Source: Sinohyriopsis cumingii
Lineage: Eukaryota > Mollusca > Bivalvia > Unionida > Unionidae
Direction: 5' to 3'
NCBI GenBank assembly: GCA_028554795.2
Contig: CM068830.1
Location: forward strand, 110,559,214 to 110,623,213
DNA length: 64,000 bases
Shown: positions 1 through 64,000 of the stretch, in pieces
Position numbering within the stretch: position 1 is the first letter of the stretch
Layout of the letters: the number at the start of each line of letters is the position of its first letter
Program-made: the position numbers and the translations under genes
The notes under the pieces: model-generated
What the model was told of the DNA's origin: nothing
Database searches by the model: none
What the model saw: only the letters and a program-made list of their open reading frames with translations

Positions 1-692
1 ACCTCGTGGGATTTTGTCATGTGGTTTGCTTTGCTACATCAGCCCTGGCGAGGCCTAATTAAAAATGGTTCGTCTGTATGTCTGTACAGAGCGCCCTATA
101 ATGTTAAATAATTGTTTGGTGCTGTTTAGGGCGGAGTTCCACGATACACATGTCCATTTTGTCATAAGAGGTTTCCTATGCTGGATAAAGGTAAATCTGT
201 TATCATAGTTAATTATATGGAACTAAGTTTTATCCCTGGTATCGATGATAGGTCCAGTACTAGTCTTGCTTGGTGGTGTTCACACCAGTTACATGTATGC
301 AAAGTTTTTGTTTTATAAAATTTCATTTTTGAAATTTCTGCACTTGATAGTTCCTATTGAAAAATATGTAAATGCAAGTAATGACCATTAAATGTTGTCT
401 TCTGCTAACATCTTCAACACTCCCAGGACTCAGGAATACAATGTTGTCAAGAAAATTCTTGTGCTTGGATATATGTGTATATATTTATGTGGGTTTGTAA
501 GGAAATTAAATTTTAAAATACATTATTGATCGGATGTTTATTGTATTGATATTAGTTATGAACAAATACAATTATTTTATTGAATAAATGTAAATAATTA
601 CTTATTGAAGGATTTGTAAATGATTAGTGTACAGGGGCTTAGACCTTGAGATTACTCGTCTGTTGAATTGAAAACTATTCTTTGTCACCATG
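1..692. other. Host flank, no gene seen
   Basis: AT-rich non-coding DNA with no convincing ORF, splice structure or tandem repeat. It ends at the left terminus of element 1. The five bases 688-692 (CCATG) are repeated right after the right terminus. Confidence 0.6.
688..692. other. Target-site duplication, left copy (CCATG)
   Basis: CCATG directly precedes element 1 and is repeated at 17680-17684. As a 6-bp duplication it would be ACCATG against TCCATG, one mismatch. Polintons normally duplicate 6 bp, so either one base has mutated or the duplication is 5 bp. Confidence 0.6.
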
Positions 693-945
693 AGCAGCAG
701 AAAGGGTGAACAGACCATAGAATTCCGACAAAACAAATAAAACAAACAAATAAATCATCTCGTAGAAAGGTCAAGATTTTACAAATGAACTTTTCCTTGA
801 GATGTTTTATTTCTGCAATGACCGATTGTACTAATAAAACCTCAGTTCGAAATAGTATCTGAAAAAATAAAGTACTCTACGTGTTTATTTATTTCTTGTT
901 TATTTTTTGACGACCAACGTTGGTAGGTACCCTCTCTGCTGCTCC
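693..945 (+). repeat. Element 1 terminal inverted repeat, left
   Basis: This ~253-bp block is repeated in inverted orientation at 17429-17679 with few differences. The repeat is itself nearly symmetrical at its edges: the outer edge starts AGCAGCAGAAAGGGT and the inner edge finishes ACCCTCTCTGCTGCT, so the terminal sequence occurs again, inverted, where unique DNA begins. The inner part has a perfect 12-bp palindrome, ACCAACGTTGGT, at 913-924. Confidence 0.95.
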
Positions 946-950
946 CCCTG

Positions 951-1616
951 TTACCCAAATATTTTATCAATACCCACACGATATCTTGTTCTTGGATCAT
1001 GTAAATTTATTGTTATAAATCCATGCGGGGTAGCTTGCGCTCGTGAGAAGAAATTTCTGAATTTAATTATATCCATGTCACCACCACACCAAGTTTGATG
1101 AATATTTCGCAACGTGTGTGTGTCTACGCCATTAAACACAACTAAAATGTTGCAGTTGTCTCTGATCACCTTCGGAATTTGTGTATATCGTTGAGTAACA
1201 TAGATCACGTCTGTATTTTTATGTCTCCCTCGGGAAAATATTCTGGCTGGATTTGATTGTTTATCTAGCATCACATCGTCGTATACAACTAAATTATTAA
1301 TAAATCCGTCTATGGAATCTACGGATGGTGCTTCATCAATATCGGTTATAAACTCTATAACATCATTATCTTCATCCAGTAATCGCGCGTTTTCATTGAA
1401 ATCTTTAAGTACATCATAACATCGTTGATCATCAACGGATGGTGCTACTAAATACAACTTATCCCATTTCAACCATCTCATTATCAGATTAAGTAATAAT
1501 TGCGTCTTACCCGATCCAGATGGTCCTATGATAATCATTCTGATGGAGTTCGGTAGCGCAGGATGATGCTTAACTGGCTCTCGCTGCCGAGTTGCTGAGA
1601 AATCAATTATATCCAT
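951..1616 (-). CDS. Genome-packaging ATPase (FtsK/HerA type)
   Basis: A 221-aa P-loop ATPase, the expected size for the Polinton/adintovirus packaging motor that pumps DNA into the capsid. The Walker A motif GPSGSGKT is at residues 31-38; a Walker B-like VVYDDV follows near residue 110, and a conserved RGRHKNTDVIYVTQR segment lies after it, in the sensor region. The ATG at 1616 is preceded by an AT-rich TATA-like stretch shared with the divergent gene at 1629. The 3' end almost touches the left TIR. The reading frame is uninterrupted. The family call is firm from motifs, size and neighbours; the packaging role is inferred from relatives. Confidence 0.92.
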   Translation of the reverse strand: MDIIDFSATRQREPVKHHPALPNSIRMIIIGPSGSGKTQLLLNLIMRWLKWDKLYLVAPSVDDQRCYDVLKDFNENARLLDEDNDVIEFITDIDEAPSVDSIDGFINNLVVYDDVMLDKQSNPARIFSRGRHKNTDVIYVTQRYTQIPKVIRDNCNILVVFNGVDTHTLRNIHQTWCGGDMDIIKFRNFFSRAQATPHGFITINLHDPRTRYRVGIDKIFG

Positions 1617-1628
1617 ATATATTATAAC

Positions 1629-2129
1629 ATGAATTTATATTGTTTACGCTGTAGAGTTAAAACTCCAACTACTGATTTAGCCACGGTTATAACAAAAAAT
1701 AAAAAAATAGCGTACGGTGGAAAATGTTCTGTATGCGGTAGAAAGAAATTTTCGTTTTTACCTAATAAGCGCGGTGGTGATATTGCTAATTTGATGTCAA
1801 AGTTTCCAGGTGCTCCATGGGCTAAATATAGTGGAGAAAAACATCTACCAGGATATAATTATTGCGGTCCTGGTACTCGACTCGATATCAGGCTCGATGA
1901 TCAAGATCAACCAAAACCAGGCGAGGAACCAATAAACGCTATTGATCGAGCTTGTCATGCTCATGATGTAGCTTATAAAAGTCAAAATCTACAAGATAGG
2001 CATATTGCAGATGTAAAATTAATTCATTCCTTAAATTCTATAAAAAATAAAAATATTAGAGAATCATTAGCTAATTGGTTAGTAAGATCCTCGATGAAAG
2101 GTAAATTAGCGATTGGGGCTGGTAATTAA
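1629..2129 (+). CDS. Zinc-ribbon phospholipase A2 (parvovirus VP1u-like)
   Basis: A 166-aa protein in two parts. Residues 5-36 hold two CxxC pairs (C5/C8, C33/C36), a small zinc ribbon. Residues 76-120 hold a phospholipase A2 core: the calcium-loop motif YCGPGT (78-83) and the helix AIDRACHAHDVAY, with the catalytic His-Asp at 112-113. The same arrangement is found in the unique VP1 region of parvoviruses, where the enzyme helps virions leave endosomes, and PLA2 genes have been noted in some adintoviruses. A virion or entry role is inferred. It diverges from the ATPase and ends 2 bases before the integrase start. Intact. Confidence 0.9.
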   Translation: MNLYCLRCRVKTPTTDLATVITKNKKIAYGGKCSVCGRKKFSFLPNKRGGDIANLMSKFPGAPWAKYSGEKHLPGYNYCGPGTRLDIRLDDQDQPKPGEEPINAIDRACHAHDVAYKSQNLQDRHIADVKLIHSLNSIKNKNIRESLANWLVRSSMKGKLAIGAGN

Positions 2130-2131
2130 TA

Positions 2132-3133
2132 ATGGAATCAATTTATTATTCACCGAGAGGATACTGGAGAGGCAAAGCAGCAATTGGTAAACTCGCTGAT
2201 GCAGCGGCGGTTAAACATTCTACTGCTAGCGCGTGGTTGTCCAGGCAGGCAATATGGCAAATTTATCTACCACGTCCTAAACAAATTCAGTACGCGTATT
2301 TCGATGTCAGTGTTCCTAATGAAGTTCATCAAGCTGATATTCTGTTTTTACCGCATGATACTGTGCGTGGAAAAACGTACAAGTACGCGCTAACCGTAGT
2401 TGATGTTGCAAGTAGATATAAAGAAGCAGAGCCGCTATCAGCGAAAACATCATCTGAAGTAGCCGATGCGTTTGAACGAATTTATCAACGAGGTGGTGAA
2501 CCACGAGGTGGTGGACCACCTTGTGGTCTGCGATGGCCACAGCTACTACAGGTTGATCCTGGTAAGGAATTTCTTGGTCCAGTATCATCGCTGATGAAAC
2601 AACATAATACCAAAATACGACGAGGTCATACTGCAATTCACCGTGATCAAGCAATTGTTGAGCGATTTAATCGAACACTTGCTGAGCGGTTATTTGGATA
2701 TCAATACGCGAGGGAATTTATTCAGGATAAAAGATCTCGCGAATGGGTTGCAAGATTACCAGGCGTGATAGCTGCATTAAATAATGAAATCACACGAACA
2801 ACCAACATGAAACCCATTAGCGCGGTCACAAAAATAAATATACCAACACAACGAAAAGATGCTGGAAAACAAAAAATATTAGGTGATGTTACAGTCAGAT
2901 ATTTATATGAGCCTGGTGAACTTGAAGGTGGTAAAGCGAGAGCAACTGATCCTATTTGGAGTGTTACCACACACAAAATATCTACCGTGACAAGATCCAC
3001 TGGAAAAAATGTAGGCGTTTCCAGACCTGCAATCTACATATTAGATTCGGCCGCTCCTCAACGTGGATTTACACGTGAACAACTACAAATAATTCCCGCG
3101 GATACACAACTACCGCCGCGATCACTTCGGTGA
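2132..3133 (+). CDS. Retroviral-type integrase (DD35E)
   Basis: A 333-aa rve-superfamily integrase, the enzyme that inserts the viral DNA by processing its ends and joining strands. The catalytic triad reads as D69 (HQADILF), D142 (QVDPGKEF) and E177 (AIVERFNRTLAER), with the classic 35-residue D-E spacing. An unusual Gly/Arg/Pro-rich insert lies at about residues 120-135. No clear chromodomain is seen at the C-terminus, unlike the integrase relic of element 3. The start follows the PLA2 stop by 2 bases, so the two probably share a transcript. Its end lies 10 bases from the end of the convergent PolB gene. The frame is intact and all three catalytic residues are present. Confidence 0.94.
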   Translation: MESIYYSPRGYWRGKAAIGKLADAAAVKHSTASAWLSRQAIWQIYLPRPKQIQYAYFDVSVPNEVHQADILFLPHDTVRGKTYKYALTVVDVASRYKEAEPLSAKTSSEVADAFERIYQRGGEPRGGGPPCGLRWPQLLQVDPGKEFLGPVSSLMKQHNTKIRRGHTAIHRDQAIVERFNRTLAERLFGYQYAREFIQDKRSREWVARLPGVIAALNNEITRTTNMKPISAVTKINIPTQRKDAGKQKILGDVTVRYLYEPGELEGGKARATDPIWSVTTHKISTVTRSTGKNVGVSRPAIYILDSAAPQRGFTREQLQIIPADTQLPPRSLR

Positions 3134-3143
3134 TTTCGATCAC

Positions 3144-6100
3144 TTAACTAGCACCCAAGGTGCCAGCACCCAAGGCGCTGGCGCCTCTACGTCGATTACA
3201 CTCAAGACAGGTTAACATGGTATTTTCTCGTGTATGACCGCGACTATTATCTTTTCTATCTACGGTAAATTGTCTTGAATCATTACTCGAATACCGCCAT
3301 AACATTATACAATTACAACTGGTGCAATGATTGTTCTGCTGCTGTTTTAACTCAATAATAAATTCAACATCAAGATCAAAGTCGCGTTTATTTTTTTTGT
3401 CAGATTGTTTGTATCCGATTAATTTTTTTCTTATTATATCATCATCGATGATGTTAAATTTATCAACGATTTCAGGAATTATAATTCTACGTAATTGAGA
3501 TATATTTCTGACCCTCGATACCGCTAAATAAACTAAATTTGACCACTCGATGCGATCGTCTACAATCCAGACTCGTGTATCAGAAATAGTTAATCCCTGA
3601 GACGAGTGGATTGTCATGGCGTATCCCAACACCCATGGAGATTTGTCAGCGCGTAATGCATCTTCGACCACACTGATATCAACGGCGACAATATCATTTA
3701 ATACGAGAATCTGTTTCCTTGACTCTGTCAAGGGTCCTGGAATATCAACATTAATATTCTGTTTTCGTGTATCTGATGGTCTATAACATAACGGAACGGG
3801 TAATTCTGAATATTGTTCTTTATGTAGTTGAAATAACTGTTGTTGTAAAGCGTCTCTGATTATTTTTCTACTTGCTACGATCAAATCGTTGGGTCTCCAT
3901 AAATTTAAAAAATCGTTCATTGATGTCTCTGAGATCACTCCACGTATTATTTCACACTGAATTTTGTTTGATTGTAATCTGATTAATTTTTTAAACTCCT
4001 TCAAATTTGCATCAAGAGCTCTATGATCATCATCTATTTCTTCGTAATAATCAACGAAATTTTTTAACCAATCATGTGGAGATGGTCCAACAAAAGGCGG
4101 CGGTTGACCATGATCGCCACACATTATTATGGCGGTATTTTTCGTCAACAACCAATCAAGAAACATTTTTAATGTATCCAATGACACCGTGCATATCTCA
4201 TCCCAAATAATTATTTTAGGTATATATTTTTCTCCCATCCGTTCAGGAGTCCATGTATCTCCGCGCCATCGGAAGAAACTATGATACGTACACGATTGTA
4301 CTTGCCGCTGTTTCATCTCACGTGCAAGTCTATGTGTGGATGTCAGCACGATTATATCTGAATTTCTAAAAACATTAATCGTTCGAGTTGTTTTGCCGCA
4401 TCCACCAGGTCCATTGAGATATACTGTCTTATATCTGGTTATTGGATCACTCAACGATGGTGCCTTCGACATTTCTGATATTTTATTACCCTCACGATAA
4501 AAATCTCTCACTGGAACATCTGCTGATTCTACATAATTGTGTAATAGTTCCTTTTTTATTCTCCACGAACCCCATCGTTCATCATTGCTTGTAAATTTCA
4601 TAACAGATTCTAAATATTTACTTGAAATATAAAACGAGTCCGTTGCGACTCTGACTGCGGTCTCAGGAAATCTATTAATCATCGATAATAAATTTATAGA
4701 AACATAAGCCAACATGGAAGATCTTAGATGAGTATATTGCGGGGATACGTCATTTATGTAACTAACGATCGTACCTAATTTTGTTCCGTCGGATAAATAA
4801 ACACTCTCTCGATTTACAAACGTATTTTTCGCCGTTGTATCAGCGATTATAAAATCGTACTCGGCATCATCTAAAATTAATCGTGCGTGATGTCTTTTAT
4901 AATCATATGCACCACCTTGAGTAAATTTACCTATAATTTTTCTACCGAGATCTTTTGCGGTTTTGAGTCTATTAGGAATATCATCTTCGGAAATATCAGG
5001 ATATTTTTCCTTAAACTCGCTGATAACTTCAGAATCTGACATGGGCAACCAAACTTTGGTCTGTGCATGATATGATATAATTGCCTCACTGACCACCAAC
5101 GATGTCAGTATCATACAATCTAGCATATATCGCAACAAAACTATAGGTGCCCAACGTTTTTCACAAAAATGTCTGCCAAACCAAACATAACAAATCTTGT
5201 GAAGATTTTCGTTAAACTCGAACGACTCAATACAGGCGAATCCAGTCAGATCAAAATCAGGTAATGGTCCATTAATTGCCACTCGCGTCATCTCGTTTGT
5301 AGGGTGACCAAATCTTTCAAAGTACGTAGAACAATCTCCGTATCCCAGAAAACTTCCTGGATAACATGCAACCATATCAACCGAAATAACATCATTGTAA
5401 TTGTATTTGGTATTCCATAATCCGCCATGTCCATATTCGACGCAACTTGCGCGTACGTCCTCGAGTAAATCAAATCGTGTTGGTTTCCATGAATTTCGTT
5501 CTCTGGCGAAATGAGCCGCAACAGATGGAACGGTAAAACTATTAGTTAGTAATTTGTCAGTATTTTCCGCGTGCTTGCACTGTAAAAACGTCGCAAGATT
5601 TTTCATCTCGTCATGGAGGGATTCTGTGCGATATATTTCACCGTTCGGTTTGACAAACTGATCAAATTCACCCTCCTCATTACTTTTAAATAACCATACC
5701 GATACAGGATCGGTTTTACTTATTTCGTTGATAAAATCAAACATACTATCTGTGTGATAAAATCTAACAGTTCGATCACGTGGAAATATTGTTACTGCGT
5801 TAGTCCATGCGTGCGCGTTATGATCAATAATATTTATTGGAGCTCCCTTCGATTTATATTTCGATTGGTACAGTTCTTCTCCCGTTATTGTCGCTACGGT
5901 TATTGGAAATTTTAATATTTTTCCTAACTCAGCAACATCTTTTATTGTAGCACCGGTATCCTTAACTGAATCAGCCCACGAGTTTATTTTTTCACGCCTT
6001 AAATCGGTTAATCCATTTCCACGCATCGCGTTTGTAAAGTGTTCTATTACTCGTTCAGCCACACAATTTAACCTTGAAAATTTCATCGGCGCTAGTTTAT

Positions 6101-6620
6101 CAACGTTAGGTTTTTTATTTATCTCATAGATTCCATAAATAACCGCCGTTACAGGATATGCTCGCTCATAATACGGTTTGTCAATACCTGTCAGTAGACC
6201 CGGTCTGGAATTTTTACTTAATATGATAGTTTTATTATTACCAAGGACAGGATCATATTTGTCACGGATAATCCAACTATCTGTTTCTGTTAATACAATA
6301 AATTTTACTCTGAAGAAATATTTTTGATTGCCCTCGTATTCAGCGATGTAGTTAATGATAGTTGCCGCTCGCTTGTCGTTCATTGTGGCGTCCGTGACAG
6401 CTTCAGTGACAAAGTCAGTGTTGCGTATAATCTTGAACGTTGACCATGTATGAGATGCACCATCCGTGTAAAATTCTTTCTTAGCGTCGTGAATTTTCGA
6501 GATCAAACTTTTATTTTTCGGATCAACCAGATCTCGCACTGGCAAGTCAGAAGATAATCTGTCAAGGTTGAATTTATATTTAACAGGCCTAGTTTGGGAT
6601 AATCTCTCAAACTCGTTCAT
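3144..6620 (-). CDS. DNA polymerase B fused to SF1 helicase and HNH-like domain
   Basis: One uninterrupted ORF of about 1158 aa from the ATG at 6620 (MNEFERL); codons further upstream look non-coding. Residues ~1-700 are a protein-primed-type family B polymerase: palm motif A SVDMVACYPGS (~415), a motif B-like KFTQGGAYD, and motif C RVATDSFY (~660). Residues ~730-1060 are a superfamily 1 helicase: Walker A GPGGCGKT (~735), Walker B IIWDEI (~805), CGDHGQPPPF, and a late motif MTIHSSQG (~1000) followed by AVSRVR. The last ~60 residues carry CTSC, FTVDRKDN and CLECNRRR, an HNH-nuclease-like zinc module. It would replicate the element and unwind its own template. This three-part fusion is not the usual Polinton PolB. 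Confidence 0.9.
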   Translation of the reverse strand: MNEFERLSQTRPVKYKFNLDRLSSDLPVRDLVDPKNKSLISKIHDAKKEFYTDGASHTWSTFKIIRNTDFVTEAVTDATMNDKRAATIINYIAEYEGNQKYFFRVKFIVLTETDSWIIRDKYDPVLGNNKTIILSKNSRPGLLTGIDKPYYERAYPVTAVIYGIYEINKKPNVDKLAPMKFSRLNCVAERVIEHFTNAMRGNGLTDLRREKINSWADSVKDTGATIKDVAELGKILKFPITVATITGEELYQSKYKSKGAPINIIDHNAHAWTNAVTIFPRDRTVRFYHTDSMFDFINEISKTDPVSVWLFKSNEEGEFDQFVKPNGEIYRTESLHDEMKNLATFLQCKHAENTDKLLTNSFTVPSVAAHFARERNSWKPTRFDLLEDVRASCVEYGHGGLWNTKYNYNDVISVDMVACYPGSFLGYGDCSTYFERFGHPTNEMTRVAINGPLPDFDLTGFACIESFEFNENLHKICYVWFGRHFCEKRWAPIVLLRYMLDCMILTSLVVSEAIISYHAQTKVWLPMSDSEVISEFKEKYPDISEDDIPNRLKTAKDLGRKIIGKFTQGGAYDYKRHHARLILDDAEYDFIIADTTAKNTFVNRESVYLSDGTKLGTIVSYINDVSPQYTHLRSSMLAYVSINLLSMINRFPETAVRVATDSFYISSKYLESVMKFTSNDERWGSWRIKKELLHNYVESADVPVRDFYREGNKISEMSKAPSLSDPITRYKTVYLNGPGGCGKTTRTINVFRNSDIIVLTSTHRLAREMKQRQVQSCTYHSFFRWRGDTWTPERMGEKYIPKIIIWDEICTVSLDTLKMFLDWLLTKNTAIIMCGDHGQPPPFVGPSPHDWLKNFVDYYEEIDDDHRALDANLKEFKKLIRLQSNKIQCEIIRGVISETSMNDFLNLWRPNDLIVASRKIIRDALQQQLFQLHKEQYSELPVPLCYRPSDTRKQNINVDIPGPLTESRKQILVLNDIVAVDISVVEDALRADKSPWVLGYAMTIHSSQGLTISDTRVWIVDDRIEWSNLVYLAVSRVRNISQLRRIIIPEIVDKFNIIDDDIIRKKLIGYKQSDKKNKRDFDLDVEFIIELKQQQNNHCTSCNCIMLWRYSSNDSRQFTVDRKDNSRGHTRENTMLTCLECNRRRGASALGAGTLGAS

Positions 6621-6668
6621 ATAATTAAAACAAATATTTAAATAAAGAAAATTATATATATATATACA

Positions 6669-6911
6669 ATGTCTCAATGTAGATGGTTGATGATCGGCTC
6701 AGTAAATAGATGCAACAAATCCTGTAGAAAGGAATTTTGTTGGATGCACTCACAAAACATACGACGAAGAAGTCTAGGACCAATACCATGTCTACGGTGT
6801 GGTATTGGAGTGCGAGGAAAGACAGAATTATGTGGGAAGTGCGGCGGGAAACGGTTCAGAGAACTCAAAAGATATTATGACAAAAAAATAATAGCGGTGA
6901 AAACGCTATAA
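6669..6911 (+). CDS. Small cysteine-rich zinc-binding protein
   Basis: An 80-aa basic protein with an ATG just behind a TATATATATATA stretch, divergent from PolB. It has two cysteine clusters: CNKSCRKEFCWMH in the N-terminal half, then CLRCG and CGKCGG later, the second pair reading as a zinc ribbon. I do not recognise the family. Position beside the polymerase and basic composition fit a nucleic-acid-binding or regulatory protein, which is inference. Confidence 0.6.
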   Translation: MSQCRWLMIGSVNRCNKSCRKEFCWMHSQNIRRRSLGPIPCLRCGIGVRGKTELCGKCGGKRFRELKRYYDKKIIAVKTL

Positions 6912-6977
6912 GATCCGTGAGGGATTATATATCAAGATTTCAGACAAACAATGATTTAAACATATAATATTATTATA

Positions 6978-7481
6978 ATGGAGCAAAATATATTTGTCCC
7001 ACATCCTGTCATAACAAACTATGAATCAAATATTAATGGTATCATCAGACACTGCAAGTTGAAGAAACAAGTTGGTTATATTACTAATGTTGGTTATCTA
7101 ATGTTCACATGCGGGGGGGAAAAGAAACATTATCTGTGTCATAGATTTACGTATGACTGTTTCTTCGGAGTGATCAATGACGGTCTTGTTATTGGTCATA
7201 TTGACGGGGACACTCAAAACAATAATTTATCCAATTTACAAGCTATCTCTCACAGCGAGAATAATACACGCGGTAATACAGGAAGATGTAAGACAATCGG
7301 AAAGAGGGCGGTAATTTCCACAAGCATAGAAACTGGCAAAGTAATTATGTTTCAGTCTATGAACGCGGCTGCGAAATATTTTGATATTCACTCGCAATCA
7401 GTACAAAAAGTAGCAGAAAATATATATAAAACCACTTTCTCGAAAAAATATAAGCAGAAAATTATCTTTAAGTATCAATAA
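6978..7481 (+). CDS. HNH homing endonuclease with NUMOD1 domain
   Basis: A 167-aa protein. Residues ~50-100 carry an HNH_3-type core: CHRFTYDCFFG, then VIGHIDGDTQNNNLSNLQ, then an Asn/Ser-rich tail. Residues ~110-150 form a NUMOD1-like DNA-binding helix-turn-helix (ISTSIETGKVIMFQSMNAAAKYF). This layout is typical of free-standing homing endonucleases of phages and giant viruses, which spread by cutting alleles that lack them. No intron is visible around it. It is followed at once by 21-bp direct repeats. The source is probably viral; intact. Confidence 0.87.
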   Translation: MEQNIFVPHPVITNYESNINGIIRHCKLKKQVGYITNVGYLMFTCGGEKKHYLCHRFTYDCFFGVINDGLVIGHIDGDTQNNNLSNLQAISHSENNTRGNTGRCKTIGKRAVISTSIETGKVIMFQSMNAAAKYFDIHSQSVQKVAENIYKTTFSKKYKQKIIFKYQ

Positions 7482-7540
7482 CTATCATCACCACATTATT
7501 AACTATCATCACCACATTATTAACTATCATCACCACATTG
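7480..7540. repeat. 21-bp direct repeats behind the HNH gene
   Basis: Three tandem copies of a 21-bp unit (core AACTATCATCACCACATT) start within the last codons of the HNH gene. Confidence 0.9.
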
Positions 7541-7849
7541 AATTAATTTTTTTAATTTATGTCACAGTAGGTCCTCCATACACTACTGAATTTTTGATTA
7601 TATAAGGGGAGATTACTTTGTAATATATAGTTTTCTTCGTAGATGGTTGGTTTTTTATGATCGTAATTAGTCAGTTTAACTAATTACATCGTAACTAATT
7701 ACTCGTAGAAGTATTATTTATGTTTTTTAAATATTTCCCCATCATACAACATTACGAGAGATCATGATAATGTTATTGATCCGTAGGAAGCTGTGTGTGA
7801 AACAGAAACCGTTTGTCATTGTAATCGACCTGCAGTTGTGTGTTCATGC
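7541..7849. other. Non-coding spacer
   Basis: AT-rich DNA between the 21-bp repeats and the CAGAAAC array. It contains short ACTAATTAC-type inverted words near 7665-7705. I see no gene. Confidence 0.5.
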
Positions 7850-8187
7850 CACTGTTATTATTGATTCTCAGTCTGCTTAGGAAACCCGCTACAAATACAG
7901 AAACTGTTGTTATTGATTCTCAGTCTACTTGGGAAACCCGCTACAAATACAGAAACTATTATTCAGAAACTGTTATAAATACAGAAACTGTTATTATTCA
8001 GAAACCGCTACAAATACAGAAACTGTTATTATTCAGAAACCGCTACAAATACAGAAACTGTTATAAATACAGAAACTGTTATTATTCAGAAACCGCTACA
8101 AATACAGAAACTGTTACTATTCAGAAACCGCTACAAATACAGAAACTGTTATAAATACAGAAACTGTTATTATTCAGAAACCGCTGT
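7850..8187. repeat. CAGAAAC-based imperfect tandem array
   Basis: About 340 bp of interleaved units built from CTACAAATACAGAAACTGTT and TATTATTCAGAAACCG. A long ORF runs through it only because the repeat lacks stops; it encodes a low-complexity NTETVIIQKPLQ pattern and is not called a gene. Confidence 0.88.
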
Positions 8188-8259
8188 TTAGTGTAAATAT
8201 TGGTTCCTTAGCTATATAGCTAGCTATATATTAACTTCCGAAACATATGTTCGTAACAA

Positions 8260-8335
8260 TGTTTGATAGCTCGATCAGTATGGTATTGGACTGTGACGCT
8301 CGCGGTCCAGGATCAAACCCCCATGGCTGACAATT
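8260..8335 (+). repeat. tRNA-like sequence (possible SINE head)
   Basis: TAGCTCGATCAG (about 8266-8277) resembles a pol III A box, and GGATCAAACCC (8310-8320) resembles a B box at tRNA-like spacing, with a possible anticodon stem between them. No full cloverleaf is evident. It could be a decayed tRNA-derived SINE inside element 1. Confidence 0.3.
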
Positions 8336-8400
8336 TGTCGGTGGTGTACGCATAATTGCGATTTTTATAATAGTGGGGGGAACCGCAAACCCCCCCCCCC

Positions 8401-8499
8401 CGCTCAGCAAAATTCCCAACCACAATATTGACTTGTGGTTGATACATATTTTCGTATCACCCACTGGATTAATTATTGTGGGTGGGATTTTGCTGAGCG
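8401..8499. repeat. Long inverted repeat with ~42-bp loop
   Basis: The arms 8401-8429 (starting CGCTCAGCAAAAT) and 8471-8499 (ending ATTTTGCTGAGCG) are reverse complements at about 25 of 29 positions. A run of C lies immediately before the left arm. The DNA or its transcript could form a strong hairpin. Confidence 0.85.
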
Positions 8500-8545
8500 T
8501 ACATGTTTGTACTGTCCTTAGTTAGTGCCGTTTCATTCATAATCT

Positions 8546-9037
8546 GAGCTCGCTAATACACTCGATAGGGGCTCTTCATTCATTGCATATATCCATTCAT
8601 TGTATATATGTTATGTGTATATCCTCTAAACTTGGTAGATTGCGGTGGCAAGCTACGAGTTTAATGAGGATTGTGCTGTCCTTGTGCTGTCCTTAGTTAG
8701 TTATATGTTATGTGTATATCCGATAAACTTGGTAGATTGCGGTGGCAAGCTACGAGTTTAATGAGGATTGTGCTGTCCTTGTGCCGTCCTTAGTTAGTTA
8801 TATGTTATATGTATATCCTCTAAACTTGGTAGATTGCGGTGGCAAGCTACGAGTTTAATGAGGATTGTGCTGTCCTCCCTCTTGGGCCTCTAGACCGTTG
8901 TTTGGCGGGTTAGGGGCTCTCGTAGAGGGAATATTTGCCTAATGAACTTGGTAGATTGCGGTGGCAAGCTACGAGTTCTTGGTTGTGCTGTCCCTGAAAC
9001 ATCCCGACGAACTCGCTAATACACTCGATAGGTGTTC
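8546..9037. repeat. Array of conserved hairpins
   Basis: Four nearly identical hairpins lie at 8627-8663, 8724-8760, 8821-8857 and 8944-8978, roughly 97 to 120 bp apart. Each is an outer stem TAAACTTG/CGAGTTTA plus GTAG/CTAC, an A.G mismatch, an inner stem TTGC/GCAA and a GGTG loop. The array is bracketed by a second 29-base hairpin type at 8546-8574 and 9009-9037 (core CGCTAATACACTCGATAG). Stem pairs change in step between copies (A-T to G-C in hairpin 4; G-C to A-T between the two outer hairpins). No ORF crosses it. It may encode a structured RNA or be a DNA recognition or replication site. Confidence 0.8.
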
Positions 9038-9078
9038 TAGGGATATTTTTTTTATTTTAAAGATTTATATATTATATA

Positions 9079-9567
9079 ATGAACCATGAAAATATCAATG
9101 ATGTAATTGTCGCTATTAAAAAATTGAAAAAAGATGGAATTAATATATCTGATGAACTTAATCCTGAAAAAATAGTTTCTGACTTTGAGATTTTACAAGA
9201 ACGTAAAACCATGGGGACACACACACTATCATCTGAATACAGGCTCAAGAAACGGATTCAATCGGCAATGTTTCAGTCGCTAGCTACCGTAGAAGATGAT
9301 CATGTGAAGGAGTTCGTTCCTCTTTCTACCACCGTAGAAAGAATTAAATCGTTATTATCCCACGAGTATGAGGCAAAGAAAACGATTAGTACTCGCATAA
9401 GACTATTAAGAAAAATTATGTTAGATCGTGAAACGATCCAAGGTAACTTCGTTACTGGTGAAACGATCCAGAGTAACCTCGTTACTGGTGAAACGATCCA
9501 GAGTAACCTCGTTACTGGTGATAATGAAAATGAAAGTTTTGGTAACTGGGGTCCATGTCAACTCTGA
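9079..9567 (+). CDS. Hypothetical protein with decapeptide repeats
   Basis: A 162-aa ORF with an ATG directly behind a TATATATTATATA stretch, as for other genes of this element. The first two thirds are charged and helical. The C-terminus has three copies of a 10-residue unit close to ETIQSNLVTG, encoded by 30-bp DNA repeats at 9430-9519. I do not recognise a family. It is the last rightward gene before the strand switch. Confidence 0.55.
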   Translation: MNHENINDVIVAIKKLKKDGINISDELNPEKIVSDFEILQERKTMGTHTLSSEYRLKKRIQSAMFQSLATVEDDHVKEFVPLSTTVERIKSLLSHEYEAKKTISTRIRLLRKIMLDRETIQGNFVTGETIQSNLVTGETIQSNLVTGDNENESFGNWGPCQL

Positions 9568-9577
9568 CCACGTGTAT

Positions 9578-10140
9578 TGGTAGTCAAAATCAAGAAAGTT
9601 CTAACCTTGTCAAATTGTTCCTAATAAATTTTATTTATTATAAATTAATTTTATTTATTATAAATTTTATTTATTATAAATTTTATTTATTAATAATATT
9701 ATTTTTACTGAGGATTTTTTTTTTTTTTACTAAAATCAAGAAAAATGCACGAATTACTTGATTCTGACGGGGTAGTTGGTAGTCAAAATCAAAGAAAAAT
9801 GCACGAATTACTTGATTTCTGACGGGGTAGTTGGTAGTCAAAATCAGGAAAATTGAGCAATTTCGTTGTATTTTAGTAAAAAAAAATAAAAATCTCAGTA
9901 AAAATAATATTATTAATAAATAAAATTAATTTATAATAAATAAAATTTATTAGGAACAATTTGACAAGGTTAGAACTTTCTTGATTTTGACGGGGTAGTT
10001 GGTAGTCAAAATCAAGTAATTCGTGCATTTTTATGTTTCTGACGGGGTAGTTGGTAGTCAAAATCAAGTAATTCGTGCATTTTTATGTTTCTGACGGGGT
10101 AGTTGGTAGTCAAAATCAAGTAATTTGTACAATTTCAGTA
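9578..10140. repeat. Strand-switch region with nested inverted and direct repeats
   Basis: Arms of ~130-160 bp at about 9578-9738 and 9868-10005 are inverted copies of each other, very AT-rich (TTTATTTATTATAAAT words). GACGGGGTAGTTGGTAGTCA recurs at about 9775, 9821, 9989, 10041 and 10093, and an AATTCGTGCATTTTT word appears in both orientations. The block lies between convergent genes (rightward to 9567, leftward ending at 10463). Confidence 0.85.
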
Positions 10141-10360
10141 AAAATCAGGAAAATTAATAAATATTATTTTTTTTGTGATAGAAATTTTAATTTTACTTTC
10201 ATCGACTAGCTTTTTTAGTTGCCTGGGCCGATTAATTTGTACCAAACACAAATTTGTGCCAGTAATAATAAAATATTTTTTTAAGTTGATCGAATTTGAT
10301 TCTGATCTCTGTTACAAATGTTCTTCTAACTGTTAAGAAATCCTCGCGTGTAAAAACCCT

Positions 10361-10462
10361 CCATTACATGAAGATCTACGACAAAAGTCCTTAGACAGAA
10401 ATCCTTAGGACAAAAGTCTTAGGACAAAAGTCCTTAGACAGAAATCCTTAGGACAGAAATCC
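10361..10462. repeat. Short tandem repeats at the 3' end of the virion block
   Basis: Alternating ACAAAAGTCCTTAG and ACAGAAATCCTTAGG units immediately behind the stop codon of the leftward gene at 10463. The stretch 10141-10360 is plain AT-rich spacer. Confidence 0.8.
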
Positions 10463-11881
10463 TTAAGATTTCACATACAGATTTATTACAAGCTCTTCTT
10501 CACGTATGTCAATCAAGCGATTAAGGTGGTCTGTGAGTTTAAAATTGATTCGCGTTAACATATTATTGTGACACCGCAGATACACAGGATTAGTTGGTTC
10601 TTGCACGATTAAATTTCCAGGGGGAACTTGTGGTGTGAACGTGTACAGGATGTATCCTTGTTGAGCCTGATTTGATCTTCCGAGATCTATTTGATAGCTG
10701 CCATCGATTACGTCACAAACCAGATTGACCGCGACCGTCGGTGTTATATTAACGATTCCCGGGGATACGTGTCTTCCGCCGCCGTGTGGATCATTATCAT
10801 ACCTAAGAACAGCTGCTGGTGGAATTAATTTTCTCCATGCATCGAGTAGTTTAGGAAAAAACTCATCAATGACATCATTGATAGATTTTCTTAACTCGGT
10901 TACACTATACCCGGGAAATTTATAATCTGGTACATCGGCTTCTGTTAATTTATATTTTTCTAACCATTTATATACATCAGGATTTTCAGGTGATTCTAAA
11001 AGACTAACCATCGCCTGAACTATTCGGTTATTAATATATTCCATATCTGATATAAGCTGATTTAATATTTCCACACGCGTGATGATTTTTTCACGCGATG
11101 ACGCTGATATGTCAAAAATATGTTCGTTAAAATATTGATTTAGTTGATCTAGTTGTTTTTTACATTCCTGATTGATTTCCTGAAAATATTTAATAATATT
11201 CTCTCGATAAAAACCACTAAAACTTCCTGTTTCCCCCGGATTTTTAAAAGCCCATACCTCAATTTCACCGAAGAAGGAAAATCTGTGAAGCATTGATTTA
11301 TTTTTTAAAATACGTAGTTTTTCCCCGTATGATGGATTAATTTCATGATATGATTGTCTATCCGTGACATAATCAGACTTTTTCGGCTCTGGTGGTATCG
11401 GTGTTATCGGTGGTGATATTTCAGGCCAACCTAGTACGGATCTTATCGTGGATCGATAAATATCAACGGCATAATCAGGCGAGTTTATTTCAATCGTCGA
11501 GGACAGGGTGGGTTCATGAACATTAATTGATATTTTTGATTCTTTTCCCGTTATTGATTTTATTCTACGCGCAAATTCCTCACTGATTTGTTCGATCTCA
11601 TAACTGCCGGTTGGTATTCCAACAACAACCCAGTCAGGTGTTCCATCGGGTTTGTTCTTGTTAGTAAATACAAGCGAATTATTTGCTGGTGTACCATTCA
11701 ATGATTTTGATCTGATATTTGGCCAGCTGTAATATACTCGTAATTGTGCTAGTGCTATTTCTTTTACTGGAATTGCAGTAGGAAAATTAACACTAAATTC
11801 AGGATTAATTGAACTTACCGAGATCATCGTTATCTTTGGCGGAGTTGTGTTGGTCACGATCTGCTGGAGTAATTCTGTCAT
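10463..11881 (-). CDS. Putative minor capsid/penton-like virion protein
   Basis: A 472-aa protein starting ATG at 11881. The N-terminus (EIALAQLRVYYSWPNI) and C-terminus (MLTRINFKLTDHLNRLIDI, then a beta-strand-like end) match the pattern of a recurrent animal Polinton structural protein whose ends form beta-rich domains; the middle is helical with several coiled-coil-like stretches. It is the most downstream gene of the leftward virion block and overlaps the preceding gene by 77 bases. The role in the capsid is inferred from this recurrence and position, not from a catalytic motif. The frame is intact. Confidence 0.6.
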   Translation of the reverse strand: MTELLQQIVTNTTPPKITMISVSSINPEFSVNFPTAIPVKEIALAQLRVYYSWPNIRSKSLNGTPANNSLVFTNKNKPDGTPDWVVVGIPTGSYEIEQISEEFARRIKSITGKESKISINVHEPTLSSTIEINSPDYAVDIYRSTIRSVLGWPEISPPITPIPPEPKKSDYVTDRQSYHEINPSYGEKLRILKNKSMLHRFSFFGEIEVWAFKNPGETGSFSGFYRENIIKYFQEINQECKKQLDQLNQYFNEHIFDISASSREKIITRVEILNQLISDMEYINNRIVQAMVSLLESPENPDVYKWLEKYKLTEADVPDYKFPGYSVTELRKSINDVIDEFFPKLLDAWRKLIPPAAVLRYDNDPHGGGRHVSPGIVNITPTVAVNLVCDVIDGSYQIDLGRSNQAQQGYILYTFTPQVPPGNLIVQEPTNPVYLRCHNNMLTRINFKLTDHLNRLIDIREEELVINLYVKS

Positions 11882-12329
11882 TATTGATACTTGTATCTTT
11901 AATACCTTCGTCGTATATTTTGGTTATCATTGAAAATTCGAAATCAGATATAATTCCATCACTGAGACTCGCTGATAACAACGAGGATAATTTCGAGTAT
12001 GCTACCGTCGCTGTATGTAATTTTATTTTGTAATCGGATAACTTTTCGTTCGTACAAGTACATATTTTTTTTGTGATGATACCAAGCACACCTGCAATAG
12101 TTGTTGCTGCTGAAATACAGATAGTTACAGCTACTGGTGCCATCGTTGTCAACGCTGATAATATTACACCGGTTCCAGCAACAACAGCGGATACTGAATA
12201 AACAATCACATCAACGATAACCAATCGTCGTCGATATTTTTTTACTTTTACTGTATATTGATCAACTTGATCTTTTAGCGCCGCCTGCCATTCACGTGCT
12301 TGATTGTATCTGTATTGTGCACCGTCCAT
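11805..12329 (-). CDS. Two-transmembrane helical protein
   Basis: A 174-aa protein with charged N-terminal helices, then two adjacent hydrophobic segments at about residues 37-60 and 66-87 (IVDVIVYSVSAVVAGTGVIL; VAVTICISAATTIAGVLGI), then a soluble helical tail with an EF-hand-like phrase, SDGIISDFEFSMI. Proteins with the same layout recur in invertebrate Polintons. A membrane-associated or lipid-modifying virion role is possible but unproven. The start is an ATG 8 bases from the neighbouring stop. Intact. Confidence 0.65.
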   Translation of the reverse strand: MDGAQYRYNQAREWQAALKDQVDQYTVKVKKYRRRLVIVDVIVYSVSAVVAGTGVILSALTTMAPVAVTICISAATTIAGVLGIITKKICTCTNEKLSDYKIKLHTATVAYSKLSSLLSASLSDGIISDFEFSMITKIYDEGIKDTSINNDRITPADRDQHNSAKDNDDLGKFN

Positions 12330-12337
12330 ATATATTT

Positions 12338-13357
12338 TTATGCAGTAACCAATTGAGGTGTTTCAGCTACAAATTCCAAACACCACCAGAAGGATGTTGC
12401 GGTTAATTTCTTATCATCTGCTTCCAGAATAAATATTTCCTCGGCTCCGATATTTAATATAACAGATACAACCCCGGAAAACCTGTCGGTGGAATGACGC
12501 CACGGAAACGTTGTAAATATTTCAAATTTTGCAGCACTAAACACAGATAGCCTGTACACGCCAGTGACTGTTGCGGTATATTTGATAGTATTATTTTGCT
12601 GCGACCACGTTGCAAATCCCGATGATACCGTGCATACGATGTTTGTGATATGCCCGGGAGTTATTCCAGCTGGAATTTTAATCAAATTGGTTTTGCTGAC
12701 AATCTCAGGAATTCGCGCTACGATGTTTTGCTGTCTTTGTTTGATCGTGTCTAGGTCAGTTTTGATATCAGCGAGTTTCATGTCAATGGCGCGTGGAGTA
12801 CCGAAGAATTTATCTACGGTATCATCGATTTTTTGAAAATTTCTTCGAAATCTTCCAAAAGCTCCTGCGTGAACGTCATACTCAGCCAGTAACGTGGATA
12901 ATTTACCGTCTACGGTGCCATAGTTGACATCGACGTATTTTTTTGTTGCTGCGTCTTCGTCAGATGTTGGATCTTTTAAAACTACTATTTTGTTCCCGTT
13001 CATGCTAAGTTCACCTGTCATTGTGTCACCGGTGTTTCTCACGCGATTAGCAACACTTTTTGCAATTTCATCTCTGATGGTTTTAAGTGACATACTTGAA
13101 TCTCTGTTTTTGCCGCTATCAGTAAACACGGGAATATTATCTGTAACTGCACCAAGTACTCGCCGGACTATATCATTCCATTTGATATTGCTGGTTTTTA
13201 GTTTACCATATCGATCTTGAAAAATGACAACCTCATCTGGATCAACTCCAGCAATGTTCATGATATCAGCGAGGTCATCTTTAGTCGCATACTTTGACAG
13301 ATCAACGTCGGATTTTATTTTCTTACTAGTAGAAGATCTTCCGTAGATGTCAACCAT
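12338..13357 (-). CDS. Tail-fibre-like attachment protein
   Basis: A 339-aa protein. Residues ~105-145 contain NTGDTMTGELSMNGNKIVVL followed by PTSDEDAATKKYVD, the repeat signature of phage and adenovirus-like trimeric fibre shafts. A heptad-like linker follows (~150-215). The C-terminal ~120 residues are predicted beta-rich with Trp and Phe residues and probably form the receptor-binding head. This suggests a trimeric fibre at capsid vertices. It lies in the virion block between the two-TM gene and the protease, which fits. The start ATG follows a TTATTATA motif. Intact. Confidence 0.75.
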   Translation of the reverse strand: MVDIYGRSSTSKKIKSDVDLSKYATKDDLADIMNIAGVDPDEVVIFQDRYGKLKTSNIKWNDIVRRVLGAVTDNIPVFTDSGKNRDSSMSLKTIRDEIAKSVANRVRNTGDTMTGELSMNGNKIVVLKDPTSDEDAATKKYVDVNYGTVDGKLSTLLAEYDVHAGAFGRFRRNFQKIDDTVDKFFGTPRAIDMKLADIKTDLDTIKQRQQNIVARIPEIVSKTNLIKIPAGITPGHITNIVCTVSSGFATWSQQNNTIKYTATVTGVYRLSVFSAAKFEIFTTFPWRHSTDRFSGVVSVILNIGAEEIFILEADDKKLTATSFWWCLEFVAETPQLVTA

Positions 13358-13375
13358 TATAATAAGATCCGTTGT

Positions 13376-13855
13376 TTAAAATGCTTTACGCGCAACAAAT
13401 CGGTTGCTTGTATAATCGTGCACGACTTTATGTGGCGGCTTGGATGATTTTGATATAGCGTCGAGTACATTAATTACTTCACGGCCGCATATTAGCGGAT
13501 CTATCATTGTTTGTGTGGGTAGCGTTGAATACCAAACTTTATAACCTCTGGTTGTTGCGTGGAGTGGTGCGACATACTTGATAAATTCAACAGGTGGAGC
13601 TAACCCGTACGAATCAAAATAAACAATTCTACGCGGATCAACCGCGTATGATACCCAATGAGTACCGGGTCCGGAACGTTTGTCAAGATTAATAATACCT
13701 GTTTCTAGTTTGTTTGGTTGTTTCGGTAATTGATCTCGCATAAAAACACCTCTAAAGGCAGATATTTTTAATTTTTTAGCAGCATCAAGTAAATCAAAAT
13801 TTGATGCTGGAACGTCTAACGAAATGATCCTGGAAGCCTTAGGCCTCTCCCCCAA
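13376..13855 (-). CDS. Adenain-like maturation cysteine protease
   Basis: A protease frame of about 159 aa from the first possible near-cognate codon (TTG, 13855). It shows the catalytic pattern of adenovirus-type proteases: His in GPGTHWVSYA, acidic FDSYGLAPP, and Cys in LICGREV. It would cleave minor capsid and core proteins during maturation. No in-frame ATG precedes the conserved LLDAAKKLKISAFRGVFM segment. The frame opens inside the end of the upstream gene, in the -1 frame. A run of eight A (coding strand, 13893-13886) lies upstream, so frameshifting, near-cognate initiation or a small mutation are all possible. Confidence 0.85.
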   Translation of the reverse strand: MGERPKASRIISLDVPASNFDLLDAAKKLKISAFRGVFMRDQLPKQPNKLETGIINLDKRSGPGTHWVSYAVDPRRIVYFDSYGLAPPVEFIKYVAPLHATTRGYKVWYSTLPTQTMIDPLICGREVINVLDAISKSSKPPHKVVHDYTSNRFVARKAF

Positions 13856-14268
13856 CGAGATCCCGGTAATCTTAGACCGCGTCCCTTTTTTTTGTATCCT
13901 TGCCCTGTTGCTTTCTTTAGTGCCATTCCAGCGGCTGTTCCAACAGCACCTAACGCGGCCGCTTTTGCTACGGCTGGAGCAGCTGCAGCTATTAATGCCG
14001 GAATGGCCGCAAGTAGTGGAAATATACCACCTGTTTTAACCATGTCTTTGATGGCGCTCGGGGAGAGATGGAATTGAACTCCAGTTTTTGATTCTAGGTC
14101 TTTATTGAAATGTTTAATCTGATTATTTGTCAGCGATAATTTGTTTGGACCACCACTAATATGATCTCGTTTTAGTGATATTTTAGTTCCGCATTTGTTG
14201 GCGGTTTTTGATTGAAGCTTTTTTACCTGACCCGGGGTCAGAGTAACATTAACATGACTATACGACAT
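13816..14268 (-). CDS. Membrane-active minor virion protein
   Basis: A 150-aa protein recurrent in invertebrate Polintons. Residues 1-75 are Lys/Asn-rich with LTPGQVKKLQ and LTNNQIKHF repeat-like phrases. Residues ~77-115 are a hydrophobic Ala-rich amphipathic stretch (IFPLLAAIPALIAAAAPAVA). The basic tail repeats GRGLRLPGS twice. This resembles the design of adenovirus pVI-like proteins that disrupt membranes and are trimmed by the protease, which is encoded directly downstream and overlaps it by 40 bases. The function is inferred from composition and context. ATG start, intact. Confidence 0.65.
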   Translation of the reverse strand: MSYSHVNVTLTPGQVKKLQSKTANKCGTKISLKRDHISGGPNKLSLTNNQIKHFNKDLESKTGVQFHLSPSAIKDMVKTGGIFPLLAAIPALIAAAAPAVAKAAALGAVGTAAGMALKKATGQGYKKKGRGLRLPGSRWGRGLRLPGSFR

Positions 14269-14302
14269 TTTTATATAAAATATATTTTTCTAAATAACAC
14301 GA

Positions 14303-15772
14303 TTAAAGATTTTCCACCGGTGCATCAACGACCCTCATTCGACCACTGCCACCTTCAAGTAACATGGCTTTGTCGCTAAGTATGACCGCGATCGCTCTGT
14401 AGAAGCCGGGAACAATTGGTGGACCGGGTATATCAGGAGGAGGGTTAGTAACATGAGCTCGAAAGTGTATATCAACAACAGATTGTTTGGATAAATCAAG
14501 ATGTTCTAGTGAAAAATAATAAATCGGATATAGACCTGTAAAATCTAGTTGTGATATTTGCAACCCGGTATCTATATTTTGATCACGTCCCATGAATGAC
14601 ATTAAACGATGATATGCGCGCGCTACATGATTTTGAACAAAATTTAGTTGTATATCCTCGGCTGGTTCTTGATGTCCATTTATCCGTAAGGAAACTTCAT
14701 TAACTCCAAGGTTGTCAAATATCATAAGTGAACGTTCTTGATTATTCGTCCGAGCATTATCTTGTAGTGCAATAAAAATATGTCGTGGTGCAGAAACACC
14801 CTGTTGTGATGCTATATGCCATGTAAATAAACCATTAATATTGCTTTGAGCAGCATCTGTGGTTACTGTTAACCATGATAGCAATGATTTACCGCCTTGA
14901 TCCATAAAAGATAGTAATTTTTGTTCCTCAGTAATAGATGGAGTCATTACTGGCATCCATAGTGAAAGTTTTGATATATTTACTTTACCCTCGGCAACAC
15001 CAGCACCTCGCCAGATTGCATCATTATCATCACTTTTTCTTACGAGCACAATTGTGTGTTTAGCTCCAAAGATGACTTTTCTAACATTTCTGCAGAATCC
15101 AAAGATGTGAGATAATGGAATTGCACATGAAAAATTTCTATCACCTCCTGACAGCGCTGCTTGGCGTGTTGCAAATCCTCAGTTGAAAGTCGCGCTATCA
15201 CCTTTTACAATATCAAAAGCAGCAGCTGGTCTGGCTGCGTATTCAGGACCATCAGCAACCGGTTGTGGATCAGATGCAGTATCTTGCGGTGTCCGTATTT
15301 TAGCATACCTGATATGATCAGCGTTGTTGGTAATATCCTTAGCAAACATCATTGTTGGACCAGCTGATCTTGTAAAGTCGTCAGAATATCTCGCTAGACC
15401 AATTATTGTTGTGGCAACATCAACATCCTTCTGAACTGATTCAATATTTTTTCCATCAATCATGTATGTGGCGCTATCAAACAGTGCCATACTCCCGTTG
15501 TTGACAAAACCAACACGTAAATTAGCAGCATATGGCGTATTAGCTACAACATTCGTTACAAGTCTACCTTCTACTTCAATAAACGCCTCAGCGGGCAAGA
15601 AATATCTACTTGTATCATGAACCTGTAATTCGATTCTCCCCCGCTGATTTGGTAGTCTTGCGTCATAAGAATAAAATTGATAATCACGTACTGACTCGTA
15701 CTTAAGGACAGGTGCCTCCATATCAAATGCTGGGTCTGATTCGCGCCTGAACATTTTTATTATAGTTACCAT
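14303..15772 (-). pseudogene. Major capsid protein, one in-frame TGA
   Basis: The frame runs from an ATG at 15772 to a stop at 14303, about 490 codons, with a single in-frame TGA at 15181-15179 that splits it into 197- and 248-aa ORFs with readable coding sequence between them. Size, place between the pX-like and minor-protein genes, and the beta-rich composition of both halves fit the double-jelly-roll capsid protein of Polintons. Both ORFs share the same phase, so no indel is needed. The neighbouring genes are intact, so this may be a first inactivating mutation; TGA readthrough cannot be excluded from the sequence. Confidence 0.72.
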
Positions 15773-15787
15773 TTTTCCAAATGATGA

Positions 15788-16222
15788 TCATCGTCGACGA
15801 AGACCACTTCCTGCTATTAAATTTGCTGTTATATTTTTTTCTGCTTCTTCAGATATCGCCGCTAGTTTTTGATTTGCAGCCTGATTTATTATTTTACTTA
15901 CGTCTGCGGGCATCACCTCAGTACTTGCCAGTTTCACCGGTGGTTGTTGTTTTCGTCGCAATAATCGTGCTAGTCTTTCCTTGATCGCCGAGAACGCCTT
16001 ACCAGCAACATTGACAATTGCACCAGGAGCTTTATCACGAACAATATCAATAGCCTTCATCGATAATTGTTTTGCTACAGGTGCTACTTTTGGAGCTATC
16101 CTCGTGAATAATCCTCGAATGACATCACCAAGTCCATTTCCGTAAATAACACTATAGATTGGTAATCGTGAGTTTACCGCTCTAACCTGTGTGGGTTTAC
16201 GATGATTATCATGCACAATCAT
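15788..16222 (-). CDS. pX/core-like minor virion protein
   Basis: A 144-aa basic protein. An N-terminal PIYSVIYGNGLGDVIRGLF segment is followed by an amphipathic helix region and an arginine-rich stretch (RLARLLRRKQQ), ending GSGLRRR. The phrase GNGLGD-x-hydrophobic matches the start of the element 2 protein at 31613 (GHGLGDMLKS), and in both elements the gene lies directly before the MCP. This supports homology to adenovirus pX/pVI-like precursors found in adintoviruses. Probably a DNA-condensing or membrane-active virion component cut by the protease. Intact. Confidence 0.7.
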   Translation of the reverse strand: MIVHDNHRKPTQVRAVNSRLPIYSVIYGNGLGDVIRGLFTRIAPKVAPVAKQLSMKAIDIVRDKAPGAIVNVAGKAFSAIKERLARLLRRKQQPPVKLASTEVMPADVSKIINQAANQKLAAISEEAEKNITANLIAGSGLRRR

Positions 16223-16250
16223 CTTATTTTATTTACCATTTATCTAACAA

Positions 16251-17388
16251 CTAGTCATCAACGAGCTCATCAATAAGTTCTCGGTAAACGCCGATATCCA
16301 TGATACCACCTTGAAATAGTCGCCGACAAATATCAGCTGCTTCATTGGTTATTTCTGGTGAATTATTTCCAGCTCGTTTTCCTCCTATGAGGACTTCTAA
16401 CCGTGACACGTCATTGATGATATTATCAGGACATAAACCACGTCCTGTTTTAAGTTCATCTTGAGGTGGTGGTTGCATTACCGGAGTAGGTACTTCAGTG
16501 GTGTCCGGGGGTGATCCAGATGGTGAATCTGTCGGTGTAAATGTCATTTTCGGTGCAGAAATTTTACGTAAAGGTGAAGGAATTTTCTTCGAGGAGGGTG
16601 ATTTCAGTGACTCTTTAGCCTTTTTAATTTCCGACATCAACCTTTGCTGTGGCGAAGAAGATTGTTGTTGTTCTATTTGTTGCAGAGGTGGAGGAAGCTG
16701 ATACTGGTAGGACTCTCCTTGTTCTGGTTGTTCCCGTCTCTCTCTATAAAGTCTTTTTACTTCTTCTTTAAGTCTTTTAAATTCTTGACCTCTAGCTTGT
16801 TTTTTATTGTAATATACGCGATATATCCATTTAATGAAATTATCATCATTTGTTTTTTCATGACCGGGTTTTAAAATACTAGATTTATTAGATATATTTT
16901 TTGATATCATCTCAGGTAATCTCTCTCTTTCAATATTTCTAATTTCCTCAACAACTCCTTCGTTAAATCTTGCAATTAATCTTAAGCTTTCTTCTGCTGT
17001 TTTGGGTTCAGATGCAAGTTTTTTTCTCACATCGGCGACTTCAGCACGAAGTTCTCCAATACCTTCAAGTATTTCCTCACCAACAGGTGGAGGCTGAGCT
17101 GCGGCTATGTCAGTTGGAAGGTCTCGTAAAATCTCCCTTGCCTGTTTAGTTCTTCTTGCTATTTTTTTTTGATACCGGAAGAAGATCTTCTTTGATGACA
17201 GTTGTAACTTGTTCAGTAGCCGCAGTGACGGGCTTAAACAGTTTTTTAGTGTCTTCTTCAAACTCAACTTTTGCTTCTTGCTGCGCTTGTAGATTTTTTC
17301 TAAATGAGTCTCTGACAGGAAGAAATTTTTTAATTGCTTCTAATCGTTCTCGAGCTGTTCTTGCAGTATGAGATTCTGGATGTATCAT
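16251..17388 (-). pseudogene. Coiled-coil virion-block protein, frameshifted
   Basis: The first ORF starts at the ATG 17388 (MIHPESHTART) and the second continues to 16251; they overlap in different frames. The frame changes around a run of nine A (coding strand, 17170-17162), a typical slippage site. The N-terminal and central parts are charged, coiled-coil-forming helices with AEVADVRKKLASE-type heptads. The C-terminal half is Pro/Ser/Lys-rich and low in complexity. I do not recognise the family. It is the first gene of the leftward block, just inside the right TIR. A sequencing error in the homopolymer would make it intact. Confidence 0.6.
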
Positions 17389-17428
17389 TTTATTATAACA
17401 TAATAATTTAATTAATATCAGCAGAAGA

Positions 17429-17679
17429 GGAGCAGCAGAGAGGGTACCTACCAACGTTGGTCGTCAAAAAATAAACAAGAAATAAATAAACACGTCGAGT
17501 ACTTTATTTTTTCAGATACTATTTCGAACTGAGGTTTTATTAGTACAATCGGTCATTGCAGAAATAAACATCTCAAGGAAAGTTCATTTGTAAAATCTTG
17601 ACCTTTCTACGAGATGATTTATTTGTTTGTTTTATTTGTTTTGTCGGAATTCTATGGTCTGTTCACCCTCTCTGCTGCT
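17429..17679 (-). repeat. Element 1 terminal inverted repeat, right
   Basis: Inverted copy of 693-945, with the same palindrome at 17450-17461. It begins about 40 bases upstream of the start codon at 17388, so the promoter of the coiled-coil gene may lie within the repeat. Confidence 0.95.
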
Positions 17680-17684
17680 CCATG
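17680..17684. other. Target-site duplication, right copy (CCATG)
   Basis: Matches 688-692 on the other side of element 1. Confidence 0.6.
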
Positions 17685-17994
17685 CGGCTAGAAAAGTGAC
17701 CGGCATTTATATGACTGGGGGGGGGGATCGCAGTCGCTAATGAAGGATACGAGTACATGATGGATGATAGTCATTTTCTGAACGTACGTGCTTGCAGTGT
17801 TTGTTTATGCACCTTATCACTTGGAAGGCTTGAACTGGTATTTACCTAGGTGCAACACAATTAGTGAAGAGTTGGTGTCAGCTATGTTTTTCTGGGTCAT
17901 ACGGATAAAGATAAAACCAAAACCAATGTGGACATACACTAGAACTAAAAGGACACGGCATACAATACACAGGCGCTCAAAATGTAGATAACAG

Positions 17995-18400
17995 AAGAGC
18001 AGAGACTGTGAGAGATACAGAGCGAGCGAGAGACTGTGTGTGAGAGACAGCATGAGAGAGCGAAAGAAAGCATGAGACAGCGAGTGAGAGCGGGTGAAAG
18101 ACAGCTAACAAGAAACAGTTTGAGACAGGTGCAGAGAACGAGCCAGCGAGATGCAGAGCACGAGAGACAGAGCGTGAGGGCGAGCAAGACAGAACGAGAG
18201 ATATCAAGCAAGAAAGGCAGAGAAAGCATAAGACAAAGTGATACAGGGAGAAGACAGACAGAAAGAGTAAGTGGGACAGAGCAAGAGGGAGAGAGGGATT
18301 GAACAAGAGTGACAGCGCAAGAGATATAGATCAAAACAGACAGATATAGAGAAAGCACGAGACATAGATATGGAGACAGTGTGAGAAAGAGTCATATAGA
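17995..18400. repeat. GAGA-rich low-complexity tract
   Basis: About 400 bp of degenerate GAGAGACAG words. It opens long ORFs on both strands that encode Ser/Leu- or Arg/Glu-rich low-complexity peptides; these are not genes. Confidence 0.85.
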
Positions 18401-18528
18401 ATCTATGTTGTGGTTTGGACAGAGACAAGGAAATCCCAGTCAAGGGGTTACATTATTACATTATTCTGATATTGCAGTAAGACCAACACCAAATCAAGTT
18501 GAGGCTACGACATCGTAGCTAGGTGATC

Positions 18529-18880
18529 CTGTAGTAAACCCCACAGTATACTTCTAAAGTATTTAAGTGTTCATGATTATTACGTTGGAGATAATGCTTT
18601 CATAATACTTGCTTGTACGAAAAGTCAGGTACATTTGTTTTGTCACGGCAGCAGATTGTTTGTCAAATGGTCCGTCTGAATGTCCATCGTTCCTTATAGT
18701 TTCTTGAAGCCCCAATTTAGAGTATGTAGTTAGGTTCCGTATAGGGCTTGTTAATAGTATGTAGATTTTGGATTCGGGTTCGATCATAGGGAACCCTTGT
18801 TCAGGTTAAAAGATCTAAAGTTTACTTGTCTTTGTTAATATTGAAAAGTATACACTGCGATCTCTTTGTTTTCAAATTAG
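18529..18880 (+). repeat. Dispersed repeat, copy A
   Basis: About 350 bp related, in inverted orientation, to 50625-50975, beginning CTGTAGTAAACCCC. The match extends past 18880 and resumes beyond the SINE inserted in copy B. No coding potential seen; a non-autonomous transposon or ancient duplication. Confidence 0.8.
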
Positions 18881-19373
18881 ATGAGGTGTATATGGCTTGT
18901 TGAAAAATTACTACAGAATTTACAGACTATACGCGGAGGAATTTGTTGAGAATTTCTGTTCTAGCAGCAAGTAGACACTTTGGGTTGCAGGCGATTTTGT
19001 ACGTGTAGGACAACTTGCAAAAGTGGAAATTTGGATTAAAATACAGTTTTATTTTAAGGTACACATTTCCATCTTTTTTATAATGTATTTATTTGTATGA
19101 TTCTAAAAGATGCATAGTAAATCGAATTTTCTGGGTTACAGGTTCAAGAATGTCACGTTGCCATTTAGAAATCACATTTTTATGTGCATTTCGAGGCTAA
19201 ATGTGGGATATTTTTGTACACTTTATGAATGTCACTTGTCTTAATTAATGTACGATTCTTCTTTCTGGATACATAATGGATTTTTGACCCAAAATATCAC
19301 GTGATCAAATGTTTACAGAAATGACGTATCGTTGTGCCGAATTACCCGATGCGCAGAATAGGCTGACTTGGCG

Positions 19374-19374
19374 G

Positions 19375-19471
<97 letters not shown>
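19374..19471. repeat. (TA)n microsatellite
   Basis: About 95 bp of alternating TA, with rare TG interruptions. Confidence 0.97.
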
Positions 19472-19473
<2 letters not shown>

Positions 19474-21495
19474 ACATATAGAGTAAATTTTAAAATTATG
19501 ATTTGCAAAGTTAAATGCTGTAAATAGAACAAAAAATAATAAAAACATCTCCAGAGTTGTACTGAGAGAAGCAAATCCTTTGAATGTGCCCTGCATACCA
19601 GTTTTAGAAGGGCAGTTTAGTGGTTCTTATCTTTACAAATGGATGAGGTTTTGAAGCTTTTGTTCATTTCTCACTTCTCTTGCACTGATAAATGGTGTTT
19701 AACTAAAGAAGAATAACATGTATACATTACATGTCCACCTTAAAATATGTAATCAAACCATGTTTTTTAATTTTTATTTGATTAATTAATCTCTGTTGAT
19801 ATTTCTGTTCATCTACTGTATGCATTAATTTAGTTATCCATCTGTCTGACTGTCCACTTATCCGTTAGAGGAGTCATGCTGTGTTGTGATTCACTGGTAG
19901 ATGTGTACTACAGCTGATATTGTATCCAGTTAAATCACTTACAGTTTTTTTTTTTTTTTTTAAAACGGTTATGTGCTAATTGTTGAAGTGGCTTGATATA
20001 TTATTTTCTGGATCAACATAATATATAGGAGTTACTTTGGCTCTAGATGAATATGAAAGGGTTGTAAATTTAGTACCAGTATTTTATCTGTAATCTTTCA
20101 GAGAAGTGTGAAAGACACCACTATCTTTAAAATTTATTGGACTTCATTCTTTTTTAGCCTTAATTTGCAAATTTTATCTTGTGGTTAATAGTTTAAAAGA
20201 ATAGGTTACAATTATTGGAACCTTGGAAAGGTCATAGCCATTATAACTTTTATGAAGTCCATTATGTCATGAATTGAGAAGTTTGTGAAGTCAAGGTTGT
20301 TACTATCATTATTTTGGGTAATTAATACAATCAGCTTTTATTTATTTGCATTTTACTGCTATGTAAAGTGATACATGTATTTTTTTAATTAGTAACCTAA
20401 ATAATATAAAACAAGGATCCATGTGACTAATATCAAACCTGTATAGACCTCCATCTGTCCCTTGATTCTTAATAATATGCATTAATGCTCTCATAAACGA
20501 CTTGTCAAATTATTTTAAAATTCTCAATGAATGATTCTTGGACCTGGACCTTTCAGTTTTGTTCAGATGAAATCATTTTCATTTCTCTTATTCTGTCTGT
20601 GAATTTTGTTTGTCCCTCTCTCTCTCTCTCTCATGGAGAGATGTTATAATATATAAAGAAGTTTATAGTATCTGCAAATAACACAACATTAAAGTCTGCA
20701 ACATTTATATGTGCAGTCATCTAAGTGTAGGTTATTGGCTGTAGATATTTACAAAATTGGCAATAATATTGGTGTGCAAGAACTGTCCATATCATGTCTG
20801 TATACAGTAGCAATGCAAAACAGTATCTTGAAGAAACAAAAGTTGCTTGTCCTATATTTGTCAGATGCTTTAGAAAACACTTGTCTTGCCAACTGAATCC
20901 TGTCACGTTCAAGAAATCAGGAAGAGGTGAAAAGAATACCATCATGAAACTAAATATTTTTAGTTGTGGTGCTAACACGTCTAATATGTTATCTATCTTA
21001 TCACTTTCAGGAACATTCAATGTGAACTCTTCACTCTCCTGATATAACTCAGCTTCTGTTTAGTGAGAGAGAGGAACTTGCAGGAATACACCACAGCCTA
21101 CTGATCAAATTCTATTTTTAGCCACTTGTCCAGTGATTTGAAAAGTCACGTGTCCCCTCTGCATTGTCACTTGTCCCGAAATTTCAGTCTCTTGCCTCAA
21201 CTGGATAAGATGCATGTTTTTTAATCAACATGATAACCACAAAACAATGTACAACATATTTATTTCTTCAAAGGAGTTAATGTTTTAGTTTATGTTACTG
21301 TCAAGGTAGCTTATATACACTATTTCTTGCTCCAGTTTGGTAGAATCCATCAGCAAGAATGGAAAGGAAATACTGGAATTGAGACCTTTCCTAAATTATT
21401 CTCACAAGACTCAGTCAATCGACAGAACAAAGTATCTTGCCCTGAGTTGTTTTAATAGTTTAAAATGTTCTTCTGGAGTGCACACACAGTTTCCA

Positions 21496-21630
21496 CATCA
21501 AAATATTGTATCCCATCTTAGGCCATGGTGTAGGCTGTGTTAAGAATTGTATTCTATCTTAGGCCATGGTGTAGGCTGTGTTAAGAATTGTATTCCATCT
21601 TAGGCCATGGTGTAGGCTGTGTTAAGAATT
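21496..21630 (+). repeat. Three tandem copies of a ~41-bp unit
   Basis: Each unit contains TTAGGCCATGGTGTAGGCTG followed by TGTTAAGAATTGTATTC; the last copy diverges after AAGAATTTG. Confidence 0.9.
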
Positions 21631-22894
21631 TGTTTTGGATTTTATTCTCATTTAGTTTTAAAACAGCCTTTCCTAGTAAAGTGTTAGCAACTCTAACTTT
21701 CAGGATTTTCAACACATGCTGGTTAGTGTCATGCAATACATTGCTGCACAGAATTTTCAAGGTCCAAAACTCTCATGCAGTGTGCTTGATTTAATACTGA
21801 TATTTTCAGTTCCATTCACAAATACACTGGCTGAATTTCCAGTCTGTGCCAGTTTGGGATATTGTTTGTAATAACTGGAGAGCATCTTTTCTCCTACTCG
21901 GTAAATTCAAACCATGGATAATTATTAACTCAATATGTCAGAAAATTTCTTTGGCTCGTAGTTTTGTCATATTTGACATTTATTGCTGTTGCAGTATCTG
22001 GCTTATGTCTCTTTGGAAGAATAATTACATCAGACTCATTTACAGCCTTACATTTCATCCTGCAAATTTTTCTTTTCATGATCTGCCTTGCAAAAATGAT
22101 TTAGTAAACTCATTTTATCCAAATAGAAAAGATCACATCATTGGACATTGTCTTCTACTAAAGTGATCATAACAAACATCATGTCTTGTAAATGCAAGCA
22201 CATACCGCTGCTTTAGTGTAATTATTGAACTTCAAATGCAGTACAGCATGCTAAAGTAAATCTTCTGTGTAATCAATTAAACAAATAGCAACTCATTAGT
22301 GTCATTTAATCAGTTCATAAATGAAAAGTCACTTGTGTTGATAAATTGCCTATCATTAATTTCAGTTCATTAATTTCAGTTCGTGTTGGATTGAAATCAT
22401 ATGGTGATCAGCTCATGAGCATCTGATGAGTAAATACAATAACAAGGTCATTTAAAAAAGGTGCTGTTCCATCATGTCAGATTTGTTTGTTTTAGATGTT
22501 TTGATTAGTTGATAAGGCCACTTAGCCCAATATGCAGTCAAGTAGTAATATAAATCACACATGTGCGTTTGATTCAAGCATTCTCTATGCGCAGAGGGCA
22601 TGAGTGGCCAAATAAACGTTGATAAAGTGATTCAAGTATAAACATTTGTGCTTTCCCAGTTTGTTGTAAATAGGCAAAAAATCACTTGTCCTGGACAAGG
22701 GCCTTGAAACATTTAAATTGTCCAACTTTGAAAATGAATTCGTTTATATTAGGATGTTGGTTTTCATCAGCTCTGCTATATGGTGCCAACAGTGAGTCAA
22801 TTTTTAATGTTACCAATCTCTCTCATTTACTTTCACATATCACAAGAAATTTGTATTACTGAAATGATTGACCTTATTTTTTGTTTGTGCTTTA

Positions 22895-23104
22895 GATTGA
22901 CTGCCAAACCATGTGTGCAATGCCAGACAGTCATTTACAACTGTTTATTCCAAAGCTTGGTGATGTATATGCCACAAAAAGATTTTGCCAGGAATTATTT
23001 AGCAAACAACAGAAGTATAATAGAAAAACCACATTGTTGGAGAAGCTACATCAAAAGCAAGGATCAAAATACAACATACCATGGATTACTATACAGCTGA
23101 AATA
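22895..23104 (+). CDS. Possible terminal exon, unknown protein
   Basis: An open frame follows a plausible 3' splice acceptor (TTTGTGCTTTAG) and runs about 69 codons to a TAG. It reads PKLGDVYATKRFCQELF and RKTTLLEKLHQKQGSK. The charged, ordered composition is unlike the random ORFs nearby and is reminiscent of uncharacterised invertebrate proteins with a GDVxAxKxFC phrase, a weak impression only. No upstream exons were found. Confidence 0.3.
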
Positions 23105-23549
23105 GATTGCTAAGTTTTATACTCTTATTCATTTCTTGGATTATCGATCCTGTGAGAGTTTATAAAATACGTCTGATTAACCACACAAAGTTATGCATTT
23201 AGTTTTTATTATCTGTATCAAATGAACAGCTGCGCAAGAAAATATCCATTTGGACACTGTGACATCATCATAGAAATTTACACTATCCAGAGAAATTTCC
23301 AGCGTGTGGACATTTTTTTGCAACATTCAAGCCATGATCTCTCCATTAAGATTCGTGATATTTGCATAATGTACATGTTTTATTTATACCCACACAAATA
23401 CACATACTTACGTTTCCAACTCGGGTAAGATTGACCACAGGAAACTGCAATGACAGAGGGAGTGTTCTTTATACATTCATTCCCAGTGTGCCCGGTATGA
23501 AATGTCGTTGTTTTGGCTTTACATTTGTCATCGCAAGATAGACCATACG

Positions 23550-23700
23550 TGTTTGTCTATATAACTGGTGGAGGAAGAACCCAGGAATACCTTGATAAGA
23601 ACCACCGACCCATGGGAGGTCACTGGCAAGCTTTCTCACATACCTACGTAGGCCGGGCCCAAGAATCGAACCCTCGAGTACAGGTGGGATGGCAGTGATC
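23550..23700. repeat. SINE-like interspersed repeat
   Basis: Contains GGTGGAGGAAGAACCCAGGA and a B-box-like AATCGAACCCTCGAG about 100 bases later. It resembles the widespread metazoan GGAGGAAxCCxGAGTACCC family. A short (GA)n follows near 23740. Confidence 0.35.
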
Positions 23701-25723
23701 AGTCAAGGTAAAAATTTACATGCATACTGACCAACATGCAGAGAGAGAGAGAGAGGGTGGTGGTGGTCTTAAGCCAGTTTATTATTTACAGATGTTACAT
23801 TTATAGGTTAAAGAGAACTTAAAAGCAGAATCAAGCATAAAATAGATTATAAGTATATAAGTGCCACCTGGCATAGTACGGCCTTTTCATTTCGACAGGC
23901 AAGTGCGAAGTTGTGTCTTTAGTTTTGTGTGAGACTCGACAAATCCCAAGGAAAGTTGTCCGATAACATTATAACGGCTCCGGTCCCTCTAGGCTGCTTA
24001 GTATAAGTTCAATGTTTTCATCCAGCTCGAACTGTTTCTTTCCCTTTCTCCTTCCACATTTTTCCACATAATGTTGTCCATCATGGAGAGAGAGAGAGAA
24101 GGAGGGATGGAGAGGGATAAAAGGATGTAGTGAAATGACTTCGAAATGCATTTGGAAGCCTCAGTCGTTATGCCTTTCCTTTGCATGACGTTATTTGTGA
24201 CGAAAGGGAGTAAAGTCTGCCCTGAACGTATATTTCCCATGGAACTTAAACCCTAGTGAATGTATAACATAAACCAGCTGTTGGTGTGTATCAGTTCTAG
24301 TCCAGTGTGGAATATCTGATTACTTTTACTGTCAAGTGATATTTCAAAGCTAATTAGATTAAGGCTTACACTACAGCCATTATGTGCTATTATGCACCCA
24401 CAAAATATTATTTGGGTATATTAACGTAAATAACACAGTAGTCGTGTGATACATTTACATTTAATTGAATAACAATATCAATAAATATTTCTTGCAACGC
24501 AGTAGCATTAGATTACAATTGCTGCGAACGCGCATGAGACAAAAGGCATCACATCTCACAACTCCATGACAACACGCAATGTCATTCAGCTGTCATATTA
24601 TAATTTATGTTGGTGGTCCTTTCGAACTAATTAATATTTTATTTTATTCCTGCAACATTGTCATGTACAAATTGAAGAAATCGTTTGCTTTCCAAGATCT
24701 AAAGCTATTTTTTACATTGCTGTTAGTGATGACACGTAATCTAGTCATTGTGGTCTCATTAACTTATTATAATGTAACACCAACGGATGTAAAAGCAGTT
24801 TGAAATGGTCATTATTTACGTCAGAGGTGGTTTGTTGCATCATGCGATGGAAAATGCAGGGGATGTCCCGATTGCGTGGGATTCGTGTTACACATTATGA
24901 AGTAATTAAAGTGCGTCGTAATCACACCGTCATGTGACGACATTAGTCAACGTATAAGATAACCAATCAGAGACTGCGAGTCCAAAATGAGAAAAGCCAC
25001 GATAGCATAACCTGAGATTACAATTAATTCGCATTCTAAAAGTGAGACTTATCCAAATGGCTAATATCAATTCGTTAACCAGTCCAAGGTTACAGTTCCG
25101 AGCTGAATCTGAATGTAATATCTATGTGCAATCTCGATATAAAATTTGCAGAAATGCACAGAAGGAACCTTTCTTTATTATACTTTTCATGTATTAGTTA
25201 CACTTGAGCGGTATCGTTCTTTTGTGTTCATGTAACATTTATTTTACCGCAGTCCAGCGCACTGTGGAAAGATGGCTGCATTTGATTTATTATTTTCATT
25301 TTTAGCATTACAAGATTTCACTGGGGATGCAGGGTGATCGTGTTTGTGCCATACCAACACCATTTTCATTTAGAACAAACTATATTAAATATTTCCTAAA
25401 TTTTGCTCTGTTGAAAATGTCGTCCATTAAGGAAAAGCGATGACTAGTTGTTTTTTTTAAAGATGCAGCCATTTTGGACATGTTATTCATGCAGGATGTT
25501 GGACCAGCACATTGTCTTAATTATATTTAAGACCGATTACCTGTCGTATGAAGTGTTATATCTATGTTACTGTATGTTCAGACGGTGAGGCGATAGCACT
25601 GCCTTCATGGTATTATGGCTTCTACGAAGGCCATGCTATTGGATATTAGGTTTGGATGATTTTTATTTATTTATTTTACTAGCAGTGCATTGTAAGAAGT
25701 GTTCCTGGAGAACATTTTGAAAT

Positions 25724-25729
25724 GACCAT
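25724..25729. other. Target-site duplication, left (GACCAT)
   Basis: A 6-bp GACCAT directly before element 2, repeated exactly at 44929-44934. Six bases is the standard Polinton duplication. Confidence 0.93.
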
Positions 25730-26165
25730 AGTAGTAAGGTGGGGCACCGTAGCGACAATGGGAATTAGCATTACAAGACCCCATGGGCTTGTTTAGCGAC
25801 AATGGAAATTTAACATGGAGAAAAATCGTGGGCTTGTTTAGCGACAAGGGGAATTAACATGGAGAAAAATTGTGGGCCTGTATAGCGACAAGGGAAACTT
25901 AACATGGGAATAAATCGTGGGCCTGTATAGCGACAAGGGAAATTTAACATGGGAATAAATCTCGGGTCTGTTGAGCGACAAGGGAAAATAGGGTCCCGAC
26001 CTGATGGGTCTATGGAAAGGGAACATACGAAAATTGAAATAGGGAGGGGTCTCCATTTTTTTTTGTTGAAAAAACAAATAAAATAAAAAAATAAAAAATA
26101 GGGTTGGCAATTGAAAGTAGATCTCTTTTCAAGAAATTGGAGTGGTCCTGAAAAGGGCCTTTGGG
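25730..26165 (+). repeat. Element 2 terminal inverted repeat, left
   Basis: Inverted copy of 44502-44928. About 25785-26000 consists of five tandem ~45-bp units (GGGCTTGTTTAGCGACAATG then TTAACATGG...). Its inner edge (26121-26159) is a histone-type stem-loop plus purine element on the minus strand, so the TIR supplies a 3' end for the leftmost gene. Confidence 0.95.
26121..26159 (-). terminator. Histone-type mRNA 3' signal, site B (left TIR)
   Basis: On the minus strand the stem-loop GGCCCTTTTCAGGACC (26159-26144; one mismatch) is followed by ACTCC and, exactly 14 nt after the stem, AAAAGAG (26129-26123). It lies 53 bases behind the stop at 26213. Confidence 0.8.
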
Positions 26166-26212
26166 TTTCTTCTGCTTCTTCCACTATTTCCTCCATTTCC
26201 TCATCCAGCCCC

Positions 26213-26758
26213 TTATCTTTCCCAAAATTCCTTTGTTCTATCTCTTTTCTTTTTCTGTAACCATTCTGGGTGACCCATAGCCCTGAACTTCTCTTGTATC
26301 TTGATCCAATTTTGATTGACTTTGTCAAAGGCCTCTTTCTTCTTTATTTTTTCCTTATCCTGTCTTTCTTGACTCCATTTTTCTTTTATCTTTTTTACCT
26401 CTTCAGTCATCACTTGTTTCATTATTTCCTCTCCTTTTTTCAACCTGTCCAGTCCCCTTTTTACATATGACAACTCCGTCCAATACACTATATGTTCTAG
26501 GAAGCACCGGACTTGGATGACATAATCCAGTGCTTCCTTCAAACTCCCCACTCTGACATAAGGTGGGTCAATAAATCCTCTTGACTTGTTGACTTCATCT
26601 TCTATCATTCTTTCTATTATATGTCTGGCTGCCTTTTGACGTTTGACTTGACTGGTTACCAAGTGTTTTTTATCTTCATACTTCCATTCATTTTGTATCC
26701 TTTCTATAACATATTCTGCATCCATCACCCAGAAATAGATATGCCTCAATTGCGTCAT
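26213..26758 (-). CDS. Charged helical protein, founder of a repeated family
   Basis: A 181-aa, highly charged, coiled-coil-rich protein from an ATG at 26758 (MTQLRHIYFWVMDAEY). It contains RHIIERMIEDEVNKSRGFID and a long Lys/Glu tail. A degraded second copy lies at 26923-27160, and two further short genes to the right share its promoter repeats and 3' signal. The stop is followed by the histone-type signal in the TIR. No enzyme motif is seen. Position next to the terminus and the multigene pattern suggest accessory, perhaps early, genes. This frame is intact. Confidence 0.62.
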   Translation of the reverse strand: MTQLRHIYFWVMDAEYVIERIQNEWKYEDKKHLVTSQVKRQKAARHIIERMIEDEVNKSRGFIDPPYVRVGSLKEALDYVIQVRCFLEHIVYWTELSYVKRGLDRLKKGEEIMKQVMTEEVKKIKEKWSQERQDKEKIKKKEAFDKVNQNWIKIQEKFRAMGHPEWLQKKKRDRTKEFWER

Positions 26759-26820
26759 CTTGTCTAGATTATTCTGTAGAATGGTGCGAACAACGAACGT
26801 TGTGGGTTCTTATAGTTAAA

Positions 26821-26917
26821 GCGCGGACGTGAAGGAAAACATCTCCTAAGACACAAAATTGATATTACCTAGATCATAACCAAACAACGCGCGGACGTGA
26901 AGGAAAACATCCCCTAC
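26821..26917 (-). promoter_or_regulatory. Paired CGGACGTGAAGG promoter boxes, set 1
   Basis: Two copies of a conserved box (core CGGACGTGAAGGAAAACATC) at 26821-26848 and 26889-26917, 68 bp apart, upstream of the gene at 26213-26758. The pair recurs before each accessory gene on the left side of element 2. CCCCTA follows copy 2. The promoter role is inferred from position and spacing. Confidence 0.6.
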
Positions 26918-26922
26918 TTTTA

Positions 26923-27160
26923 TTATTTCATATTATCTATTTTATTGTCCCCACTCTGACATAAGGGGGATTTATCAGCCCTCTCAGTCTCTTCACTTCT
27001 TCTTCGATTAATCGCATTATCATCTCCGTGGCTAATTTTAGTTTGTTCAATCTCTTTCAATCCTTTCAACTCCATATTCCCCATCCACCATCCAAAAATA
27101 AACATTCCTTAAATTGTTAAACAATTGGGAAACTTCCATCTTCGTTTTGTTTATTCCGTG
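26923..27160 (-). pseudogene. Degraded copy of the 26213 gene
   Basis: The phrase NNLRNVYFWMVDGEYGVERI matches the N-terminus of the 26213-26758 protein. It soon shifts frame into a Lys/Glu/Asp-rich stretch that ends near 26923. There is no own 3' signal, and set-1 promoter boxes follow immediately. This is a truncated tandem duplicate. Confidence 0.65.
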
Positions 27161-27202
27161 GAATGGTGCGAATAACGAACATTGAGGGTTCTTATAGTTA
27201 AA

Positions 27203-27297
27203 GTGCGGACGTGAAGGAAAACATCCCCTAAGACACAAAATTTATATTAATTGGATCATTACTTAAAACGCGCGGACGTGAAGGAAAACATCCCCTA
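27203..27297 (-). promoter_or_regulatory. Paired CGGACGTGAAGG boxes, set 2
   Basis: Copies at about 27203-27230 and 27269-27297, 66 bp apart, upstream of the degraded copy. Spacing and flanking bases match set 1. Confidence 0.6.
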
Positions 27298-27523
27298 CTT
27301 TTATCATTTCATATTATCTACTATCCACATACAGCAGCAATAAACAAACCCCAAATCTACTATCCACACATGCAAAGCATTAAAATTAAACCCAAATCTA
27401 CTATCCACACAAACTTACTTGAGCGCTTACAAACAAACACACACACACACACACACAAATTAAAAAGAGTCAGTGTTTATATTCACACTTCTCTACATAC
27501 ACACATTGGCAAATCGATTACTA

Positions 27524-27561
27524 TTTCTTTTCTAGAGTATTGGGTAGCCCTGAAAAGGGCT
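27524..27561 (-). terminator. Histone-type mRNA 3' signal, site C
   Basis: On the minus strand, perfect stem-loop AGCCCTTTTCAGGGCT (27561-27546), then ACCCA, then AAAAGAAA (27531-27524) exactly 14 nt after the stem. It lies 28 bases behind the stop at 27590. Confidence 0.85.
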
Positions 27562-27589
27562 GTTTGTTTTGCACTTCAGGGACACCTGG

Positions 27590-27904
27590 TTAATGATGGC
27601 ACCTTCCAGGCCTGGCACCACACACACATCTTCCCCAGTCTCCTTTCATTCTTTTTGGGGGGAGAGCAGAGGCAGGATAAGTGGCTTCAGAACCCCAATC
27701 TTCTGTCTCTGGGATTCTGAAATTTCCTCTCTCCTTTCCTACCTCTTCTTTGTTTCTTCTCTCCTCCACTTCTTTGTTTCTTCTCTCCTCCTCTTTCATC
27801 CTTCCCTCTTCTACTAGGGTCTCTGCAGCCAGCTCATTCACTATACACCTGGCATATTCCAGGTGTACATGAAGTTCAAGCAGTTTAGCTAGTCTGGTGT
27901 TCAT
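27590..27904 (-). CDS. Short Glu/Arg-rich coiled-coil protein
   Basis: About 104 aa from the ATG at 27904 (MNTRLAKLLELHVHLEY). It has an N-terminal helix, then a repeating EERRNKE coiled-coil stretch and a Pro/Gly/Cys-containing tail. The start resembles that of the gene at 28592-28875 (shared LAKL). It has set-3 promoter boxes upstream and histone-type signal C downstream. Function unknown. Confidence 0.55.
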   Translation of the reverse strand: MNTRLAKLLELHVHLEYARCIVNELAAETLVEEGRMKEEERRNKEVEERRNKEEVGKERGNFRIPETEDWGSEATYPASALPPKRMKGDWGRCVCGARPGRCHH

Positions 27905-27970
27905 TCTGGTGGTGTTGATCAATCAACAAGGGTAGCTAGACTGCCGAACGATTTTTAATTTATGCTAAAA

Positions 27971-28063
27971 GCGCGGACGTGAAGGAAAACATCCCCTAAA
28001 ACAAAATTGATATTACCTAGATCATGACCAAACAACGCGCGGACTTAAAAGAAACACTCACTG
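27971..28063 (-). promoter_or_regulatory. Paired CGGACGTGAAGG boxes, set 3
   Basis: A full copy at 27971-27998 and a degenerate one at 28036-28063, upstream of 27590-27904. The next 300 bases (28064-28380) hold ~60-bp repeats built on ACTATCCACAAACGCAAAGC. Confidence 0.55.
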
Positions 28064-28079
28064 ACTTTTTTATACTACC

Positions 28080-28330
28080 CATCACTATTCTAAAAAAATT
28101 TAATTAAATCAATAATATACTATCCACAAACGAAAAGCATTCAAATCAAACCCAAATATTTACTATCCACAAACGCAAAGCAGTCAAATCAAACCCTAAT
28201 ATTTACTATCCACAAACGCAAAGCACTCAAATCTAACCCAAATATCTACTATCCACAAACGCAAAGCAGTCAAATCAAACGCTAATATCTACTATCCACT
28301 CACGTCAAACAGCAAGAAAACATCATAATC
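28080..28330. repeat. ACTATCCACAAACGCAAAGC tandem repeats
   Basis: About four to five imperfect ~60-bp units with TCAAATCAAACCC and AATATCTACTATCCAC words, related to those at 27310-27410. Confidence 0.8.
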
Positions 28331-28434
28331 TACTATTCACACTAACTTACTCGAGCCCTTACAATCACACCAGAAATGAGTGAGTGTTTATATTCACACT
28401 ACTCTACATACACACATTGGCAAATCGATTGTTA

Positions 28435-28472
28435 TTTCTTTTCTAGAGATTGGGGTAGCCCTGAAAAGGGCT
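28435..28472 (-). terminator. Histone-type mRNA 3' signal, site D
   Basis: On the minus strand, perfect stem-loop AGCCCTTTTCAGGGCT (28472-28457), ACCCC, and AAAAGAAA (28442-28435) exactly 14 nt downstream. Flanks on the far side repeat those of site C, showing the module was duplicated. Confidence 0.85.
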
Positions 28473-28591
28473 GGTTCTTTTTGCTTGCGTCAAGTTGAAG
28501 CTAGGGCCATCTTTTAGTTTCTAAGAATGCGACGTCCTCTGATGATAGACGTTCTGACGATAGGTCTGCTTCTTCGGAAAGAGAAGAAGAA

Positions 28592-28875
28592 CTATTTGGT
28601 GTCGATACGACAATCGACAAAGCCTCTGTCAGGTTCAGGTTGCTGCTGCTGCTGCTGATGTTGTTGTTGCTGTTGCTGCTGTCTCTTAAGTCTGTACTTC
28701 TCTGTCCATTTTTCCTTCTCCCTGTTCGCTTCTTCTCTGAAGAGCTCTTCTATCAGGTCTTCAGTGACTTTTAACATTCTCACATTCTCTATTTCTTCAG
28801 GCTTCGGTATCAGACTGTGTCTGACCCTATGCAAATTCACGTAGGCTCGTTTAGCTTAGCTAGTGTGGAGCACAT
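28592..28875 (-). pseudogene. Short helical protein with poly-Gln run, frameshifted
   Basis: The best start is an ATG at 28875-28873 whose frame (MCSTLAKL...) soon meets a stop; the rest reads in another frame as an ~80-aa charged helix (ENVRMLKVTEDLIEELFREE) ending in a Gln-rich tract coded by CAG/CAA repeats. One indel near 28840 is enough to explain this. It belongs with the other accessory genes by its start, a CGGACGTGAAGG box at 28942-28968 and site D downstream. Confidence 0.5.
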
Positions 28876-28941
28876 CTTCGTAGAAGGATGAGTCGACAAT
28901 GAATGGTTTGACTGGAAACTGCCCCGGTTCTAAAAGTCAAA

Positions 28942-28968
28942 GCGCGGACGTGAAGGAAAACATCCCTA
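28942..28968 (-). promoter_or_regulatory. CGGACGTGAAGG box, single copy
   Basis: One copy of the accessory-gene box, upstream of 28592-28875. The interval 28969-29346 beyond it is AT-rich 3' flank of the protease gene with nothing else seen. Confidence 0.5.
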
Positions 28969-29346
28969 CACGGTTTTCGAGCCGGAACCTTTAATGAGTG
29001 TCATGAGAGAGATAGAGAGAAGTCAAAACGCATGAATCAAAATTCTTATAGCCAAACAAAATACAAAGACATTTTTTTAAAAACGCAACATTTTTTATTC
29101 AAAATCACAACACTAACAAACAACACTAACATTTTTAACAATAATCCAACAATATAGCATCAAACATTTTTTTTCAAATGCCTAATATTTGTTTTCAATT
29201 CACACATTATTTTAGACAGGGCTGACAACGTTGTGAATGAAATTGTGATTTCCACTGTTGGAAGTCATTAGGCCATTGATGGACACTACGTTTCCTAGCT
29301 TGAGACAAAAGATAAGCATAATGGTCACAGAACCATTGATCTACTT

Positions 29347-29760
29347 TCACATCTTTCTAGAAGAAGAACGAGGATCAAAATGAGTTACTAAATGTTCTAA
29401 GGAATAGCCCAGGCTGCGATGATGCAGAAAATACATGCAATATTGTCCACACACCAAGGAATCTGTGCCTTGTAATTTCACATTATTGAATCGGGTGGTC
29501 TGAGCATTTCTTCTTATAAAGTCAATGATATCGCCTTCCAGAATGGGCCATCCATAAGAATCGAAATATTCCACACATCCTTCTTGAGGAAAGTAGACAG
29601 CTACCCAGTGGGTTCCTGGAAGATGACTGTTGTCCGTGTTGATCACATAAACTTGATGGCCTTGATGTTTGCGATGAGGGAGTTCATCTTTAGCACAGAC
29701 GATAGGATTCCAAGAAGCAGTGTACGAATTGTGGTTCAAAGGTAATAAAGTTCCCAGGTA
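29347..29760 (-). pseudogene. Adenain-like maturation protease, start disrupted
   Basis: The catalytic pattern is complete: His in LPGTHWVAVYF, acidic YFDSYGWP, and Cys in LVCGQYCMYFLHH. It resembles the element 1 protease in order and spacing but is the canonical animal Polinton form. No in-frame ATG is found; the frame opens without a start after a nearby out-of-frame ATG (MDTWEL...), suggesting a 1-base shift near 29740. It would mature the capsid. The gene closes the leftward virion block. Confidence 0.85.
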
Positions 29761-30237
29761 TCCATGTTTTGTTTCGTTTGTTTCTTCTTCTTCACAGGTA
29801 ATAATAAGTCATCAATTCGATCCTGAATTTTTGCTTGAAAATGTCTGACAAATAAACGTTTCTTCGCTTCGTCTCCCCACTCTGATTCAGGAGAGCTTCG
29901 ATACGATGGATCTCTTGAGTGGTTAATGGTGGACAAAATGTTCACGCAAGTCTTTATACCACTGATGCAACACGTCTTTGTTCGAGATGAGACTCCAAGC
30001 ATCGTCCAGATACTCGTCCAATTTTTCTTCTTGACTCAACATCAGGCATTTATCGTGTTGAATTTGACTGGGATGATCGTTTTGACATCCATAGCAATTT
30101 TTCTTGATTAATTCCGTAATTTTTTCGACCAAGTGTTTGCCAAAACAGGAGACTAAATGGGCTTCTTGTTCTGGCCATCTTGACTTCATCATGATCACTT
30201 CTTCTTTTTCCACGGTCTCCTCACATTTCATGTCCAA
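29740..30237 (-). pseudogene. Recurrent Polinton CYGCQ protein, frameshifted
   Basis: The first frame (30237 leftward) includes LIKKNCYGCQNDHPSQIQHDKC, written here in part as CYGCQNDHPSQ, a phrase conserved in a small uncharacterised protein of canonical animal Polintons encoded next to the protease. The frame changes around 29930-30000, where a second ORF continues. The Cys/His content suggests metal binding. The role is unknown. Confidence 0.6.
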
Positions 30238-30281
30238 AGTTTATCCACTAGGTAAAGAGGGATAACAGTCTTCCATGGTTT

Positions 30282-31599
30282 CTAGTAATCTAGGATGACT
30301 TCTCTCAAACTGTTGATTTCTATCGTATTATCGAATTCTGCATACAGGATGACGTTCACCGTTTCATCAGGGTCTCGGTCTTTAAACTGAATTTCCACAC
30401 GAATCTGGCCGGATTTTATAGGGTGGAAATGTCCCTCGTCGCTGCCTTGGTCTGGAGTGAAATCAAAAGCCCACAAAGCACAGCCTCCTGCGTAATCTTC
30501 GTACGTAATGCCGTGACTGGTGTTGGTTCCTAACTGCCCAGTGGCTTCGTACAAGGACAAGTACGATCTCAAGTAATTCAACTTCGTGGGATCAAAGTCC
30601 GGTTCGAAAGGTCGGGTACATAAGGTCTCGCCATCGCGACTGACTTCGATTTTCTTCACAAAAAAAGTGATCAAAGTTGAAAGGATTTTTATCGACAACT
30701 CCGTTGAAGGCTGAATTCAGGACCATACCAAGGATTAAACGTTTGGGTAACTGTCCTTGAAACAGATGATCTACGATCATGGATTGATGGTTAGCGGGAA
30801 TGGTGAACGTTTTCACTTCCACACGTCGTATGGGATAATTGGCGGTCATTCTGCTCAACGTTTGACTGATATCGTTACCCACTTTAGGTAACACTTCCAC
30901 GCGTCGTACGTAGAGCCTGGCTTCCTCGATGTCAGTTTTGCAAGCAGCATTACCTATCAAATGGAAAGCGGCACTGCTACGGTTCAGTCTCAGGTGGATA
31001 TTCACTCCGTGCAGCAAATACTTCTCTTGCAACCACATGTACAAATGCAAGCGATCCATCAGTTCTAAACTACGACTTTCAGCAATTTTCTTTCTTCGTT
31101 CTAGAAAGCCATCATTGTTGGTTTTCTTTTCATCAATTTCGAATTCTTCAAACTGGCCTGCATCGTCAGCTTCCCATACCACACAGGAATTGAGATGAGT
31201 GTTCTTGGCGTCTATTCCGTACGTCAAGAGATTTTCCAGGTATGCTCGATAAGGGTAAGTATCCATGCTGCTGCTAAGCAGTTTGTTATTCAAGTACAAG
31301 TCCACTGAGCTGAACAAGGAATGCATGAAATTGTTGACGGGAGCTATTACCTCATCACTTTCTATGGGCGTATTGTCATTCTCCTTAACTTTGACTTTCA
31401 AGTACAGGTAACTGCTATTCAGATCGATGTAATCTTCGGGTTGTCCTTTGATTTCAAACTCGATGGGAGCGGAATCTGTCAATGAGGAGGCGGGGTGAAA
31501 TTCCACCCATTGGGATTCTTGCATGGTCATCATGGTAGGTGGCATGGCAAAGAGATCCAGTTCCGACTTGGAACAGGCACAATACTCTCGGTGCATCAT
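30282..31599 (-). pseudogene. Major capsid protein (double jelly-roll), one frameshift
   Basis: The N-terminal ORF has MPPTMMTMQESQWVEFHPAS, DTYPYRAYLENLLTYG and NYPIRRVEVKTFTIP, hallmarks of the canonical animal Polinton MCP (often annotated F54H12.2-like). The C-terminal ORF carries the second jelly-roll end (EDYAGGCALWAFDFTPD, FDNTIEINSLREVI). The two overlap near 30660-30690, where a run of A on the plus strand (about 30659-30667) marks a one-base slip. The start is probably the ATG pair at 31599/31596. It forms the capsid hexamers. Otherwise well preserved. Confidence 0.93.
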
Positions 31600-31612
31600 T
31601 TTCTTCTGTGTC

Positions 31613-32038
31613 TCAATCATCAAAAACGTCTAAGTCTCGAACGGTTCTTCTTTTCTTTGTCTTTCTAGCTTTCGAAGTGTCAAGTCTGGTGAAAGGATGT
31701 TTTCTTCGTCGTCTCTTTCTGCCTTGTCCTTGCTGAATGCCTGACTCGGTAGCGTGCAGAGCATTTATAGGAGTTTCTCGTCGGCCCAAAAGGTCTTTAC
31801 CCGTTTGCAGCAAGACATTTTTGCCTGCCCTCAAGAAAGCTTCTTTGGGGTTTTGTTTGTCGATGATGACATTTTGGAGAAATTCTTTACCGTGTATCAG
31901 TGCCGCATCTTTCAAGGCGTGCAATCCGCGTGTCACCATCGGTTTCAGCACCGGAGCCACCGAACGAAAGGCTGATTTCAACATATCTCCTAAACCGTGT
32001 CCTCGCTGTCGAGCAACCCCTCGGTACACTGGATACAT
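31613..32038 (-). CDS. pX/core-like minor virion protein
   Basis: A 141-aa basic protein, ATG at 32038, ending just before the MCP start. The N-terminus MYPVYRGVARQRGHGLGDML is followed by amphipathic helices, and the C-terminus has a strong basic run (GRKRRRRKHPF). This is a standard gene between minor and major capsid proteins of canonical Polintons, likened to adenovirus pX/pVI precursors; the GLGD phrase is shared with element 1. Probably cleaved by the protease and involved in DNA packing or membrane passage (inferred). Frame intact. Confidence 0.82.
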   Translation of the reverse strand: MYPVYRGVARQRGHGLGDMLKSAFRSVAPVLKPMVTRGLHALKDAALIHGKEFLQNVIIDKQNPKEAFLRAGKNVLLQTGKDLLGRRETPINALHATESGIQQGQGRKRRRRKHPFTRLDTSKARKTKKRRTVRDLDVFDD

Positions 32039-32041
32039 GAC

Positions 32042-33640
32042 TTACGAATCGTGAGAGAACCGTTTTCGAAAATGGAGTTTCACCTTGACTTTCCATTTGG
32101 TGAATGGAATATTTTGTCCCAAATCTCCTTTTATAGCAATGTTGACCGTGTCCAAATAAGACTTGCTGACAGGCAAATAATGATGATGTACAAATTCGCG
32201 GTGAACGTGATAAGTGTTTCCACTTTCCTGGTTATTGTTCTTGGTACTATCCACTTTGAAAGGAATGACACGCAGTAACGGTACGGAGGTGTGTCCCACC
32301 ACGTTGTACTCCACCACATCGGAGTACACGAAGATCAAATTGAGTCCCTGGTTCAGTTCTACCGGGAAACGAAAATACCTCGCAAAATGCCCGTTGTTGT
32401 CAATGTCTGCTTTCCCAATCCTTTTGGTATCCTTATCCGTGACCATATTGAGGTCTCCACCCAAAATGTCATACAATTCAGGGCAAAATTTAATACGTAT
32501 ACTTTTTTCCTCACTTTCAAATTTGATGAGGAGACGATGAGACACTTTGTGGTTCTCAATGGTGACACGTGTTTTCAGTCCGGTCAGAACTTTGTCAAAT
32601 GTTGCATAGAATTTGTCAGCGATTACCTCCACCACATGTTGACCACTAAAATAATGGCCTGGGTTAATTTTAAAGTGATAAACGTAAAAAGGAGGAGAAG
32701 TGTCACGGCTGCGAGGTAGTAGCTCCTTCGCAAGAAATGATCTATGTTTATTCGTGGTATTCATGGTTTGCTGCACCGTTGGTTCCAGAATTTCGACGTC
32801 AAAAATGTTTTGATTTTCAGTGATGTTTTTGATCTGTGTTGTTTCAATCATTTCTACCAAAACCACTTCCCAATGGGCTTCGTGATCTAATGGGATGGCC
32901 TGAGGTAATTTGGCCGTGTAACAGCACAACGTGTTGTTGGGAAACACCCCCATGGAACTGTCACTGGGTAAGGTTACTTCTTGCGGGGCACGTCCATTGC
33001 TTCGATGGTAAGATTGGTTGTACGCTTGCACCAGGTGCGGTAAGATGTCGATGTACTTCAGAGTGTGGTGATGCGTAAAATATTTCCACATGCGTTCTTT
33101 CAAAGTGCATTGAAAACGTCCCACGATGCTGGCTTTGGTTTCAGGATTCTCGGTGGTAAAAAAATGAATGTCACGTATCTTTAATTCTTTTTGGAAAGGT
33201 TGTTTCAGAAATTCGGTACCTTTGTCCGTTTGCCATCGAAGAGGGTGACGACCGCTTTGTTTCAACACCCGTCGCAGGGCTCGCAGTAACTCGCTGCTCA
33301 ATTTGGATGTCAAGGGCACGAACCAGGCAAGTTTGGAAAAGACGTCGATGACAAAAAACAAATATTTGTACCCGCGATTGTAGCTGGCCAAGTCAGAGAC
33401 ATCGGCTAAATCGGCTTGCCATTGATGATCGATGCCTTCCACGTGGGTGCGACTTCTGGAAAACTTCCGTCGAATGGGTTCGTGTAAAGTGTAAGTAGCT
33501 TGTTCTTGTAACCATCATTGCACTTGACGTAAACGGAGACTTTTCAGTCGAGTTTTGGCAGCACGATACAATTTTTGATCTCCTGCGTAACCTACAGGAT
33601 GGGATGGATCGTAGTAAATGCTTGCTAAGACTTTTTCCAT
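32042..33640 (-). pseudogene. Integrase core joined in frame to minor capsid protein
   Basis: The N-terminal integrase part starts MEKVLASIYYDP at 33640 and has a TGA at 33517-33515. The core then reads WQADLADVSDLA (first Asp) and WQTDKGTEF (second Asp), but the position of the catalytic Glu is Gly (SIVGRFQCTLKERM). After SYHRSNGRAPQ the frame passes straight into the minor capsid protein: LPSDSSMGVFPNNTL, YSDVVEYNVVGHTS and the beta-rich end. The integrase SH3-like/chromodomain tail is missing. An in-frame deletion most simply explains the fusion, since element 3 keeps that tail before its own minor capsid gene. Confidence 0.88.
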
Positions 33641-33738
33641 TTTTTGTGTGTTAATAAGGCACCCACTCTTGGAAGATGCTACTCTTTTTCTCTTAGGGTA
33701 TTTTCTTGGATTGTAATGCTTTGCGTGTGCGACCGGCA

Positions 33739-34278
33739 CTAGGTGTCGAGGAGGAGAAGAATGCCTGAACAGGGGATATTTTTTCTTGTTTCACTTCTGT
33801 CTTCACCTTCTTTTTTCTCTTCTGATGAAGAAGGGGTGGTCATCATCTTTTTAATCCATCCAATTCTGGATGTAGGTGGTGTTGTTAACTTGCATACTTT
33901 TTCTGGTGGAGTTTGAAACCCTTCATCTTCTTCTTCTCCTTTTTCTGTCTTGGGCACTGGTAGTAGTAGTGGTGGTGGTGGTGGCGATGGTGCTGGACTT
34001 TTCATCAAGATCTTAAAATCTTTCAGAGTGGGAAGAGCTGTTTCATCTAAAGCTTTTTGGTGAAAGAGTTGCAGTCGTTGCAAGAGTTGGCCGTACTTTT
34101 GCGATTTTTCTGTTTCGGACAAATCTTGGCGATCCATCAAGGTTTGCAATTCGTGTTGTAACTGGGACATTTCGATCAAATGGGGATTGGAAGGCAAATG
34201 CGGGGTGCGTTGTTCTTGCCAACGATGGTATTCCATCCATCGTTTGTAAGGCACTAAAGCTAGTTTTCGTCCTTCCAT
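33739..34278 (-). pseudogene. Recurrent Polinton ALVPY-type protein, C-terminal frameshift
   Basis: From the ATG at 34278: MEGRKLALVPYKRWMEYHRW, then a helical region (SQLQHELQTLMDRQDLSETE), then a Pro/Glu-rich linker with a run of Pro. Proteins starting with this ALVPY phrase recur in canonical animal Polintons between ATPase and integrase; the function is unknown. The annotated end runs into an unrelated frame; the other frame offers a basic SAGRTRKALQSKK end, so a one-base shift near 33780 is likely. Confidence 0.6.
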
Positions 34279-34326
34279 GGGATGTCAAGGGTCGATTCTG
34301 AGATCTTGGGACTCCAGAGGGCCTTT

Positions 34327-34728
34327 TTATCTTGCTCCCATCAGTCCTCCCAACATGGTTCCCAAGACTCCTTTCAGTAAGGGACCTAACAAGAGGGGTA
34401 AAATTCCTCTACGTTGGACCAACATCTTCTTCATTTGTCCGAGGGGGATTTTCTTTTGAACCATTTGGCGAAGAACGTGACGATGTTTACGTAAGCATTG
34501 TTTCTAGTGTTTGGACAAAGGAATCGTGCCTTTCAACACGTTCAAACAACATTCGCACATGGTATCGATGACCTCTTTGGAGGCCGACTGAATGAGTTTT
34601 TTTCGTAGGGGTGGAGAAGCCTTGGACAGGACAGAAAACATGTCCCCATGTTTGACTAAACGTGGAGGCAGTCCTTTCCTTTTCCTTCCTTGGGGTTTAG
34701 AAGAGGAATGTTTTCTGGAGGGTGACAT
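34327..34728 (-). pseudogene. Recurrent Polinton small basic protein, in-frame TAG
   Basis: Frame of 133 codons from ATG 34728 to TAA 34327, interrupted by a single TAG at 34506-34504. The first part has LVKHGDMFSVLSKASPPLRKK and CECCLNVLKG; the part beyond the stop ends in a hydrophobic GPLLKGVLGTMLGG helix. This is a small protein widely conserved in canonical animal Polintons, with a membrane-active-looking C-terminus. Both halves are in phase, so a base substitution is the only defect seen. Confidence 0.68.
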
Positions 34729-34777
34729 CTTTGAGTCACCAAAACCACTGATGCCCCTACTTGGTCACAGACCTTTT

Positions 34778-35744
34778 TTATACTGGAACCCGTCGCCACT
34801 GATTGTCTTGACGTCGTATCAACTTGATGACAGGCATGACACGTCGTGCAGGGGTACGCAACGGACTAAATCGAGCCAGTTCTTGCTTGGACAAATCCAA
34901 TAAACTTTGTAACATGCCCGATCTCTCTTGGACTTTGATTTTTGGAGCAGGTACTTTATGAGCCGCGGCCACTGCCGATAAATGGGAAGGTCCTGCCACT
35001 GGGGAAGTTCTTGGGGTCATCAACGGAGAAGTTCTTGGTGTGATCAACGTCTCCAAATACTGTTTAGTTCTTGGTGTCATCAACGAAGAAGTGACTGAAC
35101 CTGAGGCTACCGGAGATGCGGTCACCACCGTGGCAGGTCGTGGTTTGCGAGTGTAAGGTTGAGTTCTGGCCGAAGTGCCTCTCTTGCGACTAGTTTTCTT
35201 CTGGGGGCTTTTCTTTTTCTGGGGAATTTTTCTCTGTTTCTTTTTCTGGGGGCTTTTCTTTTTCCGGGGTGGTGTCTGGTAAGAGGAGGGTCCCGCCATT
35301 GGAGAAGTTCTTGGAGACACGGGTCTCTTTGTGGACCTGGTCTTTTTCTTTTTCTGCTTGGAGCTTCGTTTGACTTCTTTTTTTTTTCTTGGGGAGAACT
35401 TTGGGAGCATTAGGATCCCTTCTTAAGAGAGAGCGAATGATGACCCCACCTAGAGTACCGCTCCCTCCAGGTTTCAATATGATTTGTTTTTTGGTTTGAG
35501 TGTCGATGCGGGGATCGGCCAGTTGCGTGAAAGCGACTTTGTTTCGATAGCAAAAGCGTTTGGTTTGATGAGGAATCTGAATGATCCCTTGGTGTAATTG
35601 ACGTGCTGTCACCGTGAACCATCGTAAGACTTCTTTGAGACTAGCTTCTAAGACACGAGCCCGTATTTGTGGATTTTTTTCTCGACTGATGCCATACAAG
35701 GCACGAATCAATTTGACGGGAAGATGTGGTTGACGGGACGTCAT
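34778..35744 (-). pseudogene. Basic virion/core-type protein, frameshifted
   Basis: A first ORF from ATG 35744 (MTSRQPHLPVKLIRALYG) encodes a conserved ~90-aa helical region recurrent in Polintons, ending GGSGTLGGVIIRSLLRRD. A second overlapping frame to 34778 is very basic (PRKKKEV, SPQKKK, TPRTSP repeats) and ends in a helical segment. The frame switch falls near an A/T-run around 35380-35400. It may be one DNA-binding core-type protein, or two genes; I cannot separate these. Confidence 0.5.
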
Positions 35745-35800
35745 GTTCACACTGTGTGAGACAGGCGAAAAGTGTGTGACGTTTTTATCGATGTTTTGGG

Positions 35801-36518
35801 TTAGGTCGAGGAAGGAGACGTGTACAGGACAGGCCCTCCGTCTTGACACCAGTGGTGAAACAATTGGGTACGAAATTGCAAATCATCGGGGGTCGTAGAT
35901 TTCAAATCGACGAGTAAATAGGCGTGTGGAGTGTGAGTGGCATCGTCGTACGCCTGAGTCAGCCAAGGCGTTCCTAACTGTTTGGCTAAGACTTGCACTT
36001 GACGATTTATCTCGAGGGCCTTTAAACAAGACCACGTAATGCGCATTGAGACTAATGGTGCGATGGGCTTTACTTTGTTGAAACAAATTTTGATTGATGT
36101 AAACGACACTGTCATTACGATGATGCCCTTTGCGCGTGAACCACAGTTTAATTTCTTCTTCGTCTTCTCCTAACATGTCGTCAAAAATGACCAAATGGGT
36201 TTGACGGGAGTCAGAGACGATGCCATCGTCTTCTTTAGGAATGCCTTCCACAAGCACGGTGGAATCGCCTTGACTTTATCGCAAGAGGCTGTACGCCGAT
36301 TGCCACTCTTAAAACACCACACGATGCGTTGAGGTGGTTGATTGATAAATTATTTTATGTTCGATCAAACGTTTGACAAATTCGGTTTTGCCTGAGCCAC
36401 TAGGTCCAGCAATGAGCATGTTAAAGGGATGGCGAAGATACAAAGCCTCCCAACTGGCACGATCTAAGTGTTCGTCGATGACTTTGACAGTAGAAGAAGA
36501 GGGAGCAGAAGTAGCCAT
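35801..36518 (-). pseudogene. Genome-packaging ATPase, frameshifted
   Basis: From ATG 36518 an N-terminal ORF has Walker A GPSGSGKT (residues ~38-45). A second frame has Walker B HLVIFDDM and FKGPRDKSS; a third frame supplies the end (LAKQLGTPWLTQAYDDATH) to 35801. At least two indels (about 36260-36310 and 35990-36030) break the gene. The protein is the canonical Polinton packaging ATPase and is homologous to that at 951-1616. Confidence 0.87.
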
Positions 36519-36785
36519 AGTGTGAGGAATGTCACTTGTGACACGAAAACAAACAAGACAAGAGTTTATATACTTTTTTCAGGACACGTTTATTGAATGT
36601 TTTAAACACAAATACGAAAGACAAAAATATATAAAAGCCAAAGGCTTAAGTGCAACGATAAAAGACACATCGAAATTATCAACGCGGAATAGAAAAAAGT
36701 GTTTGTACAACATGTTTTGGGTAAGGTTCTGACCAGTTCTATAGGGGGTAAGGTCACACAAGTGTCCTCCCGAAAGAAGGGTCTT
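36519..36785. other. ATPase 5' flank and 3' end of the 36786 gene
   Basis: Contains a possible TATA element for the ATPase (minus strand) and, for the leftward gene at 36786, an AATAAA signal on the minus strand near 36588-36593. No gene seen. Confidence 0.45.
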
Positions 36786-37325
36786 TCAGGCATGTTCACG
36801 ACAGTCAAGTCCTAGTTGATGAGTTCTTCTTCTGGCACCGTCACTGACACAGGTTGAAAAGTGTCTTTTTTCCTTGAGCAACTCTCGTGCATACTGGGCC
36901 ACTTCTTTTGTCCAAGCCTCAAAATCCCATTCTTTCCAGGCACGGACATCTGTCCAATGGGGGTGTAAGTCACAAGCTACACACACATCGTCATACACGT
37001 CTTGGGTAGCTAAAAGTTGACGAATCTTTTTTCCCGTAGAGGTCGAGAAGTATCCAGATGAAACCGCAAGGCTTTGAGCAAAAGGAGTCTTTCGTGACAA
37101 TTTAAGGCCATTGGGTGGTAAGTACTGATCGTAAAGAGACCACAAGGAATCGGCTGATAAACGAAATCCTAGAAAACAAGTCACTAAGACACACACCACT
37201 TGTCGACCCAAATTGAATGGATACAGTTCTTGTAATAATCGATGGTAATGATCCACGGTTTCAATATGGTCATTGAGTTCCTTCCACGGAATCTGGTCAA
37301 TCACATGTGATAAAAGTTGTGGCAT
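36786..37325 (-). CDS. Accessory protein of unknown function
   Basis: A 179-aa ORF from ATG 37325 (MPQLLSHVIDQIPWKEL). It contains VVCVLVTCFLGFRLSADSLW, a DVCVACDLHPHW Cys/His patch and a charged C-terminus. The composition is protein-like and the frame is intact, but I do not recognise the family. It lies beside the duplicated gene family and BIR gene, in the accessory zone between ATPase and PolB. Confidence 0.5.
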   Translation of the reverse strand: MPQLLSHVIDQIPWKELNDHIETVDHYHRLLQELYPFNLGRQVVCVLVTCFLGFRLSADSLWSLYDQYLPPNGLKLSRKTPFAQSLAVSSGYFSTSTGKKIRQLLATQDVYDDVCVACDLHPHWTDVRAWKEWDFEAWTKEVAQYARELLKEKRHFSTCVSDGARRRTHQLGLDCREHA

Positions 37326-38270
37326 GGCAGCCTGTTTTTATAGTCTCTTTGTTTCGGAAACAATACACGTACTTTCTAGCCAGAGATCTTCGTTCTCCAG
37401 TGGGGAATCTAAATGTTGCATAATGTAACCGAAACGTCAGAGTTCGTTTAGAAGCTTCCTCTTCCGCTAAGTAGATTCTATGTAAAATATGTTGGTAATC
37501 CTTTAACTCGTCTTCCTCAATGCGTTTCACTAGGTGAATCTCGAAGTAACCAAAATGATCAACACGTCGATCATCTGGGCCTGGAAGTATTGAACAAGGT
37601 CTGGCCACTGAAACAATTTCTGACGAATCAGTTCTCTGATACCATTCAGGTATCAGTGATTAAAGATCTGGTGACGTAACGGATGCAACTGTTCTTTACG
37701 TTTGACTTGTATTTTGACCAGCTCTCGGTAAATGTGTTCTCTCAACTCTACACGCAAAGCACGAATGTTCTCTTGTAAAGTATCCATAAACAGGTCATAG
37801 TAAATCCTCTTTTGTCTGACAGAAGAAATGTACCGTTTGCACAGACATGGTTTTACTTCAGTGCCAAATTTAAATCGTTTAGTCACTAATTTACACATTA
37901 CAATTCGTTCAGAAGTTTCCTCTTTCACTAAGTCGACATTGCGTAAAAAATGTCGTTAGGTCGTTAACTCGTCCTCTGGAATTCGATGCAGTACGTTTAC
38001 AATGTGGTAGATAGAATCATCCATAGCAAACCAATCCTTTTTAAAACCAGGGGGTTGTTGATCAATGTCTGTCCAATGGAACACTTTCAACTGAATCAGA
38101 CCTTTTATAGCATTCAGGTACCAGTGATTAAACATCTGGTGACGTAACGGATGCAATTGTTCTTTACGTTTCACTTTTATTTTGACCAGCTCTCGGTAAA
38201 TCCTTTCTCTCAACTCCACAGGCAAAGCGCGAATGTTCTCTAGTAAAGTATCCGTAAACAGATTATGGTA
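37297..38270 (-). pseudogene. Duplicated unknown gene family, decayed
   Basis: Two tandem copies of a module. The first half reads ENIRALPVELRERIYRELV and KEQLHPLRHQMFNHWYLNAI; the second half reads like RIEEDELKDYQHILHRIYL with a basic tail. Copy 1 lies at about 38270-37860 and copy 2 at about 37790-37297, with ~80% similar DNA (shared TGACGTAACGGATGCAAC). Both copies carry stops. The reading continues from the region directly behind the BIR domain, so copy 1 may once have been the C-terminal part of the BIR protein. No known domain recognised. Confidence 0.55.
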
Positions 38271-38277
38271 AGTTACT

Positions 38278-38652
38278 TCAATGTCCCGGTCCCACTAAGG
38301 GTAAGTAATGACAATTCGGTGACCATCGAGCATGTTCTACGTAGGCCAAATCTTGTGGTGGTTCCCAGTGGTGAAGTGACACATCACAACTGAAGCACTT
38401 GACTTTATCTCCTTCGCCCAATTAGAAAAATCCGGCTCTGGCTAATTCTTCGGGGGTCGGTCCTCCCAGATACTTAGGCCATTTTCCTTTGAACGATTGA
38501 AGACGATTTTCAAGTCGCAGTATTCCGACAAACGCACAAGGAATGAATATTCGTCTTTCACATGATCGTTTCAATGAGGGTTGGGTGACATGGACAGGAG
38601 ATTGCTCAGGGCTGGATGACATCCGTAGGGTGGTAAACGTGAAGGTGAACAT
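38278..38652 (-). pseudogene. IAP-type BIR domain protein, in-frame TAA
   Basis: From ATG 38652 (MFTFTFTT) a short linker leads to LENRLQSFKGKWPK and GGPTPEELARAGFF, the conserved first half of a baculovirus IAP repeat. A TAA (38424-38422) interrupts there. Beyond it, in the same frame, are the zinc ligands: CFSC, a Trp-Glu-Pro, then His and Cys in EHARWSPNC, and a stop at 38278. BIR proteins block caspases or act in ubiquitin and immune signalling; viral IAPs of baculoviruses delay host cell death. No RING finger is seen nearby. The role here is inferred. Confidence 0.85.
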
Positions 38653-38915
38653 CCACCTTTAAAATGAAACCCAGTAAAGTGTCCAAGAGAACGAGCGGCA
38701 TCGGTTTCGCATCCCTCAGGTTTAGCACGCACAGCATCACTTTCCATGATAGGGGTAGTGACACTAAAGTTCCCATGATGCTTTACGGCATCGCTAAGGT
38801 CACAGCGTACAGCATCGTTCCCATCGCAAGGCTCACAATCGCATTCTACTTTAGAGTCCCCACACTTGAAGTGTACCTGTCTGAACTTGTTTTGTGTTTC
38901 TCTGAAAGTATTCAT
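38571..38915 (-). CDS. Cys-rich ORF overlapping the BIR gene
   Basis: A 114-aa ORF from ATG 38915 (MNTFRETQNKFRQVHF) with VECDCEPCDGNDAVRCDL and repeated DAVR/DAAR phrases. It overlaps the N-terminal part of the BIR frame. It may be the true N-terminus of the BIR protein shifted by an indel, or a chance ORF. Confidence 0.3.
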   Translation of the reverse strand: MNTFRETQNKFRQVHFKCGDSKVECDCEPCDGNDAVRCDLSDAVKHHGNFSVTTPIMESDAVRAKPEGCETDAARSLGHFTGFHFKGGCSPSRLPPYGCHPALSNLLSMSPNPH

Positions 38916-38999
38916 CTTGTTCGCTTGGTCCTGATAGATACAATGAACTATCGATCTTGCCTAGGGATCCTTTATATATGCAGACCAATACCGACGTGT

Positions 39000-41900
39000 C
39001 CATACGGTCAGGTGAAATGATTGGGAAGTCGCACTCTCTTCTGGTACACGATTTGGTAGACTTTTTCCAAGGGTCGACTGACGATGTGGTGAGTGGATAA
39101 ACGTACAATCTTGTTGGGTTGATAGGTAGTCACTTTAAAGTGTTGATCTTTTCCAGCGTGTAAAGCTTCTTTCAATACCCCAAAGTTCACCATCGACTGA
39201 TACGATAATTCAGAGTCAATCCTTTCACTTTACACTTCGTGTGCACTTTTCCTTGTTTGTCCCGGTATTCGTAGCCGTAATGTTTAGGACCGCCGCTGGC
39301 GAAACTTAGAATCTTGTCGTCGGGGTACTCGTCTGTCCAGGCTCCTAAACGGTCTCCTTCGATGTCAGGGTGTTGTTGACTCGGGTGATCGATGTAAATG
39401 CAACTGTCCGTGTCAAAGTACAGGACACGTTCCCCTAACAGCTCTAAAGCTTCGTACAATTTTAAGCAAGCATGAGCTGTCACATAAGCCGCAATAATGA
39501 CATTTCCAAAGGGGTCGTCTTGTAAAAAGTCCAGATCTTCTTCGTAAATCACGACAATCAAATCTTCGCGAACGACGTCCACGTGTTTCATGAATTTAGT
39601 TTTGTCGTGAAGCATCTGGAAATAGCGGGAAGGTTCTGTCAAATATTCCGTCTTGGGTAAGCACGGGCGTTGTGCCATTTTGCCCCACAAGCAATTTAAC
39701 ATCACTTTGGCAAACGATCGCCTGCCTTTGTTTTTCTCGATGTGATCTAAAGTGATGCCTTCTTGTGCCCGGTATTTCTCTTTGAATGTCTTTTGGTCTT
39801 CGGGAGTGTGACACCAGGACGGATAGCCGCTGGCTTCTTGCTTTAGTTTCAAAAAGGCATCCTTGTAGTCTACGAAAATGCCTTTCTGCGTGGGGTCACC
39901 CTTGCGCTATTGTTGTGTCCTGGGAAAGTGACAAATTTCCTACACTTCTAACAGTTGGTATCCCATGTCCAGAGCTTTGAACAATTCTACGCTGACCCAG
40001 GTTCCCGTCAAGGCCCGTTCCTCCTGGGTGTGCTGACAAGTCTGTCTTGGTTGCACGTTTCGGCACTGGTACGGCACAAAGGAAACATCAGTTTGCCTTG
40101 GCAATGGTGAGGTAAGACGGGATGGTACAAGTCCGTGGGTGGCAAAACTTTCCACTTGATCAAGCCTTCGTATTGTCGAATGTTTTTCAGGTCGATGTGT
40201 TCGGTGAACAATTGTGGGTGCCCTGCAGGAAAGCGAGACTATTTGCACACGTAGGGATACAGCGAACACACGTCCAAGTATTTGATTTCTTCTCCTTTCT
40301 CTTTGTCGGCTTCGTACAGCAAACAGGTGGCATTGGTCCTTCCTCCGTACAAACTATCCCTCAGGTTCAGGGGGTCCATAGACTGGTAACTTTCCACGAG
40401 GCGTTTAAACTCGGGATCGGTTTTCAAACGGTGATCAAACTCGTGTTCCCACAGTTCCACCACTTGATATCCTTCCTGTTCTAACTTTAGACGTCGCTGA
40501 CAAGTAGCCTGGTACAAGTCTTCCATGGTTCGTTGTAAAAACTGATTTTTAGTGTCACGATCAGTGTAACAGACGGGACATCCGTGAAATAAGCAGCCGT
40601 TAAACTCGTACACGATCTTGGGGTTTTCTAAGTCGCAGCCATCGACCGAATGCGTTCCGATGGTCTTTTCGCCCCCTCCGTTGCGGGCATTATGAATCCA
40701 TTTGTCTTCTTTGTCGCACAAGTAATGTAACCAGCGTAGGGCTTTGACCGAGTATTGAAGTTTGACATAGTTGGTCGTTTGAGGACTGATGACAGCCACG
40801 GTGTTTTCTGGCATGAATCGTTGCCTGTACACTAAGGAACACGCTTTGGCAATGGTGCAAGCTTCTTTCAAAGGATCGACCCCTCCGTGTTCCATGAACA
40901 GTTCTCGAAATTTTCCACAGCATCGACGTAAAATGTTCACGTCGGAACGACAATACTTTAACATTTCTTCCTGAAAGTCGAAAGGGTCGGAGGCGTGAGC
41001 CTGGTACCAAGCGTAGAAAGCGTCTCGTTGTTCGGTACGCATGTTGTCGGGGTCGTAGTCTTTAGCCTCAGGCAAATGGGATAGAACGGCATGTTGATTG
41101 GCTTCCGTATTGAAAAAGTATGGAAAGTACCCTTTTTAGTCATTTCTGTCATTCCAAACGTTTTAGGCATTGGACTCAAAGGCATGGCCAAGTAACTCAT
41201 CAAATCTTTAAACTGCACTTGTCCCACTTGCTTGAAAATGATTTTGGCTCCGTTCAAAGTGACTTTAGGACGTTCGGTGCCATGTTGTGTATAGTATCTC
41301 AAAAGAAACTGTCCATCGTATCCGGAGAAATTGTGAGCCATCACCGTGGCATGGCGATGACAATCTCCGTAACGTTCGATGTCCTCTTGGCACAATCTCA
41401 GCAGTTGACAAGCACATTTCTTCTGTGAACCTTGCGTCTTCAAATGTTGTTGGTAACAGGTAGGGCTGACAAACGTGCGCAGACAAGTTGAACAATGCAC
41501 TGGTTCTTGTCCTTCGCTCCGACAGGGTGGAGAGGCCAAACATCCTGAGCATTTCGATCCGCAATGTTTGTGTTGCTCTCGATTGTTATAGCCATAGTCA
41601 CATTTCTCACAGTAATAGCTGTATCCCAGGAATGCAGTGATACTGGCAATGGTATCGAAATGGTCATCGTGATGATAAAGGTGAATGTATTTTCCATCCC
41701 TAAAGTCTTTCCCTCGAAACAACAGAGGTCCGCGCACTTCTTGACTGTGCACTTTGAAGGTGTAGCTCAGGAATGCCGCAGGGTGTGTCTGTGGACAGGC
41801 CGGCTTGTTGTAACAGGAGTTCTGCTTCGTTTCGTTGTTTGGCTGGGTCCGATTTTTGAATAGTTTTCCAGGCTCTCTTCCATTCTGCCGTGTCGTTCTT

Positions 41901-42599
41901 GTTGGCATAGGTTCGTCCCACCACGATAGCCCTGACTAAACACATCTGGTCTTGAGGGTTGCGAATTTGGACGAGGCTCTTTTTGGTGATGCGAAGGTCG
42001 TTCACCAATAACACCTTATTGCGTCCGGTCCCTTGAGGAGGAGAGACGTGGGTCATGTCGAGTGTGGCTTTTCCATCGGTAATGTCAAACTGGTCGTTGG
42101 ATTGTTGCAGGTGTTGAATCTTGTCCGTGACTTTGGAAGCGGTCAATTCTGCAGGGCTACTAAACTCGATCCAAACAGGGGATTTCAAACCGTCGTGTTG
42201 TATGGAAAGTCTCAAGCGATAGTCTTCTTTGGGTTAACATTGTCGCTTGAGTGTGGTGAGTAAAGAATCCCACACCCCGGTGATGAACCCTTCTGCTTTC
42301 TCTAAGGGTACTTCGGACTTGAAATCTTTAAACTTCACCGTGTATTTGTAAGCCGTCGTTCTAAATTTTCTAGAGGAGCGCTTTTCTGTCTCTCGAATGG
42401 AATAGTATTTTTCAGGTTTAACTAAGGGTGGTGAACTTTGTTTAGAGGGTTTGGATTCTGGTTCACTCATGTCCTCTTCAAAATCACTGGCATGAATTTG
42501 TGCCAAGACTTCAGCTATGGTACGAAGCGATAGATCACGTTCCTGCCTCTTACTTTCTTCTTCTTCTTCTTTTTTCTCAAATGAATTGGATCGTTTCAT
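39000..42599 (-). pseudogene. Protein-primed DNA polymerase B, multiply broken, Exo I region deleted
   Basis: Canonical Polinton PolB in pieces. From 42599: charged N-terminus, then TAA at 42236-42234; a frame change in the overlap 41700-41908; zinc-finger-like CEKCDYGYNNREQHKHC; Exo-type HNFSGYDGQFLLRYY; a slip near an A-run at ~41130; Exo III-like YCRSDVNIL; palm motif A YLDVCSLYPYVCK then TAG at 40241-40239; a frame change near 40060; motif B KVMLNCLWGKMAQ; motif C YFDTDSCIYID (39.4 kb); a last shift near 39190. The Exo I segment (FFDFD in element 3) is absent between CACQLLRLC and QEDIERY. Divergent from the CCHC gene. Confidence 0.92.
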
Positions 42600-42732
42600 C
42601 TTGAGTGAAAAACGTCAAATGACTAAAGTTTAAACACCATGGGCTTCTTTATAGTCATGGCAGACCAGCGTATATAAAGGGTGTGTGTCTTGTCCTTTCA
42701 CTATTCATTTCACTCTCTAACCGAGCACAACG
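42600..42732. promoter_or_regulatory. Divergent promoter between PolB and CCHC gene
   Basis: Two oppositely oriented TATA boxes: TATATAAA at 42671-42678 for the rightward CCHC gene (start 42733) and TATAAAG on the minus strand at about 42645-42651 for PolB (start 42599). Spacing to the starts is about 50-60 bases in both directions. Element 3 keeps a related sequence near 54588. Confidence 0.7.
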
Positions 42733-43173
42733 ATGGAAGAGACTACCCAAATCGAACGTTTCATCAAAGCTTTGCGATGGGTCATTAGAAAATTTTCTTC
42801 AGACCAGCCTTCGGACTACTCTCCTTCCTTGCGAGATAAAAGTGAAGATACTTGCTATATCTGCCAAAAGAAAGGGCATTGGTCTTCAGAGTGTCCAGAC
42901 CGTCAAAAAAGCAAACAAAAAATGGTTAGAAAAGACAAAAGTCGAGATACCTGCTATCATTGTCAAGAAAAAGGACATTGGTCTCCAGATTACCCAAAAA
43001 AGAAACAAGAGGAGTCAGAAGAAGAAGAGAGGGATTCTTTAGAGAAAGAAGAGGAAGAAGAAGAGCAGAAAGAAAGTAGACAGGTAAAGAAACAGGAGAA
43101 GAAAAGAAGAAGGGAAGAAAGTGAGGAGGAAGAAGAGGAAAAGACTGTGACTGTGAAGAAATTTAGAAAATAG
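42733..43173 (+). CDS. CCHC zinc-knuckle protein with acidic tail
   Basis: A 146-aa protein. Two zinc knuckles: DTCYICQKKGHWSSECP (residues ~41-57), complete, and DTCYHCQEKGHWSPDYP (~73-89), where the last Cys is Tyr. The C-terminal 55 residues are a Glu/Lys/Arg-rich coiled coil. Such knuckles bind single-stranded RNA or DNA, as in retroviral nucleocapsids and cellular CNBP. A ~54-bp internal duplication explains the second knuckle. TATA box 55 bases upstream; an AATAAA at 43267-43272 suggests ordinary polyadenylation, unlike the convergent neighbour. A relic copy exists in element 3 (54060-54577). Confidence 0.78.
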   Translation: MEETTQIERFIKALRWVIRKFSSDQPSDYSPSLRDKSEDTCYICQKKGHWSSECPDRQKSKQKMVRKDKSRDTCYHCQEKGHWSPDYPKKKQEESEEEERDSLEKEEEEEEQKESRQVKKQEKKRRREESEEEEEEKTVTVKKFRK

Positions 43174-43408
43174 AGAGAGTGAAAAAAATGAGACAGAAGA
43201 AGTATATGAACTTTTTTAGAGTGATTTGTTGTGAATTGTAAATTGGATTGTAAATATTAATCAAAGAATAAATTAATTATAAAACGTAAGTGTCTTTGGG
43301 TTTTTGATTTTAAAATAAGAACCTACACTCACGCACTCATACACAGACACGTACTATAGGGGTAAAATGGGTTGGTTTTTTTTGAGTTATTGGCAATTGA
43401 AATTGTAT
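43174..43408. other. 3' region between convergent genes
   Basis: Holds the CCHC gene's AATAAA (43267-43272) and AT-rich DNA, and leads into the histone-type signal of the opposing gene. No ORF. Confidence 0.55.
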
Positions 43409-43445
43409 CTCTTTTCGAGAGAAGTGGGTGGCCCTGAAAAGGGCC
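43409..43445 (-). terminator. Histone-type mRNA 3' signal, site E
   Basis: On the minus strand, perfect stem-loop GGCCCTTTTCAGGGCC (43445-43430), ACCCA, then AAAAGAG (43415-43409) exactly 14 nt after the stem. It lies 20 bases behind the stop at 43466. Confidence 0.88.
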
Positions 43446-43465
43446 TTTTTGGTGAAGGGGTGAGT

Positions 43466-44020
43466 TTAAGCAATCAACTTTAGCTGCCTTAAGCTTTTGC
43501 CACGGCCAAGGCCTACTTCGGATGATGATGATTTGGATGAAATCACTAAGGGTGGTACGGTAGACTTAGTCACAGGGCTGGAGTGTTTAGCTCGGGAAGG
43601 TCGTATTCTCTTCGGTCGTGATAAAGAAGTCAGATACATTTCTTTCAGACTTCTTAACTCCGCTAAAATGTCCAACAGTACCGTGACGGTTTGACTTTCA
43701 CCCTCTTGTTTCTTTGCTACTTCTTCTTCTTGCTGTTGTTTTTTTACCTCTTCTTCTTGCTGCTGTTGCTGTAGAAGAAAAGCCTGTTCTGCTTCCTTTT
43801 GCTGCTGCATAAATTTCTCCAATTCTTCTTTCTGTCTCTGTCGAAAATTCTCCATGTGTGGTAATGAAGGAGAAGGTGACAAAGGTTCTGGAACAAATTC
43901 TTGCGAAGTAAGAAAATCCACATAATCCCAATTCACCTCTTCTGAAAGTTAGTCAGGGTTCCCTTGTGAAGTTTTCACGGCTGGTGCACCCCAATGGATC
44001 GTTTTCTGAGTTTCCGTCAT
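43466..44020 (-). pseudogene. Gln/Glu coiled-coil protein, in-frame TAA
   Basis: The natural start is probably the ATG at 44020 (MTETQKTIHWGAPA), in the same frame as the longer ORF but stopped by a TAA at 43951-43949. The body has a Pro-rich N-terminal part (EFVPEPLSPSPSLPHMENF), a long Gln/Glu coiled coil, a leucine-rich VTVLLDILAELRSLKEM helix, and a Ser/Lys-rich basic tail. The leucine helix and tail are the parts best kept in the element 3 copy (53300-53790), so they are likely functional. It ends in histone-type signal E. Function unknown. Confidence 0.65.
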
Positions 44021-44254
44021 GTTGAAAAACTGTCGCATGAATTGACTGCACACAGGCGATAGTAAATCTATATATAGTAAATCTATATAGACTACGTGAC
44101 GTCACAGACTGCTCTCTTCGGATTGGATGTGGGCTGACTGAATTTTGTAACGCGTGTTTGGATTGGTCAACGAACTAAATCCGTTTCAATCCTTGCTGTC
44201 CCTATAAATAAGCGCAGTTCACTGTATTGATTCACCTGTTCTCGGCGCCTCAAG
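44021..44254. promoter_or_regulatory. Bidirectional histone-like promoter
   Basis: Between divergent genes at 44020 and 44255. Rightward: TATAAA at 44203-44208, about 47 bases before the ATG, with ATTGG (inverted CCAAT) boxes near 44120-44126 and 44160-44165. A palindromic CRE, TGACGTCA, lies at 44097-44104. Leftward: a TATATATAG region near 44070-44076. CCAAT plus TATA spacing resembles core histone gene promoters. Confidence 0.65.
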
Positions 44255-44485
44255 ATGTGGACCGACGTTCAATCTTCAACCCTTGTGTCAACAATGATAT
44301 TCAGGACGGACATACCCATGTATGTCCGATCCAAGTGGATCGTTGTCCATAGGACCACCACCAGCCTATGGATACGTAGGATTTACGTGGAGAGGCAAGG
44401 ATGCCTTAAAAGAGTGATAGTTTACGGTCCTACACTGAGACGAGGTTTAAGGCGAAGAAAATGTCGCAGATGCCCTTTATGTTAA
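44255..44485 (+). CDS. Small Arg-rich protein with histone-type gene structure
   Basis: A 76-aa ORF (MWTDVQSSTLVSTMIF) ending in a strongly basic RRGLRRRKCRRCPLC tail, with a predicted beta-rich middle. It is the rightmost gene of element 2 and reads outward to the TIR. A TATA box with ATTGG boxes lies upstream and the histone-type stem-loop starts 22 bases behind its stop, so the whole unit has the form of a histone gene. The protein is not a recognisable core or linker histone; a protamine- or core-protein-like DNA-binding role is possible. Intact. Confidence 0.6.
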   Translation: MWTDVQSSTLVSTMIFRTDIPMYVRSKWIVVHRTTTSLWIRRIYVERQGCLKRVIVYGPTLRRGLRRRKCRRCPLC

Positions 44486-44501
44486 GGGCATATTAACATA
44501 A

Positions 44502-44928
44502 ACCAAAGGCCCTTTTCAGGGCCACTCCAATTTCTCGAAAAGAGATCTACTTTCAATTGCCAACCCTATTTTTTATTTTTATTTTTATTTATTTTTTTTA
44601 TTTATTTATTTTTTAAAAAAATAGAGACCCCTCCCTGTTTCAATTTTCGTATGTTCCCTTTCCATAGACCCATCAGGTCGGGACCGTGTTGAAATAGGGT
44701 CCCGACCCTGTTCCATTTTCCCTTGTCGCTCAACAGACCCAAGATTTATTCCCATGTTAAATTTCCCTTGTCGCTATACAGGCCCACAATTTTTCTCCAT
44801 GTTAATTCCCCTTGTCGCTAAACAAGCCCACGATTTTCTCCATGTTAAATTTCCATTGTCGCTAAACAAGCCCAAGGGGTCTTGTAATGCTAATTCCCAT
44901 TGTCGCTACGGTGCCCCACCTTCCTACT
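44502..44928 (-). repeat. Element 2 terminal inverted repeat, right
   Basis: Mirror of the left TIR with the same ~45-bp tandem units (about 44700-44880) and the same inner-edge histone-type signal, here on the plus strand at 44508-44544. An extra GGTCCCGACC-rich spacer near 44680-44710 distinguishes it slightly. Confidence 0.95.
44508..44544 (+). terminator. Histone-type mRNA 3' signal, site A (right TIR)
   Basis: CCAAA, perfect stem-loop GGCCCTTTTCAGGGCC (44508-44523), ACTCC, then AAAAGAG (44538-44544) exactly 14 nt after the stem. This is the clearest of the six sites. Confidence 0.9.
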
Positions 44929-44934
44929 GACCAT
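44929..44934. other. Target-site duplication, right (GACCAT)
   Basis: Exact copy of 25724-25729. Confidence 0.93.
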
Positions 44935-45412
44935 CCATCCAGTAGGAGTAACGACTAAAAAACTTTGAAGATGACTGCATCGAGTTGAATGCCCCAAAAA
45001 AGCAAAATCATTTTCATTTAGCACCCATTAGACCTCAATACAAAGGTATGTGCCATGTTTCTTTACCATCAGTTGTGGGATGAGTGAGAAATAAAAACCC
45101 AGGTGCAAAGCGGGCAACATATCGACAACGACATATCTCAGCCTAACCTCTGTTAACCTGAATGCCTACAGAGCTAATACAAATGCGAAGTAAATTGAGA
45201 GCATATTACAGTCAAACGCGGTTAGAAGAATCCATTTATTAGTAGAATTTACATAAATGATATGACTTTAATCGGATAGGAAAGCAGACATAAACACCTT
45301 TATATCGCATCCCCGAAATAAATCTATGTTACTGTTTGACACATGCATCGAGGAAGTTTTTTTATTGACAAATTAAGATGTACAGAAATTGCTATATATG
45401 GCATCAATCCGG

Positions 45413-45727
45413 TCATAGTTGTGTTAAAAGCCAGTTGCGTGGGCGTAAATATAAGTCTATTGCCTCGGTGATAGGTTTTGGTAGATTCCAGATGTTTTCC
45501 TCCATATGGAGTCGACAAAGTTCGAATAATTCTTCCTCACAAGGATAGATCGTTTCCTCAGCACATTCCATGCGGGACACTTCTATCTCCTCTTCGCACA
45601 AATGATCTTTAACATTCTCCATATCCGGCAATAAGTGTAGAATCAGTGGCCTACCAGAGGGAGAGTTGTTCCGGTTTGCTCTTATTCTGTGTGTATTCCA
45701 AACCATCATATCATCGTCTAATGCATC
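45413..45727 (-). CDS. Last exon of an integrase-core-domain (rva_4-type) gene
   Basis: Open minus-strand frame behind a good acceptor (TTTTATTTCAG ending at 45728). It reads DMMVWNTHRIRANRNNSPSG and ELFELCRLHMEENIWNLP, then ends with a stop at 45413; AATAAA follows on the minus strand at 45366-45361. WNTHRIR...PSGRP matches the C-terminal region of transposon-derived integrase-core-domain proteins found in fish and invertebrates. The core exon lies to the right at about 48240-49010. Likely a host-domesticated or unannotated transposon gene. Confidence 0.6.
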   Translation of the reverse strand, partial: DALDDDMMVWNTHRIRANRNNSPSGRPLILHLLPDMENVKDHLCEEEIEVSRMECAEETIYPCEEELFELCRLHMEENIWNLPKPITEAIDLYLRPRNWLLTQL

Positions 45728-47154
45728 CTGAAATAAAAACAGGTACCGTATTTGTTATGGCATGGTGATATTGGTACACAGAAGAACATATCATTCCTTC
45801 AGGTAGACATTAATTATAAAAGTTGGAAAAGTGTTCTAAACTGAGCAAAGAAAAGCTGTTAAAAATTTTAAATGAAGAAATTAAAATCAGAACGAGTAAA
45901 TAGGTTAAAATTCCATAAGAAAAATAAAACAACAGTGTGGAGTATGAATTGTTTCATTGCGTTTGAATGTACACCAATTTGATATGAAGGTTTCCAAAAT
46001 ACATCCTCTAGAATGGAACTATTCAATAATAACCATATATATCATGTTGTAAAACTGTATTTGTGCAATTATGACTATTTAATTTGTATTCATTTTTATG
46101 TTGGTTTTTTCTCGTTCGTTGATCCTATTTCTGTACTGTGTTTTATGTGTTGAGATTACATGAAATTTGTTTTCAGATCTGGTGAAATGTATTCAATACT
46201 TAAAGTCAACTTAAACTAAACAATTATATTTTGCTAAATCAGGTGATGCTAAGGACAATCATTATTACATTATAACCACAGAAATATGCATTGTGTGTGT
46301 TCTTGATATGTTGGGAAAAAATTTGAAATTAGTAACTTTGGCTTTTCCCCTGAAGAAATTAGTTATGAAAGACATGTATTAAATATGATGGTGGGGTAGA
46401 TTATATCTGTGTGAGGTTCTATGTGACCCACTGTTATGCGTTGGGGTGGGGTGCTCCCAATATTTATTTGAATTACTATGGAATTCCCACCTTGGCTCGT
46501 TTCTGTAGGAAGTGAAATTAGTGATAGAGAGAGGTAAAGCTCCGAGCCCCGAGTCAGCAATACCGACAATTAAAATATTAAGAAAACAAAGGTGAAATTC
46601 AAAAGAATAACAATTTAATACAAATTAAACGATATTAATTTCTCAACCAATCTTCTCCCTCTCGACCATGTAACAACCTATTTCATCATGTGATTATAGT
46701 GTTATATGGCTTTCCCCTGTACTTGGTTTCTACTCATCTGTGTTTACTCCGCCAATTCCCTTCCTCCTTCCGGCATTCTCCGTACTCCGAATCTTCCTAT
46801 CCTCTTCCCCTTTTGTCTCCTTTTCTCCTCCTCCTTCTCTCTCTCTCTTTCTCCAGCAACTAGGCTTGTTCTTGGCCTACTGCCTTGTTCCATCCTGTCT
46901 CTCTGAGAATCGGGACTTGACTACCCGGTAGTTCTGTCCCCAAAAGCTTCCTACGAAACACACAAGGACGTTAGCATTTGTGTTAGCCATCTCGCGTCAC
47001 ACTACATCAAAAATCAATCAATCATCAGATAAAGGCTATCTACATCTATCACGCATTCGTGCACATCGAGAAACCTACACGTTCTTATAGAAACAACGTT
47101 TCAATAAGAGCGGTATCCTACTTATCATACGGAAATCACTAAATTGCGTCACAT

Positions 47155-47155
<1 letters not shown>

Positions 47156-47243
<88 letters not shown>
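47156..47243. repeat. (AT)n microsatellite
   Basis: About 88 bp of uninterrupted AT repeats. Confidence 0.97.
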
Positions 47244-47246
<3 letters not shown>

Positions 47247-48145
47247 TTAATATCATTATTGTCAACAATATCACAATAATCCGACGCATTTCTATACATT
47301 CCACTCCCACAAGTGTACACAAATATTCAAATATCCATATTATTTAAATTTACACAATGCAACCATTTCCAAGTTACAATTTAATTCAACAATTGCAAAA
47401 TCTAGAATATCACTTAAATACACTAGTTTACCACGAAGTAACTAAATAGCGAATTACAATATTAAGTCTGTCGAGCGAGCTATCTACATAATCATAGCTC
47501 ATTTCTCAAGCACGCATGTAAATTAAAAATAATAGAAAGGTAATTCTATGTACTAACGATTCTAGTAAGTAAATATACATACTGCACATAATTACAATTA
47601 CAATGCCGTAACAATCTGCAACAATTGAGCAAATAACTCACTGACCTTTACGAAGCATTCTGTCCTTGAATGTACCAAGCTTTTTCCTACCAAATCACAA
47701 GTGGCTCCCAGAGTTATTGCTACATCTTGTCAGCATGATGCTTCACAATGCCTAATTTGTTCCAAGCCCAAATGACTTAAATTCTGGTTCGAATTGCTGG
47801 CCTCACCCTTCCTCAATTCCGAATGGATATCAGTTATACCCCAGTTGGTTCAGATTAACAGACGAGCCTCAGGCCATCTGTCAAAACGGGGAGATTTACA
47901 ACAGCATCAAGGGTCTTTTGTTCTAGCACAAAGCTTTTAACGTCTACCTGTTAGTTTTGACACCTAATGAAGAGAACTCTTGTACAAAAACAACAGTGCA
48001 GGGTCGACATACTCATGGCGCTAACCCATTCCTTTGTTCCTATCTTACGTAATCGCGGGCAGGCAAACGTGACAACCAGTAGGTCATTTAAATATTCGTC
48101 ACGAAGTTCTATATTTTAGAAAAATGGAGTCACACATCTACCTTC

Positions 48146-48190
48146 ACACACACACATACACATACGCACACACACACACACACACATACT
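48146..48190. repeat. (CA)n-type microsatellite
   Basis: ACACACACATACAC-type repeat with TA interruptions. Confidence 0.9.
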
Positions 48191-48239
48191 TGCATACATA
48201 CATACGTGCATACTGTACATGCAATAACCTTATAAGGCA

Positions 48240-49010
48240 AAATTGTACGAGGTTGATGTCTAGTGCATACCATGAGAAAAACCCACTATCTCGAAGTACC
48301 TTTAGTTCTTCCATCCAAATCTGACAGCACTCTTTTCTAAGCATTCCCCACCATGACCCAATCCTGGTGTTCAGAGTGCTTTTGCCGTATATGAAAGTTA
48401 TATCACTGTCAATATCCAGACCATCAGATTGTCAAAGGAACCTTTGCATGGCTACAACTCTGATGCGTTCTGTACCCATATAGCCACGCATAAACATTGG
48501 ATATCCTCCATCTTTTTCAGCAGCATCAAGAAAATAGTTTGCAATGACTTTTAGGTCACTGTTATATTTTCCAGATTAATTTCCTGGAATATCCATCAGT
48601 GCAGCAATTTATGCACAATCCACAAGGTTTAAGTTTGTCATATGAGTCAATGTGCCAGCATTAGTTTGGGCCTTTGGAGAAGTATTGTCGGCGTTGTAAG
48701 CATTGACTTTGTCTTAACTCAACTCCTTGTGGATCCAGTATCTTAAGCACGAGTCTAATTTCTTCCTTCTCCACTTTCAAACCATTTTAAAAGGCACTTT
48801 TGAGACATCCATCTGTATCCATGCATCTGTCTAGATGTTGTTAACTGATAGTCAATAAATGAAAGCACAATGACTAAATCAGAATAGCCTTTCCTCCTTG
48901 TCAATTGAAGTTCACGCAATTTCTGTTTTAGATGAGGCACAGAGATCTTGATATTGTGCTTTATTGATAAAATCATCGTTATTTTGTCATATGTGAAGCC
49001 CATATACTTT
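48240..49010 (-). pseudogene. Integrase-core-domain gene, decayed main exon
   Basis: Minus-strand fragments in changing frames: GFTYDKITMILSIKHNIKIS (helix-turn-helix-like), TRRKGYSDLVIVLSFIDYQL, HGYRWMSQKCLLKW, then in another frame LVLKILDPQGVELRQ, GGYPMFMRGYMGTERIRV and WWGMLRKECCQIWMEEL. The order matches rva_4 integrase-core proteins. The catalytic-acid positions are replaced and several stops occur, so the core is inactive. It probably belongs with the exon at 45413-45727. Confidence 0.68.
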
Positions 49011-50299
49011 AGAAGTACGGCTCAATTAAATGCCTTGTGTATTATATGAAACATGAAAAATTTAATTTAAAATTAGTAACTTTTTAACCCCATTTCCTAC
49101 ATACAAATATGTAGCTTTCTGCAGTTGTTGAACTTTGGTTCTTACTCAGATACGAGTAATCGTCTGTTCATGTTTTCTGCTTCCTCCAAATGTCACATTC
49201 AAGAAATTAACTTCCACGAAAACTATATGAATCAGAAACTTTACCGATGATAATGTAAAGTGATCGAAAAAAAAGATTTTGTTCATGAAGGTCAGGCTCT
49301 CAAAGGAGGTGAGTGTATCACATTTGCTGTTTATAGGTATTTTATTCTTGTATACCGAAGATGAGGTATACACTAACCTTGCCAAAGTGTTAGCTTTTAC
49401 ATTTCTAATGTTATTTTTGGGTGAAGTTCCAGTTTCTAATCCGATAATAAAAGTACATCTGTCTCCAGTCATTGAACTCGGGTTCTTACAGAGATACGAT
49501 ACCACTATACTAACTGAGCCATTCAGCTTATTTTATGTGTCCTACTGTAATCTAGAGGAAAATAATTGACATTTATTCTATGTTGTTTTCCTCTGGAAAT
49601 TTGCTAAACAGGTAACAATTTGATTTGCACTGAATCGAAAGCGGTAATAAAGTCTAAACGAAAAAAACCCCACTGTTTTAGTTCAGCCCATGGTTTGTAC
49701 ATAGGAAGATCAAACAAACAAGTGTTGGTCAACCGGTTTTGAAAAGGTTTATCGCAGTAGAAAATCCAGTGATTTAAGTCAGATGTAGCTATTTCCATAA
49801 AATGCCACGTAACCTAAACCGATTTTTGGACAGCGTGCCTAACATAAGTAAAATAGTCTTGATGTACCTGAAGGTCTAATTATTTAACTGGATTTCATAA
49901 ACAAACGTAGGTGGAAAAATGAAGGTAAATGTATGTAACTTAAATAGCTTAAATAGCAGAGTGATACCTTTAGAAACATTCGTGAAACAGTTTATCAAAG
50001 TCAACCTTTAAATAACATCATATCAACTTTGTTGGACATGGTGAAGTACTGTTTTTTTTTTCTTTCTAAAGATAAATCCTTACTCTATTGCTGTGGAATA
50101 CTCAGTTTTGAAAAGACCACTCTCCCCATAAAACAGACACATTTATCACTTTCCGAGTACTGTAAGCTTCTTGAAAAATTTGATTCAAACTCTGCAAACA
50201 TATTTTGACCTTTTGATCTTTATGCGTTCTCTATGAATTGCTTGAGGTCAAATAAAAAACTAAGATCTAAGTGTTTAAGATACACACCTCATCTCATTT

Positions 50300-50622
50300 G
50301 TGTGTGTTTGTGTGTTTTGGATTCATGACATAGCTTTAACAATTTTGCAATCATGTCGCTACGATGTCTGCTGTGTGACAGTTAATAGTGATGTCTAACA
50401 CTGTGGCACCATGCCTGCAGACATGTAGCATGATATCCCACCCAGTCACATTATCCTTACACCCGGCCGACCAGACCTAACATACCTCTTTACGCTGTGC
50501 GCCTAGCGAGGCAGCTGTTAGTACCATTTTTATAGGTCTTTGATATGGCTTGGCCGGGGTTCGAACCCGCGACCTTCTGCATACGAAGCGGACGCTCTAA
50601 CCACTAGGTCACGGGATCGGTC
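50300..50622 (-). repeat. tRNA-derived SINE
   Basis: On the minus strand the head reads GTGACCTAGTGGTTAGAGCG (A box, about 50606-50595) and GGGTTCGAACCC (B box, about 50568-50557), with tRNA-like spacing. The ~250-bp tail is non-tRNA. It splits the dispersed repeat copy B: that repeat's sequence resumes left of about 50299, with CAAATxAG at both edges as a likely target duplication. Confidence 0.85.
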
Positions 50623-50624
50623 TT

Positions 50625-50975
50625 CTAATTTGAAAACAAAGCCATCGCAGTTTAGACTTTTCTGTATTAACTAAGACAAGTAATCTTTAGATCTCTTAAC
50701 GCGAATAAGGGTCCCCTATGATCGAACCTGAATCCGAAATCCACATATTATTAACAAGCCCTAGGGAACCTAACTACAAACTCTAAATTGGGGCTTCAAG
50801 AGACTATAAAGAACGATGGACGTGCAGACGGACCAGTCGACAAAGACTCGGCTGACGTGACAAAACAAATATACCTGATGTTTCATACAAGCAGGTAGTA
50901 TGAAAGCATTATCTTAAACTTAATAATCATGAACACTTAAATACTTTATAAGTATACTGTGGGGCTTTACTACAG
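50625..50975 (-). repeat. Dispersed repeat, copy B
   Basis: Inverted relative of 18529-18880, interrupted at its left by the SINE at 50300-50622. The two copies lie 32 kb apart on opposite strands, flanking element 2. Confidence 0.8.
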
Positions 50976-51228
50976 GTTCATTGACAGTGAGAACGTTTGG
51001 CTTACTTGATACAGCAAAAAAAAAAAATTCTTATCTCTTGTCGTCACTTCACGAGCAGTATTTTATTGAAATTGTAATAAACGCCCTTATAACAAAACTG
51101 TACAGTTGCAACTTACCTCAGATGCTTGAATATTTCGCCTCCAACCTACAGCAGTCTATCCACAATAAACGCATCCAGTCAAAACGAGGCACCCAGATGA
51201 CCAATTCGTCAATTTAAATTTCCATATA

Positions 51229-51458
51229 ATAAACCGAGATCTCGGATTACTAAATCGAGATCTCGGATTAGTAAACCGAGATCTCGGATTAGTAAGTCGA
51301 GATTTCTGATTACTAAAGCGAGATCTCGGATTAATAAAGCGAGATCTCGGATTAGTAAACATATCTCGGATTACTAAAGCGAGATCTCGGATTAGTAAAC
51401 CGAAATCTCTGATTACTAAATCGAGTTCTCGGATTAGTAAACCGAGATCTCAGATTAC
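51229..51458. repeat. ~22-bp satellite with CGAGATCTCG palindrome
   Basis: About ten units of AAACCGAGATCTCGGATTAG, each containing the 10-bp palindrome CGAGATCTCG (some with one change). Confidence 0.92.
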
Positions 51459-53299
51459 AAAATTTGTGAAATGTATCCCTTCACGGGCTCCGTACTCTTC
51501 TTTTATGAAAAAGGATTTATCCACCAGCTTGTATGAGATAAAATGTCTCATAACTCTTGGTCAAGCTGTTTCCATGACCCGATAGAGAGAGAGAGAGAGA
51601 GAGAAGGAATGTAGAAGTTCAATCCTCTTGGAAGAGGTGACACTTTGACAACGAAGATATGGCTACATCGGGGGAATTTCAGCAAGCGGAGGTACGGGAT
51701 GCTGTAAAGACAGAAGTCTCTTTGAGTTTCTGGCGAAGGAACTTTTTATTAAAATACTCGACATATAAAATTACATTCCAATATCAATCTATATAAACTA
51801 AAATTACAGATATAAGAGATTATTATTAAACTTCGATATTTTTTCACTTATCAACATCATACATTTGTAAAAGTTCTGCCTTTTAGAATATAATACAGAT
51901 AATTAAATATCGAATAGATTCGCGATAGCTAAAGAATTTAAAATTCAATATTTCAGACTAATATTGTAATTGAAATATATTTTACTGAATTTTTTCTGAA
52001 ATGTCAACATATTAAACTCTTATTTAAAAAGTATTTTATTTCTAAATTAACTATTACTGAATATGAAGTTGGTAGTGAACGTTGATTTTTACTATAATCA
52101 ATAATATAATTACAGTAAATATGTTCTTCAAACAATTAAACCTTCCAATACATTATATTAAAGAATAGTATTAACAAAAATAGTAAAATAATCAAATGTT
52201 GCAATGTACTGATGTTAGATTAACATCTTAACACTAAAAATCCATATACTATATGAAAAATTGTACATGGACGATAATCTTATCTGCAAAGACAGAAGTC
52301 TCTGAGTTTCTGGTGAAGGAACTGGAATGCCCGAGGATTGACGCTTTTTATATCAGTTTATATGGACAAAGCCAAATATGGATATAGTCAGGTTCTTGTG
52401 GACGCCAGAATCTCAAAGTGAGGCTTCATAGTTTCTTACAGCTAATCTTCTGGGTCTATGTACGTCATTAGGTAGACAATTCTGCAAGATCAGCTCATTT
52501 ACCCATCTTGAAAAATCTTAGGAATTCGTCTAGTTCATCTACCTACACAAATTATCGAATGTAGTTTTTTTTTTGCTGACTTTATGACACAAGGGAAATG
52601 TATGTATCAGACGGTTTTGCATTTTGTTTATAAGGGGCGCAATCTTTATTAAATAGCATATAATTGCAATACCGGAATAAACGGATTTAATCTCAATATA
52701 TTTTAAATGTAAATTACTTTCAATATAATTTAATAAAAAAATACTTATAATACAGTTTAGAGAAAATTTCAATCTTATTACTTTTACTAAAAAATTATGT
52801 CCTAATACTTCTATGAGGCTAATCAGAGCGAAAATTTTAGCAATGTAGCTCCCCTTGATAGAAATTAGTCCAGTTCGTGCGAATTTTGTAAAAAGTTCTT
52901 AAGTCGTAAGAAAGTCGTGTGAAGTATCTTAAGATACATATTCGCGAATTTCACACTTCTAAGAAACAAGATATAATTGTGCAATGTACAATTTTCGGAG
53001 GTAGGAACTACTTGGAAACGAATATACAGGTTTATAGATACATAAAAATGAACAATATAACATTGGGTACGAAACAACCATTGCTTTGGGTACGAAACGA
53101 CTCATTTTGGTACGAAACGACTTTCCATGTTTGAGTGATTGTTGTCTTTATGTGCTTGTTTGATAGTGCTGCTTCTTGCTGCTTGGACAGGCATATGAGT
53201 TTTGCTGGTTGTTGCAAGCTGATTTCATGTGAGGTTGCTTTTTGGCGTTTTGGTGGGGTCTCACCGGCTGTGGAGAAGACAAGTGACGGTATAGTAGCG

Positions 53300-53790
53300 A
53301 CTACTCAATTTCTTAGCAAGAATGTGTTCCTATACCAGTGCGTTCATCCACCATCTTATACTTTACCAAACTTGGAGAATTTTAAACAGTGACAGAAAGA
53401 ATAATTGGAGAAAATTTTACAGCAGCAATAGGAAGCAGAACAAGCTTTTCTTCTTCAACAACAGCGAGAAGAAGAAGAGGCAAGAAGGAAACGACAGGAA
53501 GAAGCATAGAAGAAACAAGGTCTAAGAGAGAAGAAGGACAATGAAAGTCAAACGGTCACGGTGCTCTTAGACATTTTAGCAGAGTTAAGGAGTCTGAAAC
53601 AAATGTATCATACTTCTTTATTATGATCGAAAAGAAAAATACCTTCCCGAGCTAAACAACACAACCCTGTTACTATGCCTGCCATATCACTCCTAGTGAT
53701 TTCTACCAAATCATCATCGACAGGAGTCAGTTCAGAAGTAGGCCTTGGTCATGGCAAAAGCTTAAGGCAGTTAAAGATGATTACGTCTCA
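53300..53790 (+). pseudogene. Relic of the 43466-type coiled-coil gene
   Basis: In changing frames shows YTLPNLENF, a Gln/Glu/Arg coiled coil, VTVLLDILAELRSLKQM and a final LGHGKSLRQL-like end, matching the element 2 gene, with several stops and frameshifts. Followed by histone-type signal F. Confidence 0.78.
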
Positions 53791-53824
53791 TTCCTGAGTT
53801 TTTTTTAACAAACAAAATACCCAA

Positions 53825-53861
53825 AGGTCTTTTCAGGGCTACCCACTTCTCTCCAAAAGAG
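53825..53861 (+). terminator. Histone-type mRNA 3' signal, site F (degenerate)
   Basis: AGGTCTTTTCAGGGCT (53825-53840; one or two stem mismatches), ACCCA, then AAAAGAG (53855-53861) exactly 14 nt after the stem: the same architecture as site E, in an orthologous place. Confidence 0.72.
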
Positions 53862-54059
53862 ATAGTATTCAAATTGCCAAAATCAATTAAAACTCAAAAA
53901 GCAGTTTTTATCCATATTGTACGTGTGTGTGTGCCTAAGTGTAGGTTCTTATTCTAAAAATCAAAACCAAGGGACACCTAGGTTTTATGCCTGGTCTATT
54001 CTGGTACAAATTTTACAATCCAATTCACAGCACAACATAACACTTTAAAAAGTTCTTAG

Positions 54060-54577
54060 GCTTCTTTTGTGGCTGTCTTCAGTCTCTGTTTTTTAAATTT
54101 CTTCACTTTCTCATGTTTTTCCTCCACTTCTTTCTCACTTTCTCCTCGTCTTCATCTCGCTTCCTGTTTCTCTTTCTGAACGTGTCTGGGTTCTTCCTTT
54201 GGGGAGGGTACCTCTTGTTCTTCCTGTTCGGAACCCCGATCATCTACCTGCTCCTGTTCTTTCTTAGATCAGTCTCAAGACCAATGTTCTTTTTCTTGAC
54301 AATGATAACAGGTATCTTGACTTTTGTCTCTCCTAGCACCTGTTTTGCTTTATTGATGGTCTAGATACTAAGAAGACCTATCTCATTTCTTCTTACGGAT
54401 ATAGCAAGTATCTTGACTTTTATCTTGAAATGAGGGTGAGTAGTCCATCGGCTTGTCTGAATAACATTTTCTTATGACACCTCGCAAAGCTCTGATCAAA
54501 AGTTCGATCTGTGTAGGCACTTCCATCCTTCTGCTCGGTTTGAGAGTGAAATGAATATTGGAAGGGAAGTCACACAC
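54060..54577 (-). pseudogene. Relic of the CCHC zinc-knuckle gene
   Basis: The minus-strand N-terminus (MEVPTQIELLIRALRGVIRK, SQDTCYI) matches the protein at 42733-43173. The knuckles and acidic tail are broken by stops. A TATA-like TTTATATC lies near 54588. Confidence 0.72.
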
Positions 54578-54689
54578 CCTTTATATCACAGGTCTGCCAT
54601 GGATATAAATTGACCCATGGCGTTTAAAATGCAGTCATCTGACTTTTCGCAGTCAAGTTGAAACGATCGCATACATTAGTGAAGAAAGG

Positions 54690-57600
54690 AGAAAGAAGTA
54701 AGAGACAGAAACATGATTTATCGCCTCGTACAATAGCTGAAGTCTTGGCATAGATTCGTGCCAGTGATTTTGAAGATGACGTGAGTGAACCAGAATCCAG
54801 ACCCAGAGAGTCTACACCCAGCCAATCTTCACCACCATTAGTAAAACATTCGAGAGACGGAAAAGTGCTCCTCTAGAAATTTAGAACTACGGCTTACACT
54901 TACAAGGTGAAGTTTAAAGATTTCAAGTCCAACACACCACTGGAGAAAGCAGAGGGCTACGCCACAGAGGTGTGGGATTCTTTGTTAACCACTCTGAAAC
55001 GCCATTGTCAAGCCAAAAAAGACGATCGCTTGAGACTTTCCATTTATCACGAAAGTTTGAAGTCCCCCGTTTGGATCGAATTTAGCAACCCAGTAGAATT
55101 GACACCTTCCAAAGTCATCAACAAGATTCAATATGTGCAACAATCCAATGACAATTTTCACATTACTGATGGAAAAGCGACACTGGTTTATGATTCACGT
55201 GTCTCTTCCTCAAGGGACAGGACGCAAAAAGGTGCTTTTAGTGGACGACCTTCGCAGCATCAAACGTAGCCTCGTCCAATTAACAACCCTCAAGACCATA
55301 TGTGTTTATCCCGTGCCATCGTCGTTGGACGAACGTATGCCAACAAGAACGAAACGGTAGAATGTAAAAGAGCTTGGAAAACTATTCAAAAATCGGACCT
55401 AGCCGAACAACGAAGTGAAGCAGAACTCCTGTTACAGCAAGCAGGGCTATCCAAAAGTCACACTCTGTGGCATTCCTGAAATGCAAAAATTGCAAGATGT
55501 CCTAGCTCCACGCTACACCTTGACAGTGCACCCTCAAGAAGTGCGCGGACCTCTATTGTTTCGAGGAAAAGACTTCAAAAACGGAAACTGCATTCATGTC
55601 TATTATCACAATGAACATTTCGATGCAATTACTAATATCACTGGATTCCTGGGATACAGATATTACTTTGAGAAATGTGATTATGGCCATAACAATCGAG
55701 AGCAACACAAACATTGTGGATCGAAATGCTCAGGATGTTTGGCCTCTCAACCCTGTCTGGGCGAAGGACAAGAACGAGTGCATTGCCCTGCTTGTGAGCG
55801 ACCGTTTGTCAGCCCAACCTGTTAGCAACAGCATCTAAAAACGCAAGGTTCACAACAGAAAAGTGCTTGTCAACTTCTGAGAGTCCTACTTGTGGTCAAG
55901 GCATACGTACCGATAATTCCAAGTCACACGTATGTTCAGGAAAGAAACGATGTCACATTTGTCACCAAATCGTGGAATTGGAACATCAATGCTACATCAA
56001 AAAAATACCAACCCCAACAGGAAGATGATGACCACAAGAAGAAAGGCAATTTCATCTTTTTCGATTTTGATTGCATGCAAGAGACGCATTCACATTCATA
56101 ATTTCTGTGTGGCTCATCGAGCGTGTGAGAAGTGCATTCAAGAGCATATCTTTAGTCATTGCCCTCAGTGCAACAAGATTCCTGGAGGAAGGTGAAAACA
56201 TCTTTCGGGGATCAAACAGGTTAGCCGAATTCGCCAAATGGATCTTAGACCTCATCGACGAGACATGGAACCAAGAGGACATCGAACGTTACCGAGATTG
56301 TCATCGTCATGCCACAGTGATGGTTCACAATTTATCTGGATACGATGGACAGTTTATTTTGAGATACTATACGGAACAATGCACCGAATGTATCAAAGTC
56401 ACTTTGATCGGAGACAAAATCATTTCCATGCAAGTGGGACAAGTACAGTTTAAAGATTAGAAGAGCTACTTGGCCCTGCCTTTTGAGTCGAATGCCTAAA
56501 ATGTTTAGAATGACAGAAATGGCCAAAGGCTACTTTCCGCACTTTTTCAATACCGAAGCCAATGAACACGCCGTTCTAACCCATTTGCCTGAGGCTCACT
56601 ACTACGACCCTGACAACATGCGCACCGAACAACGAGAAGCTTTCTACGCTTGGTACCAGGCGCACGCCTCGGACTTTCAGGAAGAAATGTTAAAGTATTG
56701 TCGTCAAACTTGGACATTTTATGGCGTTGCTGTGGTAAATTTCGAGAACTGTTCATGGAACACGGAGGGGTCGATCCTTTGAAAGAAGCCTGCACCATTA
56801 CCAAACGACCAACTTTGTGAAATGTCAATACTCGATCAAGGCCCCACGCTGGAATCAGCACGCCCGCAATTGAAGAGGTTTAGAAAACCTCAAGATTGTG
56901 TACGAGTTTAACGGTTGCTTATTTCACAGATGTCCCCTTTGCTACCCTGAACGTAACACTAAAAATCAGTTTTTACAACGAATCATGGAAGACTTGTATC
57001 AGGCCACTTGTCAGAGGCGCTTGAAGTCAGAACAGCAAGGATACCAAGTGGTGGAAATGTGGGAACACGAGTACGATGATCGTTTGAAAACCGATCCCGT
57101 GTTTAAATACATCGTGGAAAGTTGCAAGTTGATGGGCCCACTGAAGCCGGGGGACAGTTTGTACTGAGGAAGGACAAATGTCACCTGTTTGTTGTACCAA
57201 GCCGACGAAGAGAAAGAAGAAATCAAATACTTGGAAGCGTTCACTGTATCCCTAAGTGGGCAAATATTGTCACTCTACTGCAGTACACCCACAACTGTTG
57301 ATGGAACACATCGATCTGCACAACTTCGACAATACGAAGGTTTGATCAGACTAGTACCGTCCCATGCTACCTCACCATTGCCAAGGAAAACTAATGTTTA
57401 TTTTGTGCCACACTTTTGCCGAAACGTGCAAACAAGACCAACCTTGTCACCACACCCAGGAAGAACGCTCCTTAATGGAACGTGGGTTAGCATGGAATTG
57501 TTCAAAGATTTGGACCTGTGATACCAGCTATTAGAAGACACAAAAATACCACATGGGTGACGAGACTCAGTAAGGCATTTTCGTGGATGCTTTTTTAAAA

Positions 57601-58277
57601 AACTGAAACAAGAAGGCAGTGGCTTCCGAAGATCAAAAGACATTCAAAGAGAAATACTGGGAAAAAGAAAGCATTACTTTAGACAACATCGAGAAAAACA
57701 AAGGAAGGCGATCGTTTGCCAAAGTGATGTTAAATTGCTTGTGTGGCAAAATGGCACAACGACTGTGTTTACCCAAGACAGAGTATTTGACAGAAGCTTC
57801 CCTGTACTTCCAGATGATTCACGACAAAACCAAATACATGAAACACGTGGACGTGGCTCGTGAGGGTTTGATCTTAATCAATTATGAAGAAGATCTGGAC
57901 TTTGTACAAGCGGACGAATTTGGAAATGTCATCATTGCCGCTTATGTGACAGCCCATGCTCTCTTAAAATTCTATGAAGCTTTAGAACTGTTAGGTGATC
58001 GTGTCCTTTGCTTTGACACGGACAGTTGCATCTACATCAATCGACCGGGTCAGCAACACCATGAGATCGAAGGAGCCCGTTTAGGAGCCTGGACAGACGA
58101 ACACCCAGACGAGAAGATTCTAAGTTTTACTAGTGGCGGTCCTAAGCATTACGGCTACGAATACCGGGACAAACAAGGAGAAGTGCACACGGAGTGTAAA
58201 GTGAAAGGATTGACTCCAATTATTGCCCCAGTCGAGTCGTAAACTTTGGGGTATGGAAAGACGCCTTGCAGTCTGGA
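54690..58277 (+). pseudogene. DNA polymerase B relic, Exo I region retained
   Basis: Matches the element 2 PolB along its length but in many frames. Kept are LEKAEGYATEVWDSLLTTLK, the CEKCDYGHNNREQHKHC zinc motif, an Exo I-like IFFDFDCMQE near 56060, HNLSGYDGQFILRYY, motif B KVMLNCLCGKMAQ and motif C CFDTDSCIYI. Palm motif A is damaged. The region 55870-56260 has no counterpart in element 2, showing that copy lost it. Ends VNFGVWKDALQSG at the deletion joint. Confidence 0.9.
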
Positions 58278-58740
58278 GAGTGGATGGTCCTCATCATGTC
58301 GTCTATAAATTGGAAGACATGAACGGGGAAGTGTTAAAAGGAACGTTTTACTTGACCGAGTTACAACGTGTCACCAAAAAGAAGACGCGTACGACATCGA
58401 AAGCATTCTCGAACGAAGAACCCGCAAAGTGGGAAAACGACGTGTCAAAGAAGTCAAAGTGCTTTGGAAAGGATACCCTCCCAGTTTTGATTCTTGGATC
58501 GACGTTTCGCAAGTCGTCGACTATAAAAAGAAACGACCATCATGCCCTTCGACACAGCCTCAGCTACCGCTACCACTACAGCAATCCCACCTTCATCCAG
58601 ATCTTCTCTGTAAGATCTACAAAAGCAACCCTTTTTGTGTGGTGTGGAGAACGTGTGCCTAAAATGCAGATCGTCTTTTCTTGCCAAATCTTTGTGGTGT
58701 ATTGTGTTATCGATGCAGCCTCTCTAATTTGAGTTTGCAA
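58278..58740 (+). pseudogene. Integrase C-terminal SH3-like region and chromodomain
   Basis: Reads RVDGPHHVVYKLEDMNGE and GTFYLTELQRV (SH3-like beta region), then in a shifted frame RVKEVKVLWKGYPPSFDSWI, a typical chromodomain, with the catalytic core missing upstream. PolB sequence stops exactly where this starts, so a deletion joined the two genes. Integrase chromodomains direct insertion to marked chromatin in many such elements. Confidence 0.82.
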
Positions 58741-58929
58741 CAAGGAGACAAATAATCGTGGACCATTTTATTGAGCATTTGCATTGGTTACCTTTTTCCC
58801 AATCCTTCCCTGAAATTTTCCTCGAACGGCAACAACGGGAATTTTGCGTATAGTGTCAGTCACCACTCCAAGAACAACAATTTCATTTTGGGCGGAGGCA
58901 CTCATCTACCTTCCAGTGACCCATCGGAC

Positions 58930-59534
58930 AGCCACAGAACTTAACCTTACACAGTGACAGTTCCATGGAGGTGTTTCCCAACAATATTTTATGTTGTTAC
59001 ATGGCCACATTACCTCAGGCTATCAGATTAGATCATGAAGCCCATTGGGAAGTGGCTTTGGTGGAAATCATTCACCCTACACAATTCAAAAGCATCACTG
59101 AAAAGCAAAACACTTTTCAGGTCGAAATTCTGAATGCTCAATTGCAAGAAGAAATAAACAAAATCGGGTTTTCAGGTGACATCAAGTCAGCAAGCAGTCC
59201 ATCCTTCAGTATCTATGTGTTGAAAATTTCTTCAGGTTATTATTTTAGTGGTGAATATTAGGTGGACACCCTTGCGGACAGGTTTGACTTAGCCTTTGGC
59301 AAAGTCCTGAACAGAGCCAAAAGAGACTGATTATCATAAAATGGTTCATCGCCTCGTGATCAACTTTCAGGATACCGACACATTGTCCCTCAGTTTTAAT
59401 GGTAGTTTGTTTGAAATTTTGGGTGGATTTTTATAGGGCTTTAGGAACCCCGGTAGAAATGAACGAAGGACTTAATTTGATCTTTGTGTACTTCGATGTG
59501 GTGGAGTATAACGTGGTGGGACACCAGTGTTGAT
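58930..59534 (+). pseudogene. Minor capsid protein relic
   Basis: MEVFPNNILCCYMATLPQAI, HEAHWEVALVEIIHPTQF and a final VVEYNVVG-like phrase correspond to the minor capsid part of 32042-33640. Several frameshifts. Cut at ~59535, where unrelated retrotransposon sequence begins. Confidence 0.8.
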
Positions 59535-60291
59535 ACAGATTTTTCACTTAAGGCTGTTCATGACAATTGACTTACAATTACAATAAAAACAAAGAACTGT
59601 CAAAACACCAAAGTAAAGTTACATCATTACTTAACGGACCAAATTACATCACACAACACACAACAGCCCTGATTTAACAACTCTAACCACAACCTTTAAT
59701 ATTGTAAAGATTATTTTCTAGCCTTATTTACCAAATATTATATATCATTATATTTATTTTATAACATCATCAAACCATAACATCAAATCAAGACAGGTAC
59801 AGTATATAGCCATGTCACAGGGCACCAGAAACACAATTGCCGTACTCAACTAAACGAGATTGGAAACTGCTAAACAGAGTAGACTAACAAGAAAAATGGA
59901 AAAAATTAACCAGCAAATAACGACACCAAAGAAGAAACCGGTAATACAATAAGGAAGGAACCCCCAGGGTGCTTGTTAAAGGTTACTTTCTAACCTCTCC
60001 AACATCAAAGGAAGTCACTCAAAGGAAATTATAAGTCCAAAAGCACTCAACCAGAACCACTAGAGCCTTCACACCAAAGACAAATACCGAAATAACAAAC
60101 CTTGATGATGCCATAAAGACTAAAACCACCAAAAAACGGATTACCATACAAATGCAAGAAGATCAAAAAACTGAAACTGAACAAAAAACGAAGACCCTGA
60201 TCACGACAACAGAACTGCAGCAAACAACAATGCAACTGAAAACAAAGAAACCGACAACAGGGTAACGACAGCAACACCAACAACACCCATA

Positions 60292-62209
60292 GTGGAAGAC
60301 AAAACCAACCATGAAACAACAGCTGCTACAGCCCCAATGACACCAACTAACGAATACACAACTTGCACCCCACAACACCACCAGGAGAGCCCGGAAGACA
60401 ACACAACTGAAAACAGAAAGACTAACAACAGAGTAACATCAGAGTTACCAACAATACCTACTGACAACCTAGTAGCGACAGTGACACCAACGATAACCAC
60501 AACAACTACTTCCAACCAAACAACTTACATCTCACAACAAAAACAAGAAAACCAAAACGACAAAACCACCAATGAAAAGATGACCGACAACAGAATAGCA
60601 ACAATACCACCAGCTTCCCTTGCAAAGGATGTTAAGGTTGACAACAAGACAACAGCAACTGATACAAATACAATGCACACCAATACCAAGAGACACAAGA
60701 TGGACCAGAAACAATGGCGAGCAACAATCAAAGGATGAGAGACAACAAGCTTACAACAACGACACAATCAACAGCGCCTACATCATCAAGATATAATGGT
60801 AGTAATTGGACAAAAAACTGTAAACCATACCACATCATCCACAGCAACAACAATCACTAGCACAACAAACAAAACCTCACCCCCGTCCACTATCCCAAAA
60901 TACACCATACATAACAGTCAGCAAGCTGGTCTATCAGAGCACATAACGACCAGGGAAATGGCGGAAATAGAAAAGGCCCTCCAGGAAGAAAAACAAGACA
61001 ACATACCCACCATGATATACCAGAATACGAAGAACAAGCATCAGAGGGAAGGGAAAAAAACAAAGAAACTCAACATATAAAAAACAATCACAACCAACAC
61101 ACAGCAAACAGATGACAAACAACAACAGGTCAAAAATAATATGACAACAATAAAACCAACATGGATACAAGAAACAAGAATAACAACAACACCAGCCACC
61201 TAAGATCAAAGGGAAATAACAACACAACATATGGAGAATACCAACCTAAGGAATAATCTAAACCCACGAAATACCACCATCACCCACCAAAGCTAACAAT
61301 ATATATCAGTGGCATTAATGAAAGATTTATATGAATAAGTAGTAAGAGTTTAGCAGTAACATTCACACAACACCACAGCGGTATCTTCCAAATTATTCGA
61401 TCAGAATCCAACGACACGATTATCTGGTGTAACTCTGCATGGCAACTCGCCAAATACCTGGATATAACAAACAGCGGGCATCCCTGTCACCATCAGCAGA
61501 CATAAAGCAACGAACACTATCAGCATTAACAAAACAACAACGCCCGATCGTGAAGAAGAGGCGAGAGACAGGGGCCCAAATAAACCAACCAAGACCAATG
61601 AAAATGAAAGGAAAGAAACCCCAAGCTGTGGATTCAAAGCTGTCTTAAATCTTACAGGCCAACATCTATGGAAGACACCATCGGAAATATAATATGATCT
61701 AACATACCACCATATTCTATATAGACGAATTACAAAACTAAGAAATCATCAAGGAGTGGAAACCTCTACAGTAATGCTTGATTTTTGCAGAACCTCCCAA
61801 AAAAAGTATCAGGCTCGGTCCATATGTCAAGCCCATAGCACTACAAAAATACATCAACAAGCCTCGTTACTGCAATAATTGCCAACGATGAGGGCACTTC
61901 ACCTCCCGATACCGATATCACACAAGATGTAATAAAGGCAGAGGAAAGCACAAAGGAAAATGTGCGGCAAATTCGTATAAAAATGTTTACTGCAGAGGAA
62001 AGCACACACCATACTCTATGGAGTGCCCCTACACAACACAGGAGATACAAATCATGGAAGACAGGCAAATCTCCTATAACCTAGCCAAAAAACTGACCAA
62101 GAGCAACAACCCAACACAAACAGTGACACAAACAAGCGAATGGAACCCTACACCAACAACAGCAACTACCTCTCATGGATCACGCGCTACGTACAGTCGA
62201 CCTCAATAA
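60292..62209 (+). pseudogene. LINE ORF1 (gag-like), decayed
   Basis: The N-terminal part is a Thr/Asn/Lys-rich low-complexity stretch (60292-60738). The C-terminal part holds zinc-knuckle-like CNNCQR..GHF, RCNKGRGKHKGKC and GKHTPYSMECPYTTQE, typical of RNA-binding ORF1 proteins of Jockey-type LINEs. Frames are interrupted throughout. Confidence 0.6.
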
Positions 62210-62589
62210 CCCACAACCAAGAGGAATGACACACATAAATTAGACAATATACAAGAAACATACTACACCCAAACGAAACATACAAGAACCAGGACGTAGT
62301 CAACACATAAACAAGGAAAGTACCACCCATAGTGCTGGAGAACAGGAAAAAGAGGTAAATACCACAACACAGGACTTTATATATCCTGCCTTAATAACCC
62401 AATATTTCACTGACCTGAGGGAGGGTATACAACAGAACACGCATCACAATCAAATTAAAAAGCAAGACTTCAACCTCTTACTCCTACGATTACTAGGAAA
62501 CAAATCTTGCCCAAGAACAAATAAAAACTCCAAACTTCCCTGTATCTTATTAAACATCATACTAAATAAATAAATAATAGCATTGAACA

Positions 62590-64000
62590 ATGGATACACA
62601 TAACGATAAAGAGTATGCAGACAAACTCATCATATGGCAATGGAACTGCAGAGGCCTAATTCCAAACCATGGATAACTATTTATCAGCCATTAACATAGC
62701 CACCAGCAAACCGAAAATCATATGCTTACAAGAAACACTCTTAAATGAAAAAAGTAAGACTATCCCCAAAATGAATTGTTTTGACACAAAGTAGTAATGG
62801 AAAAAAGGATGCAGTAGAGATAGACACGAACATTACTTTAAATGGAAACCTAATTGAATATCAAACAATCAATATTAAATTGGGACAAAAAATACTTACA
62901 TATGTGTAATATATATGACCCTGGAGGAAATAATACAAACTTCACCCAAACTTACTCGGTGTTATTCAAAGGTAAGGATATAAATAGCATAATTTGTCGG
63001 GACTTTAATGCACACCACACTGAATGGGGTGGTGACCATATAGACACAAGAGGGAAAAGCATCGAAAAATACGCCAGAGAGAATCAACTTGTAATATTAA
63101 ATACCGGCACACCCACCAGAATAGACCCCATAACCGAACAACTGACACCTATTGATTTAACACTCGCAACACCAAACCTTGCACTTATCACGGACTGGGA
63201 AGTGCTACAACAAAGCTAACTTGGCAGTGACCACTTCCCGCTATGTATGACAATATACATACAAAGTCCAAAAACGCAACAAGTAACCATACAAAAATGG
63301 AAAACAAAGCAAGCCAATTGGGACCTCTTCCAACAAGCCTTGAGCAACATGCAACTAGAAGAACTTCAAAGTAACGATGCAAATCAATACTATCTCAACA
63401 TAACCCAGGCTATCAAAGAACCGGCACAAAACAGTATACCTAAACCTAGCGGGAAATCCAAACATAATATATACTATGGTGGACAGACAATTGCCGCATA
63501 GCCATCACGGAAAAAAAGAAAGCCCTCAACTGCTTTAAACACACAAAACTAGCTTCGGACTTTATACTATATTAGCAAAACGAAAACAACACAAGAACAG
63601 TAATAAAGGCAGCAAAAACTAATTCATGGCGAGCATACTGCTCCACACTCAACCATCATACCAACTCTAAAGAAGTCTGGGCAAAAGTCAAAGCCGGCAA
63701 CATCACCAAACATATCCGGAACCAACACCAATCAGAACAAAGCAGAACAGCTGGCACGACATTTTGCTAATTTCCGCAGTAATAACGATCATACCCAAAA
63801 AATTTATGGAGCAAAGACGGTTCATCGAAGAAGAATTCCCTCACATATTCACGGACCAAACCAACAATGACTCACCACTAAATGACTCATTCAACCTAGA
63901 TGAATCGCGAAAAGCACTACTTAACAAACAAAACACATCCCCAGGTAAAGACAACCTCGGTTAGGACATCTATAAACATCTCCCGATAAATATGCAAAGA
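62590..64000 (+). pseudogene. LINE ORF2: endonuclease and start of reverse transcriptase
   Basis: ATG at 62590; IIWQWNCRGLIPN marks the start of the APE endonuclease. Further on are RDFNAHHTEWGG and LGSDHFPL, catalytic-site motifs, and at the end SPGKDNLG, the first reverse-transcriptase block. An early TAA and frameshifts disable it. It runs off the window. Confidence 0.78.

Follow-up and report, generated by a model that had tools for sequence, protein, structure and literature searches.

Five small accessory genes (A to E) of an endogenous Polinton/Maverick-type virus in the mussel Sinohyriopsis cumingii end with the signal that forms the 3' ends of the host's replication-dependent histone messages. 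Because these genes share the host histone signal, their transcripts are likely to be cut by the host SLBP/U7 machinery, and would then be short and non-polyadenylated, with a supply that follows S phase. The signal itself was read in the DNA; from it, we infer the cleavage, the lack of poly(A) and the S-phase timing of the gene A to E mRNAs.

Results

A Polinton copy with five histone-type 3' ends

The window, by which we mean the whole stretch of 64,000 nucleotides analyzed, holds a copy of this element that has the long TIRs and the 6-bp target-site duplication of Polintons/Mavericks (Table 1), its left and right TIRs being 86.8% identical with 29 gap positions (BLASTN, 1-438 versus 1-429). 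Integrase, packaging ATPase and adenovirus-type protease were all matched, and together with DNA polymerase B (PolB) and an F54H12.2-like putative capsid gene they are features also of Polintons/Mavericks and adintoviruses. PolB is of the viral/organellar type of family B (one piece, 40239-41042, matches Pfam PF03175 at 8.3e-13), and its pieces match the genomic loci L071 and L072. The F54H12.2-like protein, which we take to be the major capsid protein, has 674 relatives by sequence similarity, several of them named F54H12.2-like. The window also contains another Polinton, spanning about 0.95-16.9 kb, in which Rfam gave no Histone3 match, and a second, inverted copy of the element, decayed, which carries signal F.

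Table 1. Features of the Polinton copy and associated signals (window coordinates)
Feature	Position	Strand	Remarks
Target-site duplication GACCAT, left	25724..25729		6-bp
Polinton copy, 19,199 bp	25730..44928		ends AGTAG(T/G)AAGGTGGGG; inverted ends and target duplication read
Left TIR	25730..26167		inner edge is lead of signal B
Signal B	26119..26164	-	signal A design, one broken pair here; RF00032 29.4 bits, below gathering
Gene B	26213..26758	-	highly charged; stop 53 nt before stem
Signal C	27520..27566	-	signal A design, A-U closing pair; RF00032 33.5 bits, below gathering
Gene C	27590..27904	-	stop 28 nt before stem
Signal D	28432..28477	-	signal A design, A-U closing pair; RF00032 25.8 bits, below gathering
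Gene D	28592..28777	-	apparently broken in window copy; stop 119 nt before stem; tail matched in 6 loci
AATAAA	29094..29099	-	281 nt behind protease match
Adenovirus-type protease	29380..29691	-	tblastn 2.7e-7 vs window's other Polinton
F54H12.2-like protein, putative major capsid protein	30592..31620	-	shorter here than most relatives
Integrase	32984..33628	-	tblastn 2e-13 vs window's other Polinton
Packaging ATPase	36018..36437	-	tblastn 1.8e-9 vs ATPase of window's other Polinton
AATAAA	36589..36594	-	192 nt behind ORF 36786-37325, then TATATAAAC before ATPase gene
DNA polymerase B	39187..41908	-	several broken frames in window copy
Signal E	43406..43450	-	signal A design; RF00032 38.0 bits, E 1.6e-7
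Gene E	43466..43855	-	long helix and basic tail; divergent from gene A; shorter than in other copies; stop 20 nt before stem
Gene A	44255..44485	+	76-aa Arg-rich protein; stop 22 nt before stem
Right TIR	44500..44928		inner edge is lead of signal A
Signal A	44503..44548	+	histone-type stem-loop, 14-nt spacer, AAAAGAG; RF00032 38.0 bits, E 1.5e-7
Target-site duplication GACCAT, right	44929..44934		6-bp
Signal F	53825..53861	+	decayed; E-type position of second, inverted copy

The original prediction listed six sites of shared design (A to F), all of which were recovered at their coordinates with a purine element beginning 14 nt past the stem. Signal F, however, lies outside the 19.2-kb element and is decayed, with a G-G mismatch in its stem (by eye) and no Rfam match at E<=5 in the window scan. 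When the sites were scored with the covariance model for the histone 3' element (Rfam Histone3, RF00032), only A and E reached the gathering score of 34 bits, while C, B and D of the window copy fell under it. A consensus scan of the window allowing up to two mismatches returned 6 matches versus 1.36 expected, and none of the shuffles attained 6; these matches include a site at 59303 that was absent from the prediction and do not include signal F.

Signals C, D and E are interior to the element, and A and B sit at the inner edges of the TIRs. Here the predicted geometry was borne out on both counts: the signals had been placed 20 to 120 bases behind short ORFs, and the stop-to-stem distances in the window copy are 20-119 nt; and one signal had been proposed as the inner edge of each TIR, whose homology indeed stops shortly upstream of each stem, by 8 nt (BLAST) or 5 nt (by eye, at the CCAAA lead).

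The accessory ORFs in front of the signals are short and intronless, and Pfam scans of the gene B, C and E proteins yielded no histone match and no informative family. Gene A, for which only two relatives were found, both unnamed, is clearly under purifying selection (17 intact copies, median dS 0.95, median dN/dS 0.13); a TATAAAT at 44203 precedes its ATG by 52 nt, and the same motif stands at -52 in 17/17 copies. For gene E, relatives were found, and dN/dS is 0.34-0.37 over 11 copies.

Recurrence of the signal across the genome

The pattern GYYCTTTTYARRRCY-N14-AAAAGA has 51,823 exact matches genome-wide versus 0 for the reversed pattern, and the host genome appears to hold thousands of copies of the element. 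The signal is a property of the Polinton family, as the original prediction had it, and not of one copy; signal F, counted there with the others, belongs to the second copy. From 589,472 places found in a first look at the genome, 75 were scored, and all 75 lie above the Rfam cut-off, with a best score of 45.6 bits. AAAAG is located exactly 14 nt past the stem in 63 of 65 stem-loops, compared with 0.2% for mononucleotide-shuffled flanks (the count of 65 excludes stem-loops too near a locus edge, one chance match in L026 and signal F), and in 36 of 37 once the loci's own Rfam targets are excluded; because the signals of one element, like the copies of the family, are related by descent, these counts do not represent independent events. 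The closing pair of the 65 is G-C in 45, A-U in 16, G-U in one and an A-C mismatch in three.

Relative to the ORF stops, 52 of the 65 stem-loops lie 15-37 nt past a stop codon. For gene D, whose distance is long in the window, other copies show 24-37 nt in 4/5 cases and 140 nt in L027. Protein similarity located 34 tails of genes E, C and D in 28 loci, which were among the best Rfam scorers and are hence biased to well-kept copies; an intact stem-loop stands behind 29 of these tails (E, 14/16; C, 10/12; D, 5/6) and a mutated one behind the other 5.

We rejected a chance origin of the signals on the basis of the Rfam E-values, the fixed 14-nt spacing and the absence of reversed matches. The genome-wide matches likewise exclude an oddity of one copy, and insertion within a histone array was rejected because 28/28 loci carry at least one tail of gene A, C, D or E.

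In the relative P0139, the reading frame continues through ETQKPFSGPLTLLENIYYVNCQ, a read-through that is compatible with a stem-loop, AAAA at +14 and CAATTGC at +30 if the base after AAAA is C or T and the codons are as assumed. In IMG/VR, neither the capsid protein nor alignments of the capsid and of gene E led to a confirmed relative, so that other species are hardly covered; two motif matches there (L001 and L002) were judged to be chance, and a stricter motif scan of IMG/VR gave 0 matches.

The host histone signal

The host histone repeat (L068-L070) is a tandem array with a unit of about 8.27-8.29 kb, in which the signals of H1, H2A, H2B, H3 and H4 score 35.0-39.4 bits and have AAAAG 14 or 15 nt past a stem that is mostly GGCCC/GGGCC. 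It shares its 3' signal and its genome with the element but consists of tandem histone genes. Together, the covariance model and the match to this array support the assignment of the element signals to the replication-dependent histone 3'-end type. The close resemblance to the host histone signals also lends indirect support to complementarity with the host's U7 snRNA. As for the processing factors, RF00066 gave no match for a host U7, a vertebrate/urchin-type Sm-site pattern for U7 gave 7 matches versus 18 in the reversed control, none of them convincing, and an exon-by-exon search of the host found no SLBP domain, with the control also silent.

Conserved AATAAA signals in the core-gene stretches

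The original prediction had the virus as a whole using SLBP/U7 ends. This may apply to the five genes followed by signals but not to the whole virus: in the stretches where the polymerase and protease genes lie, conserved AATAAA signals take the place of the stem-loop, the context at 36589 recurring in L071 and L072 and that at 29094 in L023, L014, L027 and L012. Two 8-kb element middles showed no stem-loop. AATAAA is present elsewhere in the element too, including after C and near B.

Discussion

The element genes resemble metazoan replication-dependent histone genes in their stem-loop, loop, spacer, purine element and short stop-to-stem distance, in their short intronless ORFs and, for gene A, in a TATA box with a short leader. 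Unlike histone genes, they do not encode histones by Pfam (B, C and E scanned) and are part of a mobile element, where their neighbors include genes with AATAAA signals. Given this likeness, host SLBP would bind the element stem-loop, and the U7 snRNP would pair with the purine element, as U7 does in mammals with the purine core AAAGAG (PMC7026596). Cleavage would fall between stem-loop and purine element, the five accessory products would accumulate during host DNA replication, and the core genes would be polyadenylated in the usual way. The family probably acquired its signal by capturing a host histone 3' end, which then would have spread to five positions, the two TIR-edge signals being in part kept alike by the TIR.

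Could the stem-loops instead be fossils of captured histone 3' ends, copied passively and without a present role? The signals do closely resemble those of host H2B and H1 as well as one another, two of them lie within the TIR, itself a unit of copying, and captured rRNA genes in related viruses have been judged likely not functional (PMC12220804). Passive copying nevertheless seems improbable, for the signals follow five different genes in each gene's own orientation, mostly at the short distance from the stop described above, they are nearly unchanged beside copies of gene A that have diverged to a median dS of 0.95, and the read-through protein of P0139 would fit this 3' end too. A role of the hairpin in DNA, whether in the TIR, in replication or in packaging, would fit the two of five signals at TIR inner edges, but the other three lie inside the element behind ORFs in transcript orientation, a purine element follows downstream as in histone pre-mRNA, and the signal is common to host histone genes, which makes a DNA role very improbable indeed.

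A closer competitor accepts 3'-end cleavage at the signal and differs in its purpose: expression would serve mainly the oocyte and early embryo, which are rich in histone-type processing, rather than S-phase timing. The spread of a mobile family requires germ-line activity, and roughly 10,000 A/E ends are estimated in the genome, both of which speak for such expression; we regard it as possible, if rather unlikely. Our preferred reading is that the signal would couple the five genes to S phase through SLBP/U7 cleavage.

According to PMC6303110, no metazoan protein-coding mRNA other than that of histones has a stem-loop end, and as far as we found, histone messages are the only other ones in which this ending is known to be functional. 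That no Polinton had been described in this way agrees with our literature search, which turned up no description of Polinton/Maverick or adintovirus genes with histone-type 3' ends, but needs one qualification: an RNA-family scan of Polinton-like viruses and virophages, which are protist viruses, counts without comment six "histone 3'UTR stem-loop" matches in its whole collection, none of them in its 1107 cryptophyte elements (PMC12220804). In the section on that scan these matches appear as a count alone, without gene, position, purine element or function, whereas here the signal is systematic, in that the elements of a single animal genome have it at five gene ends each.

It is probable that an endogenous virus family took over the histone mRNA pathway, which would provide the first known class of non-histone, stem-loop-ended and non-polyadenylated animal mRNAs, would split the viral genome between S-phase and poly(A) expression, and would have scattered tens of thousands of histone-type 3' ends through the host genome, far more than those of its histone genes. 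If this is true, RNA sequencing after poly(A) selection would miss such transcripts, and the sheer mass of signals in the genome raises the question of whether SLBP or U7 might be titrated. SLBP/U7 would then have a natural second client in the virus family, and a DNA virus could tie chosen genes to the replication of its host's DNA.

Polinton copies in the window

The five small genes A to E, each ahead of a signal of the same letter, belong to a Polinton that also holds PolB, an ATPase, an integrase, a protease and an F54H12.2-like gene, whose product we take to be the capsid protein and whose named relatives are mostly from molluscs (Mercenaria, Ostrea, Saccostrea, Crassostrea), with one from a sea urchin, which makes a mollusc host probable. 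The same gene set is listed for Mavericks (PMC9683012). Site F belongs to a second copy, which is decayed and inverted. The terminal inverted repeats (TIRs) measure 429-438 bp, and their homology stops 5-8 nt ahead of the A and B stems, so that a signal does form the inner edge of each TIR, as had been proposed.

Features of the window (C7:110559214-110623213, in a genome of 2.9 Gb)
Feature	Position in window	Strand	Remarks
Polinton	25730-44928		Ends AGTAG..; 6-bp target duplication GACCAT
Repeated units in TIRs	~25784-25990, 44715-44870		Number apparently unequal between the two ends
ORF in the stretch after PolB	36786-37325		
ORF with two CCHC zinc knuckles	42733-43173	+	TATATAAA at 42671; most genes lie on the other strand
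A/E divergent promoter	44069-44203		TGACGTCA (CRE-like) site and ATTGG boxes beside the TATA boxes (by eye)
Other Polinton	951-16910		Pox_A32-like ATPase, PLA2 domain, integrase, long helicase-bearing protein, adenovirus-type protease, double jelly-roll-like domain
Endonuclease/reverse-transcriptase-type fragment	62902-63219		PF14529

A histone-type signal of near-constant geometry

All six sites of the original prediction are present with the design described: a stem-loop, a 14-nt spacer and an AAAAGA-type purine element. The covariance model (Rfam RF00032, Histone3; gathering score, 34) agreed in part, since A and E exceed this score, but C, B and D lie below it and F was not found; the scan gave no match in the other Polinton. 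Genome-wide, 75 of 589,472 candidate places were scored, all of which passed the cut-off (top score, 45.6 bits), and of 14 control genomes just one (Lactococcus lactis) gave a match, which lay below the cut-off. We read 28 of the scored places (8 plus 20) in detail, and each of them holds one or more tails of genes A, C, D or E. Pattern matches in these loci and the window yielded 65 stem-loops, which form five classes (A to E) with upstream sequence distinct for each. The interval from stem to AAAAG is 14 nt in 63 of the 65, compared to 0.2% in shuffled flanks, and in 36 of 37 once the loci’s own Rfam targets are left out. The stems are closed by G-C in 45 cases, A-U in 16 and G-U in 1, and by a mismatch in 3; A-U characterizes classes C and D, where it may reflect a single ancestral change.

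Position behind genes, selection, and promoters

That the signals lie behind short ORFs was borne out: taking the longest frame in the vicinity, the stop codon is 15-37 nt ahead of the stem in 52 of 65 cases and 53-144 nt ahead in the other 13, several of which have visibly broken frames. When genes were instead located in the 28 loci through their protein tails, so that the choice did not depend on the signal, an intact stem-loop followed gene E in 14/16 loci, gene C in 10/12 and gene D in 5/6 (with AAAAG at 14 nt in 4/6), although the 28 rank among the highest by Rfam score and are thus biased toward well-kept copies. The five failures still have the stem-loop in place, with bases changed. 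Behind gene A, where the signal had often served as the locus’s own target, 18 of 19 rows carry the stem-loop and 17 have AAAAG at 14 nt.

Gene A is under purifying selection (median dN/dS, 0.13; dS, 0.95; 17 copies), and selection on gene E is weaker (dN/dS, 0.34-0.37; 11 copies); genes C and B entered this analysis with three copies each. Genes A and E are divergently transcribed, with TATAAAT 52 nt ahead of the gene A ATG in all 17 copies and TATATA at 54 nt for gene E in 7 of 8. As a separate observation, third positions of gene A differ by up to 46% between copies whose adjacent gene E differs by 4-11% (28 pairs from loci L005, L015, L016, L020, L021, L022, L024 and L030). This contrast gives the copies a mosaic appearance, as though their A/TIR end had undergone exchange.

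Comparison with host histone genes

Many of the host histone candidates that were scored (150 of 662) sit in tandem repeats of ~8.28 kb. In three stretches of this array, the five histone genes, which we assigned by reading their sequence, all have the signal, its components arranged as in the Polinton. Rfam scored it at 35.0-39.4 bits in the two stretches that were scanned. AAAAG lies at 14 nt in H4, H3 and H2B and at 15 nt in H2A and H1, and the loop of H2B and H1 is the viral TTTC. Beyond the purine element, 59 of the 65 viral sites also have a TTG[CT]C or TTGCA block 33-34 nt after the stem, for which we know of no name; when the pattern is relaxed, the host genes show TTTGTC, TTTGT, TTTGCC, TTGTC and CTGCC at 33-34 nt.

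A putative second class of 3' ends

The stem-loop pattern had no match in the 8-kb middles of two other copies of the Polinton (L071 and L072). In both, as in the window, an AATAAA in the same context lies 192 nt behind the ORF following PolB and runs directly into TATATAAAC and the ATPase start. In the window, a further AATAAA follows the protease match by 281 nt, and its surroundings recur in L023, L014, L027 and L012; the search string found none in L028, and L025 ends short of this position. These conserved sites, together with the two middles in which no stem-loop was matched, make it likely that the element has two classes of 3' ends. The element contains AATAAA at other places too, and among the core ORFs of the window copy only the one after PolB has it within 400 nt. 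The decayed site F is followed by ATTAAA or AATAAA 61 nt downstream.

Relatives and genome-wide abundance

Gene E has 17 relatives outside this genome (59-81% identity) and gene A has two in other public data; no DNA of relatives was confirmed in IMG/VR. One gene A relative, P0139 (74% identical), continues past the usual stop into ETQKPFSGPLTLLENIYYVNCQ, sharing by eye 14 of 22 residues with the window’s read-through frame at site B. As indirect evidence, the codons of P0139 would allow AGCCCTTTTCAGGGCC, then AAAA at 14 nt followed by C or T, and CAATTGC at 30 nt.

The pattern GYYCTTTTYARRRCY-N14-AAAAGA has 51,823 matches in the genome, against none for the pattern read backwards. Given that the histone search saw just 662 candidates, most matches are probably not histone genes. 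Among the first 100 matches listed, all within the first 3.2 Mb of one chromosome, 98 have another match no more than 20.5 kb away, and 20 neighbor pairs are divergent at 1,087-1,127 bp, near the window’s A-E spacing. This spacing and the total suggest, as a rough estimate, ~10,000 A/E ends; the total likewise suggests Polinton copies on the order of 10,000, which at up to 19 kb each could roughly amount to several percent of the genome.

Proposed processing of the A-E transcripts

A search with RF00066 located no host U7, and an Sm-site pattern gave 7 matches, none convincing, versus 18 for its reversed control; host SLBP was not located by an exon-by-exon domain search, in which the control gave no match either. 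The original prediction knew of no Polinton described in this way. The accessible text of PMC12220804 does count six histone 3'UTR stem-loops across all the Polinton-like viruses and virophages that it collected, with none in its cryptophyte elements, but as a bare count, without gene, position or function. Mammalian histone pre-mRNA is bound by SLBP at the stem-loop and paired with U7 snRNP at a downstream element whose purine core is AAAGAG, and CPSF73 cleaves between these two sites (PMC7026596). Since the element shares the signal's parts and their order with the host histone genes, we infer that A-E transcripts would be processed like histone pre-mRNA, with SLBP on the stem-loop, U7 snRNP on the purine element and a cut between them. 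S-phase timing of the A-E products would follow from the histone pathway.
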